A DNA stretch of 64,000 nucleotides from Amphibalanus amphitrite (Eukaryota; Arthropoda; Thecostraca; Balanomorpha; Balanidae), in assembly GCF_019059575.1 (NCBI RefSeq), contig NW_024883047.1, positions 80,597 through 144,596 of the forward strand, in the 5' to 3' direction. Under the pieces are notes generated by a model. It worked only from the letters and a program-made list of their open reading frames with translations. It was not told the origin of the DNA and did not search any database. The position numbers and the translations under genes are program-made. Of the stretch, positions 1-64,000 are shown one piece after another (within the stretch, counting starts at the first letter, position 1; each line of letters opens with the position of its first letter).

Positions 1-629
1 CTAAGAGGTTTTTCGGGGTGCTGATCACGAATATTGTGTTAGTTTTGATCATAGATGATGTTTTCATGCATTTAGACCAGGTCGGGTCAGGTCAGGTCAG
101 GTCAACCAGTAGGGGTCGTGACGGGATTTCGTAGTACGTGTCAACCGCCTCTGACAGCTTCGTAACATGTTACGAAGGCACCAAAACTACTTCGTAAATG
201 TTCAAATGGTTGCTAAATTCGAATTCAGCTCCAAAAACTAGCCTCGAAGCATGTACACCTCGAAAAAGTGAACCGAGGTCACCAAAGGTCAATGACCTGA
301 CCTGACCTTCAGGTGACCTTGACATGCACCCAAATGCATTGGAGCAACATCAAATCTCATGTTTGAGCGTTTGAAACCACGAGAAGCTTGCAAACGCGCG
401 GCTAATGCGAGCCGACATACGCCGAATCGCGATTCCGGCCAAACATGGCCTCGAGAAAAAGGTCGCGGGTCAAAGGTCACTTGGGTCAGGGTCATGAAAT
501 TTTCAGAGTAGGTGTAAAATTGATCAACTCGAGGATACTGAAAGTTTCGTCGCGATCGGCCGCTTTTTGCGCGAGTTATTCGCGAAAAACCATGGGGGTC
601 CATCCGACCCCCCCTTACACATGCGAGGG
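1..629 (+). mobile_element. TTAA-flanked element, family A, copy 1 (left end cut by window)
   Basis: This is the right part of a non-autonomous element. It ends at 629 with ACACATGCGAGGG followed by TTAA (630-633). It matches the complete copy at 15633-16520 from its first base onward, so about 250 bp lie outside the window. The G-run/C-run hairpin is next to the right end (about 593-613). The interior carries AGGTCA half-sites. Short ORFs here have no recognisable protein. Confidence 0.85.
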
Positions 630-633
630 TTAA

Positions 634-985
634 TACCTCCCCATTCACTGTCAATTTTTGTTTCTTCAGAAAAAGAAAACTTAAGAAATAGAAACATCAA
701 CGTCATCGTCAATAAAAGTCATCGAAAGTTAGTCATTGATTTCAGACCAAACCTAGCAGATACCTAAGACCTTTATTTATTGCAATGTTTCGCTTTACCG
801 AGTGCTTGTTGTTTCAGAGGCCTCCAATCTCAGACAGTCTTAGCCCATGCTCCGCACTTCTCAAACATATATAGGCACCTACCATTATGAGACAGGGAGA
901 GTATGGTATAGGCTCTAACTTGGCTGCCATCTCACCAGCTCAGTACCTGCGCATGTGACACCGCTAAGCTCTATTCTTATTTCAG
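634..985. other. Non-repeat spacer/intron before the 986 exon
   Basis: No ORF or repeat is recognised. The stretch ends in a 3' splice acceptor (tctattcttatttcag) at 985, so at least its distal part is intron of the downstream gene. No upstream coding exon of that gene was found in the window. Confidence 0.5.
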
Positions 986-3145
986 GGAGTCGGCGGGTAC
1001 CATCAGCAGCGTCCCGCGCAGACGCTGCCCTTCCACCTGGAGCTGGTCTGGCACGAACCGTCCACCTCTGACGGTCCGTGGCGCCCTCAAATTGGTCAGC
1101 TGCAGACAGGGCCGATCTCCGTACAACAGACCTTCGAGGGGGTCCCGCAGACGGGTGAGCCGAACTACAGCGGCCATCAAACCTCCGGAGAGGTCTACCA
1201 TGAGGGTGAGCCGATCGACCCGAGAACCACTGCGCGGTACGAGCAGCGCCGCTCGACCATCGGCCAGCGCTTCTTCCGCGCGGTCATCAGCCGCGCGTCG
1301 AGGTTGGTTCACCGGCGGCGAGCCGTCACCGCCCAGGGAGGCGCCGGCGAGGAGGAGCGCGAACAGAGCGCTGCCGCGCCCCGGCAGCAGGGCCGCGGCG
1401 ACTGGGTGGTCCATCACCGTGCCAGGGAGGTCGGCTCGGTGGGACCGGCCACCGCCGTCGCCCGCACTCTGCAGCCGCTTGGTGAGGAGCGTGAGACAGA
1501 GTCATCCGCGGTGACTAGGCTGGAAAAGTCTCCGCTACCTCCGATAGGTGGACGCGTCAATGAGCAGTCGGCCAGCCCTGAGGTAGAAGTAGAGGTCGAA
1601 CCTGTTGAACAGTTAGTGGAGGTTCAGGATAGTCTGAGCACAGCAAGTATCGATAAGGAGGAGCTGTTTGAGAAGAGAAAGACGTCACAAATTATCCAGC
1701 CATCCCCGGTTACCATCAAGAAGCAGCTGAAGGATCCAAAGAACTTCGAAAAAAGAAAATCGCTGCTTCCCGGGCTTATTGTTTCTCAAAATCAGATCAA
1801 ACTTCCAACTGTACATTCGACCACATCGAAAAAGCCTTCCACTGAGGTTGAAGTTGAAAATGCATTGGAAGCAAAAGCTAATGAGTTTGAGGCTACGGCC
1901 AGCAGCAATGTCACCTCGGTGACGGACGCAGTCACGAGGAGTGAGGGAACTGCTGGTGGACTACCCTCTACGCCGATCTCTGATGTTCCCAGGGACACCC
2001 CTGCGAAGTCAACTCCTCCCGACAGTACGTTCCGCGCCGCAGAAGCTCCTCCGACTCAGAAGCCTCCCACAGAGCCATCTTCCACAAAAGCTGCCGCCCC
2101 TCCATCGCTTCCAACAGCACCCACAATCGCGAAGGTCTCGCCGTCTGCTGGCTCTCAACCCTTGGAGATGGAAGCGCCAAAGCCACCGAGCGTGGATGTG
2201 TCATCAGGTCCAGTCGTCAATTCAGCTGTGGAGACGAGCAAGGGCGATGGTGATGAGGCCCAGCATCGTGAAGCGGGTGCTGCGTCTTCCCAGCACAGCG
2301 AAGCTGACGAAGATGCTGTCAGTCATGAGGAAACGGATGATGACACCGGTCGAGCAATTTCGATTTCTGACAAAGGATCGCCAGCAGGAGAAAAAGATGT
2401 GTTCACTCCAGATGGAGAGCAGGATCAAGATAGTTACGAGGAAAGAAGCAAAGATACCTCCGAAAGAAAGAGCAAAAGGGGTCACCACCACCACCATAAA
2501 AAGTTAAAGTCACACAAAAAGAAGAAACACAAGAAGAAAAGGGGAGAGGTCTCACCAGCGCCAGATGAAGGCAGAGCAGGCCCTGCTGGACCGTCCGGCC
2601 CTGCAGCTGATCCAGTTCCTGAATGGCTGAAACCAAGTCCTCAGAACACGGCTGACGATCATGCAGCCGACACGGGCACAGGCTCGGTACATTTCACTCC
2701 GTCAGAATTCAAGAAGCTGGCCGTCGTCCAGAAAACAGACCCTGAGGCTGGGAAAGCTCTGGCCCATACCGGGGAGCGCAAAGGGACTATCGCCACCGCC
2801 ATATCCAAGAAATTGCACGACATTATGCCGAACTTTAATCCTGGATCGGCTTCGCATTCGCCACATACTCAAAAAGTAGAGAGTGAAGAGCACATCTCCC
2901 TGGCCAGGGCTGTGTCTAGGAAGCTACATGACATCTTACCCACGTTCGACTTCCATCACGGGGGCTCCAAACCAAAGCCTGAAGCGTCGAACCGTCCGGC
3001 TCGCATGTTGTCCCCTGACCCGGAGGTGGAACCAACGGGAGTGTTCAGGAGGCCGAGCACCGCTCGAGGTCGGGGAACAGAAGGGGAGAGCCGCACACCT
3101 TCGCCACTGAGGTCGTTGAACGCGAATTCTGATGCTGAGTGGTGA
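986..3145 (+). CDS. 3' terminal exon of an unrecognised low-complexity protein
   Basis: The reading frame is open from the acceptor AG at 984-985 to TGA at 3143-3145, about 719 codons. It therefore extends more than 100 codons upstream of the first in-frame ATG (1304), and I treat 986 as an internal exon start with no preference for that ATG. The N-terminal part has an Arg-rich segment (about 1239-1320). The middle is Pro/Ser/Thr/Glu-rich and looks disordered. A His-then-Lys-rich basic tract follows at about 2482-2551, starting GHHHHHKKLKSHKKKK. Near the C-terminus a motif occurs twice: ATAISKKLHDIMPNF (about 2788-2835) and LARAVSRKLHDILPTF (about 2899-2949). There is no membrane segment and no family I can name. 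The basic tract suggests nuclear or nucleic-acid contact, but that is inference. It converges on troponin C, whose stop codon is 473 bp away. Confidence 0.75.
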   Translation, partial: GVGGYHQQRPAQTLPFHLELVWHEPSTSDGPWRPQIGQLQTGPISVQQTFEGVPQTGEPNYSGHQTSGEVYHEGEPIDPRTTARYEQRRSTIGQRFFRAVISRASRLVHRRRAVTAQGGAGEEEREQSAAAPRQQGRGDWVVHHRAREVGSVGPATAVARTLQPLGEERETESSAVTRLEKSPLPPIGGRVNEQSASPEVEVEVEPVEQLVEVQDSLSTASIDKEELFEKRKTSQIIQPSPVTIKKQLKDPKNFEKRKSLLPGLIVSQNQIKLPTVHSTTSKKPSTEVEVENALEAKANEFEATASSNVTSVTDAVTRSEGTAGGLPSTPISDVPRDTPAKSTPPDSTFRAAEAPPTQKPPTEPSSTKAAAPPSLPTAPTIAKVSPSAGSQPLEMEAPKPPSVDVSSGPVVNSAVETSKGDGDEAQHREAGAASSQHSEADEDAVSHEETDDDTGRAISISDKGSPAGEKDVFTPDGEQDQDSYEERSKDTSERKSKRGHHHHHKKLKSHKKKKHKKKRGEVSPAPDEGRAGPAGPSGPAADPVPEWLKPSPQNTADDHAADTGTGSVHFTPSEFKKLAVVQKTDPEAGKALAHTGERKGTIATAISKKLHDIMPNFNPGSASHSPHTQKVESEEHISLARAVSRKLHDILPTFDFHHGGSKPKPEASNRPARMLSPDPEVEPTGVFRRPSTARGRGTEGESRTPSPLRSLNANSDAEW

Positions 3146-3618
3146 ACAATGCATGGTAGGGATTCAACTGATTACGTACAGTGCTGATGTTCATTGCTAT
3201 CGACTGTGTATCTATATACGCAGTGTGTATCGACGTGTTTATGATGCATGAATAGATCAATAAGAGCGATTTATGAATATTGCTCAGAGGACTCAGGCTT
3301 GGAGGGAAACTGCCCCGCTGTTTTTCAAGGGCGCACCGCTTCACAATGTAATAGATATCACGTAAAGATAAACTTAGACACAAAATGCCATGATTATCCC
3401 ATTGTTCGAAAATGTATTATATCAAACATGTTCACAGGCATAGAAAAAAATGCTAGCCATTACGATGTGAAGGTGCGAAATACGATCGTGTTATTTTTTC
3501 TTGTAGCTCCGTGTCATTATTGCATATGAGCAAAGCAGAACCATAGTGCAGAACAGTTGGGCTCCGGAGCTGTGAGTGATAGCGTGCGTGCGTTTTTTAC
3601 TTTTTTCCACCACGGTGT
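3146..3618. other. Convergent 3' UTR/intergenic region
   Basis: This lies between the stop of the plus-strand gene at 3145 and the troponin C stop at 3619 on the minus strand. It must hold both 3' ends. I see no canonical AATAAA on either strand, only variants such as AATAGA and AATAAG near 3250-3262. No coding potential is recognised. Confidence 0.5.
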
Positions 3619-5397
3619 TCAGCCAGTCATCATTTCCATGAATTCTGCAACAAATAACAGCGCAGTTATGTCGCGACCATAACAGCCAATAGTCATGTCA
3701 ACTGTACATCAGTTCATGACCCGGTCGGCTCAATTTGCATTGTTGGCCTTGCATGACAACTAGGTCATTTAGGATCACCGTCAACTCCCGATCTATAGGT
3801 CATTGGCTTAGATAGCTAAGGAACGGAACGATAAGGAACGATAAGGAACAAAACGACGAGAAGGATTATAGCCGCTTCCTTGAACCGATATTCTGCGCGT
3901 AAAAAGTCGACAGGTTGAAAAATACCGGAATGACACTATTTGAATAATTATCTAGAATCGTTATAAAAACGTTAATTGTAAATTGTTACTTGTTAAATAT
4001 TCATTAATAGTAATTAAGTTTTACCAGGACTAAGGTATGTCCTCAAACGTAGTTACCATCAAAATCGAGGGTACCGGATCCGTCTGTATCGATTTCTTTG
4101 ATGATGTTTTCAAGGTCTTCATCACTTAGTGTGTCATCCAGTTCCTTCAGGATTTCGGCCAATGATGAAGTGGGAATAAAGCCGTTCCCTGAAACAAGGT
4201 CACCACATGCCAAAATTATTCCATACACGTAGTGCGCATCCATAGATAGGTAAAGCCTGCATAGACAGATCAAGTCACCTTTTATGTTGCTATGATCATT
4301 GATTGAATTCATGTACTTTACATTTCCCACCTTCAAGACATTAGGCGTACCACCTTTGCTAAATCCATTTTGAGCTCCCCCAGTCAGCTATAATGATGTC
4401 TTCAAGTGAGTTTCCAACGGCGTCTAAGCTCACCCTCTTTGTCATAAAGCCGAAAGGCCTCCTTCAGCTCCTTAGCCATGGCCTCCGAGTCGTCTTCGAT
4501 GATGAACTTGGCGGCCAGCGTGACAAACTCCTCAAACTCCAGCATTCCGGAGTCTGCAGGACAAGGGGGCAGCGTGACAAACTCTTCAAACCTCCTTTTC
4601 GCCCGTTTCCCTTGTATTTCTCCCCGGCCCCTCGGCTATCAACTCACGATCGGCATCCACCTCGTCGATGAGTTCGCGCAGCGTTTTGGCGTTGTACGCC
4701 TGACCCATCATCCTCAGGATGGTGCCCACCAGGTCGGTACTGATGGCGCCCTTCTTTTCATGGTCGAAGCCGTCGAAAGCCTTCTTCAGCACTGCCGGAG
4801 CAACATTTGAATATTCAGTTATGCTGGTACGATTGGAAGGGTTCAAAATAAACATCGTTTTAAAACGTTGATGTGGAATATTGCAAAGCTCGTGCATCGC
4901 GGGATCGTTGATAGATACAATATGACTTGGCATTTCGGTTTAAAATGAGCACATATATCTTTGTAATTAGTTTTTGGTCAATAAACACAAACAAGATTTT
5001 GCAACTTGATTTGATCTTCCTATTATGCAACACTTACCGACCTTATAAAGCGTCTCGCATTCGAAAGTTCATGTCTGCAAAAAATCAATGTGTCTCGTAA
5101 AGAATGATAACTCATGCTAAAAGCCATTGTTATAGGATACCGGGCATTGAATCAAAACTGAACGACGAACATGCCTTGATGGTCAACAATACGAAGACAC
5201 GCCACACTAGTGTTAAAACGGCTATAGACTAACGCACTACGCAATGCATTATCTAAAACTACGACTTCACCATTACATGTGTGCGGGGATCTTCATGACC
5301 TCCAGCGTTGGACAATGACATGGATTAGAGCACACCGTTGGGCGGACGCGTCATATATAGACCACTTACTGGTGACCTGTTCCGGTTCTAGCTCGTC
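3619..5397 (-). CDS. TnC: Troponin C (crustacean type), near-complete
   Basis: Troponin C is the calcium sensor of the thin-filament troponin complex in striated muscle. Coding exons in transcript order are 5397-5370, 4791-4648, 4553-4434, 4188-4057 and 3644-3619 (TGA). All have GT donors and AG acceptors. The phases join to 149 codons plus stop, so 150 aa with an initiator Met, the usual family length. The protein starts (M)[15 protein letters not shown] and ends EFMEMMTG. The last exon holds only eight codons and is easy to miss. EF-hand I is degenerate ([10 protein letters not shown]). Loop [14 protein letters not shown], is intact. Loop [15 protein letters not shown], lacks the Glu at position 12. 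Loop [14 protein letters not shown], is intact. Intact II and IV is the known crustacean arrangement. The intron before 5397 is phase 0, so a Met-only exon is expected upstream. ATG|GTCAGT at 8272-8267 is a weak candidate. Confidence 0.93.
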
Positions 5398-5403
5398 CTG
5401 CAG

Positions 5404-8400
5404 AGCACGAAACGCATCATAGAGTCAAAGGCAAGGCCTTATAATCCTAGCCGTGCAATCCAGATTGCAAATTAATAAAACAGTGTCATGTACATATTTT
5501 GTGCGCTGAATAGATCGCACTATACAAAAGCAACTGCACATAATGAACATACGTACCTACACTGTAAAAAATATTGACGAGCTATGTGTCAAAACAAGGG
5601 TCTCGAAACAGTCACCAGGTTGTCAATGCTTCCGGTACCTACCACTTGACTAGTTACCGCTTAGTTAGCTTACAGGCTGAGAACTATCCAGGTCGTTATG
5701 ATCCGGTATTGTGATGATACCCTAGGTGTACCTTTGTTTTGAAGTGCTGAATTAACTATCAAGGTTGTTTGACGTTTGTTTTCGCCTCAATCCGAAACGA
5801 GGAAGACCCTCATCAAATTATTAGGTGAAAGCCAGCCTCAGGATGATCAAAATACTAGGGGTAGTTTTGTCATAGTAATCTGTGAAGGGTGAGGAACAAG
5901 CCGTAGCAATGCACTCGTCACTAAACCAGCCTGAGATTATTCGCCAGGTAGCTGCTGCGTTTCCCTACTTGCTGAATCATGTTAGCAACTTTCCATTTCC
6001 AGACACTTTTTACGGCAAATAAATTGTTGGGTTATTTGGAAGGTGAATGACAATTTTATTTCTATAAGTCAATACATTTGTATTTCCGATTGCCCTAAAA
6101 CTTTTTTTTTTAATCGTTTGCGGTAGGTTTTTATTGTTCGCAATAAAGTTGCGCACCTGTGAATCCTTCACTTAATGCGTTCCCGGCTTCCCGGCGCCAG
6201 TTGCGCTGTGCCGTGCCGCGTTCGGTCGGAGGTGCGCGCGTCTGTGCAGTGCGAGTGTTTATCACTGGGCAAACCTGTATCGTTTCCATTTGTGCAGTGT
6301 CTAGTTATGAAGAATTGCTTGCCGATATATGACCTGCAGTGATCGACGTTCTGATTCAATAACTTGCCATAAGCCATTATTCTCAACTAAATCGCGCAGA
6401 GACGTTTGCAAAGTTGTCGAGGGGGGGGGGGGGGACAAGAGCGATTTTAAATGAATTGCTCTCCATGCAGTGCAATAGGACTTTGGTTTAATTTTTCAAA
6501 AGTTGTGGAGCCGCCCCCGGTGTCCGGCCTGGCCAACTCTCTCAAGAACCGACAGCTAACGGATCACTGAAGTTTCACTACGACGATTTCCGCCAAAGTT
6601 ATGAAGAAAAGGCAAGTGCAAGAAGTACAAAACTTCTCTTGGTAATCAAAACTTAGGTTTGGCAAATTCCAAACCCTAAGTCACTACAATTGTGGATATA
6701 AATAAGCTGGTTATTGACGGCCAAGCTCTGGCCAATCTGAGGTTCAGACCTATCATCAAGTTCATGAGGCAGCTGCGGTTGGGCGGCTCACGGGCTCCAC
6801 TGCATAGGCTCAGACAGGTACTCTACAAAATGTCTTCTGTGTTCTTAGGTTCAGATCTATCGATATGTGCATGCTTCTGATTCGATTGATAACTGTTAAC
6901 GGGCGCTGGAAGTGAAAGGTTCGCTTGATATACGAAAGGTGCATTGCAAGAAAGCATATTATTTCAGAAATACACTTTCATTTTATCTTGAGCGTTTTTG
7001 GAATGGGCCGGATGAATTCGTCATCAAACTGGTAAGAGATTTCGTTTGAAGACCACCGATATTTAATAATATGATGGTCTTCAAACGAATTCGCTGGCAA
7101 ATTCGATGACTGGATTGGGCGGCGTAGGATCTGCTGGTCATCTGACTATGGGTTGAGCAATACGTTAGTTTTGACCTAGTTTGAGCTTCATTCGTTAAGT
7201 AGGAACAAGACGATGCTTCTTTTGAGCATCGTCACTAAACAAGCCGCCCTCGTTTTGACATTGTTTTTCGTTATTATTGTTACTAGGTAGGTTGTTATCA
7301 TACACAGCATTAACGAGGACCTGCTTCCAAAACAAGGCAGAAACGCTCCAGCTATTTTTGGGACGTGGTAAAAACTAACCGACACCTGGTAACTGTCATC
7401 TGACGAACACAAAACAAGCCGGGGGCTCGCACCGTGTGTCAAAAGTAGGATGCAAAACTAGCCTGTACCCCCGACATTTAGCGTTGAGAATCATTTGACG
7501 AGGGGCTAGTCAATATTTTTTACAGTGTAACTGAGTATGTTGCTATTTTGTCACAATTGGGTAAATTATCTTAATTGGATGAAATAACAAGTGATTTTTT
7601 GTCGTGGATTTGTCGTGGAACTTTTAGATATACCTAAAAGGTAAAACTATCTAAAAGCATGCAGCTACACGTCCTTGCATGTGCAATAGGAATCTATAAG
7701 CTTGCAACCATTTCAGCATATTCAACAATGGGATAAACGTCTATTATGCACACAGGTCCACGATTTCAGGCACGGCCAATTTACATTCCTAATGCTAGAT
7801 CTATGTAAGTTCCTTGACCACGTGAAGTCGGGTCACTAGGTCAGAGTGCAGGCTGGTGGACTACTGTGGGCCTTCCTGATTAGGTAGGGTGCTCGAAGCC
7901 CGCAGAGCTGGTGACACTCTTCACGACACGACACCGGGAAATGTCGTGGGTTGGTGACCGCGGTGGTCACCTGACAGCGAGTCGCTGTATAGGTTATCAC
8001 TAGAAGGTCAATGCCCTCCACCCGCAGAAGCAGCCCAGCACGAGGTAGGAGGGAAGGGGTGGCCCCATATGCTAACAAAAACCTACTATCAATGCAGACG
8101 GCGCCAGGCAGGGACGCAGCTGGCAGGCTGCAAAAAGCTTAGTGTCGGATAGGCCACCACTGAGTGCAGGGACATAAATCCCTCCATATCAGTATGCAAA
8201 GGTAGGTATATGGCACAGAGGTCCACGACTGTGCCCATTTCACTCTAACGGGCCACTGGCGGATACTGACCATGATCAGATGTCAGAGGGCTGCTCTTCA
8301 CGACCTGCGGAACCGGCGACCTCTTCGACCCAACGGCTCCTCTCAAACTGACCACCCCTTCTGCCTTCACCTCGTTCCTGCGGCGTGGTCTCCATGACTA

Positions 8401-10136
8401 ATTTTACCGGTCCTCCATTTGGGCTCTGTTTACCAGCCGCGGTTCCAGTCGCTTTCCAAGCCATCAGCGCGCGTGGCGTAAGGGGCTCCGGTGACAGGGC
8501 GAATGTTGGCGTTGGCGCTGAGGTCACATGATCGCACCACCAGAGTGGGAACAGCCGGATGTTGACAGTCACAGGGCCACCACCGTCATTGACGACTTGC
8601 AATCAGAAGTAGGTGTAACGAAGGGTTTACATAGTAAATATGAGAACTCTATGTGATTGTTATCATAGGATTGCAGTCAAGTACGTTACCAATATCTTCT
8701 CGCGTTTTTTTCATTTTGTTTTGCACATATTTCGGTATTATAAGCATTATCCCATTCCCACCTTTGAATCAAATACTAATTTGATTGTTTTTGTGATACC
8801 AACCAAATCAACTGAAGTCAGGTCAAGTCAGGCCAGTTAACTGACCCATGTCGTAGGCCTCCGCATGGTCCTAAAATGTCGCAACTTCGCAACGCCCTCA
8901 GCGTTAAGAAGCTCTCCAGCCCACTCAACTTGTATACCTCATATTTTTCAGCAAGGTGACCACCAATTCATCAGTCTTCAGTTCACCAGTTCGATCAGGT
9001 AGCCTCACCATCATAGGTCAATGGGAGAATACGGGAACCACTAATTGTGTGCCGGAAATAGGCGAAGACCATGTCACACACATGGAATCGTGATTTCATA
9101 CACTCCTTGCAGGGTTCGATGTCTATTGACCTTTGCATTGTTGATCTCGGATGATTCGTAGCATAGAACAAATTTTCCAAACTAAAGCTATATCACATAT
9201 TTGCGAACAGAGTACCAATTGAAACGGTTAAAAGCGGCACGCATCGAGGTTCGTTCATTTTGAAAGGCATCGGTCAGGCGCGGAGCTTCCTATATCAGTT
9301 GGTGGGGCGACTGCCTCACCATCTTGCCATTTTTCCACACCAATAAGCGTTGTGTCCCACCTACTTTAGCTCATTTTTAGGACTGCATAGCCTTACAATT
9401 TAATTGAGGATCGTTCGAATGACTGTTTAATGCGAAAGAACGTCTCTGCGATGATAGAACTTGTTTCAGTGTAGCACTTTATTCCACTTGACAACCGGGC
9501 ATTGTTAGCTTGATAACATTTCGCCCCACCATCTTCCTTGGAAAAGCTTCACCTCCGGTGCTCAGACCTTAGATTTGACGAAACTCATTAACAGTCAGGA
9601 TGGCGCAACTGTTGATATAGACATTCACAGGTACCATGATTCAGCTAACGATGCCTGCCTGCTAGCCGTGGGTGGACGTCTAGAAATCGACTGGAATCTA
9701 TTTATAACAGGGTCTGTTTATTTCATTAGGCTGAATGTTCATAACCGCCTTGAATATTTTGCAGGAAAATGAAAGTAGTATTTTTTGCACGAAACCATGG
9801 GCGTTTAAACATTAACAAAAAAGGTCATATCCGTATAAAAATTGTAGATATTAGATTTTTCACGACGGCTATCTGGTACACTTTTGTTTCACATTTGGTG
9901 CAGATTTGGTGTAGATTTGGTCATATTAGGTTCATTTTGTTTCTTGTTGGCAATCAGCTATGGCTGCACTTATTGCTTATATGCTTGATTTTTCATTTAT
10001 AGACATTGTTTTCGATTTTAACTCTGAATGTATTAATGATATGAAGATATTTGTTGCAAAAGACATTTGGTGCAGATCTGGTCAAATTAGATGCATGTGC
10101 CACGCAAGGCCCGTCGTGAAAACGACCGTTGTTTTG
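5404..10136. other. Presumed troponin C first intron and flank, no recognised gene
   Basis: AT-rich unique sequence with scattered repeat debris. It includes a poly-G tract at about 6420-6434 and a diverged transposon copy at about 8810-9140. Short ORFs are present, but none has a recognisable domain. The GC-richer minus-strand ORF at 8276-8602 follows a possible acceptor but matches nothing I know. Confidence 0.4.
8810..9140 (+). mobile_element. Diverged remnant of the 26.2-kb TTAA element (family F)
   Basis: Segments align in order with 26370-26690: the 'gtcgcaacttcgcaacgccctc' region, 'caacttgtatacctc', 'catcataggtcaatgggag', and 'gaatcgtgatttcatacactcc'. Neither G/C-run terminus nor TTAA end survives. 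This is an old copy. Confidence 0.6.
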
Positions 10137-10140
10137 TTAA

Positions 10141-11057
10141 CCCTCGCCCATGTAGGGGGGGCGTTGGTGCAACCCCCCCCCCCCCTGAGATTTTTCTTAG
10201 CTACACGCCGAACCGTTTCAGATAGCCTGCTCAAATTTTCAGTACCCTTTGGGGCATCCTTTACGCAACTTTTGGTAATTTTTTTTTGTTAAGGTCATGT
10301 CAGGTCACGGAGTTATGACGTCATAAAGGGAACAACCTCCGGCCAGATTTACGCTAAATTGGAGATTGCTTCACATTGGTATAAATGCCGACTGACCTGA
10401 CACACTGATGGATTGTTTTAGAATCACAACTAGCTGATTTGACATTGGCACAATGTCCGTTGACATTTTGAAGGTTACTAAAGGTCAAGGTAAGGTCAGT
10501 GACCTCGGTTGACCTGTAATGACTTCTTGCACTTGTATGCCTTTTCGGGGTATTTTGATGCCCTGAATTCGAATTTGCTATCCATTTCAGGCATCGTCGG
10601 TTGTTTCTTGTAGTTCATTTTGGGTCAGGGTCAGGTCAGTGACGTCACACTCCTGACGTGACCCAATGCACAAATGACCTTGCAGACTTCCGATGCTCCC
10701 AACGCATCATTTTTAGAGCTATGACATCGAAATATACACCAAACGATAGAGAATTGATCAAGGATCACGATAGTGAAGGTTTCAAGTTGATATCTCTTAC
10801 CGTTTTGCCGCAATCGGCGCCGAAATCTGAAAAAGTTATATTTTTCAGAAAATTTGACCTTTGACCGGTCATAAGTAGGCCAAATGTTGACCTAGGACCA
10901 AAAAATATACCACCAATCGCGAGATCTCGTTGAGAGCAATCCGTTGGTCTTTTCCGCTAAGCTCTACGACGCTCCGTTTTCAAACGCCAGGGGGGGGGGT
11001 CGCACCCCCCCCCCCCTGCATGGGCGAAGGTGGCAAAACACCGTTTACGGGCGATGG
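10141..11057 (+). mobile_element. TTAA-flanked element, family B, copy 1
   Basis: TTAA at 10137-10140 and 11058-11061 flank inverted termini CCCTCGCCCATG and (right end, reverse complement) CCATCGCCCGTAAACGG. A G-run/C-run hairpin follows at each end (about 10154-10190 and 10988-11017). The 917-bp interior has AGGTCA half-sites and no credible protein. A second copy in opposite orientation lies at 43310-44246. Confidence 0.88.
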
Positions 11058-11823
11058 TTAAAGAAGGAGAAAATGTACAGCAAATTAATTCTATGTATGG
11101 GTGTCCAGAAGTCTATTATGTATTCATGCACCTACGTTTTGAATGAGTGACACATACAGGAAAATGTTTTTTTTTCAATTTTCGAAGTCTTCTTGGAATT
11201 TTATATAAATCGTGCCCATCATAACAATTAACAATTTACTAGGCTGTCGCCTATAGCAATTTAAAAAATGTTCGCCATTATACGGTTTTTCAGTATGTAG
11301 TTAGAAAATCAAACTTATGTTTTTGGTGTTACAAGTTTATGTTATTGGAAGAGGTTATTCGAAATTATTTCGAAAGCAGCATGGTGTCTTGGGTAGCAAC
11401 TCCTCTGCAATTGTTGAAGGTAGGTATAATAGACCTTGCGTCACCGCAAAGACGCCACTAGTTATAGTCTCCAAAAACGTCAAAAGGTACTGAGTACTGA
11501 AAGCGCCAAGATACATTGCATTTTACCATTTCTGGAGCATGCTCTTTGTTTACCATTATAACTTCTCCTACCGAAAGAGTCACCATATTTTTGAGACCGC
11601 CAGTCATTTTCGCCACCGCCGGAGGCAGCAGGCTCCCGGCCCCGCGCCGGTTGGCCGCCAGTCCACGGCAGGCGCTTTGGAGCGGCGGTCGGGCCGCGGG
11701 AGGAGCCGTGGCCTCGGCGGGTCGTAGGTGGGCGATCCACAGTGGGTGCCGCCGCGAGAGGAGCTCTGGTCTGAACGGGTCGTATGTGGGCGATCCAGAG
11801 TGGGTGCCGCCGAGGAGTTCAAC
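11058..11823 (+). promoter_or_regulatory. Upstream region and GC-rich 5' UTR of the METTL24-like gene
   Basis: The AT-rich proximal part shows nothing. From about 11595 it becomes GC-rich and leads into the ATG at 11824. A segment (gggtcgtaggtgggcgatcc, about 11718 on) recurs at about 11777, 59 bp downstream, so the 5' UTR has a small tandem duplication. No TATA box is evident. Spurious ORFs cross this part. Confidence 0.4.
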
Positions 11824-14800
11824 ATGGTGAGGTAGTGACCAGTGTCCACGCAGCTGAGATACTCCTGCTTAGATCTGAATTTTCTGGCGAATTCGTTTCT
11901 GGTTTCTGGTTTCCATGTACTTAATTACATTTAAAAGTAATGCTTAACCAAAAACGATTTTGAGCGTTGTTTGTGTGGTTGACGAATGAACCGTTTTTAC
12001 CTGGAAAACATGGTCATAAACGCCTTCTAGATCCACCAATGGATTCCAATGAGTGTGGCTTACCTCCACAGGTCGTCTGCCGCCGCCACTACCTGCTGGG
12101 TCGGTCCTCCATGGTCAGGACCTCCCTGTTCTGCGGCGCCATATTCTGGATAGTGATGTTCGGCAAGCTGTCACCCCTGAGACAGGGGACGACACACTCC
12201 TCGGCTGACGTGGCTCTGGAGCGAATTGACCTGCCTCACGCCCAGCACAATGATTGGGAAGAAGATCGGAACTCCCTGGGCCACATCGCGACTAGCAGAG
12301 GTGCTGGGAAAGGCTCAAGAGAATCACAGAAGAGTTTCCCTCCATTTACAAACACATTTCCAGTGGCAGCGAAGGACGGAAATGCGAGGAAAATGGAACA
12401 CAATCCGCTCAGCTGTTTCACGTAAGTAATGATCGGGGAAATTGTTTTTTTTTCTCTTGCTTCCTCCTCCATTCATTGACCCGACGCTGGTCTGACCTCG
12501 ACCTAATCGTCATGCAGCTTCGGTCAAAATTACGTATTTTGAGCATCACCCTTGCATTCTACAGATAAATGCAGGGCTGCGGAGTCGGAGTCGGAGTCGG
12601 AGTCGGAGTCGGTCGGAGTCGACAGTTGTGACCGGATTCGGAGTCGGAATCGGAGTCGATTTTAGAAACCCGAGCCGGAGTCGGAGTCGGAGTCACCGAA
12701 AATCTGTCGACTCCGCAGCCCTGCTAGGTCTGCCGAGTCGGAGTCGGGAGTTGGAGTCGGTCGGAGTCGACTATTCTGCCCGGAGTCGGAGTCGGAGTCG
12801 GAGCTGGTTTTTGAAAGCCAGAGTCGTAGTCGGAGTCGGAGTCGCTGAAAATCCATCGATTCCGCAGCCCTGGATAAATGACTCATCAAACACGTGTCAC
12901 GCAAGCTCCATTCAATGGCTACATTGTAATAGTTTAACCCGCGCCCTGATGGGGGGGGGGCATTTTGGCCCCCCCTGTGGTTTTTCTTAAATAGCGAGAA
13001 AACGGCGGCGCGCAGCGCCGCCAAATTTTGGGTACCTTACCGGACATCAATTTGACACATTCACACAAAATTTCAAGTCACAGGTCACCTCAGGTCAGGA
13101 GTTATTGAGGTCAAACTGAGGTCATGTTCGAGTAAAAATGAGCAAAAAACATGACATCTTGAAACGCTCACCAATTCTACAGTTAACAAGCAATTTTAAA
13201 GTTCGTTATGTGGTTGTGTAGAGAAAAGACGGCGCTACAAAACTGCTATCTCGGATTTTCGAAATTTTGGGATTTTGACCCCCAAAAATAAAAAAAATGA
13301 TTTTTTTAGAAAAACTCAAAAAAAATTCAAAAAATTTTCGTTCAAAATGTGATAGTTCCTGCGCTCTTCTATATAGATACCAAATTTTAGATCGATACCT
13401 CTTTTTTGGCCAAGTTATAGCGAAAAAACTGTTAAAAATTGATGACGTCAAATTTTTGAACTCAATTTTTAGCAATTCTAGACCTCGTAGCGCAAAACGG
13501 AGACCACCATTGAACTCCCCGTGACGAGCTGCATCGAATCGATACCCATTTTGTGCAAAAATATCAACTTTGAAATTTGACCTAATTTGACCTGACCTTG
13601 ACCTGACCTTGACCTGACCTTGACCAAAACGTGACCTAAGCTGGCCCTAAAGTCTGTCTGACCAACATAATCGCATTTGTCATGTAAAATGGACCATAAA
13701 ACATGTATCACACGACACTTTCATATTGTGACCCCCCAGTGACCTGACCTCTGTGACCTGACCTGGTATCAGTGACCTCAAATAGCAAAATATGTGTTTG
13801 AAGAACATTTCCCCATCGATGATTTTCAATAAAATGCATTTTACACGATTTTACAACGCATTTCTTGAAATGCCTGTAAACGGTGAAAATTCGACCTTTG
13901 ACCTGACCTGTGACGTCATCGGTTTGACCGAGGTCAATGAAATTGGGTCACAAGGTAGTTCCCCGTTGGGGCTATCCAACACCGTTTACCGCTTGTCGCT
14001 ATGTTGCGTGGTTCTCGAGATCTGAGGGGGGGCCAAAATGCCCCCCCATCAGTAGCCTTTCTCATAAACATTTTTTACTATTACTGGTGTATAGTAGAAT
14101 AGTGATTTCAAGTTTACTAACCAGTATAACGCCTTTTGGGGCGACTAACGGAGCGAGCGAGAGGGTGGGCCTTGCACGTGCGAAATTGCGAGGGGGTACC
14201 TCCAACTGACTTGTGCACGGCACCCTACTAACCGGTCTCTACCGATGTGCCAAATTTGGGCACAATCGGCCCAGCCGTTCTCGAGATCTGGAAGCGGCAC
14301 CCTGCACGTGCGCACGTGCAAAATGGGTCCCAACTGACTTGTGCACGGCACCCTACTAACCGGTCCCTAACTGTGTACCAAATTTGAGCGCAATCGGTCG
14401 AGCCGTTCTCGAGATCTGGAAACGACCCCTGCACGTGCGCACGTGCAGCAGCGCCCCAACTCTGGCACATGGATATGCAGTGCCTAGTGGATGCCTACCT
14501 ACATACCAACTTTCAGCACAATCGGCCTAGTAGTTACCGAGATATTGCAACAATTACAAAACGGACACTTCTTCGTTTTGCACGTGGCACGTGCATAAGG
14601 GGTCACCCACATGCATCAAGAATAGTCCAATACTTGGTAGAAGGAATGAAGCTACCCTACAAAAATTACCGCGTGTAAATCGGTCAAGTGGTTGCTGAGA
14701 TATAAGCCTCGCAAAAGCGTGACCACGGCCGGCCGGCCGGCCGGCCGCTCATACTCAGAAATTTCCGTTAATCTAAGGAAAGACTACGCTCGCTTCGCTC

Positions 14801-17800
14801 GCTCCGTAATCACTGTTGCCCTCTGTCTCATAAACCAGTATAACGCCTTTTGGGGCGACTAACGGAGCGAGCGAGAGGGTGGGCCTTGCACGTGCGAAAT
14901 TGCGAGGGGGTACCTCCAACTGACTTGTGCACGGCACCCTACTAACTGGTCTCTAGCGATGTGCCAAATTTGGGCACAATCGGCCCAGCCGTTCTCGAGA
15001 TCTGGAAGCGGCACCCTGCACGTGCGCACGTGCAAAATGGGTCCCAACTGACTTGTGCACGACACCCTACTAACCGGTCCCTAACCGTGTACCAAATTTG
15101 AGCGCAATCGGTCCAGCCGTTCCCGAGATCTGGAAACGACCCCTGCACGTGCGCACGTGCAGCAGCACCCCAACTCTGGCACATGTATATGCAGTGCCTA
15201 GTGGGTGCCTACCTACATGCCAACTTTCAGCGCAATCGGCCAAGTAGTTACCGAGATATTGCAACAATTACAAAAGTGACACCTCTTCGTTTTGCACGTG
15301 GCACGTGCATAAGGGGTCACCCACATGCATCGGGAATAGTCCAATACTTGGTAGAAGGAATGAAGCTACCCTACAAAAATTACCGCGTGTAAATCGGTCA
15401 AGTGGTTGCTGAGATATAAGCCTCGCAAAAGCGTGACCACGGCCGGCCGGCCGGCCGGCCGGCCGGCCGGCCGCTCATACTCAGAAATTTCCGTTAATCT
15501 AAGGAAAGACTACGCTCGCTTCGCTCGCTCCGTAACAATAGTGAAAAGTAATTAGTAAAAGAGTAAGATTTCGAAGCTCAGTAACGCTTGAAAACGAGTC
15601 ATGGGACTTTCGTGTGGAAGATATCTTTTTAACCCTCGCATGTGTGCGGCGTTTTCCAGCTTCTAATGTGTAGGGGGGGGGGGGGGGTCGGTTTGACCCC
15701 CCCCTTGCCGTTTGGCTCCTGATCGAGCTAGAGCTTCGCGGAAAAAACGAGCGTGTTGCCCGTGACGAGAGGAAGCCGATGATACCCAATTTTAAGGTCC
15801 TAGGTCATTGGTTGACCTTCCAGGTCAGGTCAATGACCCAAAGTCGGGAAAATCGGGACCTGTTAGAAAGTCGTAAAGTGTGGCTGCTAAGGGGTTTTTC
15901 GGGGTGCTGATCACGAATATCGTGTTAGTTTTGATCACAGATGATGTCTTGAAGCATTTAGACCAGGTCGGGTCAGGTCAGGTCAGGTCAACCAGTAGGC
16001 GTCGTGACGGGTATTCGTAGTACGTGTCAACCGCCTCTGACAGCTTCGTAACATGTTACGAAGTCACCAAAACTACTTCGTAAATGTTCAAATGGTTGCT
16101 AAATTCGAATTCAGCTCCAAAAACTAGCCTAGAAACATGTAAAACTCGAAAAAGTGACCCGAGGTCACCCGAGGTCACCAAAGGTCAATGACCTGACCTG
16201 ACCTTCAGGTGACCTTGACACACACGGGAGTAACATCAAATCACATGTTTGAACGTTTGAAACCACGAAAAGCTTGCAAACACGCGGCTAGTGCGAGCCG
16301 ACATACGCGAAATCGCGATTACGGCCAAACATGGTCTCGGAAAAGAGGTCACAGGTCAAAGGTCATTTGGGTCAGGGTCATGAAATTTTCAGGGTAGGTG
16401 TAAAATTGATCAATGCGAGGGTACTGAAAGTTTCGTCGCGATCGGCCGCTTTTTACGCGAGTTATTCGCGAAAAACCATGGGGGGGGTCCATCCGACCCC
16501 CCCCCCTACACATGCGAGGGTTAATTTTATTTTGACCGTCGAAATGCGGTAGACACCGTTGCAGTTCTGGCTATATATCTTGGTAGCTAGACCAATGATC
16601 GGCTCGGGACCAGCATCCACGTATCGATAATTGAACGAGCTATCAAATAACATCGGTTTATGCCATGAAGGAACCGGCGAATGTTTGATGAATCATGCGA
16701 TTTAGAGATAGCTGACGCAACTAGATATTGTTTTCGATGGAAGGGGGTCAGAGTTTTTAAAGCAGGCCCCCACGGCACACCCACTTTTAAAATATTTCAG
16801 CATTCCGTGCGCTTCTTGCCATTAAGTTAAGGATCCCTGCAATCAAGTTGGCTTTGAATTTTGACCTAAATTGGCTCGAGCTCAATTTTTAATGTGGAGA
16901 TTTATTTTGTTGCGACCTTTCGTCTCGTCACTAAAATTTCATTTTCGGTAGCTGCTTCATTTACAGAGCAATGCAAAGGAAAGGGAAACACCCCCAGACC
17001 CGGGCACTGGATTGGACTAGACTTTCCCTGGGTTGGATTTCCCTGCCTCGGCTAGCCTAGTCCGTACCAAATCTGTACGTGGCTTTAAAAAATGCCCATC
17101 ACATTTCAGTTGCATGTATTTTGTTGTAGCTACATATTCACATGGTTATATCAAAGATTACAAACGCACAAGCCACAACCGCACATAGACACTTACGTAT
17201 CTACAACACATTGGCGAGAAAACAGATCTCCCACGTGCCGCCAGTACGGCCCAATATGAGCTCGTACGGGCGCTCCCGCGCCGCGGTCAAAGTTGCTATT
17301 TGCTCGTCGGCCTTCTCCTTCACACTGTGCAGTGTGCACGGTTAGGCACATGACTTCGATAGCCGGCAGATCCCGCTCGTAGCTGACCGTCACTTACCTA
17401 CAACGCTGCTTGTACGTGGGCATACGAGAACGTCGCACACAATAGCCCCAGTGGATGGCATCACTGATGTAATGCATGACTCCGTCCGACCAACCGGTAA
17501 AGTCATTAGAAGATCCAGAAGTTATTTGATATGCTGGGGGAGGCATGCTCCCCAATAATGTGCTTCATTTTTGCTTTTTCAAAAATTTCTCGTATTGTGA
17601 TATATTATGCCTATTTGTGCTGTTTAAATCAAACTTCTTATAAAAGTTGTTGATTTCCCTCTCAATGCGAGGAAAAATGCGTAAGTTCGTACCTTTGGGC
17701 GCTGCAGAGGGGGACAAATACTCCAACGTGCCCCTCGAACCATCAATGGTCACGGCGGTGAGCGCTATTTTGCTTCAAGTTGCATCTAAGTGTTCAGCAC

Positions 17801-20800
17801 CCACAACAGCGTCGTATTTGTTTTGTACTCACAAGACCAATTACGTTTCTTTCACTTCAGGTTCAGGTTCAAGTAGTAGGATAATGTTGGACTTGCGTTT
17901 ATTCCAAGGCTCTATAGGTTTATTCTATGCCGACATCGAAAATGCTTCGGTTACTGGGTCTTCCTTTATTATGTTTCAGTGATAGCCCGTTGTCCGTGTG
18001 TCTTGTCCTTTTTCAATTAATGTCTCTCCTTCAATGAAAATCCATCGCAGTTCACATTTTGAACGTTTTGAACATATCTCCACTTCACATTAGCTTGCTA
18101 GAAATACGCTTGACCTCGTTCAGTTTGCCAGGATGGAGAGCCAACTTTTCATATGATTTATCGTGAGGTTTTAGCAACAATAGATGTTTTTAAAGAAAAA
18201 ATGAAGTTTGTTATTTGTCAATAAAGGCTTATGCCGAAAACTCAGGGCATGCATTAAGACATAAAGTACAATTAAAGCTAAAAGCAAAACTCCTAAGCTG
18301 TTTTACTGCAAGGTAGAGCAAGGGTGAAATCGGTGAAATTCCAAGGCCATATATAGTAGGTATCGACACTGAGCAATTTGTTTACAGCCAGTTTCGATCC
18401 CGATGACGCAAATGTGTCGTCACGAGACAAAACAATATGGCCACCTCTAATGAGAACCAAGTGCAACAAGTTCCCGGATGTAGGCAGCACTGACGTCACC
18501 GGGATCGAAACCGACGACATCAGTACTGGACCTATGGCGAAGCAAAGTAGTGACACCCCCCTGGAAATTCGGTGAAATTGACAGCACGAAAGCAAACGTC
18601 ATTCGACTTTTTTACTACGGCACGTGCTTTTATGAAACACAACCCAGGATCTTCCTACTGGTCACCAGTAAAACTGCGCTATAGTACAGGCACGTAGCTA
18701 GGATTAGGCCAAGGGAGGGGCGGAGGAATCCCGGGGGCCTCCTTTCTACAGAGGGCCTCCTCCCTAAAGGGGCCTCCTTTCTACCGAGGGTCTCATGCCT
18801 ACATAATTACATATACAATATAATGCAGACTTTTGTTCAGCTTTCATATGGCCAGCGCACTGGTATGTTTCTTTATTCTAACCGCTGCAGCGGTAAGAAA
18901 CATACGCATATCACAAGTCTCCGAGTGGCATGGTAACTGGCAAAAAAAAAAGGGTGGATACTGGATGACGGTCAGAGTAACACTTGGTGTATTATCATAT
19001 ATCGTTCAAGCGCTTAACCGTATTCCGGGCGGGCTCTGAAAGACTCTGAATCGGGCGGGGGCCTTTTTGGCCCTCGTCAGAACTCGAAAAGCACGAATCG
19101 TAGCGACAAACGGCAACGGCGTTTGATAGTTCGTTGAACGACTTACAACTTTTGTAAACAACTTTTTTGGGTCAGGTCAATATTGAGGTCGCCAGAGGTC
19201 ATAACAAATAATATGGTTTATAACGACCTAACTACATAGATAGGTCAACTTCAAAATCTGACCTAGGAAGGTCACGCTGGGTACCAATCGGCGCGTCATG
19301 ACCAGGCGAACGGTTTGGTACACTAACAACTATTTAGCCCCATCATCACGAAGGAAGCTGTAACGCTTCCGAAAGCTCCCAATAAAAACTTAAAGCTGGT
19401 GTTTGAACAATCTTTTACCAAATGAATCCGTCCCAGCTCAACAACAACATATATAATCATACCAAATGATGACCTCACCTCGCCTCAGATGATCCTTCCC
19501 GGTGCCCCTGTCAGTAAATGCCACCTGGGTGCTTACAGATCAGCTAATCTGACGTAGGGGAAGCGGGGGTAGCACCGCCATGTGGGAAACACCGCCATCC
19601 TCTCTATCGGCAAAACTCTGAATTGTAAATGTAAACACCCGCCATTTCGGTGTCCGAACGGAAACGGGACGCCGCGTGAGGTAGGTTTCGCTAAGATTTA
19701 TTTGATTTTGAGATCGCAATTGCCCATTTTGTGAATTTCAAACCATCGTTGTAATCATTTGGCATGTTTGAGCAGCAAGTAAGTGGTCATTTCAAGTCAA
19801 AATGCCTTGATTTTTACGTTAAATTTGAGGGCATGAAGTGCTCTTTGTTGAGAAAGGAATTACAGAAGAATCGCTTCCGGGCTTGTTTTGCTGTCGGGGC
19901 GTTGTCGGTCCATGACTGTGAGTGGGGTAACACCGCCATGCTCGGCGGTGCTACCCCAAGGGGTGGCAAAATGGATAAAGCCGCAATGATGATTCACTCA
20001 GCTCGGAGAAGAGCTTTAGTTAGGCCGCAAACGTCGTCTGTTTTTTAACCTCACGTTTGACTTCACTGGATGTTTCGAAATAAGCGTGAATTTGTCATGC
20101 TTTGCATGCATATTGTCCGCAACAAACAGTCTGATCTGTGACAAACTAACAACCAACTCTTGTGTGTCTTATATGAGTTTGAGTTACTATTTCAGACAGC
20201 AGTAACGCTTCCAAGGGTGGCTGTCACCGTAAGGCCGATCTGTGGATAACATCGCCATCAGTGGCGGTGCTACCCGCACATTTTTTGGAGGACGAAAAAT
20301 GCAGGACTTGTTTTCGACGTCTGTAAAGTAGCGAAATTTTATAATGGAGCGCTGGAAACTATGCCAACATGTAGGAAAACATTCCTACTTTCACATGAAT
20401 GCAAAAGAGCTTCGTTTTTACTACGCATATCAGCTCGGTGAGCAGAAATGCTTAAGGTGGCGGTGCTCCCCCCGCTTCCCCTAATTCAGAAAGAATTGGG
20501 TGATTTTGACTCGTTTACTCGAAGCAGGACACAGTTCATTATATTTTCCAATAGGCTTGTCACGATTCTGACCTGACTGACGTCTGCAAGATTGAAACTA
20601 TACGGTTATCAATTCTTTCTGTGTGAGTGATGCCACGTTTACTTGCTGTAAGTAAAACATGGTTTCGTTAGTAATTTTTCCTAGGTCCAGATGGTTTGCC
20701 TCATTTACGCCGTAGATGAAACAAACAAATCGATGGATAGGTATATATTAATTTCCCGGTCAAATAAATTATTATGAGTTGTGCGAAGCATGGCTATGGG

Positions 20801-23800
20801 AATATCACCACGGTCTGATAAATGGTTTGGGTAATTGCATGCATCGTAAAAATACCAACACAGCCACAGGTATCTATATATTACAGAAATGGGCTGCTGT
20901 GTTCACTGTTCATGCATTAACCCGCGCCCTGCCAGGGGGGGGGTGTTAAACACCCCCTGCAGTTTACATTCACGGTAAACTTTACCGTGAATATCTCAAA
21001 AACGGCGGCGCGCCACACCTTATCCTACATCATTTCTACATATGTATGTTGTGAAAATTTCAGACCCTGGTTACTTAAAGTCAGGTCACCAGGTCAGGTC
21101 AAATGACCTCACTACATAAGTTTCAATGTCTGCCAAAGCTACACGGAGTGACCAAACGCTTTGAAACTTTCAGAGATGCAAATGCACAAGAGCGACAAAA
21201 TGCAAAAAATGTATGTCTTGGAATTTTGATATCGATGACATAAGGTCAGGTCAATTTTGCGACCTTAAATTGAAAGTCGCCTTTTTAGACGGAAGTCATT
21301 ATAAACACTCGAAAACACTGAATTACTAGTATCTTTGACACACTGAACATGAAAATGGCACCCGTGACCCCTTTTTATAACCCTGAGGTCATCTCAGGTC
21401 ACCAATGGTATCGAACTTTTTCGCGAATAACTTTTGATAGAGGCATGCTAGAGCGATGAATACACCTTAGTTGTGTTTGGCCCGACGATACGGATGGACT
21501 GATATGGAACTTAGCCCTTATCGGTCAGGTCATGACCTTGACCTGAGGCCAAATTTTCAAGTTGACCTTGCCAAATTTTCAAGTTGACCTTGCCAAATTT
21601 TCAAGTTGACCTTTCAAGGTCAATTGATAGTTCATTCCACACGTCTTGACGAGAGGAACACGATGCTGGTAAAGGGAAGTTCGTGCAAATTTTGAGACGA
21701 AAGTTAGTGCCGAAAACTGGTTTCCGAAAATATCGGCTATTTTGGCAGTTTTTGCGGCCACTGCAGGTAAAACCGTTGACGGCAAAACCGTTGACGGCAC
21801 CCGGCATGATTTCTCTGAGCGCATTTATACAAATAATTTGTCTACATAGGATAGGGCCTTCTGTTTACAGAGGACCTCCTCCCCTGTCCCTTCCTACAGT
21901 GGGCGGCGACGCGGTTGGGAGTCTATTCTGTACAGTTTCCTGAGTTCTCAGTTCTCACTATAGTGAGAACTGAGAACTCTCTATAGAGAGTAGCAGGGAA
22001 CAGAAGCCGGAAGGTAATTTGCTTACAGTGGGCCTCCACTCTATGTACTTAACATACGACGCTGTCTTTGACTACCGGGGGCCTCCTGCCCACAGAGGGC
22101 CTCTTATCTACAGAGGGCTTCCTCTCTACAGATTGCCTCTTATCTACAGAGGGCCTCCTCTCTGCTGAGGGTGTCTTTCTCTCCAGAGGGCCTCCTTTAC
22201 AGAGGGCATCCTCTCTACAGAGGGTCTCCTCTCTAGTCTCTACAGGGACCTCCTCTCTACAGAGGGCTTCCTATCTATATAGGGCCTCCTCTCTTCAGAG
22301 TCTCGTCTCTACACATGACCTCCTCTATACAGAGGACCTCACCTCTGCAAAGGGCCTCCTCTCTTCAGAGGGCCTTCACTCTACAGACGGCCTCCTACCT
22401 ACAGAGGACCTCCTTTCTACTGAGGGAGTCCTCCTCTACAGAGGGCCTCCTCTCTTCAGACGATCTCCTCTCTACAGAGGGCCTCCTCTCTTCAAAAGGC
22501 CTTCTGATTTCAGACGGTTTCCTCTTTACAGAGGGCCTGCTCTCTACGGAGGGCCTCCTTTTTACAGAGGGCCTCTTTTTGCAGAGGGCCTCCTTTTTGC
22601 AGAGGGCCTCCTCTCTACAGGGGGTCTCCTCTCTAAGGGGGCCTCCTCTCTACACAGGGCCTCCTACCCACAGAGGGCCTCCTCTCTACTGAGGAGTCAG
22701 AGGGGCCCTAGCGGTCAGACACAGACACTAGTGGTTATTCACAGGAGATGAGAAGGGCCCTAGCTGTCACTTGTCAGGCTGGTCAGAGGGCCCTGATTGT
22801 TCTGACGTCATTTTTTAGATTCCCGCGTGAATTTCGTTCACCTCCGACGTGATTTTGGCCAACGTGGGCCGAAGGCCCACGTTGGATTCAGGCCGAAAGG
22901 ATTCAGGCCAGCCCACGTTGGCCTGAATCCTTTCGGGGGGGGGGGCCTCCTGAAAACCCCAAGGGAGGGGCGGGCGCCCCCTCCGCCCCCCCCCCTTGGC
23001 TACGTCCCTGCTATAGTAACCTAGTAAATTTGCAACTCCAGGTAAAAGTAATTTTTGCTTTATGAAACAAAATTTTACTGGTCAACAGTAAAATCGTGCT
23101 TTTTACTATTACTTTTTACTAGACAAAGCTTTATGAGAAAGGCTACAGACCGCGTTGCTCGGCAGACCCCATCTGGGCGCGGGTTAATGTGATCTGACAT
23201 GACCTTGAACTTTGTACGACATCTGTACATTAACGTTGAAAATTGCATATTTAACCTTTTGCCTGACCTTGATCTGACCTGTGGGGTGTGACCTACTCAG
23301 GCTTAATATGTTGTTCTGAAAAGAAACAAAGTGCTGAAGGCGTTCGCTTACCGTTTTCTCAGCTTCATGCGGCTATCCGTCCGGGAATAAGGCACAAAAA
23401 TGGGCCTTGGAGTGCCTAGCCTAGCCTAAGGGGAGTAGACACTCCCATCCGAAGGGGTGGCATTCGACTGAATAGTGAAAGTCCCAGCAGGGCGTGGGCT
23501 TATTTACCAATAGTTCATTCCTGAATGATTTGCGTCATCCTAATTAAAAAGTCCCAGCTTTTTCTGTGCCCGACCCCGAAGCTCTGTCTGATGGCTCATT
23601 TTAGTAGGTCAGCTTTTCACAAACGTCGCCTTGCCCTCACCATTCGAAATGGAGCAATTATTTAGGTGGCCAATTCCACATGTTTCTGGAGTGTTTGAAA
23701 CAACCAAAATGCGTTTTTGAATAGACCCGGCCGCAGTTTTTAGCCATGCCTCCTCCCCAGTTTACATTACCACAGTGGCTGGTCCGGTCATACAACTGTG

Positions 23801-24807
23801 ATTCCTAAGATAATGAAGCCTATTTGTGTGCTTGTAAATATAGACTTATCCAAGCAAACTCCAATATCCGAATACGAAATAAAGCTGGTTGCCCCTATCA
23901 GTGCGCGCCTCACAATAATGTTATTTCTTTCAGAAACCGCACTACGCCATCAAATCAGCGGCTGTTTACCGAAAAAGAGAAGGCCATGTTCCGCTACCTG
24001 TTTGACTGGCCGGAGATACCGACCAGCTCCTGCAAACGCATGCTAAAAATGGGCGGCCTGGCCAGCGGCAAGGGCTGCCTGACCGACGGCGACAAGCACG
24101 TCTGTCTCGACGAGCCACTCTCGTTGGCGACTGCCCACGACGACTGCCTCATCTACTCGTTCGGCATCAACTACGACTGGAGCTTCGACGAGGCCGCCAG
24201 GGCCTTCGGTTGCGAGGTGCACTCGTTCGACCCCAGCATCGACTACCCCGAGGGCAGACGCTCGGACGGCATCACCTTCCACCACTTCGGCATCGGCCGC
24301 AACAACCACACGAACGTATACGGCTGGCAGATCTACACCCTCGACCAGATCATGGACATCCTCGGCCACAAGGGGCGCACCATCCACTACCTCAAGATGG
24401 ACGCCGAGGGCGGCGAGTTCGACATGATGGCGCAGCAGCTGCTGGACGGCGACGGCGAATTCGTTCTCGACAAGGTCGAACAAATCGGCTTCGAGGTACA
24501 CTTCAAGCTTGATCCTAACCTTGAGATGGCTTTCTATCGACGTGCCAACAGATCTGTGCACGCCTTACGGCAGCTGGGCTTCAACATGGTTCACTGGGAG
24601 TACAACAAAGTGGTAAAGGAACGGTACCTGTACCCGGGTGTGGAAAGACCCGTGAGTCTGCTGTACGAAATTCTGCTCATCAAAAACGGTCCCGACAGAT
24701 GGGATCGCTCGTCGCGAGGCCGGCGAGAGCGGCAAGTCATAGCGGCGCTGGCAAAAAAGGCGCTGACGCTTACCAGGTCGCTGGTAGCAGGCCAAATCCG
24801 CGCGTGA
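11824..24807 (+). CDS. METTL24-like (FkbM/Methyltransf family) type II membrane methyltransferase
   Basis: This is a probable SAM-dependent methyltransferase of the METTL24 group; the substrate is unknown. Coding exons are 11824-11826 (ATG alone, then GTGAGG), 12072-12421 (acceptor ccacag, donor GTAAGT) and 23934-24807 (acceptor tttcag, TGA). They total 1227 nt, giving 408 aa, and the phases join exactly (AC|A at the second junction). The start lies in good context (aacATGg) after an in-frame TAG upstream; Met15 is an alternative. Residues about 18-32 (TSLFCGAIFWIVMFG), preceded by Arg residues, form a likely signal anchor, suggesting a Golgi/ER luminal catalytic domain. Family motifs are YSFGI (192-196), CEVHSFDPS (211-219), LKMDAEGGEF (271-280) and GFEVHF (303-308). 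Intron 2 is 11.5 kb and packed with nested transposons. The methyltransferase exon is GC-rich. Confidence 0.88.
12572..12872 (+). mobile_element. (GGAGTC)n-rich hAT-type MITE, 301 bp
   Basis: The ends are CAGGGCTGCGGAGTC and its inverted counterpart (GATTCCGCAGCCCTG). They are flanked by a perfect 8-bp direct repeat GATAAATG (12564-12571 and 12873-12880), the target-duplication length typical of hAT elements. The body is a degenerate GGAGTC hexanucleotide array with an internal copy of the terminal sequence near 12706-12725. Both-strand ORFs here (Ser/Arg- and Asp/Ser-rich) are translations of the array. It lies in intron 2 of the METTL24-like gene. Confidence 0.9.
14121..15534. repeat. Tandem pair of a ~700-bp CACGTG-rich repeat
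   Basis: Two direct copies (14121-14809 and 14835-15534, offset 714 bp) differ by scattered substitutions and by the length of an internal GGCC array (about 14728-14748; longer at 15442-15473). Each unit begins near TAACGGAGCGAGCGAGAG and ends with the inverted match CTCGCTTCGCTCGCTCCGTAA. Each holds several GCACGTGC palindromes. A fragment of the left end recurs inverted at about 39420-39500. No protein is coded. Confidence 0.85.
15633..16520 (+). mobile_element. TTAA-flanked element, family A, copy 2 (complete)
   Basis: This complete 888-bp copy is bounded by TTAA (15629-15632 and 16521-16524). It has perfect 13-bp inverted termini CCCTCGCATGTGT and G-run/C-run hairpins near both ends (about 15674-15714 and 16480-16506). 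The interior holds tandem GGTCA runs (about 15965-15990) and a DR1 triplet at 16346-16365. It is the reference for the truncated copy at 1-629 and the inverted copy at 40288-41162. Confidence 0.92.
16525..18686. other. Intronic sequence without recognised gene
   Basis: Mostly AT-rich sequence inside METTL24-like intron 2 and inside the composite insertion. A GC-rich minus-strand ORF (17201-17333) follows an AG but matches no known protein. The plus-strand ORF at 17647-17982 is likewise unrecognised. Nothing else can be supported. Confidence 0.4.
19557..20481. mobile_element. TA-flanked GGGGAAGCGGGG element nested in hAT copy 1
   Basis: The inverted termini are GGGGAAGCGGGGGTAGCACC and GGGGAAGCGGGGGGAGCACC, flanked by TA (19555-19556, 20482-20483). 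The interior carries several copies of GGTAGCACCGCCA or its complement (about 19569, 19928, 20250, 20455). The 94-codon ORF at 19764-20048 overlaps these motifs and resembles no known protein. The TA duplication suggests a Tc1/mariner-like class, but that is inference. Confidence 0.75.
22075..22700 (+). repeat. 18-bp minisatellite (CCTCCTCTCTACAGAGGG)
   Basis: About 35 imperfect tandem copies of an 18-mer that is itself partly palindromic (CTCT..AGAG). It keeps frames open on one strand because 18 is a multiple of three, producing the Leu/Ser/Thr/Glu/Gly repeat ORF. The inverted copy is at about 29160-29790. Confidence 0.9.
23188..23933 (+). other. Distal part of METTL24-like intron 2
   Basis: Repeat-derived at first (GGTCA-type half-sites to about 23290), then unique. 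It ends in the acceptor ttatttctttcag at 23933. No other gene is seen. Confidence 0.5.
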
Positions 24808-26201
24808 TGTTACGCTTTCGTCTGGGAAGCCCGAACGGCACCAGCCGTTCGGAACTGTCCCGATCACGCTGCGCTGTCGGCATTGTGATGGGACTGGGTC
24901 AGCTGAGTAAAGTACTGTTATCCGAACAATGCGCCGTTGTTGCGGAAACTCACGCTCGTGGTAGACTCCGTGACTGGCTCACGATTCGGCGTATGCCGTG
25001 AAAGGAGCGCTGACGTGAACATCTAGTGACATTCAGTGTCATATGCACTCAGGGTATAATTGTTTAGCTGCCATTTGACAAATGCCCGTACAAGTAGATA
25101 GAAACATAGTGTAACAGATACTCAATATTTATTTATTTATTTGTCCTCGCTTTAGCAGGCAATAGCTCTTACCTACTACAGAAGGGTCATTGGTTCCCTT
25201 CCCTCTTCTTCAATCTCTGTCCCCAGGCTACGATGGCGGTGCGATCGCTAGATGTGTAAGGCCTTCCATGATCCCCCACACTCTTTTTGTCATATTTCTA
25301 AAATCCCAACAACACTGCCTGACGAGATATCTTATCTTCCTACTTTTAAAAGCGATCACTTGAAAAGTGAGCTGGCGGGCGGCGGCAGCGCAGGCGGGGG
25401 TGACGCCATCTGTTTTGACCCCCGGATCTGCAGTAGAGGCCATGCCGTAGCTCTGTCAGTGTCGCCTCCGCCGTACTTGCCGCCGTCGCCGGCTGGACTG
25501 CTGCCGCCGCCGATCTGTCGGTTGCCCGCCGGCTGCCGTCGGTGCCTCACCCGTAGTTTCTGCGTGAGCGAGCGAGTGTTTGTTCCGCTCTGTCGCTGCC
25601 AGTCAAGGTCTTGTGTTCGTGTTCCATCGCTGCGATGTGCAGTGAAATGTTCCGCGAGCGACGCCTCGAGATTCCTGATTATTGGGACCTGTCAGCCTGC
25701 GTTTGCCGTTTTTGTTAATTAAAAACGTTACGGTAGCGATTAGAGCTCACAACCAACACTCAGCTGGTGGAGCAGCTGGAAATTACAGCCTAACCGACTA
25801 CGCCACCAGTACAGTATATAATGAATAACATATTTATTACAGCATCCCAGAATTGGTAGGTATATGATATATATTTCTTGCAAGTGTGGCTGTGCTATAT
25901 ATTTGTGGTAAATGTATGTGGTAAAATGTGGTAAATGTATAAATTTGTTATTGCTATGCTTAGTTTATTATGTAGAGCATGACTCTCCTCTCTGCCGCTT
26001 GGTTGCTGATGTGTGACATGACTATCCTCTGGCTGATCCCTTTTTTAATAACCCATGTTTTCATGTTCTGCTATATTGCTCCCATGTTTTCCTGTTCAGA
26101 AAATATAGTCAGTCAGAAAATATACATTGTTAAAGCCATATGATACTGATACTGTACAGCGCACATAACTCAAATGCCTTTATTTTATTCCGTAATAGCA
26201 C
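24808..26201 (+). other. 3' flank of the METTL24-like gene; GC-rich patch and AT-rich tail
   Basis: No canonical polyadenylation signal was identified just after the stop. A TTTATTTATTTATT tract lies at about 25127-25141. GC-rich 25370-25620 carries overlapping ORFs on both strands (156 codons plus) with no recognisable domain. From 25820 the sequence is AT-rich with nothing identifiable. Confidence 0.4.
25733..25815 (-). repeat. Possible tRNA-derived SINE head
   Basis: Read on the minus strand, TGGCGTAGTCGG fits the RNA polymerase III A-box consensus (TRGYNNARNNGG). About 35 nt later GGTTGTGAGCTC is a poor B-box-like match. There is no visible tail or target duplication. It could be coincidence. 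Confidence 0.25.
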
Positions 26202-26205
26202 TTAA

Positions 26206-27234
26206 ACCTCGCCGGCCGAGGGGGAGGGGGCGGGTGCCGCCCCCCCATAGGGTTTTTTTCGCGATAGCTCCGAACACGCTGGCGATAGAGAGCTGAAACT
26301 TGGTATACCTGACCTTTGATCCAAGCCGGATCTTATGACACCAACCGCATTTTTGGGTCAGGTCAGGTCACTGACCTATGACGTCATAAGTGAACCTCTG
26401 CACGGTCTTCAGATGTCGCAACTTCGCAACGCCCTCACTGCCAGAGGAGATGTCACAGGGAAATGAAACTTGCAGTATCTAGTATCCATTATGAGTCTCA
26501 CAACTTGTATATCTCGGATTTTTCCTAAAGGTCATATGAGGTCAGGTCATTTTCGTGACCTCACCATTATAAGTCAATGGGGAAAAATGAAAACTGCTAT
26601 TCTGGCGCCGGGAACGATCTCCAACTATCTCAAGCACACAGAATCGTGATTTGATGCACTCCTTGCAAGGTTAGATGCCTCACTTTTGCAATGTTGAACT
26701 TGCGTGACGTCATTTATGACGTTATCAAGGTCATATTAGTTTTTCGTCAATAACTCTTGATCAAATTGAGCTAGCGAGTCGGGAAAGCCACCAATGGACT
26801 CAGGAAGACCTGCCGAATCGAATGATATGCGACATGACCTCTTTCGAACAACTTCGTGACCTGGGGGTGCTGACCTGACCTTGACCTGAGGTCAACACCC
26901 CAAGTTGACCTGACCCAAACAAAAAGTATATCATTCGACGCACCTGACCGAGGCGAACACGATGCTGCCAAAACCGCAGCTCTGCGACCGTTTTATGCGA
27001 AGTTATTCACCAAAAACTGAACCGTACCTTGGGGCAGTTGACCTGACCTCAGAGGTCACCGGTTGACCTAGGACCTTAAAATTGGGTACCAATCTCTGCG
27101 TCTCGTAACGGCGCACACGCTCGTTTTTTCCGCGACGCGCTAGCTCCACCAGGGGCGAAACGGCGAGGGGGGGGGTCGTACCCCCCCCCCCCTCGGCCGG
27201 CGCGTATGTAGAAAACCAATAGGTCCGGCGAGGG
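26206..27234 (+). mobile_element. TTAA-flanked element, family F, copy 1
   Basis: TTAA (26202-26205 and 27235-27238) bounds a 1029-bp element with ends related to CCTCGCCGG and G/C-run hairpins (about 26218-26247, 27167-27192). The interior has many TGACC/AGGTCA half-sites and no protein. A nearly collinear inverted copy is at 48154-49189. More diverged copies occur at about 8810-9140 and about 51690-52570. Confidence 0.88.
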
Positions 27235-27353
27235 TTAACGGTTTCCTTGGATCCAAGTCCTATTGAAAATTAATGTGCTCTGCAATGCGCACATGCATTT
27301 TTGGACATTCAAGCTAGGTTCTATAGGAGGATCAGAGTGTTGACTTTTATTAA

Positions 27354-28534
27354 CCCGCGCCCCACTGGGGGGGGGGGGGCTATTTATAGCCCCCCTCCCG
27401 TTTTTCTGCAATAACTTCCAAACCGCTTGACGAATCGACGCCAAACTTTCAGTACCTTCGGCTGCATCAATTTGACACCTTGTGTCATAATTTGAACTTC
27501 GTAGCTACCATAGGTCGGCCGGAAATGACGTCAGAGTGACGTCATGTTCGTCCGATTTCGACGCAAAACATTGAACCACGGCAATCGCTCCCAAGAGCTC
27601 AGTTTTTAAGCTAGATCCAATTTCTTTGCATGAAAGGACTCATAATTGACCGCGCTATCAAACTGGTATCTCGGATTTTCAAAATCTTGAAAATTTCGAA
27701 AATTTTACATAATAATATTCAAAATTTATATTTTTATATTTTTTTCAAAAAGTTTTTGACTTTTCGAAAAAAACGGAATATATGTGACAGAACGCATGAC
27801 TATGACTAACTCTAGCAAGTTTTAGCTAAATATCTTCAAAAATGGCCAAGTTATACGCATTATTGCAAAAAATTCACAATTTTTAATTTTTCAAATCAAT
27901 TTTTCAGTACGTATTTGGCATCGTACACCAATATAAATGGCACCATCGTGTTCCTGAGCTCAAACTGCATCCAATAGACACCTCTTTTGTTGTAAAATTT
28001 CAACTTAAAAATTTGACCTTTTTTGACCTGAAAGTGACCTGACCTAAGCTATTTCGACTCAAAATGACCTTGAATGACACAGACGACATCAAATTCGAAA
28101 TCTCTGGCCTAAATGGACCATAAAACATTTGTCACGTGACTGACGCATGATATAATATTTTTGTGACCTGTGATGACCTGACCCTGACCTGAAAATCAAA
28201 GTACAAGTTTGGTACCCCCAAGGTATCTAGAGCATCTGTTCACGAGTGTGGAAACCAAAAATGAGCCTGATCTGACTTGTAAGACGGCGGCCAGAGCCCA
28301 AAATGTGAACAAGCCAAAGTGCTAATAGTTTTTACTTTGACCTGACCTGTGACGTCATCGGTGACCTCGAGGTCAATGAAGTTAGGTTTCGCTCGACAGT
28401 TTTTCCGGGGCTATCAGACGCCGTTTGAATTTTGACGATCGGCCCAGTAGTTTCGGAGTTAGGAGGGGGGGGGGCTATGAATAGCCCCCCCCCCCAGTAG
28501 GGCGTGTTATACACAGACCCCAGTGGGGCGCGGG
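27354..28534 (+). mobile_element. TTAA-flanked element, family D
   Basis: TTAA at 27350-27353 and 28535-28538 surrounds perfect 17-bp inverted termini CCCGCGCCCCACTGGGG. G-run/C-run blocks lie at about 27367-27396 and 28463-28495. The interior is AT-rich with recurring phrases shared with other members (for example atctcggattttc and TGACCTGACC). It is 1181 bp and non-coding. Confidence 0.92.
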
Positions 28535-28848
28535 TTAAGGCAGTTTACTTTTGTGATTCGCCAAAGCATCAAAACGCTTTATTTCAGCATCAGCAGAGGG
28601 AAGTTTGGAGTTTGTCGCTATCGCTGTGACACGAGCAGTCAAGCACTTGCACAATTCACGCTGACAACCACTCAGGCATAAGATCCATTCGATCTACGTT
28701 GCTCGGCATTGGTACTCAGTGCTCAGTGCTCACCTAACCTGGCTAAAACAGCTGAAACATCTAGAAACTGAAGCCACAGAACTGTGATCTAAAGAAAGTC
28801 GGTTAGCCGGTTATCAATAATCAAGTGACAAGTGGTAACAGTTCCGAA

Positions 28849-31800
28849 CAGGGACGTAGCCAAGGGGGGGGGCGGAGGGGGCGCCCGCCCCTCCCTTGGG
28901 GTTTTCAGGAGGCCCCCCCCCCCCCCGAAAGGATTCAGGCCAACGTGGGCTGGCCTGAATCCTTTCGGCCTGAATCCAACGTGGGCCTTCGGCCCACGTT
29001 GGCCAAAATCACGTCGGAGGTGAACGAAATTCACGCGGGAATCTAAAAAATGACGTCAGAACAATCAGGGCCCTCTGACCAGCCTGACAAGTGACAGCTA
29101 GGGCCCTTCTCATCTCCTGTGAATAACCACTAGTGTCTGTGTCTGACCGCTAGGGCCCCTCTGACTCCTCAGTAGAGAGGAGGCCCTCTGTGGGTAGGAG
29201 GCCCTGTGTAGAGAGGAGGCCCCCTTAGAGAGGAGACCCCCTGTAGAGAGGAGGCCCTCTGCAAAAAGGAGGCCCTCTGCAAAAAGAGGCCCTCTGTAAA
29301 AAGGAGGCCCTCCGTAGAGAGCAGGCCCTCTGTAAAGAGGAAACCGTCTGAAATCAGAAGGCCTTTTGAAGAGAGGAGGCCCTCTGTAGAGAGGAGATCG
29401 TCTGAAGAGAGGAGGCCCTCTGTAGAGGAGGACTCCCTCAGTAGAAAGGAGGTCCTCTGTAGGTAGGAGGCCGTCTGTAGAGTGAAGGCCCTCTGAAGAG
29501 AGGAGGCCCTTTGCAGAGGTGAGGTCCTCTGTATAGAGGAGGTCATGTGTAGAGACGAGACTCTGAAGAGAGGAGGCCCTATATAGATAGGAAGCCCTCT
29601 GTAGAGAGGAGGTCCCTGTAGAGACTAGAGAGGAGACCCTCTGTAGAGAGGATGCCCTCTGTAAAGGAGGCCCTCTGGAGAGAAAGACACCCTCAGCAGA
29701 GAGGAGGCCCTCTGTAGATAAGAGGCAATCTGTAGAGAGGAAGCCCTCTGTAGATAAGAGGCCCTCTGTGGGCAGGAGGCCCCCGGTAGTCAAAGACAGC
29801 GTCGTATGTTAAGTACATAGAGTGGAGGCCCACTGTAAGCAAATTACCTTCCGGCTTCTGTTCCCTGCTACTCTCTATAGAGAGTTCTCAGTTCTCACTA
29901 TAGTGAGAACTGAGAACTCAGGAAACTGTACAGAATAGACTCCCAACCGCGTCGCCGCCCACTGTAGGAAGGGACAGGGGAGGAGGTCCTCTGTAAACAG
30001 AAGGCCCTATCCTATGTAGACAAATTATTTGTATAAATGCGCTCAGAGAAATCATGCCGGGTGCCGTCAACGGTTTTGCCGTCAACGGTTTTACCTGCAG
30101 TGGCCGCAAAAACTGCCAAAATAGCCGATATTTTCGGAAACCAGTTTTCGGCACTAACTTTCGTCTCAAAATTTGCACGAACTTCCCTTTACCAGCATCG
30201 TGTTCCTCTCGTCAAGACGTGTGGAATGAACTATCAATTGACCTTGAAAGGTCAACTTGAAAATTTGGCAAGGTCAACTTGAAAATTTGGCAAGGTCAAC
30301 TTGAAAATTTGGCCTCAGGTCAAGGTCATGACCTGACCGATAAGGGCTAAGTTCCATATCAGTCCATCCGTATCGTCGGGCCAAACACAACTAAGGTGTA
30401 TTCATCGCTCTAGCATGCCTCTATCAAAAGTTATTCGCGAAAAAGTTCGATACCATTGGTGACCTGAGATGACCTCAGGGTTATAAAAAGGGGTCACGGG
30501 TGCCATTTTCATGTTCAGTGTGTCAAAGATACTAGTAATTCAGTGTTTTCGAGTGTTTATAATGACTTCCGTCTAAAAAGGCGACTTTCAATTTAAGGTC
30601 GCAAAATTGACCTGACCTTATGTCATCGATATCAAAATTCCAAGACATACATTTTTTGCATTTTGTCGCTCTTGTGCATTTGCATCTCTGAAAGTTTCAA
30701 AGCGTTTGGTCACTCCGTGTAGCTTTGGCAGACATTGAAACTTATGTAGTGAGGTCATTTGACCTGACCTGGTGACCTGACTTTAAGTAACCAGGGTCTG
30801 AAATTTTCACAACATACATATGTAGAAATGATGTAGGATAAGGTGTGGCGCGCCGCCGTTTTTGAGATATTCACGGTAAAGTTTACCGTGAATGTAAACT
30901 GCAGGGGGTGTTTAACACCCCCCCCCCCCTGGCAGGGCGCGGGTTAATGCATGAACATTGAACACAGCAGCCCATTTCTGTAATATATAGATACCTGTGG
31001 CTGTGTTGGTATTTTTACGATGCATGCAATTACCCAAACCATTTATCAGACCGTGGTGATATTCCCATAGCCATGCTTCGCACAACTCATAATAATTTAT
31101 TTGACCGGGAAATTAATATATACCTATCCATCGATTTGTTTGTTTCATCTACGGCGTAAATGAGGCAAACCATCTGGACCTAGGAAAAATTACTAACGAA
31201 ACCATGTTTTACTTACAGCAAGTAAACGTGGCATCACTCACACAGAAAGAATTGATAACCGTATAGTTTCAATCTTGCAGACGTCAGTCAGGTCAGAATC
31301 GTGACAAGCCTATTGGAAAATATAATGAACTGTGTCCTGCTTCGAGTAAACGAGTCAAAATCACCCAATTCTTTCTGAATTAGGGGAAGCGGGGGGAGCA
31401 CCGCCACCTTAAGCATTTCTGCTCACCGAGCTGATATGCGTAGTAAAAACGAAGCTCTTTTGCATTCATGTGAAAGTAGGAATGTTTTCCTACATGTTGG
31501 CATAGTTTCCAGCGCTCCATTATAAAATTTCGCTACTTTACAGACGTCGAAAACAAGTCCTGCATTTTTCGTCCTCCAAAAAATGTGCGGGTAGCACCGC
31601 CACTGATGGCGATGTTATCCACAGATCGGCCTTACGGTGACAGCCACCCTTGGAAGCGTTACTGCTGTCTGAAATAGTAACTCAAACTCATATAAGACAC
31701 ACAAGAGTTGGTTGTTAGTTTGTCACAGATCAGACTGTTTGTTGCGGACAATATGCATGCAAAGCATGACAAATTCACGCTTATTTCGAAACATCCAGTG

Positions 31801-33179
31801 AAGTCAAACGTGAGGTTAAAAAACAGACGACGTTTGCGGCCTAACTAAAGCTCTTCTCCGAGCTGAGTGAATCATCATTGCGGCTTTATCCATTTTGCCA
31901 CCCCTTGGGGTAGCACCGCCGAGCATGGCGGTGTTACCCCACTCACAGTCATGGACCGACAACGCCCCGACAGCAAAACAAGCCCGGAAGCGATTCTTCT
32001 GTAATTCCTTTCTCAACAAAGAGCACTTCATGCCCTCAAATTTAACGTAAAAATCAAGGCATTTTGACTTGAAATGACCACTTACTTGCTGCTCAAACAT
32101 GCCAAATGATTACAACGATGGTTTGAAATTCACAAAATGGGCAATTGCGATCTCAAAATCAAATAAATCTTAGCGAAACCTACCTCACGCGGCGTCCCGT
32201 TTCCGTTCGGACACCGAAATGGCGGGTGTTTACATTTACAATTCAGAGTTTTGCCGATAGAGAGGATGGCGGTGTTTCCCACATGGCGGTGCTACCCCCG
32301 CTTCCCCTACGTCAGATTAGCTGATCTGTAAGCACCCAGGTGGCATTTACTGACAGGGGCACCGGGAAGGATCATCTGAGGCGAGGTGAGGTCATCATTT
32401 GGTATGATTATATATGTTGTTGTTGAGCTGGGACGGATTCATTTGGTAAAAGATTGTTCAAACACCAGCTTTAAGTTTTTATTGGGAGCTTTCGGAAGCG
32501 TTACAGCTTCCTTCGTGATGATGGGGCTAAATAGTTGTTAGTGTACCAAACCGTTCGCCTGGTCATGACGCGCCGATTGGTACCCAGCGTGACCTTCCTA
32601 GGTCAGATTTTGAAGTTGACCTATCTATGTAGTTAGGTCGTTATAAGCCATATTATTTGTTATGACCTCTGGCGACCTCAATATTGACCTGACCCAAAAA
32701 AGTTGTTTACAAAAGTTGTAAGTCGTTCAACGAACTATCAAACGCCGTTGCCGTTTGTCGCTACGATTCGTGCTTTTCGAGTTCTGACGAGGGCCAAAAA
32801 GGCCCCCGCCCGATTCAGAGTCTTTCAGAGCCCGCCCGGAATACGGTTAAGCGCTTGAACGATATATGATAATACACCAAGTGTTACTCTGACCGTCATC
32901 CAGTATCCACCCTTTTTTTTTTTTGCCAGTTACCATGCCACTCGGAGACTTGTGATATGCGTATGTTTCTTACCGCTGCAGCGGTTAGAATAAAGAAACA
33001 TACCAGTGCGCTGGCCATATGAAAGCTGAACAAAAGTCTGCATTATATTGTATATGTAATTATGTAGGCATGAGACCCTCGGTAGAAAGGAGGCCCCTTT
33101 AGGGAGGAGGCCCTCTGTAGAAAGGAGGCCCCCGGGATTCCTCCGCCCCTCCCTTGGCCTAATCCTAGCTACGTGCCTG
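28849..33179 (-). mobile_element. hAT-like element, 4.3 kb, copy 2, inverted
   Basis: Near-identical reverse-complement copy of 18687-23009. It is flanked by a different perfect 8-bp duplication, GTTCCGAA (28841-28848 and 33180-33187), so it is an independent insertion. Differences are mostly homopolymer lengths (for example the C-run at about 28913-28926) plus rare substitutions. It carries the same nested TA element (31383-32307), palindrome and minisatellite (about 29160-29790). No transposase is present. Confidence 0.92.
31383..32307. mobile_element. TA-flanked GGGGAAGCGGGG element nested in hAT copy 2
   Basis: Reverse-complement counterpart of 19557-20481, with TA at 31381-31382 and 32308-32309. 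Because it occupies the same place in both hAT-like copies, it inserted before that element duplicated. Confidence 0.75.
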
Positions 33180-33187
33180 GTTCCGAA

Positions 33188-33574
33188 ACCGCTAGTTCAG
33201 GTCACGTTAGTCATTACGGATTCAAACCCGTCAGCACGGACCGTCAAGACCCTTAGACTGAACGGGTTACCAGTGTCAGTATACGGGTCAGTATACATAC
33301 GGGTATTTACGGGTCTTTGAGTCACAACCAAAATGAGTCTGCAACGGTAGGTATATTAGCGATACGCGTCATCCGCGATAAGTGAAAACACAGAGCTGCG
33401 GCCGTTTGTACCGACACATGATCTTTATTTCAGATTCACGAAGCAAGATCTACACCAATAAGCCAATCACACAATACATAATTGACAAATGACAAAATGG
33501 TATTCCGGCCGTTTATAGCAGACAATTTATAGGTCGTCGAAGGCTGCGCTCAGGTGGACGTGGTATACAGATTA
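33188..33574. other. Spacer between hAT copy 2 and the minisatellite
   Basis: Unique-looking sequence with no ORF or motif I can name. It may include the 3' end of the minus-strand SRCR transcript. Confidence 0.35.
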
Positions 33575-34022
33575 CGGACAACAGACAGCGATAAGGTGTC
33601 TGAGAACAGACAGCGATAAGGTGTCTGAGAACAGACAGCGATAAGGTGTCTGAGAACAGACAGCATTAAGGTGTCTGAGAACAGACAGCGATAAGGCGTC
33701 TGACAACAGACAGCGATAAGGTGTCTGACATTTGATAACAGACAGCGATAAGGTGTCTAAGAACAGACAGCGATAAGGTGTCTGAGAACAGACAGCATTA
33801 AGGTGTCTAAGAACAGACAGCGCTCAGGTGGTACGGAGAACAGACAGCGCTTAGATGGTACAGAGAACAGACAGCACTCGGGTGGTACAGAGAGCAGACA
33901 GCACTAGGGTGGTACAGAGAACATACAGCGTTCAGGTGGTACAGAGAACATACAGCGCTCAGGTGGTACAGAGAACAGACAGCCGTAGTGTGCGATGTAC
34001 AGATACAGACAGCGTTCAGGTG
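33575..34022. repeat. Compound minisatellite (25-bp then 27-bp units) overlapping an exon end
   Basis: About nine copies of a 25-mer (GAACAGACAGCGATAAGGTG plus TCTGA) pass into about seven copies of a related 27-mer in which the last part becomes CTCAGGTGGTACAGA. The final copy overlaps the last codons and stop of the SRCR-domain exon (34016). On the minus strand the 27-mer keeps a frame open and encodes a 9-residue repeat (CSLYHLSAV type), which is not in frame with the SRCR exon. Confidence 0.9.
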
Positions 34023-37000
34023 GTACAGCGGACACCGGCAACCTCTCCAGCTCCACAGTTGTGTCTTTTCCAGCCGAGGTAGTTGCAATTTATCAGAGCT
34101 GATTCCGAACCACGACACTCAACGTTATCCATGAAGAAGTTCGCTCCTCGACCAAACGTGGATTTAATTTTTGCGATTCCTGATCTGCAATTGTCAAAAG
34201 AATAACCACCCTTCAATGACTGATGGATACTGTTTGACTGATATAATATTCTTGCAATAAAGTGCAGCTGCAACAGCACTATATTGGCTGCGTTACCGGT
34301 TACAGTGAGACACAGCATGGCAGATGTGATTTTTGAAGTACGATTTTATTCATAGTTATAAATCATCGTGAGCATAGTTAATTGCACGACCGATTGCATA
34401 GTGCATACGTTAATTGGCGACGAACATGAACATCTTAGTTTGCCGGATATATCTACTTTCCCACGGGTTGGGATCCCACGGGCCACGGGTCTGACAGTTG
34501 GGATTTTTTCCATGAGAAACGACCCACGGAATTGTCGTCGCTAGCCCTTTTCAACAGGCATGACCTCTAGCCCGATCTATTGACCTGCATATTTTTATAG
34601 ACCCGACTCGTGGCCATGTCAAATAAGTTTCAAAGCCCGAAATGTTCGTTTGCAGATTATCTGAGGACGTGACGAGACCCTCCCAGCTCCATCCTCCGGT
34701 GGACTAGGATCAAAAACAGGATCAGTAGGTATCCTATAGGCCATCTAAGACTCAAGTGACTACCATTCACGGACTTCAGACAGCAGATAGTCTCATAGAG
34801 GCCGTTGTAGATTCTGAAGATAGTCCGTCCCGAGTGCGACCTTCATCATTTTCATAAGTGCCCATGAAGAACGGTGCTCATTCGTCTCAGAATGTAGATG
34901 GCTTTTTATATGCAAGTACGATTGGCGTGCACTTGCGAAATGCGCTCACAAATCAACGTAAGGTTCAACATTTATCAATATATCGCATCACCAATGTCAT
35001 CCTTACCAATGCCGGTCGTCAATACCACTAGCTCTTGCAACATATACCAAGACGATCCCAATGGATTTTGACGTTATCAAGTTCTCAATGGATTCATTGA
35101 ATCAACTTTTGAAGAGGGTTCAAGATCGAGGTAGAATACATAGTTTGGGTCGGGATATTTGAAGGAAGAGGATAGAATGCTCACCTGAAGCCCAACGATT
35201 TGCAAATGACCAGAGCGTCGCTGCTTCCCCAGCTGTCGTCACATACGAGACCCCAGGAGCCACCAACTTGTCTCAGTTGGACATTGCCTTCGGCACAGGA
35301 AGATCCTCCATCTAGCCGGTATTCATCTGAAAATGGTGTTTTTGTACTGGCTGATCTTCCAGCTGGTTGAATTGCACGCGTGCAATGTGCATCCGACCAA
35401 TATTAACGGCCATATAATTATTTAAACTGTAAAAACTCACTGACAGTGCAAGAGTTTGTCGTTTGAAACACTTCACTTAACATAACGTGAGCTAAAAACA
35501 AGCACTTGCCACCTTTAAAGGAGCAATATGTAGAAGTTATGACAATACTTACAAGAATCTATTGTTCTGGTGATGCAAGAACAAGTCCCTGACGTGCACT
35601 CGAGATGTAAATTCGAGTCGCAATCCTGGTCACCCAGGCAGGAGCCATCCATGTTCACTGCTGAAACTGAAGAAGCAGCGGCTTTTTTTGCCATTACAAA
35701 AGTAGGTAAACATATTTTTGTATACACAAAAAGCAAGCGAATCAATTTATGGACGAATATGAAGTTACATGAGTACCTACAAATAGGATAATGAAGCTTA
35801 ATGAGTGATGTTTTCAAACTGTTTTGCTTAAATATAGCCTTTCATGTTGTATTAGGCATATTTAAGCTGTATTAAAACTAAATGTATCTTTAAACTGATC
35901 AAATGCTATGCCATCCTATGGGATGCTTTCAGACCCCCATTCGCTTAGTGGGGGCCCTGTCCTTGTGAATCCTTCCATTCAAAAGGCTCTGACTGAACTA
36001 GAAAATTAAAATGAAATAGAACAAAAAGCTAGCCTTCCACCCGTTAATATTACTTAACTGACCTAGCCGGCACTCCGTGTTGTTGTGATTCCAGAAGCCG
36101 CTGTCACAGGCGCACCTGTCGCTTGTGCAAGAGGCGTTGGATGCCAAAGACTGTAGACAAAGACAAAATCATGCAGTTTAATCAAGAAAATTTGCATCGT
36201 TATTAGCTTGATTGTATATTATTTAGGCTAAGCCATCGTTGCATCACTGAAACCTCAGCACACGCCCTACATAGTAGGTCACTCATATAAATCATAACTC
36301 ATACATACGCCAGTGGCTTCACTTAACATGAAATACGCAAATATGCAGTTGGTTAACCCGCGCCCCGCTGGGGGGGCAGAATCTGCCCCCCCTTCTCCCG
36401 TTTTTCGCCAATAACTTCTAAATGCGTTACGCCAGCGACGTCAAACTTCCAGCACCTTATAATACATCAATTTGACACGTTCCCTGAAAATTTCAGCAAA
36501 ATCCGTCGGAATTTTTTTATTTAGAAAAAGACGTTTTGGTGACATCATGTTCGCCATTTTCGCCTCAAAAATGGCAAAATTTCAAACGCCGCTAACATCT
36601 TCGTTTTTAAAGGAATCAAGACGCAAAAAAAAAATATTATATGTGATTTCACTTTGTCTATCAAATGGCTATAGTATCTCGGTTTTTTGAAAAATTTTGG
36701 ATTTTAACCCAATTTTTGTATAAAAAACTGATTTTTTTGGGAAAATAATTATAAAATCCAAATTTTGAGTGTATAAAAAACACGGAATATATGTCAGAGA
36801 AGTGATCTATGTGCACCTACATACCAATTTTCAGAAGAATCGGTTCAAAAATGTGGGAGTTATTCAAAATTTTATGACGTAATGACACACAAAATTTTTG
36901 AAAAAATGATTTTTTGGAAGTTATAGACCTCGTACGGAAACAAAAATAGCACCATTCGATTCTCCGTGACAAACTGCATCAGATAGACACCTTTTTAGGC

Positions 37001-40000
37001 CTTAACAGCCAACTTCAAAATTTGACCTCACTTGACCTGACCTTGACCTGACCTCGACCTGAAGTTTATCCAGGTGTGGTACATATCACTTATTGAGTGT
37101 GCCTATTGAATTATATGATTAAAATGACCCATAAAACATGTGTCGTACATGCCCTTTTCTATAGGGGAGAGCGGGGAGAGTTGTATCATGTCCAAGTTGT
37201 ATCAGGGCGAATTGTGCCAAACTTATCCAATAGATGGCGCTCGTGACACGACCAGCCGACGAGGTTTTCCGGGCGCCATCTTTCCCTGTTCTGTCGTGTG
37301 GCTGGGTGGACGCGTCTCAAGGTGAGAGCCGATTTTATGTTTTTTAATGTCATTCTAAAAAAATAAGTTGCAAGAAAATGTGTGGTTTGGGCATTTAGAT
37401 GTGCACGAATTTGAAAGATCTCCATAGCGGTGGTGAGGGTAGGTTCTAAAGTTGCGTGAGTGAAAATGGATTGCTCCAGCCGTCCGCTGTTTTTGAGCAC
37501 GAGGATGTTTTTTCCAAGATGGCGGCGAGGTACATGTTGTATCAGAGCCGGGTGGGGTATGTTGTAACATGTATGTATGCATGTATGTATGGGTATGTTG
37601 CTTTTGATCGCGAAAGCTAAGCCCTGGCTCGCGTTTGTAAGTAGCTAGTCATTTCGTTCCATTTCGTCACACTCACAATGTGTTGGCTTCTTTGCTCTTA
37701 ACGGGCCACTTTTGCGTCTAGTCTGTTGATGTTTCGTTCGTTTCGATGTTTCGTTCGGATTGCATTGACCTAAGTTTGGTCTAATAAAAGTGAAGCCTTT
37801 GAGCATATACATTGTATTAACCCCATTTAATGTTGTTATGTTCAAAACCAGTAGCAAACACACTCCCTGCCCTGAAATGTGAAATACCTAGTGATACAAA
37901 TGTGATACAACTCACCCAAGCCATGGGGCAAGTTGTACCAAAAACATTGTTCTATTCGGCAGACCGTAGAAGAAAAACTGGTAGAGGTAGCGGAAAAGTT
38001 ACTTGGTACAAAAAAGCAGAAGAATCAGGGAAGGAGATAGTATGAAAATAATGGGTTTATCACGGATAGTTACGAGGTAATGGGTCTCTGAGTAAAAACT
38101 GATACAACCCACCCCACTCTCCCCTATTTTGTTTTTGGTGACCTGACCTGACCTGACCTGACCTGACCTGACCTTGACCTTAACCTTCGAATGATTATGT
38201 ATGCAACGAATATTGTCTTGGTAGCCTAAGAACACGTTTTGGGCAATCAGTCTCAGTCCATTCTTCGGCAACTACGGTGCAAGGCTGATAATGTAGAAAC
38301 TTGCATTTTGTACCCTTGACCTGACCTTGACCTGACCTCTGAACTACTTCAGCAAAAAAAATGGGCTCTTAAGATCCGCCTTGTTGAGAGCTTTCGATTG
38401 CCGTTTTTCCCGTCTTTCTATGACCATCGGTTCGGAAGTTAGACAGGGGGGACAGAATCTGCCCCCCCCCCCCCCCAGCAGGGCGCGTACGGCTGAATAG
38501 CCCAGCGGGGCAGGGTTAAAGATCAAGCGTTTCAAAGACCAGGTAAGCCAACTTTCAGTTCCATGTCCCTTACTTGTTCCGATAAAGAAACTGCGAAAAA
38601 AAATGGTGGCACCATTACCCGGACAGAGCGGAGGAGGCTTACAAAAATTTAGAAAGGCGAGCATTGTTTAGCCCGCGCCCCATATAAACCTTCGCCTCGC
38701 TGGGGGATCCAATTTGGCCTCCCTGTGGTTTTTCCTAAATAGCAAGAAAACGGCAGCGCGCAGCGCCACCAAATTTTCAGTACCTTCCCGGGCATCAATT
38801 TGACACCTTCACATAAAATTTCAAGTCTGAACTCACCTTAGGTCAGGAGTTATTGAGGTCCAACTGAGGTCATGTTCGAGCAAAAATGAGCAAAAAACAT
38901 GAAATCTTGAAACGGTCACAAAATTTACAGTTACCAAGCAATTTCAAAATTTATATGGTCATGTAGACAGAAAAGTGGCACTACAAAACTGCTATCTCGG
39001 ATTTTCAAATTTGGGGGTTTTGACCCACAAAAATTCATAAAATTGATTTTTTTAACGCCAAAAAAATCCCAAAGTTTTCCGAATTTCAAAAAACCCGGAA
39101 TATATGTGATAGTTCCTACGCTCTTCTATATACATACCAAATTTCAGATCGATACCTCCTTTTTCGCCAAGTTATGCCGAATAAACTGTTCAAAATTGAT
39201 GACGTCAATTTTTCAAACTCAATTTTGGCAATTCTAGCCCACGTAGGGCAAAACAAAGACCACCATTAAACTCCCCGTGACGAGCTGCATCGAATCGATA
39301 CCCCTTTTATGCAAAATATCAACTTTGAAATTTGACCTAACTTGACCTGACCTTGACCTGACCTTCACCAGAACATAATCTAAACTGACCCCAAAGGCTA
39401 CCTGACCCACATAATCGTATTTAGCATCCTCGCAATTTTGCACGTGCAAGGCCCACCGCCCACCCTCTCGCTCGCCCCGTTGTTCGCCCCAAAAGGCGTT
39501 ATATTGGTATATATAACTATCACCATCGTGATTCTGAGCTTAAATACATCCGACAGACACCTTTTTTGAAAAATTTCAATTTTAGAATTTGACCTTTTTT
39601 GACCTGAAAGTGACCTGACCTCAGCTATATTCAACTGAAAATGACCTCAAAGACACAGACGACGCTGATTTCGAAACCTATGGCCTAAATGGACCATAAA
39701 ACATGTGTCACGTGACCGATGCATGAAAAAATTATCCGTGACCTGGGATGACCTGACCTTGACCTGAAAATCAAAAAGCAGAATTTTTCTACCCTCAGGG
39801 TATCTAAAGCATCTATTCAAGAGTGTGCAAACCAAAAATGAGCCTAATCTGACTTCTAAGCCGGCGGCTAGAGCCCAAATAGTGCACGAGACAAAATACT
39901 TATAATTTTGACTTTACCTGACCTGTGACGTCATCGGTGACCTCAACGTCAACAAAATAAGGTTTCCCTCATTCGACAGCTTTTTCCGGGGCTATCAAAC

Positions 40001-43000
40001 GCCGTTTGAGTTTTGACAATCGGCCCAGTAGTCTTGGAGTAAGGAGAGGGGGCTATGAACCCCCAATAGGGCTGAATGGGAGTTTTCTATCGGGACCCGC
40101 GTATTTTGGAACATGCTACCCAGCCCAGTCGCCCAACTTTGGCGGCCCAAAAGGACACATTCCGTTATAAGGTGGTGTGACAAGCCCGGCCCGGGACCGG
40201 GGACAGGGAAATAAAATTTGGGGTGTGAATGGACTGCTTTCGAGGATTGAAGGATTGGAAGTACGAATACCTTAGGTATGAAATTAACCCTCGCATGTGT
40301 AGGGGGGTCGCATGGACCCCCTCATGGTTTTTCGCGAATAACTCGCGTAAAAAGCGGCCGATCGCGACGAAACTTTCAGTACCCTCGCATTGATCAATTT
40401 TACACCTACCCTGAAAATGTCATGACCCTGACCCAAATGACCTTTGACCTGTGACCTCTTTTCCGAGATCATATTTGGCCGGAATCGCGATACCGCGTAT
40501 GTCGGCTCGCATTAGCCGCGCGTTTGCAAGCTTTTCGTGCTTTCAAACGTTTAAACATGTGATTTGATGTTGCTCCCATGTATTAGGGTCGGTGTCAAGG
40601 TCACCTGAAGGTCAGGTCAGGTCATTGACCTTTGGTATGGTGACCTCGGTTCACTTTTTCGAGTTTTACATGTTTCTAGGCTAGTTTTTGTTTAGCTGAA
40701 TTCGAATTTAGCAACCATTTGAACATTTACGAAGTAGTTTTGGTGACTTCGTAACATGTTACGAAGCTGTCAGAGGCGGTTGACACGAACTACGAATACC
40801 CGTCACGGTTGACCTGACCTGACCTGACCCGACCTGGTCTAAATGCTTAAAGACATCATCTGTGATCAAAACTAACACGATATTCGTGATCAGCGTCCCG
40901 AAAAACCCCTTAACAGTCACACTTTACGACTTTCTAACAGGTCCCGATTTTCCCGACTTTGGGTTGTTGACCTGACCTGGAAGGTCAACCAATGACCTAG
41001 GACCTTAAAATTGGGTATCATCGGCTTCCTCCCGTCACGGGCAACACGCTCGTTTTTTCCGCGAAGCTCTAGCTCGATCAGGGGCCAAACGGCAAGGGGG
41101 GATCCAACCGACCCCCACCCCTTACACATTAGAAGCTGGCAAACGCCGCACACATGCGAGGGTTAAATACTATGCACATGGCGCCAAGGGCGCACACAAG
41201 GGGGGCACACGGGCCCGTGCCCTCCCCCCATTCGAGTTGGAGCCCCTTGTCCTTAGACCGCCGAAGACCGTGTAAAAATGAGCTGAAATAATGATTGAAA
41301 AGACGAGAAGGGCCCATCTCGTTCCCCAGCAGGCCTATATGAGTGTATAAAATGCCCAGTAGCGCAGCCAGAGTGATTGTGGTGAAATTTCAATGGCCCT
41401 CAAAAGGCCTCAAAGGGTCCTCGGATGGCGTCACAGGGTCCTCAGATGGTCTCCAAAGGCCCGCAGTTAGCGTCAAATGGTCTTCATCTGGAATCAAACG
41501 GCCCTCAGATGGCCTCAAAGGCCCCCAGATGGCCTTAAAGGGCCCTCAGATGGCCTTAAAGGGCCCTCAGATGGCCTTAGCTCTCAGATGGCCTTAGCCC
41601 TCAGATGACCTCAAAGGGCCCTCAGCTAACCGATAGGCGTTATCACTAGTGTATTCGCGGCCATTGGGGCGACGTAAGAAAAGAGGAAAACAACTGGCCC
41701 CAAGAACTTTAAATTATCAGTTAGCATGCATCTTTTCCTTAATATGTAGATAATTTACCATTAATTGTTAGAGAAAATTGCATATAAAATCTTCCATTTA
41801 TGCTTTTTTCATCGTTTGCATAATATGTTCTTTTACTAAGCTAGAAACACTAATTAGAAATAGTTCCCGCATCTCGTCAAGAACAATAGGAAAGGCTTGA
41901 AGTGAATAGAATAATTTAAATGGTTTGTAATCTATGTGAAGACACTTCTAAAATTGCCTGTAGAAATATTGAAGGAAAAAGTTCAACTTTTTCACAAGAC
42001 GGATGTCTATAAACCTATTCAACGTGTGACAACTCAGCCGGTATTTCGTCGCCTGCAGCCAAGCTTTCCCTAGTGACCGATAGAGGCGCTGCTATCGATG
42101 TCCGCCCGTGCCGCCTAACGCGTCAAACGAACCTCAGAAGGCCTTAAAGGGCGTCAAAGGGTCCTGAGCTGGCGTCAGAGGTCCCTGGGCTCGTGTCAAA
42201 CGGCCCTTCGAAGGCCTTCAAGGGTCCTTAGCTGGGGTCAGAGGGCCCCTAGCTGGTGTCAGAGGACCCTCAGCTGGCGCCAAATGGCCATAAGAATGCC
42301 TCAAACGGTCCTCAGCTGGGGTCAAGCGGCCCCAAAAAGCCTCAAGGGGCCCTTAGAAGGCCTGAAAGGGCCCTCAGCTGGCGTCAAATGGACCTCAGAA
42401 AGCCTAAAAGGGCGTCAAAGGGCCCTGAGCTAGCGTTAGGAGGGCCCCCAGCTGATGTCAAAGGGCCCTGAGCTGGCGTCAGACTTTAAGGGCCCTTAGC
42501 CGATGTCAGAGGCCCTCCCCAGTTGGTGTAAGAGGACCCTCAATTGGCGTCTAATGGCCATTAGAAGGCCCCAAACGGTCCTCAGCTGGCGTCCAACGGT
42601 CCTCAGCTGACGTCAGGATGCCCTAACAAGGTCTCAAATGCCCCTCGGCTGCTCAAAGGGCCCTTAGAAGGCCTCAAAGGGAACTCAAGAGACGTTAAAC
42701 GACCCTCAAGAGGCTTGAAATTGAAAGGCCCCTATGCTGGTGACAAAGGGCTCGCACATGACGTCAATAACAGCGTGGTCAAAAACGGGCCTGAGAGATC
42801 TTGCCGGCCCCTGGTTATCTGAGGGACTCCAACAGTTACCTCAGTGGCCCCCGTTTAAGGGCGCACACAAGGGGGGGGGGCACACGGGCCCGTGCCCTCC
42901 CCCATTCCAGTTGGGGATCTCTGGTCTGTGATCTCGCATCGTATCAGATATGACATTTCATGTCGATGTGCCTAAATAAATATGCGACTATACGTGAAAA

Positions 43001-46000
43001 AGGAGTGCTGCCCCCGTTCCTACACACCCGGGCCAAACAGTGACCGGCCCCTGCTTCTAGTGCACCCTGGGCCGGTCGGCCGCCAGGTAGTCAGTCGCTG
43101 CTCAGGGCTGATTTCTGAGGGACTTTCAAAAATGCTTATTGATTGAATGTTTTAGGTAATAACTAAGATGATTAGGTATATAGTATGTACCGACTCTGAG
43201 TTGCATTTGAATAAAAAAACCAGAGTAAAAAATATTGTACATGTTTTGAAAATTAAGCTGGTACCGAAATAATTGTTTTGCCATGCATTGACAAAAGCTC
43301 AAGCTTTAACCCTCGCCCGTAAACGGCGATCTGCCACCTTCGCCCATGCAGGGGGGGGGTTGGTGCGACCCCCCCCTTGGCGTTTGAAAACGGAGCGTCG
43401 TAGAGCTTAGCGGAAAGGACCAACGGATTGCTCTCGCCGAGATCTCGCGATTGGTGGTATATTTTTTGGTCCTAGGTCAACATTTGACCTACTTTTGACC
43501 GGTCAAAGGTCAAATTTTCGGAAAAATAGACTTTTTTCAACTTTCGGCGGCGATTGCGGCAAAACGGTGGGAGATATCGACTTGAAACCTTCACTATCGT
43601 GTTCCTTGATCAATTCTCTATCGTTTGGTATGTATTTCGTTTCCCTAGCTCTAAAAATGGCGCGTTGGGAGCGCCGGAAGTCGGCAAGGTCACAGTCGGC
43701 GGCAGAAATTCGAAAAATCAAAATTTAAATTTTTGAAATCTGATTGTATTTTTGGATTTGGGAGGTCCATTTGCTCCCTATAGAAGCTAATATTGCTGCA
43801 TATTCCCATTGAGGTGACAAGAATTAGCAAAATAGTGGTTCGGGCGCTTTTCAAAAATAGTACCGGACGCTGTTCCTCTTGTGACGTCATAGCTCCGTGA
43901 CCTGACCTGACCCGGTCAAGTTTCTTATACCATATGATAGCCAATACTTGCCCCAACATGCATGGGAAGTTTCATCACGATCCATCAACCGATGTCCGTA
44001 CCACCGGCAGGAAACCTCGGGCGTTGGCACTCAGTTTGTGAAAATCCGGCCGGAGGCTGTTCCCTTTGTGACGTCATAACTCCGTGACCTGACATGACCC
44101 GGTCAAATTTTTTTATCAAAAGATGCGCAAGGTTTGCCCCATAAGGTACCCAAAATTTGGCGGCGCTGCGCGCCGCCGTTTTTGCACTATTTCCGAAAAA
44201 CCTCAGGGGGGGGTTGCACCAACCCCCCCCCCTACATGGGCGAGGGTTAAGCAAACCGAAATATAACCCCATTGGCCGTTTTTTTTTTTTGGGGGGGGGG
44301 CCTTCGGCATGGGAGGGGGGCCCAGTTCGCAGGTCGTGCCCCTCCCATTCAAAAATGCTATGTGCGCGCCATGATGGCGCACTGCGCAAGCACTAGAAAG
44401 ATGTCAAAAAAGTTAAACACAATCAGTTCGAAGTGTTTCTATGACACTGTTCCTTCAATCAGTCACCTACCTGGCAGTCGGCGTGCTCCAAACAAGGTTC
44501 CGCTAGGCGGGAGTGCTGACGACAGCGGAAATCGGACACCCGCCGGTAGCCGTCTCTGCACACACACACGCCTCCGGCGCACGTCGCTTCGGGCATCTGC
44601 CTGGAGCAGTCTGTCCTCTGGCTGCACTGCTGGCCCAGCACTATCCCTGAGGGAGTAGCATCACGGCAGTCAGCGAGCAGTCCTGGCTACACAGCTGGCT
44701 CAGCACTGCAGGCCCAGCAGCACTATCCCTGAGGGAGTAGCATAACGGCAGTCAGCGAGCAGTCCTGGCTACACAGCTGGCTCAGCTGAGTCAGCAGTGT
44801 AGCCAGGCTCCCACTCTCTCTGTGAGAACAGGAGCACGGCAGTCGGCGAGCGAGCAGTCCTTGGACCAGCCTACTTCAGAAGCTGCATTTTTTGTTCTTC
44901 CATATGCTCATAAGATAAACAAGAGTTATTGTTAAGGTCTGGCTACACTATGTATGTGTTTTCTGCGTGCGTTCTTTGCGGTTTTGCGTTTTTTTTTGCG
45001 AATTATCGTTCTATAGTTCGTTTTTTAACTTTGCCCCTCACTGTAAACGTCTCTTTGAACACAGCACGGGAATTGCTAGCTGAATTACTGAGAAAACTGC
45101 AGTTAGCGCACATTGTATTGTAGATATGAATAATATTTTCAAAATAAGTTTTGAACACCGACAATTTAACGTTATGTTAAGCACCGTGCAATTTATTTAT
45201 TAGTTCAGACATAATTCCTGAGAAGTCGTCTATCCCCGTGGGGCTGTAGGTATTGGCAACTACGAGCTACGAGTTTGTGAAATACCTAGTACCTATTTAA
45301 TAAATTTGATGAAATTGATCGTCTATGAAATCTGGTCAAATCAATGTGCGCCAACCAGTTTTCCCAGTAATTCAGCTAGCAATTCTTGTGCTGTGTTCAA
45401 AAAGACGTTTACAGTGAGGGGCAAACTTAACCCGGCCGGGCCCGGGGGGCAATCCCGACCACCGCAGCCCGGGGAGGGGCGTTTTTCGCCCCCCCCCCCC
45501 TGTCTAACTCCGTAAATAAGAGAGTTACGGAAACAAAAGCGATACCAAACGAAAGGTCCTTAGGAGACGATTCTAAAGCATCTAAAATTTTTGACCTCAG
45601 GTCAATTTTCAAGGTCAGAGGTCAAGGTCAAAGGGAAAAACCGGCACATGTGTAGCGATCTCAAAGTAAGCGTTCTAGAGGGCGGCAGGATGCATCAAAC
45701 CGGCAAAATTGGGTGTCAAACGAAAGAAGACAATCTGAGAATTTCGAAACTGTGCTCAAAATCAAAAGTTAAGGTCAAGGTAACGCTCAAAATTGACCTC
45801 AAACTTTGCACTTTTTCGTACATCTTGCGTGCTCACATGAGGTCAACATAAAACTTGACCTTTTCCAAACAAAATATATGTATCATTCGACGCGGCTTGA
45901 CAAGACGAATGCGATGGTACCACTGCCGAAGCTCTAGGACCATTTTTGTCGAAGTTATTTGCGAAAAACTAAACCCACATTTCGGGGTCGTTGACCTGAC

Positions 46001-47913
46001 CTCTGACCTCAGGTCACCAAAACTATTTTTCTATTTTTCTCTAGGTCAAACGCTACACAACCGTGCTCGTTATTTGTCTTTATCTCTAAAATTCTATTTT
46101 TAGCAGCTATTTGAAGTTTGCGTCTGTGACGCCGAAGTTTGCCGTGCAGGGGTCTAGAAAAATCGACCCTGTGACGTCATCAAGGGGGCTAGGCCCAAAC
46201 TTTTTACTTCAGAAGATGTCAAATTGATTGGAGAAAAGGTACTGAAAGTTTCGCTTTCCTATCCCTAAGCGTTCGGGAGCTATCGCAAATATTCGCCAGG
46301 GGGGGGGGGGCGAAAAACGCCCCCCGCCGGGCCCGCGAGGGTTAAAAAAACGAAATATAGAAAAGTTATAAATAATATAACGTTAACATTAGTTAGATAC
46401 AAAACTTTATGTAACTCTTATACCGAGTTACATAATAGGTTAGGTCCGGCGACCTAACAATAATAACAATAACAATATTACAATGACAATGATAACAATG
46501 ACCTAACAATAACAATAGGTCCGGCGAGGGTTAACTAAAATTGAATATAAAAAAACATCACAAAAACGTAATATCGTCTTTTTCTAGAACAATTTTACGC
46601 AATTAACACGTAAACCGCAAAACACGCACGAAGAAAACGTATAGTGTAGCCAGACCTTTACATGCACATTTAAATAAATAAGTGACGATGTCATTTACGC
46701 TTTTTATGCATCGGTGTTTTGATAGAAACTGACGTGCACATATACATGAATACGCAGGTTCTCCCTTACTAGGTATGTGGTCGACGGCAGCCAGAATGGC
46801 TGCCAGCTGGTCCTGGACAGCTGCTGAGCTGTTGTTAGCAGCTGCTGACCGGAGCAGCGCTGCCTCCATCCGGTCGGAGAGAGCTGTGCGGGACACCTCA
46901 GCAGCATCGAACTGGGCATCGAGGGCGGACGACAGGCCGCTCTGTGACTCGCTCAGGCTGGCGAGCCTGCTGCTCGTCGCGTTCCGCCAGTGCTGCAGGC
47001 CGTGGATTTGACCTAGTGTGTCCTGAACTGCGTCGAACTGATTAGAGACCTCGGAGTGAAGCTGCGTCAGGCCCTCAAGGCTGGCTGGAGGGTCACTTTG
47101 TGACTGAACTAAGCGGTCAAGCCGGCTGGCAGTTTCAGCTTGTCCTTGAGCTATGCTGTCCAAGAGGCTGACAGTTTCAGCTTGTGACTGTTCCAGCCTT
47201 TCGACAGTTTCAGCTTGTGACTGCTCCAACCTTTTGACAGTCTCAGCTTGTGACTGTTCCAGCCTTTTGACTGTTTCAGCTTGTGACTGCTCCAGCCTTT
47301 CGGCAGTTTCAACTTGAGACTGTTCAATGGCACCCAGCCTCGTCTCCAGGTCGGTATGTTGTCTCCGCTGCTCGAGCTGCGAGTCGTGAATGAGCTCCAG
47401 ACGGCTAGAGACGGCCGATAGCCCTGACTGGAGTTCCGCCAGCGATTTGGCCAGCTCGGCCAGCGGCCCGGCCGTGGCGGCGCGGCCCGCTGATCGGTAA
47501 AACCCATCTAGTGCCGCTATCACCTGATCCAGCGACACATCCTGCTCCTCAGGCGAGTCCGGCTCTTCGGAGGGTCCCTTGGTGGAAGTTGGTTCTTCGG
47601 AGGGTCCTTCGGAGGTAACCATCGTGATCGGCCCTTCAGAAGGGCCCTCAGTGGTAACCGCTTCTTTTGAGGGTGCCTCGGTGGTAACAGCTTCTTTGGA
47701 GGGTCTCTCGGTAGAAGTCAGCTCTTCAGAACGTCCGTCGGTGATAGACGGGTCTTCGGCTGGTACCTCAGTGCCGGACGCCCCCGGATGAAGCACTCGC
47801 GACTCCGACCCCGACTCGAGCACTGCAGTGACGGCGGCCGGGGGTGTCGTGGTGAGAGGCTCCGAGCTGACCTGGCTCAGCGCGCACGCCAACAGGAGCA
47901 CCGGCACCAGCAT
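34016..47913 (-). CDS. Secreted coiled-coil, EB-like module and SRCR-domain protein
   Basis: Six coding exons in transcript order: 47913-46770, 44646-44471, 36150-36063, 35660-35553, 35326-35185 and 34184-34016 (TGA). Splice sites are canonical and phases join to 1827 nt, 608 aa. Residues 1-17 (MLVPVLLLACALSQVSS) are a signal peptide. About 19-130 is Ser/Thr/Pro/Glu-rich with 'PSEE/GPSE' repeats, a probable O-glycosylated stalk. About 135-375 is coiled coil with four copies of the 11-residue RLEQSQAETVK. About 382-505 has Cys-rich EB-like modules (GQQCSQRTDC, ASCTSDRCACDSGFW, GSCLGDQDCDS). About 508-606 is an SRCR domain (WGLVCDDSWG ... NCNYLGW ... VAGVRC). The architecture suggests an extracellular recognition or adhesion protein; ligand unknown. 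The second exon could start at 44640 instead (two fewer codons). The introns are full of transposons. Confidence 0.85.
34185..35184 (-). other. Last intron of the SRCR gene
   Basis: Unique sequence between the two halves of the SRCR domain. The donor is at 35184 and the acceptor ends at 34185. It splits an Arg codon (AG|A). No other feature is seen. Confidence 0.6.
36357..38515 (+). mobile_element. TTAA-flanked element, family M, with nested TA element
   Basis: The ends CCCGCGCCCCGCTGGGG and (inverted) CCCTGCCCCGCTGGGC lie between TTAA at 36353-36356 and 38516-38519. Removing the insertion at 37163-38125 leaves about 1.2 kb, the normal family size. A run of seven TGACC pentamers is at 38139-38173, just after the insertion. 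It lies in the 8.3-kb second-to-third exon intron of the SRCR gene. Confidence 0.82.
37163..38125. mobile_element. TA-flanked element AGGGGAGAG(C/T)GGGG with internal GTTGTATCA repeats
   Basis: The inverted ends are AGGGGAGAGCGGGG and AGGGGAGAGTGGGG next to TA on both sides. Inside, GTTGTATCA and close variants recur in both orientations (about 37181, 37197, 37533, 37565, 37929, 38101). No protein is recognised. The layout, with GGGGA ends and a short repeated internal word, parallels 19557-20481. Confidence 0.7.
38669..40080 (+). mobile_element. Degenerate TTAA-type element(s), chimeric
   Basis: The left part (38669-39420) is collinear with family C at 12938-13660. A fragment of the CACGTG-rich tandem repeat intervenes at about 39420-39500. 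The right part (39510-40080) is collinear with the right half of family D. The left TTAA is mutated (TTAG) and the right terminus is lost. Confidence 0.65.
40288..41162 (-). mobile_element. TTAA-flanked element, family A, copy 3
   Basis: 875-bp inverted copy of 15633-16520, between TTAA at 40284-40287 and 41163-41166, with CCCTCGCATGTGT termini at both ends. The DR1 triplet is conserved at 40438-40457. Confidence 0.92.
41383..42870 (+). repeat. Degenerate 21-bp minisatellite in two blocks
   Basis: Block 1 (41383-41640) and block 2 (about 42120-42870) consist of variants of GGCCCTCAGATGGCCTTAAAG, most regular at 41515-41580. They are split by about 480 bp of AT-rich unique sequence. The open frames (GPQMALK repeats) are a consequence of the period of 21. 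Both blocks are flanked by a related segment (gcacacaaggggg...cacacgggcccgtgccctccccc at about 41190 and 42850). Confidence 0.8.
42871..43305. other. Unique intronic spacer
   Basis: No gene, repeat or motif recognised, apart from the end of the segment shared with about 41190. Within the SRCR-gene intron. Confidence 0.4.
43310..44246 (-). mobile_element. TTAA-flanked element, family B, copy 2
   Basis: 937-bp inverted copy of 10141-11057, between TTAA at 43306-43309 and 44247-44250. The ends are CCCTCGCCCGTAAACGG and (inverted) CCCTCGCCCATGTAGG, with G/C-run hairpins at both ends. No protein. Confidence 0.9.
44640..44804 (-). repeat. 82-bp tandem duplication of an exon acceptor region
   Basis: The segment starting ctatccctgagggagtagca recurs at 44641 and 44723. 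It includes the polypyrimidine tract and acceptor used by the second coding exon of the SRCR gene (44646) and the first bases of that exon. The upstream copy is therefore a decoy acceptor. Confidence 0.8.
45431..46341 (+). mobile_element. TTAA-flanked element, family Q
   Basis: 911 bp between TTAA at 45427-45430 and 46342-46345. The ends are CCCGGCCGGGCCCGGGGGG and (inverted) CCCTCGCGGGCCCGGCGGG. The interior has AGGTCA half-sites and a segment related to family F. Just beyond, at about 46515-46533, only the terminal aataggtccggcgagggtta of a family F element survives. It lies in the first intron of the SRCR gene. Confidence 0.85.
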
Positions 47914-47992
47914 GGTGGTCAACGGAGGAGCTCGGGCCGACTGGCGATCAGCGCGGTAAGCTGGAGCGCTGGTCACATCGGCAGGCCGACAG

Positions 47993-48000
47993 TGTTTATA
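47993..48000 (-). promoter_or_regulatory. TATA box of the coiled-coil/SRCR gene
   Basis: TATAAACA on the minus strand lies about 80 nt upstream of the chosen ATG (47913). This implies transcription from about 47965 and a roughly 50-nt 5' UTR. The in-frame upstream ATG at 48003 overlaps this box, so it should not be transcribed. That supports the start at 47913, which also gives a clean signal peptide. Confidence 0.6.
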
Positions 48001-48153
48001 CACATCTGGTCGGTGGCCCCGACATTCCGACCTGATGATAGCATGCTTTGGCCCCAGTGTTTATTGGAAATTCAGGATTGAGGTTGTGGAACGCTGTAGG
48101 GACTTACCCAGCGGTATACACTCCCTAATACGATTTGAATAGACATGACTTAA

Positions 48154-49189
48154 CCCTCACCGGACCTATTGGTTTTCTACATACGCGCCGGCCGAGGGGG
48201 GGGGGGGGGCGGGTACGACCCCCCCTCGCCGTTTCGCCCCTGGTGGAGCTAGCGCGTGGCGGAAAAAAAACGAGCGTGTGCGCCGTTACGAGACGCAGAG
48301 ATTGGTACCCCATTTTAAGGTCCTAGGTCAACCGGTGACCTCTGAGGTCAGGTCAAGTGCCCCAGGGTACGGTTCAGGTTTTGGTGAATAACTTCGCAAA
48401 AAACGGCCGCAGAGCCGCGATTTTGGCAGCATCGTGTTCGCCTCGCTCAGGCGCGTCGAATGATATGCTTTTTGTTCGGGTCAGGTCAAGTTAGGATGTT
48501 GACCTCAGGTCAAGGTCAGGTCAGCACCCCCAGGTCACGAAGTTGGTCGAAAGAGGTCATGTCGCATATCATTCGATTCGGCAGGTCTTCCTGAGTCCAT
48601 TGGTGGCTTTCTCGACTCGCTAGCTCAATTTGGTCGGGAGTTATTGACGAAAAACTAATATGACCTTGATGACGTCATAAATGACGTCACGGAAGCTCAA
48701 CATTGCAAAAGTGACGCATCTAACCTTGCAAGGAGTGCATCAAATCACGATTCTGTGTGCTTGAGATAGTTGGAGATCGTTTCCGGCGCCAGAATAGCAG
48801 TTTTCATTTTTCCCCATTGACTTATAATGGTGAGGTCACGAAAATGACCTGACCTCATATGACCTTTAGGGAAAATCCGAGATATACAAGTTGTGAGACT
48901 CATAATGGATACTAGATCCTGCAAGTTTCATTTCCCTGTGACATCTCCTCTGGCGGTGAGGGCGTTGCGAAGTTGCGACATCTGAAGACCGTGCAGAGGT
49001 TCACTTATGACGTCATAGGTCAGTGACCTGACCTGACCCAAAATGCAGTTGGTGTCAAAAGATGCGGCTTGGATCAAAGGTCAGGTATGCCAAGTTTCAG
49101 CTCTCTATCGCCAGTGTGTTCGGAGCTATTGCGAAAAACCCTATGGGGGGCGGCACCCGCCCCCCCCCCCCCCCCTCGGCCGGCGAGGG
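48154..49189 (-). mobile_element. TTAA-flanked element, family F, copy 2
   Basis: Inverted copy of 26206-27234 (1036 bp). TTAA at 48150-48153 on the left; on the right TTAA at 49190-49193 is shared with the next element. Collinear throughout with few differences. Confidence 0.9.
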
Positions 49190-49193
49190 TTAA

Positions 49194-50192
49194 CCCGCGC
49201 ACCGACAGGGGTCTGCGCCAACTTCGTACCGACGGGGGGGGGGGCGGATGACCGCCCCCCCCCTGAGATCTCGAGAACGAAGCAAGATAGCGACAAGCGG
49301 TAAACGGCATCGGATACGCACGGCCAAGATCTACAATTTTTACTAAGGTCATTTTCAGGTCAGGTCAAAGATGACGTCACAGGGGTCGAAAAAGTCAAAA
49401 TGGCGGCGCTAGATATGGAGAGAGTTTTTCTCGAATAACTTTCGAATTAGTCAAGATAGGAACAAACTAAGGGCATCATCGTGATCTTCTCGTCAATCCG
49501 CATCGAATGATATATATGTTGACCTCGAAAGGTCAAGGTCAAAGGTTGACCTCAGGTCACGTGACCTCGAGGTCATCATGTATATCATTCGATGCGTCTT
49601 GACGAGCTGAACACAATGAGACCATCCACGCGTCTGTATCTTGTTCCTGTACGGAGTTATTGGCCAAAAACCTTTGGTGACCTTTGATGACGTCACATGA
49701 CCTCACAGCTGCCCAACAGCAAAACAGACCTCAAGGTAGTGAAGGTTGATCGTATATGAAGTCATGTATGGTATATGGGGCCATTCCGACCCGTTTTAGT
49801 GGTAAAAACAGGGAGTTGATTTTTCCCCCATTGACTTATAATGGGGAGGTCGCGAAATTGACCTGACCTTAGGTCACCGATATCAAAATTCCGAGATATA
49901 CAAATTGTAGCTACTAATGACCTAATAATATCCTGTGAGTTTCAAAGGCCTCCGACATCTACTGTAGCTCTGGCACGGTGACAAAGTTAAAAAAGTGACT
50001 TGAGGTTGGGTCATTCAAAGTGACCTGGTGACCTGACCTTAAAAGGTAGGAGGTTCAAACTTGCACACCATGTGTAAAATTGATGAGGTTATAGTCACAC
50101 CAAATTTCGCGGCGCTACGCGCCGCGGTTTTCCCGCTATTCGCGAAAAACCTCAGGGGGGCGGATATCCGCCCCCCCCCGTCGGTGCGCGGG
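49194..50192 (+). mobile_element. TTAA-flanked element, family G
   Basis: 999 bp with inverted termini CCCGCGCACCGAC. It abuts family F copy 2 through one TTAA (49190-49193) and the next element through another (50193-50196). G/C-run blocks lie at about 49235-49262 and 50154-50179. No protein. Confidence 0.9.
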
Positions 50193-50527
50193 TTAAACCG
50201 CGCCCCGTAGTGTGGGGCCGAAACGCCCCCCTCCCCCCGTTCTTTTCCGTTGATATCTTATAAGCGACTGCCGATATCGTCATCAAACTTTCAGGATACC
50301 TCCAGGCATCCATTTTACACATATGTGACCAAAAATTTCCAGAGGCTATGGTAGGTTGGCCGCAAATGACGTCAGAATGACGCCATGTTCTGCCATTTTC
50401 AACCAAAAAAATGTTTCGCGGGAAGAGCTGTGAGGGCTACAGATGTGATTGTGAAGGGAAAAATGAGAAAGACATAAAAGGTGTAGAATCAATAGGGCTA
50501 TAAAACTGCTGTCTCGGATTTTTTTAA

Positions 50528-53336
50528 CCCTCGCCCGCACATGGGGGGTGGTTGCCCCCCCCCCCCCAGGTAGTCTTCCTGCTCTGCACTCAACATTTTT
50601 AGAGCTAGAAGGCTGATTTTTCGTATATCTGCTCCTCTATCCTTATTTAATGTCCACTGAAAATTTCAAGTTTCTGTGATTTCTGGTTTCGAAGATATGA
50701 CCTTGTTTTTCAGGTCATGTCATGACCAAAATGGCCAATTCTCAACATCTTGCGTTTGCCATGGGCCTTGTGAGCTTTTGACACCTTGATTTCGGCCTTT
50801 TTTGCCAGTCTTACCTCCCACCTATCATGGAACATGTTGTTCGGCGATGTACAGGTGTCAAGGTCAGGATCAAGGTCAACCTAGGTCATCTAAGATAATT
50901 GCGTTTTAGGCAAGCTCAATTTAGGTACTTTTTGTGAAGTTTTTTTGACTGCATTTTTGGTAAAAGCTTCTCAGATCATGATTTCATGAAATATGGACAC
51001 AAAAACAATCGGTGCACACATCAGTATGCACACAGACACACACAGACATACAAACACATATAATTGACCTCGACCTAACTTGATCTGAAATGACCTCAGC
51101 AGCAAAAATCTGGTCGGGTAGTGTGACAAAGAGGTTCTAGCTGGGGCATTCCACGATAGATCGTACCACTTTTCTCCAATTTGACACCCTCATCTCTCGG
51201 AATTTGACGAGAATTGGTCTCAGGGGTAATCAGGGGCTCTGAATCCACCTGTAACAATTTCAGGCTTATCAGATAAGTATTTTTTTAGTTATGGTGTATA
51301 ACATTTCTTGGATCTTGCTTTGCAGCGCTAAGTTTGGCGGGCTGTAACTCTAAGACGGATTATTCAAATGCCAAATGTTATATAACATTGAACTTGCAAT
51401 GAAACAGAGATTAATATGTATTTTTGAAATTTCGAAAAATACGCTATTTTTGATATATGACATATCGAGTTTTCTTTCATTAGTATTTTTTGGACTTTGG
51501 GACCAAATTTTTTTGAATTTTTATTTCTTTAAAAAAATATTTGGCTCATTGTTAAGAAGTATGCAAAAAATTAGGAAGGTGTTCTTTCTATAAATGTATT
51601 TATTTTACGTCACGATAACGGTTTCGAATAGTGATTTCGGGAGGGGAGCTTACAAATGGCGTGGTAAAGCTGCCTAGTGACATCACGGGTTACTGAAATT
51701 TCAATTCAAGTCTGAGTCATCTGAAAAAAGTGAAAGGAGGGTTCATTCAACCCTCTTTCCTATAAGCGCGAGGGCGAAAAAGGCTGTTTGGTTCTGACAT
51801 TGTTTTGGACGCCAATGACCATAGCTGTCCGAGATGAAAGTTACAGGACGCATACATGGTGTCCTCCAGAGGTCTCACAACTTGTATATCTGGGAATTTT
51901 TCAAGGTTACATGAGGTCAGGTCGGTCACGTGACATCACTGTTATAAATCAATGGGGAAATATAAAAACTGTTATTTTGACGCCGAGAATGATCTAAAAC
52001 TATCCCACGTACATGGTATCGTGATTTCATGCACTCCTTGCAAAGTCCAATGCTTTACTTTTGCATTGTTAACCTTGCGTGACGTCATTTATGACGTCAC
52101 TAGGGTCGTACGAGTTTTTCGTCAATAACTCCCGATCAAATGGAGCTAGAGAGTCGGGAAAGCCACCAATGGACTCGGGAAGACCTTCCGAATCGAATGA
52201 TATGCCATATGATACCCTTTGCCCAGCTTCGTGACCTGAGGGGCTCTGACCTGACCTTGACCCGAGGTCAACTACTTAAGTTGACCTCACCCTAGCAAAA
52301 AGTATACCATTCGATGCACCTGAGCTAGGCGAACACATTGATGCCAAAATCGCGGCTCTGCGGCCATTTTTTTGCGAAGTTATTTACTAAAAACCGAACC
52401 CGTAACTTCAGTCACGTGACCTGACCTCAGACGCTACCGGTTAATCTGAGACCTTAAAATCGGGTACCAATCGCTGCGACTTGTAACGGCACACACGCTC
52501 GTTTTTTCCGCGAGGCTCTAGCTCTATTAGAAGCGAAACGGCGCGCTGGGGTCGTATCAACCCCTCCGAAACCCATTTTGTTTGCGGGAAAATGAGGAAC
52601 TTATAGAAAGAACACCTTTCTAATTTTTTGCATGTCGATTTGCAATGACATGAAGATTATTTTGAAAAAAATAAAAATGTGAAAAATTTTGGTCCCAAAA
52701 GTCATTAGAGGCAAATGAAAAAAGATTAAGGTTTTTGCTCAACAATGAAATTTTTTCTTTGGAATTTTTAAATAATAATATTAATTTTTGATTCATTGCA
52801 AGCTTAGTGTTGTTTACTTTTTGTTGGTTGCTTAACCCGTTCTTGAATTATAGGCCATCAAACTCACCGCTACATACCGAAGTTAAAAACATGTAATGCA
52901 ATATAACTCAAAAAGTTTTGATCTGAGAAGTCTGATATTTTGCCAGGCGTCTTTGGGGCCTATGTTTACCCCTAGGACCGATTTTCATTAAAATCTGAGA
53001 GATGAGGGTGACGGGCCTGGTACGATCTATCGTGGAATGCCCCAGCTGGCTTGGCACCAGAAAACAGCATCGTCATCGGTAAATGATAAGCAGCGCACTT
53101 GATATCCAACGGTGACCCAAAACAGCAACATTTTTTAGTTTGACCTAAGCTGGAAGGTCAATGACTGACCTGAGAAGCTAAAACTGGGTATCATTGGATT
53201 CGGCTCTTCCTAAAGAATCTTTTTGGTCTTTACCGCTAAGCTCTACCTCCAACAGGAACGAAATGACGCGGGGGGTGGCAACCCCCCCCCCCCCATGTGC
53301 GTTCTAGGATGGGAAAATGGCATGTGCGGGCCAGGG
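50528..53336. mobile_element. TTAA-flanked element, family J, containing a long-arm inverted-repeat element
   Basis: The termini CCCTCGCCCGCACATG and (inverted) CCCTGGCCCGCACATG lie between TTAA at 50524-50527 and 53337-53340. Subtracting the nested element (51141-53045) leaves about 900 bp. Confidence 0.82.
51141..53045. mobile_element. Long inverted-repeat element (arms ~450 bp) nested in family J
   Basis: The left arm begins CTGGGGCATTCCACGATAG and the right arm ends with its perfect 28-bp inverted match at 53018-53045. Similarity continues inward to about 51600 and from about 52590, including inverted versions of gaaggtgttctttctata. The centre (about 51690-52570) is a diverged family F copy. 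No coding region. Confidence 0.82.
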
Positions 53337-53340
53337 TTAA

Positions 53341-54557
53341 CCCGGCACCGCCTGGGCTATTTCCGTACCCACATCAGCCTGGGGGGGGTCGGATCCGACC
53401 CCCCCCCCCTGTTATCTCGAGAACCAATGGTCGTATCGAGCCCCGCGAGGCGGCGTTCGAAAGGTCTCTACGAGACCTTCCCAAAGCACTCTTAAGATTT
53501 TAAGATTGAGGTCAACTTTCGGGTCAAGGTCAGGTCAAAGGTCAAATTCAGGGGTTTTGCATGATTAGGCTTACGGACAGCGGAATCGATAGCTGCTGCT
53601 CGAAACTCACCACAAATGACCTCAAAGACCTAGTGAAGGTACCATGTGCGTATAGGGGTCATACTAAGTACGGGTCAAGGTCAGGTCAGGTCACGAAAGG
53701 TCACGGTTTTCACTTTCTGCTACATGGGCGTGCGACACATGTTTTATGGCTTATTTTTGACGCCAAATCCGATGGTAATGGTTATATGTGACCCCAAGTC
53801 ACTGTGCTGGTGATAAGTGTGCATTGAAAGCATGAAAAATCGTTTATACCATACATAACTAAACGAGGGCTAAGAAAAAAAGTCAATTTTTCAACTTTTT
53901 ATTTTTGACATAAAAATGCACTTTTCTAGACCAGCTTTGTCCCAGGAATCTAGTGGTGCCATTTGTTTTCACATGCGATGTTCAGAAGTGCCTCTAATTC
54001 GCGAAAATGCTGATGACGTCACCATGCCCTATGCATGTTGGAGCTATTTTTTACAATTTGGGGGTCAAAAATCAAGATAGAAAGTTGAAATTTGGGACAT
54101 CTAATGTTCTAATAGAGCTCTATAACATATATTCCGTTTTTTTGGAAATTCTCAAAATTTTGGATTTTATTAGCTGTTTTCCAAAAAATATAGTTTTTTG
54201 AATTTTTAGGGGTGAAAAACGCATTTTATGGAAAATCCGAGATAGCCATTTTAAAGAACTCGTTGAGCTGCGTCTTTTCATGTCCTTAATTTGCAATTTG
54301 CTTAAAACCTCGATTTTTGGCGATTTTTTAAACATTTACCATTTTTTGACTGAAAACGCCATGTAGTTACATCACTAAAATCGATATATCTCAGAAATTT
54401 TTGAACATTTTTTCTTTAAAATTGCACAGGAGACGTCAAATTGATGTGGTAGAAGGTATGCGAAGTTTCAAGTTGATAGCGCAAGCGGTTCATGAGTTAT
54501 TCAAGAAAAACGGAGGGGGGGGGGTCGGATCCGACCCCCCCCCCAGGCGGTCGCGGG
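53341..54557. mobile_element. TTAA-flanked element, family L
   Basis: 1217 bp. Termini CCCGGCACCGCCTGGG and (inverted) CCCGCGACCGCCTGGG. TTAA at 53337-53340 is shared with family J; TTAA at 54558-54561 on the right. The hairpins contain GGTCGGATCCGACC inside the G/C runs (about 53384-53410, 54516-54545). The right tip recurs as a short remnant at about 59424-59461. Confidence 0.88.
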
Positions 54558-54752
54558 TTAATGTTTGGATTTTGACCCCCAAAAATTAAAAAAGTAATTT
54601 TTGGGATATATTTGCCCAAAAAAATCCCAAAAGCTTTTGGAACTAAAAAAACGGAATATATATGATAGTCCCCTGCCTTCTATCCACATACCAAATTTCA
54701 GATTGATGCCTCTTTTTTGGCCAAGTTATAGCGAAAACACTGCTCAAAATTA

Positions 54753-55400
54753 CAGGGTGTCCCAAAATTAATGTCGCACCCTCCCACAACCTTTATTTTG
54801 CCTTCTACGGCGCAATATCAACATACTTCGCCGGTGCTGGCTCCCAGACCATCTTGGCTACATTTTAGTCACGTGACCTTCGAATTTTTGTGACCCTGAC
54901 CAGTGACCGGTCAAGGGGTGTATGGAGGTCATTTCCGGGGCAGTACCCAGCGCGCGCGGACCAGGTGTCCAGGATGGCAAAACTGCAAAACAAATCGTTC
55001 CACAGTGGGGCAGTCGGCATTGTTGCCGCCTGCCGGCGGATGACCCACGGCCAGGTCGCCGAGGCACTGGGCATGAGTTGCCGCAAGATTTGGCGCTGAT
55101 TGTCACACGACAGAAGCGGATAGACGCTTGAGAACAAGCTAGGTCGCGGCAGGAAGACTACCGCCAGGCGGGTATAGCGCAGATCGTCATCGCGAAGTGC
55201 GGAGCTAAGGACAGGCTTATCCACAAGGAAACTGGCAAGGAGGCTGATTGCCAACAGTCATCCTGCAGTCTCCAGGTCGACAATCCATCGGCACCGGATG
55301 TTGTCTCTAAAGCTGAAGCCCTAACAAGCCACGTCTCCAGTCGAAAACTTCTGCTGAACATTGTCCACGGCCATCTTTCAATGGGTCGGCGCCCCGGCTC
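54753..55400 (+). pseudogene. Tc1/mariner-like transposase remnant
   Basis: A terminus-like ACAGGGTGTCCCAAAA follows TA at 54751-54752. Downstream, fragments in shifting frames match the DNA-binding part of Tc1-like transposases: GQVAEALGMSCRKIWR (about 55050-55098), TLENKLGRGRKTTARR (about 55128-55175) and STRKLARRLIANSHPAVSRS (from 55220). Frames shift and stops intervene, and no catalytic DDE region is recognisable. The right terminus was not found. Confidence 0.65.
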
Positions 55401-56130
55401 ATCGAGCTAGACGACGCAGAACTGGTGCAGACATAACTTCCCAGTATTCTGGAGAAAGGGCAAATGACCGGGAAATGGTCGCAACCTGTCGCCGAGAGAA
55501 AATCTTTGGTCGATCGTCCGGTAAGAGGTGAACAAAATTGCACCAGGGTAACCTGAAGGCTCGCTGACCAGGAACGTTTGATCTGTCTGGTCCAAGATCA
55601 GTCCACAGAAGCTGGACATGTGTATGTCTGATGTCCTGGGCCGTTAGCCGTATGCTTGCCCGTATCAGGGAGAAGGTGCAGGATAGGGGAGACCCGGGAG
55701 GTATAGGCCCCCTGTAGGTAGGGGCCATCGCAGTTTTGAAGAAATGTTGCGTATTTTTACACATTTGACCGCGTAAACTGGTAGCAGCCATTCCGTTACA
55801 CAACCCAATTTTCAAAATCTTCCTCAGTCTTCTTTGGCAATGAGCGGTGATAAAGCTCTTTTGCCCTCTTCGAGTAAAATATGGTACATACAGAAAATTC
55901 GTGATAAATTTGAACCAGGCTCGTTTTATGATGTCAGACCAATGCTAACATAAAGTTTAAAGCATGCAAATTAACAGGCTGTGGAACAAACGTATCAAGT
56001 AATGAGCCGCCGAGGCCTTTTTCACGTTTCAATATTGCCTTGCGTCAATTTGTGACTTAATGTCAGCCACTATAAGGGGTTCAACGAATTGTTCTAGATT
56101 TAGAACCTTGCAGAAAGTGGGTGTCAGACT
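55400..56130. other. Degraded transposon/unknown sequence
   Basis: May be the continuation of the dead Tc1-like unit and the 3' part of the LINE on the other strand. The ORFs here are short and I cannot assign them. Confidence 0.35.
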
Positions 56131-56134
56131 CATC

Positions 56135-56511
56135 ACTCACAGGACGAAGATCACCGGGAGACTCTGGTGGCGACTTTTTCGGCACGGGAATGACAGTCGC
56201 CTGTTTTCATAGCAATGGAACTTTGCCTTCCCTGAGGGATTTGTTGAAAATGTGAGCCAGTGGCACTGCCTGACGGCCAATTCGATGCTAAATTCTTTCA
56301 TAAGGCGTACTGGTAGATCTTCCTTTGGAACTGCCATGCTCTGCCGCATGGCTGCGATAGCTTTTGAGCCACGTGCCATGGTTGTATTTCAAATGGGATT
56401 TCATCAGCTGGCAGAAAAGATGGTAGATCAGTTGAATAGACAGTGGTTCAAACGTTGTGCAGATATGTGCGAAAAAGTCATTGATGATATCTGCAGTAGG
56501 TACCAACAAAC
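56135..56511 (-). pseudogene. Non-LTR retrotransposon reverse transcriptase fragment
   Basis: Minus-strand fragments in two or three frames give the N-terminal RT domain typical of LINEs: MKEFSIELA, then PLAHIFNKSLREGKVP, then KQATVIPVPKKSPPE and GDLRP, with a stop where the conserved Trp of 'LLWK' is expected. Upstream, ADIINDFFAHIC fits the region before the RT domain. Frameshifts and the stop make it dead. The left boundary of another element (56512) interrupts it. Confidence 0.8.
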
Positions 56512-56791
56512 TACACCTTTTTGCACTACAAATCGGCATCTGGTCATTCAATTTCGACACTTTGCATTCAATATCGACAGAGCTACCTCCATTTTGACAT
56601 ACCTCACACATTTCGAATTATTTCATCAATTTTAAATATCACCGGTTCATATTCGATCTGTTGCGTCAAATTTCGACAGTGGCATAGAATTTCGACAATG
56701 GTCAGCTGTAAATGAAGAACTGCATTTGACTTTGACATTTTACGATCAATTTAGACAACGGTTGTTTTGCTTTTTTATAGATTTACTTTAA

Positions 56792-57984
56792 CCCGCGACC
56801 TGGTGGGGGGGGGGCTATTTTTTGCCCCCCCTCCAGACTTTTCGATATATCTCCAGAACCGCTGCGCCGATCGTCACCAAACTTTCAGTACCCTCCCGGA
56901 CATCAATTTTACACATTGTGACCAAAAAATTTTTCCAAAAGCTATGATAGGTTGGCCGGAAATGACGTCAGAGTGACGTCATGTTCTGCCGTTTTCGACC
57001 CAAAAAAGGGTTTCGCGGGAAGAGCTGTCAGGCCTATAGCTTTGCAAATACAGAAAAATGTTTAAGACATAAAAGCTGTAAAATTAACACGGCTACAAAA
57101 CTGCTATCTCGAATTTTTGAATTTTTTTGATTTTGACCCCCAAAAATCAAAAAATAGATTTTTGGGAAATAATAGTCAAAAAATCCAAAAAGTTTTTTGA
57201 ATTTCGCAAAAACCGGAATATATGTGATAGTCCTTACCGCCTTCCATCCACATACAAAATTTTAGATTGATACCTCTTTTTTGGCGAAGTTATAGCGAAA
57301 AAAACTGTTCAAAATTGATGACGTCAAATTTTCAAACTCAATTTTTAGCAATTCTAGACCTCGTAGTGCAAATCAAAGACCACCATTAGACTCCCCGTGA
57401 CGAGCTGCATCGAATCGATATCCATTTTATGCAAAAATATTAACTTTGAAATTTGACCTTTTTTGACCTGACCTTGACCTGACCTCCACCAGAAAGTGAC
57501 CTAAACCGTACCTGATGGTCTTATAACCAACACCATTGGGTTGGAAATGAAAAACTGGCCATAAAACATGCATCGCACAACCTTAGTAAAGTTGGGTTCA
57601 TGTGGTGACCCTTCGTGACCTTTGGTGACCTGACCTGTGACCTGACCTGGTATAACCAGTGACCTCTAATAGCAACATATGTACTAGACAACTGACGTCT
57701 TATCGCTGATTTTCGACAAAATGCGTTTTACTCGGTGTTATAGCGCTTTCCCTAGAAGCCCCGTGAACGGTGAAACATTTTATCTTTGACCTGACCTGTG
57801 ACGTCATCGGTGACCCCGAGGTCAATAAAATTTGGTTTCCCTCAACAAATTTGACAGGGCTATCGAACGCCGTTTGAATTTTGCGGATCCGTCCAGTAGT
57901 TTCGGAGATACGAGGGGGGGGGGGCAAAAAATAGCCCCCCCCCCCACCAGGTCGCGTTATAAACAGACCCCACCAGGGCGCGGG
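56792..57984 (+). mobile_element. TTAA-flanked element, family I
   Basis: 1193 bp between TTAA at 56788-56791 and 57985-57988. Termini CCCGCGACCTGGTGGGG and (inverted) CCCGCGCCCTGGTGGGG. G/C-run blocks at about 56804-56831 and 57913-57946. It is the uninterrupted relative of family H and related to families C and D. Confidence 0.92.
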
Positions 57985-58270
57985 TTAAATTTATGATAAA
58001 ATTGTCTTATCATGTGAAAGCTATAACGCATTTTCACGGATATGTAGGAGTGCCCCTCCCCCGCTCCTCAGCCTGTGGGCTCTGCCGCCGCTGACTTTGG
58101 GGCTGACTGGTGGCCGCTGTTGAGCTGTTGCCGTCCGTCGTCGCGCTGCTGTCGTGGTCCGGGCCGTGGGCCGCCCGCGGCGGTGCTCGTTGTCGGCCGC
58201 GGATTGGCTGCCCCTGGACGGCCCGACCCGGCGTTGGGTCGGGCGTCGCGTATGTTCTGATGCGGAGTCT

Positions 58271-58602
58271 CCCCCGTGCCGTCGTTTCCATCCGCAGGAT
58301 ATTCAAATCCTTCTCCTCCACGCCGCAACCCCTTCTCTAGGCTGGACAGGCAACTTTATCTCATGCGGGCAGTGCTCCCTTGGAGCAGCACCGCTGCTCC
58401 CGGGGTAGCACTCCCGTAGCCGGGTGCAGAGAGTACTTGGGGGCTGATCGGCCTGTCCATTCGGACGGGCTCAGCCCCGGTGACTCTAGGGTGCCTGCCC
58501 AGACCAATGTCTCCCCCAACTTCCTACCTCCCGGCTCTGCAATGGTCTCATTGGACCGAAAGGGCCTACCGCGCCCTAACCCAACAAAACAAACAAACAA
58601 AC
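58271..58602 (+). mobile_element. Short retroposon (SINE or 5'-truncated LINE) with 12-bp target duplication
   Basis: A perfect direct repeat GATGCGGAGTCT (58259-58270 and 58603-58614) flanks 332 bp that end in an AAAC-repeat tail (caaaacaaacaaacaaac). That is the signature of target-primed reverse transcription. The body is GC-rich, with no clear pol III boxes or protein, so SINE versus LINE 3' end is undecided. Confidence 0.8.
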
Positions 58603-59333
58603 GATGCGGAGTCTGATGAAGGGCCGAGGGCGGCGGCATTCAAGTCATGCCACGTCGTCAGAACAGGTCGGTGTGCGCCGAGGGCCGGTGTAGAATCATA
58701 GAAGCATTCAGGGACCCGTTCGACATTCGACGGGCCCGCTGCAATTAAACACGCCACCGCTTACAGCCGCTCAAGACGTATAGGGACGGGCGTTTTGTCG
58801 GAGCGATCCTGCATGCGTGCAATGGGTGACCATCAGCAGGGAACAACGAAGCATGATAAGGATTCAGATAGATAAGGATGCAGATGGAGTGAGAGTGAAT
58901 TTACCACCCGTGCTGTACGCAAAATTTACATATTTACATAAGGTTCTGAACAGCATGATTAGGAGTGACTGGGACGACCAGCATCCAGCAGGTCTTTTTT
59001 CTTTATTTTTCATTAACTGCCTAATTAACGATTTTTAAATAAGCAATGTCTAAATCAAATGAGTGATGTTGATTTTAATTGTAAAATGACGAGATTGAAT
59101 GTCTCGTGTTTAAATCCATGTCTATCGTCTAAATACGTAAGGCCTTGTCGAAATTGAATGCCCCTTGCCGAAATCATGACTGATATCGATGTGGTGTGCC
59201 CGATGTCAAAGTAGAGCCCATCATATGACGAAACAAAATGCCCCTATTCGAAGCAAATGAGAGATCGCTAAAATTGAATGCAATTCGCCGAAATTGACTG
59301 AAAAGATGCCTATTTTGAGTGCAAAAAGGTGTA

Positions 59334-60254
59334 CATCTGCCGGATTATTTGATCCGATGTTCCACTGTTCAGGCTGCCGGTGTGTCAATGTCCTTACATG
59401 ACTTTGACTTTACCATGATTGTTTGGGGGGGATCGGATCCCCCCCAGGCGGTCGCGGGATAAGCGGCTGGATCTATTAGGTATACGAGGATCTATTGCGG
59501 ATTCTACTGTATGTTCAGCTGTGTTGCAGCCTAGCCTCAAAATAGAAATGAAGGGAACTCCCGAAGATTCTGGACATATGGCAGCGGCTCAATGCGGGTG
59601 ATTCCTGCGCAGCTGACTCAAACCTGACGACATACATATACTTTTAAAATTTATTAATTTTGCTCACGTCATAAATTTTTGAACAAAAATATCAAAACGA
59701 CCTTTGAATCTTGACTTTCGTTATTCGGTTCCTTACATTTGTAAAATGTTCATGCTATTTAGTTCTCATGTGTGAAAACCTGTTAAAATTATCATGCTTA
59801 CATAAGCCCTGTGTCAAAGCTATCAATCAAATAATTGGTTTCAATGACGTAATGAAAAAACTATTTTACTACTGGTAACACTTCACTCGTTTTATAATTT
59901 GAGCGTTGGTATGTATTTATATTTATGCGGTGTGTGTCGGGTATGATGTATGGTGTGTGTTTCAAATTTAACGGCGGCGTCCTGTGGTATTAATCGGAAT
60001 TCTTAAGCGACGGGGGGACGTTCTGTCTAGGAGGGGTAAGTTTCTTGCCTCTGGATTCGGCCATCCGGGTCAGGGTTTGATTCCCGGGCGATGCGCGTCA
60101 GCGTGGCGCACGTGGCGGCAACGTGAATTGCAACGTGAAAGGCGTTTTTTAAAACGTTCAGCGATAGATAAGAGCACCAGTATATATGTTACAGGCAAAG
60201 AGAAATTCCGGGCATTTTGCAAAATGCCTACGTATTCGTAGAGGAACTGTACTT
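59334..60254. other. Spacer with element remnants and a tRNA-like patch
   Basis: It includes a stub of the family L right end (about 59424-59461). At about 60074-60089, GGTTTGATTCCCGGG resembles a pol III B box or tRNA T-arm, but no A box or cloverleaf could be built around it. Otherwise AT-rich with no gene. Confidence 0.35.
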
Positions 60255-61102
60255 CAGTCGGGGGAGGTTTGGTCAATCGTTGTCATTTTTAGCACGTGCT
60301 ATTTTTGTCACACGTGCTAAAAATGACAACGATTCTGCTATTTTTGACAACGATGAGGCCTATTTCACTCCTCAGCGAGGAAATGAAGATTTTGGAAAGA
60401 TAAACACTGATTTTGGAAAAGAAGTGCTGCCACCTGGTGCAAGACGAAGAATCCAGCTTTAATATGCCTGTTATTTGTATGGTAGTTTGTTTTGTGGCCT
60501 GAAGTTGGAACTTAAAATTGAAGCATCCGAAAATGATCGATATTGATCGAAAACATGATGTTGATGAAAAAAATAATATTTTAAGTTGAGAGAGGAGGCC
60601 ATTTTATCCAGATGCAGAAGTTTACTTCTTGAAATTATTTTTGCTAATGATGGCTGCTAATTATCCCTCATTACATGGCAGTCGTCGTAAGCAAAAATAA
60701 TTTCAAGAAGTAAACCACCGCATCTGGATAAAATGGCCTCCTCTCTCAACTTAACATATTATTTTTTTCATCAACATCATGATTTCGATCAATATCGATC
60801 ATTTTCGGATGCTTCAATTTAAAGTTCCAACTTCGGGCCACAAAAAAGGGTATACTTCAACGTTGGACTACCATACAAACAACGGCCATATTAAAGCTGG
60901 TTTCTTCTTCTTGCACCAGGTGGCAGCACTTCTTTTCCAAAATCAGTGCTTGTATTTCCAAAATCGTGATTTCCTCGCTGAGGAGCGAAATCGGCTTCAT
61001 CGTTGCTAAAAATAGCTGATAGCGTTGTCATTTTTAGCACATGGTTGCCAAAAATGGCATGTGCTAAAAATGACAACCATTGACCAAACCTCCCCCAACT
61101 GA
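60255..61102. repeat. ~850-bp foldback palindrome (arms ~400 bp)
   Basis: The arms (60255-60656 and about 60689-61102) are inverted copies around a short spacer. The outer ends are CAGTCGGGGGAGGTTTGGTC and its near-perfect complement. ACTT occurs just outside both ends, a possible 4-bp target duplication. Each arm carries its own nested hairpin, for example GTTGTCATTTTTAGCACGTG with its complement at 60279-60330. A foldback DNA element is likely. Confidence 0.85.
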
Positions 61103-61259
61103 CTTGGAATGTCAATATCACTGACCTCAGGGTTATGTTGATTTTGCGACCTTTCTATTATAGGTAGGTAAGTCAACAGGAGACAATTGAACTGCGCCTC
61201 TGTTGCACAAAATTCATATAAACATACTAAACAATGCACTCAATAAACGGGACACAGGT

Positions 61260-61735
61260 AGCCGCAGCAGGGAAATGTGACAACCTTAATTAAAATTTCG
61301 AGATATACATTTTGTACATACTGTTACTCTTATCAATCGCTGAAAGTTTCAAGCCTCAAGGCGATCGTTCTGTCGGTGTAGCTATGACGAGGATTGAAAC
61401 TTTCTGAGGTGAGGTCACTTGACCTGACCTGGTAACCTGACCTTGAGAGCCCTGGGCCTGAAATTTTCACAATGTGTGGAAAAGATGCCTGAACAGTGAC
61501 ATAGGCGGCGGAACGGGGAGGGCACTGGGGCACCGTGCCTCCCTTTGATTTTGGCATTTTAACATTAGCCCTATGGGCGCTGCATGGAAACAATGGGACC
61601 AAAAGTCGGCAGTGCGCCCTTAATTGAAGGTGTTCTGCTGCTACTGCCTGCTGAACGCGCCGCTGTTGGTTAGATATCTGCGAAAAACCACAGGGGGGGG
61701 GGTGTGTTCAAACACCCCACCCGGCCCGGCACGGG
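61260..61735. mobile_element. Right part of a TTAA-type element
   Basis: Ends with a G-run/C-run hairpin (61693-61723) and ...GGCACGGGTTAA (TTAA 61736-61739). The preceding sequence shares family phrases with 20921-21130. The left terminus was not found. Confidence 0.6.
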
Positions 61736-61739
61736 TTAA

Positions 61740-62102
61740 GTGATTAACCATCGAGAGCAAAGAAAAAAGGCTACAGGTGGGGCCGATTCTGCTTCCTATC
61801 CCCCCCCCCCCGCACACACACATCAGTTATAAGGCTAATACCTAGGTGTGTACAATTTGCTTTTTACCATGCCATTGAAACACTAGGTAGTAAGCAAACA
61901 TTAGTTCACCAAGTTCTGGAAAAGTGCAAAAACTGATCAAGTGATCACTGATGTCAAGGAAATATCCGGAGCATTCATTTATATATCCTGAGAAGACAGA
62001 TCTAGGTGCCTGATTACCAGCCTACCAAATTTCATGCATGGTGACTCATGCGTATTGTCTATGCTGGTCTGAACTGCTTTTGGTACATGTGCTCTTTTTC
62101 AG
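61740..62102 (+). other. Upstream intron of the CHORDC1 gene
   Basis: Ends in the acceptor ctctttttcag at 62102, so the 5' UTR is spliced. The non-coding 5' exon was not identified. A C-run with CA repeats lies at about 61801-61820. Confidence 0.45.
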
Positions 62103-62146
62103 ATACTGACCAAGCGTCCTTTGAAGATCTTTTCCATAAAAGTAAA

Positions 62147-63891
62147 ATGTCACAGTCTAAGGAGCTTCAGTGCTACAATCGTGGATGTGGAAACAAATAT
62201 AATCCAGAAGAAAATAAACAAGGTAAGTCTATGATAAGATAAATAAAAGAAATTGACGTTTTCCTCGACATCAAAAATGAAAAAAACCGAATAATTATAT
62301 AAGAAAAAAATGGTGAGCTTTCGGCCACTGGCCTTTATAGACTTAATAAGGTAAGTCGATGTTCTTTTCATAAGCATTGTTTCAAAATGTGGGTGCTGAC
62401 TTAGTTAGACTACATGTCATGACAATTTAAATTAGGCCCTGATGTGAGTTGGAGTGTTGCTCGGCTGGTGCAGGTGACGTGGCCTTATGTGCCCCTGTGG
62501 TGCAGATCTTGGGCCCAGGCTGTGGTATAGTGCTGGACTATGATGCCGCTATGACTTTTTGGAAGACGACGCTTATGCGGTGTATATACACCGTAATTTG
62601 GTGTTGGGTGGGATGCCCACCCTGCCCGACATCGACTAGGGTTCGACCTCGAGCTCAGGACTGGGTCAGTTGTCGGTCAGTGGTCGGTCAGTGGTCGGTC
62701 AGTCCGCTGACAGACCGATGCGCTGGCTGGCGAGGCTGTATGTCCGCCCGGTTCAAGGTTTAGCTGTATTACTGTGCAATTGTGCATAGTGGATAAATGT
62801 GATAGGCACGCAAAACAGTCGGCATAACAAGAGTACGAGTTAAAATGTGTTGTGTTCGTTCCAGATTCGTGCACATTCCACCCTGGAGCGCCATTCTTCC
62901 ACGATGCTTACAAAGGCTGGTCCTGCTGCAACAAGAAAACAGTTGACTTCACCGAGTTTCTCAACACAAAGGTATATCCCGAGTCCCAGCTGAATGTTTA
63001 CTTATGGCACTGACAAGACTAAATATTCTAATGTAGATAGTGAGACCTGTCCGGCTGTCTCTTTGTTGATAGTTCCTGTTTTGTGCTTGGTATTGTGTTT
63101 GACTTGAGTAGCAATCAGATGTAACATCAAACATTCTCAGCTCATCGTTCAAGTGCATGGATACGTCCCTCACCTCAGCCATATGACTGGCTACCATCCC
63201 CGCTGTTCTTACCCCACCCGCCCTCCTTCAGGGTGCACCAAAGGCTTCCACAGCGACGTGAAGCCGGTGGAGCCGGAGAAGCCCAAGAAGGAGTCGTCAC
63301 CGCCCTCCGTCGGAGAGCAGATCTTCTCCCCGCAGGCGCCCAACAGGAAGATCGAGCCGCCCAAGCCGCGGCCAGCCGTTTGACACTCCGATGGTACGCG
63401 TCCGGCGTGTATGGAGGACCGCAGAATCGGCGTGACGCGAGCTCGAGTGGCCGCTCGACTGGTGGAGAGACGGTGAAAGGTTTTCAACTTGTGACTTTTC
63501 GTATAATATTTACTTACTGTTTGGCTATATTGTGTATTACGATGAATGTGTTGCATGCTCACGATAGAATATCATGTGAGATATATTTTGCCCACCTGCT
63601 ACAGGTACGCCTACAGCGCAGAAAGGTTTGCTGTGTATCACAAAATTTAAACTAAACTAAATAGTTTTATTCTAGCAAAACGTGAACCATATGTTCTAAG
63701 CATCCTGATTCCTGACATCTGTTTTCCTCGCCCCCGCCGAGCTGCGCTGATCTGAGCCGGTTTTCGTTACAGTGCTGCTGCCCTGCACAGTCGCCCTCTC
63801 TGAGCCAGGCGCTAAAACAGCGGGCCAGCAGCGTGGCCGACCCGAGCCGGGGGGACGCTAACCACTAGTGCCCGGTACTAGACTGTAAGAA
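62147..63891 (+). CDS. CHORDC1: CHORDC1/morgana, 5' exons (partial, with frame problems)
   Basis: This is a CHORD zinc-binding protein of the HSP90 co-chaperone group. The start ATG (62147) lies inside an exon that begins after the acceptor at 62102; the protein starts [15 protein letters not shown]. Exon 62147-62222 joins in phase to 62865-62971 ([20 protein letters not shown] and [16 protein letters not shown]), completing most of CHORD-I. The next exon (63232 to about 63415) continues [20 protein letters not shown], but its frame needs one more G at the acceptor (cag|ggtgc). Near its end GTTTGA gives a stop where dropping one T gives AVDTPM followed by GTACGC. A fourth exon (63773 or 63791 to 63891) encodes [14 protein letters not shown] and the start of CHORD-II, CKNGGCK, ending at donor GA|GTGAGG, with an in-frame TAG at about 63869-63871. 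The rest of CHORD-II and the CS domain lie beyond the window. Confidence 0.82.
62675..62712. repeat. Short tandem repeat (GGTCAGTGGTC)
   Basis: Three to four copies of the 11-mer ggtcagtggtc in the first coding intron of CHORDC1. Confidence 0.7.
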
Positions 63892-64000
63892 CGGCGGCTG
63901 CAAGGAGTGAGGCAGCGCGACTGCTGGTGCGATGGGTCATGTGATGGTGGTTGACTTGAACTGTAGATATGTGATGAGGCTACCCAGGACTGCCCTGGAG

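Follow-up and report, generated by a model that had tools for sequence, protein, structure and literature searches.

We conclude that the TTAA-flanked repeats in the 64-kb window (the whole stretch of DNA analysed here) are very probably non-autonomous, gene-less DNA transposons of the piggyBac type, which form several subfamilies and would be moved by a transposase made elsewhere. A piggyBac reading had been proposed in an earlier note on this DNA, and it is supported by the presence of one single (A) and one double (B) end in all 13 complete elements, with a repeat offset of 26-28 bp within the double end. To build the inventory, all 240 TTAA sites were scanned inward on both sides for tips starting CC, and ends were paired by position and likeness. 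We found 13 complete TTAA-bounded elements and about nine partial units, spanning positions 1 to 61,735 (Table 1); partial units enter some of the counts below, and none of them is counted as complete. At least fifteen units sharing one plan had been claimed between 10,141 and 57,984. The number was exceeded, and the span was too narrow, as right ends also lie at 629 and 61735. The window has a GC content of 47% and, from the look of its genes, is probably animal DNA. Without the inserts in e08 (967 bp) and e16 (1909 bp), the complete elements are 875-1217 bp long, and none has a long open frame: stop-to-stop frames reach at most 105 aa outside the e08 insert, which holds the longest frame found in the elements (152 aa). 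The earlier note had described a non-coding interior of 0.9-1.2 kb.

Table 1. Elements, partial units and isolated ends in the window. Word, the subfamily word X of the element ends; e20 occupies two rows.
Feature	Positions	Strand	Description	Recognised by
e01	1..629		Partial, cut by the window start; A end at 629	Tip and palindrome; 91% like e04
e02	10141..11057	+	Complete; A left, B right; word CCCATGTA	Tips, word at both ends
e03	12938..14047	+	A end 12938; B-end inner palindrome 14026-14047; outer B tip lost at junction with another repeat	Tip and palindrome
e04	15633..16520	-	Complete; B left, A right; word CATGTGTA	Tips, word
e05	20921..21900	+	A end 20921; palindrome centre TGTTAAACA; 21900 is an arbitrary working limit	Tip and palindrome
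lone tip	23183			
e06	26206..27234	+	Complete; A tip ACC, not CCC; word CCGGCCGA	Tips, word
e07	27354..28534	+	Complete; word CCCCACT; palindrome centre CTATTTATAG	Tips, word
e08	36357..38515	+	Complete; word CCCCGCT; foreign insert 37161-38127 with 28-bp inverted ends	Tips, word
e09	38660..40070	+	Degenerate; limits approximate	Similarity to e03/e18, residual palindrome
e10	40288..41162	+	Complete; 92% identical to e04	Tips, word, alignment
e11	43310..44246	-	Complete; word CCCATGTA, as in e02	Word, alignment
e12	45431..46341	-	Complete; word CGGGCCCGGC	Tips, word
short unit with tip	46530			
e14	48154..49189	-	Complete; 95% identical to e06	Tips, word, alignment
e15	49194..50192	-	Complete; one TTAA common with e14, one with e20	Tips, word
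e20 (A-end part)	50197..50527	+	Broken at a TTAA by e16 and e17	Flank alignment
e16	50528..53336	+	Complete; word CCCGCACAT; nested repeat 51139-53047 with perfect 30-bp inverted ends	Tips, word, alignment
e17	53341..54557	-	Complete; one TTAA common with e16; palindrome centre TCGGATCCGA	Tips, word
e20 (second part)	54562..55100	+	Far limit approximate	Flank alignment
e18	56792..57984	+	Complete; word ACCTGGT; uninterrupted paralogue of the e20 site	Tips, word, alignment
worn A end	near 59425-59455			
e19	61650..61735	-	A end at 61735	Tip and palindrome

The TTAA duplication and the CCC(T/G)CG tips named in the earlier note both stood up to counting. TTAA lies on both sides of all 13 complete elements. 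Strict tips, TTAA-CCC[TG]CG or CG[CA]GGG-TTAA, occur 25 times in the window, compared with a mean of 0.3 and a maximum of 3 in 50 dinucleotide shuffles, and ends with TTAA-CCN followed by a G-run and C-run occur 27 times (mean 0.02, maximum 1 in 50 such shuffles). Runs of at least six G or C number 78, against a shuffle mean of 25 and maximum of 40, and 62 of the 78 lie no more than 80 nt from a tip on a list of 32. As in T. ni piggyBac, whose tips are CCC, the tips of complete elements start with CCC in 24 of 26 cases, the exceptions being CCA at the B end of e02 and ACC at the A end of e06. The tip hallmark of the piggyBac superfamily is given as CC[C/T]T in the available part of PMC2872659; the piggyBac-type CC[C/T] start is present here, but the strict hallmark is found in only part of the tips because the fourth base is T or G. 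The two termini of an element had been said to match over 13-17 bp. An exact run of that kind exists in four of the 13 elements (e04, e07, e10 and e15), whereas tip identity overall ranges from 8 to 17 of 17.

The two ends of a complete element are organized differently. At the A end, the subfamily word X is followed by a G-run/C-run palindrome that begins at nt 14-17. At the B end, X is found again 26-28 bp further in, and the palindrome is placed at nt 40-43 in 12 of the 13 elements. The B-end run of e10 is interrupted, with a start at 42 and its longest part at 47, the B-end palindrome of e12 starts at nt 41, and the A-end G-run of e06 starts at nt 15 when counted from the tip at 26206. With offsets of 9-59 allowed, the repeat of X within the B end fell at 26 in five elements, at 27 in five and at 28 in three, where X, both here and in the co-variation test below, took in three bases of the G-run. 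Of the 12-15 bases compared, the inner B-end copy shares 9-13 with the A end, and it is closer to the A end than the outer tip is in six of the 13 elements; in e02/e11 and e06/e14, only the first bases of the outer B tip match X. The earlier note does not mention this asymmetry. In T. ni piggyBac, according to the available text of PMC7351741, bp 34-63 of the right end are almost identical to bp 7-35 of the left end, and a palindromic repeat at bp 17-33, next to the bp 7-16 contacted by the core domain, is bound by a CRD dimer. Judged from the sequence, the asymmetric end plan in the window is that of T. ni piggyBac, in position as well as in kind.

Within this plan, the letters differ between subfamilies and change together at the two ends, as had been proposed. 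The mean match between X at the A end and the inner B-end copy of the same element is 0.86, compared with 0.51 when elements were permuted, and none of 20,000 permutations gave a value as high. Since three pairs are alike (e02/e11, e04/e10 and e06/e14), there are only 10 distinct words among the 13 complete elements, so that the counts overstate independence; like pairs were kept among the permuted ones. X is unchanged between e02 and e11 (all 8 bases, both at the A end and in the inner copy) despite an overall identity of 69-71%, suggesting a constraint on the ends. The palindrome centres vary between subfamilies as well. We counted Watson-Crick pairs at the two base pairs adjoining the runs, the inner pairs. 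In 13 representative A ends, 22 of 26 inner pairs are Watson-Crick, with a permuted mean of 10.3 and none of 10,000 permutations as high; with three pairs counted, the result was 31 of 39 (permuted mean 14.4, again 0 of 10,000). The A end of e16 gives no pairs, and the count becomes 23 of 26 if its B end stands in. In 12 B ends, 14 of 24 inner pairs are Watson-Crick (permuted mean 7.9, with 79 of 10,000 as high), and over all 28 ends the count is 40 of 56 (permuted mean 20.4). The A-end palindromes thus appear to hold their dyad symmetry through base changes, and the B-end dyad appears looser. A palindromic repeat of the T. ni type is present at both ends, in letters and at a length unlike those of piggyBac. 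The palindromic G/C blocks and co-varying arms had been called less usual. The homopolymer arms of G and C remain unusual, but the co-varying palindromes are less odd, because a palindromic site belongs to the piggyBac plan.

The runs themselves are variable. The earlier note recognized G-run/C-run ends with 6-15 G; such ends are present, but the G-runs measured 4-16 and the C-runs 5-13 nt over 29 ends, a sample that leaves out the interrupted ends (the A end of e06, the B end of e10, and e20). Over 28 ends the mean length is 9.8 for the tip-side G-run and 8.4 for the C-run, and the two are weakly anti-correlated (Pearson -0.41, permutation 0.015; Spearman p 0.11). The window also contains an inverted duplication with arms at 18687-23010 and 28849-33179, which are 99.7% identical and include e05 and its mirror copy at 30943. 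The arms differ by six events, four of which are run lengths; three of these are in G or C runs, and one of the three lies in an element end. Because run lengths change between near-identical copies, the long runs must be unstable, either in the genome or in the assembly. With lengths that are weakly anti-correlated and that change in this way, we dropped a functional meaning of run length.

We considered what else could produce such ends. Most likely, the long G and C arms represent a palindromic site that was lengthened by run-length slippage, with the constraint acting on dyad symmetry and not on run length. An account that ascribes the runs wholly to slippage or to assembly error at a short palindrome draws on the same inverted duplication, in which run lengths make up most of the few differences. 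It may well explain length alone, but not why the palindromes are placed at nt 14-17 and 40-43, why the words co-vary or why the centres form dyads, and as a full explanation we consider it unlikely. Alternatively, the elements could be piggyBac-type while their palindromes work through a folded form of DNA or RNA (cruciform, hairpin or G-quadruplex) and not as a duplex CRD site. In agreement with folding, A-end dyad symmetry is held through base changes, and eight chosen ends give better single-stranded DNA folds than shuffles do (z -1.9 to -4.7), although for one of these ends 9 of 200 shuffles did equally well. A palindrome bound by the CRD at the same place in piggyBac, described in the available text of PMC7351741, already explains the dyad and its position, and run lengths differ between nearly identical copies, so that a defined stem length is not kept; we find a folded palindrome rather doubtful. 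Kolobok-type transposons also duplicate TTAA, and this duplication is present. Their termini are 5'-RR and YY-3' in the part of PMC9587614 available, whereas 25 of the 26 tips of complete elements start CC, and it is T. ni piggyBac, as excerpted from PMC7351741, that has an asymmetric repeat about 27 bp in. A Kolobok origin is highly improbable.

The junctions e14/e15, e15/e20 and e16/e17 each consist of one shared TTAA, and e16 and e17 adjoin each other inside e20. When e16 and e17 were removed and one TTAA was kept, the e20 flanks aligned to e18 without a gap at the join (82% over 456 columns), and the joined flanks also aligned through the join to e09, e03 and e07. An empty site that resolves to one TTAA had been named as support for transposition. 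Compared with its paralogues, the site in e20 appears to close to a single TTAA; the bases opposite this TTAA are GAAT in e18, CAAA in e09 and GAAA in e03, and the target TTAA itself is therefore not seen in the paralogues. Other element flanks that we tried gave no two-sided match within the window usable as another empty site.

By analogy, we infer the proteins involved, their DNA contacts and the chemistry of cutting and joining. The transposase core domain would bind X at the tip of each end, and a dimer of transposase C-terminal domains would bind the A-end palindrome beside X. A second, non-cutting dimer would occupy the inner X and palindrome of the B end, yielding an asymmetric synapse. 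The element would then be excised with TTAA overhangs, the donor site would close to one TTAA, and the element would join a new TTAA.

The DDD transposase of the piggyBac superfamily corresponds to Pfam family PF13843. The earlier note saw no transposase in the window, and this held in a tblastn search with the T. ni piggyBac transposase (best E 0.46), for which 411 residues of the query were checked against a PDB chain, and which could miss very distant or decayed copies. The window has 19 ORFs of at least 150 codons, of which eight were chosen for Pfam. One of these eight, at 23809-24807, matched above cut-off (Methyltransf_22 and Methyltransf_21), and another had one match below cut-off (E 0.083). 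Searches of the window for tRNAs with ARAGORN (bacterial code) and for RNA families with Rfam (gathering scores) were empty. We also asked about a prokaryotic or viral origin. The strict tip pattern gave no matches in viral contigs and six scattered matches in prokaryotic contigs, and two A-end interior patterns gave two and zero matches in viral contigs; we took these as chance.

For some pairs of elements whose ends differ, the alignment covers almost the full length in the same A-to-B direction (e03/e18 at 71%, e07/e18 at 66% and e17/e18 at 59% identity); e02/e11, with the same word, are 69-71% identical. In several of the interior and word comparisons, the two e20 parts were joined and e08 and e16 were used without their nested inserts, with N between pieces in the word enrichment. 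A joint alignment of the 13 interiors had a median identity of 0.43 compared with 0.34 for shuffled letters, with overlapping ranges (lowest observed 0.35, highest shuffled 0.43). Interior likeness over the whole set is weak and largely adjoins the ends. It correlates moderately with likeness of X (Spearman 0.42, with pairs that are not independent). Tentatively, the interiors may be divided into a class of about 1.1-1.2 kb (e03, e07, e08, e17 and e18) and a class of about 0.9-1.0 kb (e02, e04, e06, e10, e11, e14, e15 and, less surely, e12 and e16).

The most enriched 6-mer in the elements is AGGTCA/TGACCT, which occurs 267 times in 19,276 bp compared with 62 times in the 44,724 bp outside, a count that includes near-identical copies and elements with approximate limits. 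Among 15 non-redundant elements there are 206 occurrences, where 6.9 are expected from dinucleotides and 24.9 from trinucleotides, and 23 occurrences of TGACGTCA against 0.18 expected. We take AGGTCA to be a nuclear-receptor half-site and TGACGTCA to be a CREB/ATF site. The exact word AGGTCA is at about 30 times expectation, and 16 of its 18 one-mismatch neighbours are at 0.1-2.1 times; the higher two are ACGTCA, which is part of TGACGTCA (9.0 times), and GGGTCA (3.9 times). Only 12 of the 206 sites are isolated. The commonest spacing is 5 bp, followed by steps of 10 bp and 6 bp, and the clusters take up like places within a class (for example 660, 810 and 984 in e07; 662, 814 and 995 in e18; 666, 815 and 993 in e08). 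In 11 diverged pairs, read both ways and not independent, 172 of 330 AGGTCA sites were kept in place, compared with 3,156 of 20,875 for other 6-mers, and TGACGTCA was kept in 20 of 52 cases. The pair e18/e20 shares no kept AGGTCA sites (0 of 15 and 0 of 2), e20 having two sites. In an eight-pair test, which omits e18/e20 (the contrary pair), e06/e15 and e03/e09 and uses e08 without its insert, AGGTCA was kept in 142 of 236 cases (60%) compared with a median of 17% for 93 frequent 6-mers; AATTGA reached the same level, and CATCAA and ATCAAT came close to it. With block shuffling as a control, AGGTCA gave 14% versus 3%, from which it follows that part of the conservation excess comes from clustering and from the aligner.

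These clusters could be short-repeat slippage without function, and we put the chance of that only slightly short of even. The scarcity of isolated sites, the short regular steps and the lack of any common site in e18 and e20 all point this way. On the other hand, slippage does not readily account for one-mismatch neighbours that mostly stay near expectation, or for a level of retention in the eight pairs well above both the 6-mer median and the shuffled control. A more speculative proposal, possible but in our judgement improbable, is that the elements are a long-lived gene-less piggyBac-type lineage whose non-coding interior is under selection. AGGTCA/TGACCT clusters about 140-230 bp apart, together with TGACGTCA palindromes, on old scaffolds that are 59-71% identical, might then form a binding array for host factors of the nuclear-receptor or CREB/ATF type, which would open germ-cell chromatin and aid mobilisation, and the end-word copies would change in concert to follow the active transposase. 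With conserved clusters such as these, one may ask whether selected regulatory sequence can be carried by an element that has no gene.

About 10 end words with their palindromes on one plan in 64 kb are in effect a mutagenesis experiment on piggyBac end recognition carried out by nature. Should the genome prove to contain matching transposases, comparison could reveal the code relating transposase DNA-binding domains to ends. Such a code would bear on why piggyBac ends are asymmetric, a property called puzzling and enigmatic in the available text of PMC7351741.

A search of titles and abstracts returned no piggyBac-type elements with G/C-run palindromes or AGGTCA clusters, which is weak evidence of absence. 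The closest precedent, as far as the available part of PMC2872659 goes, is the coral CMITEs, which are TTAA-flanked and gene-less, have CCC tips, can form tandem arrays, and comprise several families with different ends and related interiors. Compared by description, CMITEs are about 100 bp long with a 75-bp conserved core, whereas the elements here measure 875-1217 bp; the CMITE internal region is far better conserved between families, and that part of the source describes no G/C-run palindromes. The mPok MITEs of Pokey in Daphnia, also from a crustacean, are similar in being large piggyBac-family MITEs (about 750 bp) with TTAA targets, but are apparent deletion derivatives of known autonomous elements and have ends of 12 or 16 bp, with G/C-run palindromes again undescribed in the portion available (PMC3849761). 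In piggyBat of Myotis lucifugus, the excerpted accounts give asymmetric ends in which palindromes bound by the C-terminal domain come after a repeated motif; its right end is without a palindrome, whereas both ends have one here, as in T. ni piggyBac (PMC11707139, PMC13405395). With T. ni piggyBac, in the text available from PMC7351741, the elements share the TTAA target, asymmetric ends, an adjoining palindromic internal repeat (at bp 17, compared with nt 14-17 at the A end here) and a core-bound repeat duplicated about 27 bp in at one end, compared with 26-28 here. They differ in being gene-less, in their letters, in having several subfamilies with their own words, and in their palindromes, which have long G and C arms and in most cases exceed the 17-19 bp of piggyBac. 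As far as the literature search goes, the features that seem new are a G/C-run palindrome fitted to the piggyBac plan, the number of subfamilies within so small a window, and the clusters of AGGTCA.

One rearrangement that we observed is an inverted duplication, whose arms are separated by a 5.8-kb spacer containing two of the TTAA-flanked, gene-less piggyBac-type elements, e06 and e07, together with an open frame that matches a methyltransferase domain. We also found a minisatellite, present with a mirror copy and enclosed by an open frame of 232 codons. Elsewhere in the window lie a tandem duplication and an imperfect palindrome.

Two of the piggyBac-type elements, e08 and e16, each carry a nested repeat with inverted ends. 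The repeat within e16 itself contains a truncated piece related to elements e06 and e14.

Two element ends share TAGCCTTTCTCATAAA as a common breakpoint sequence, which may perhaps be the end of another transposon. In addition, a short unit consists of the outer tip of an e14-type B (double) end followed by a simple ATAACA-like repeat.

Positions of repeats, palindromes, the methyltransferase frame, a short unit and broken element ends in the window
Feature	Position	Unit or length	Match
Inverted duplication	18687-23010, 28849-33179	4.33 kb	identity 99.7%
Methyltransferase frame	23809-24807		Methyltransf_22, E 6.4e-18
Minisatellite, mirror copy	22072-22694, 29167-29782	~18 bp	
Tandem duplication	14119-15535	~0.7 kb	identity 96%
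Imperfect palindrome	60254-61102	849 bp	86% overall; arms 90-93% complementary
Nested repeat in e16	51139-53047	inverted ends 30 bp	perfect
Nested repeat in e08	37161-38127	inverted ends 28 bp	89% complementary
Broken element ends	14048-14110, about 23100-23146		
Short unit	46440-46530		
CACACGGGCCCGTGCC-centred palindromes	41200-41229, 42871-42903		

Finally, we detected two copies of a different G-run/C-run palindrome, centred on CACACGGGCCCGTGCC, the first of which sits 38 bp past the end of element e10. Neither copy follows the plan of the piggyBac-type element ends.
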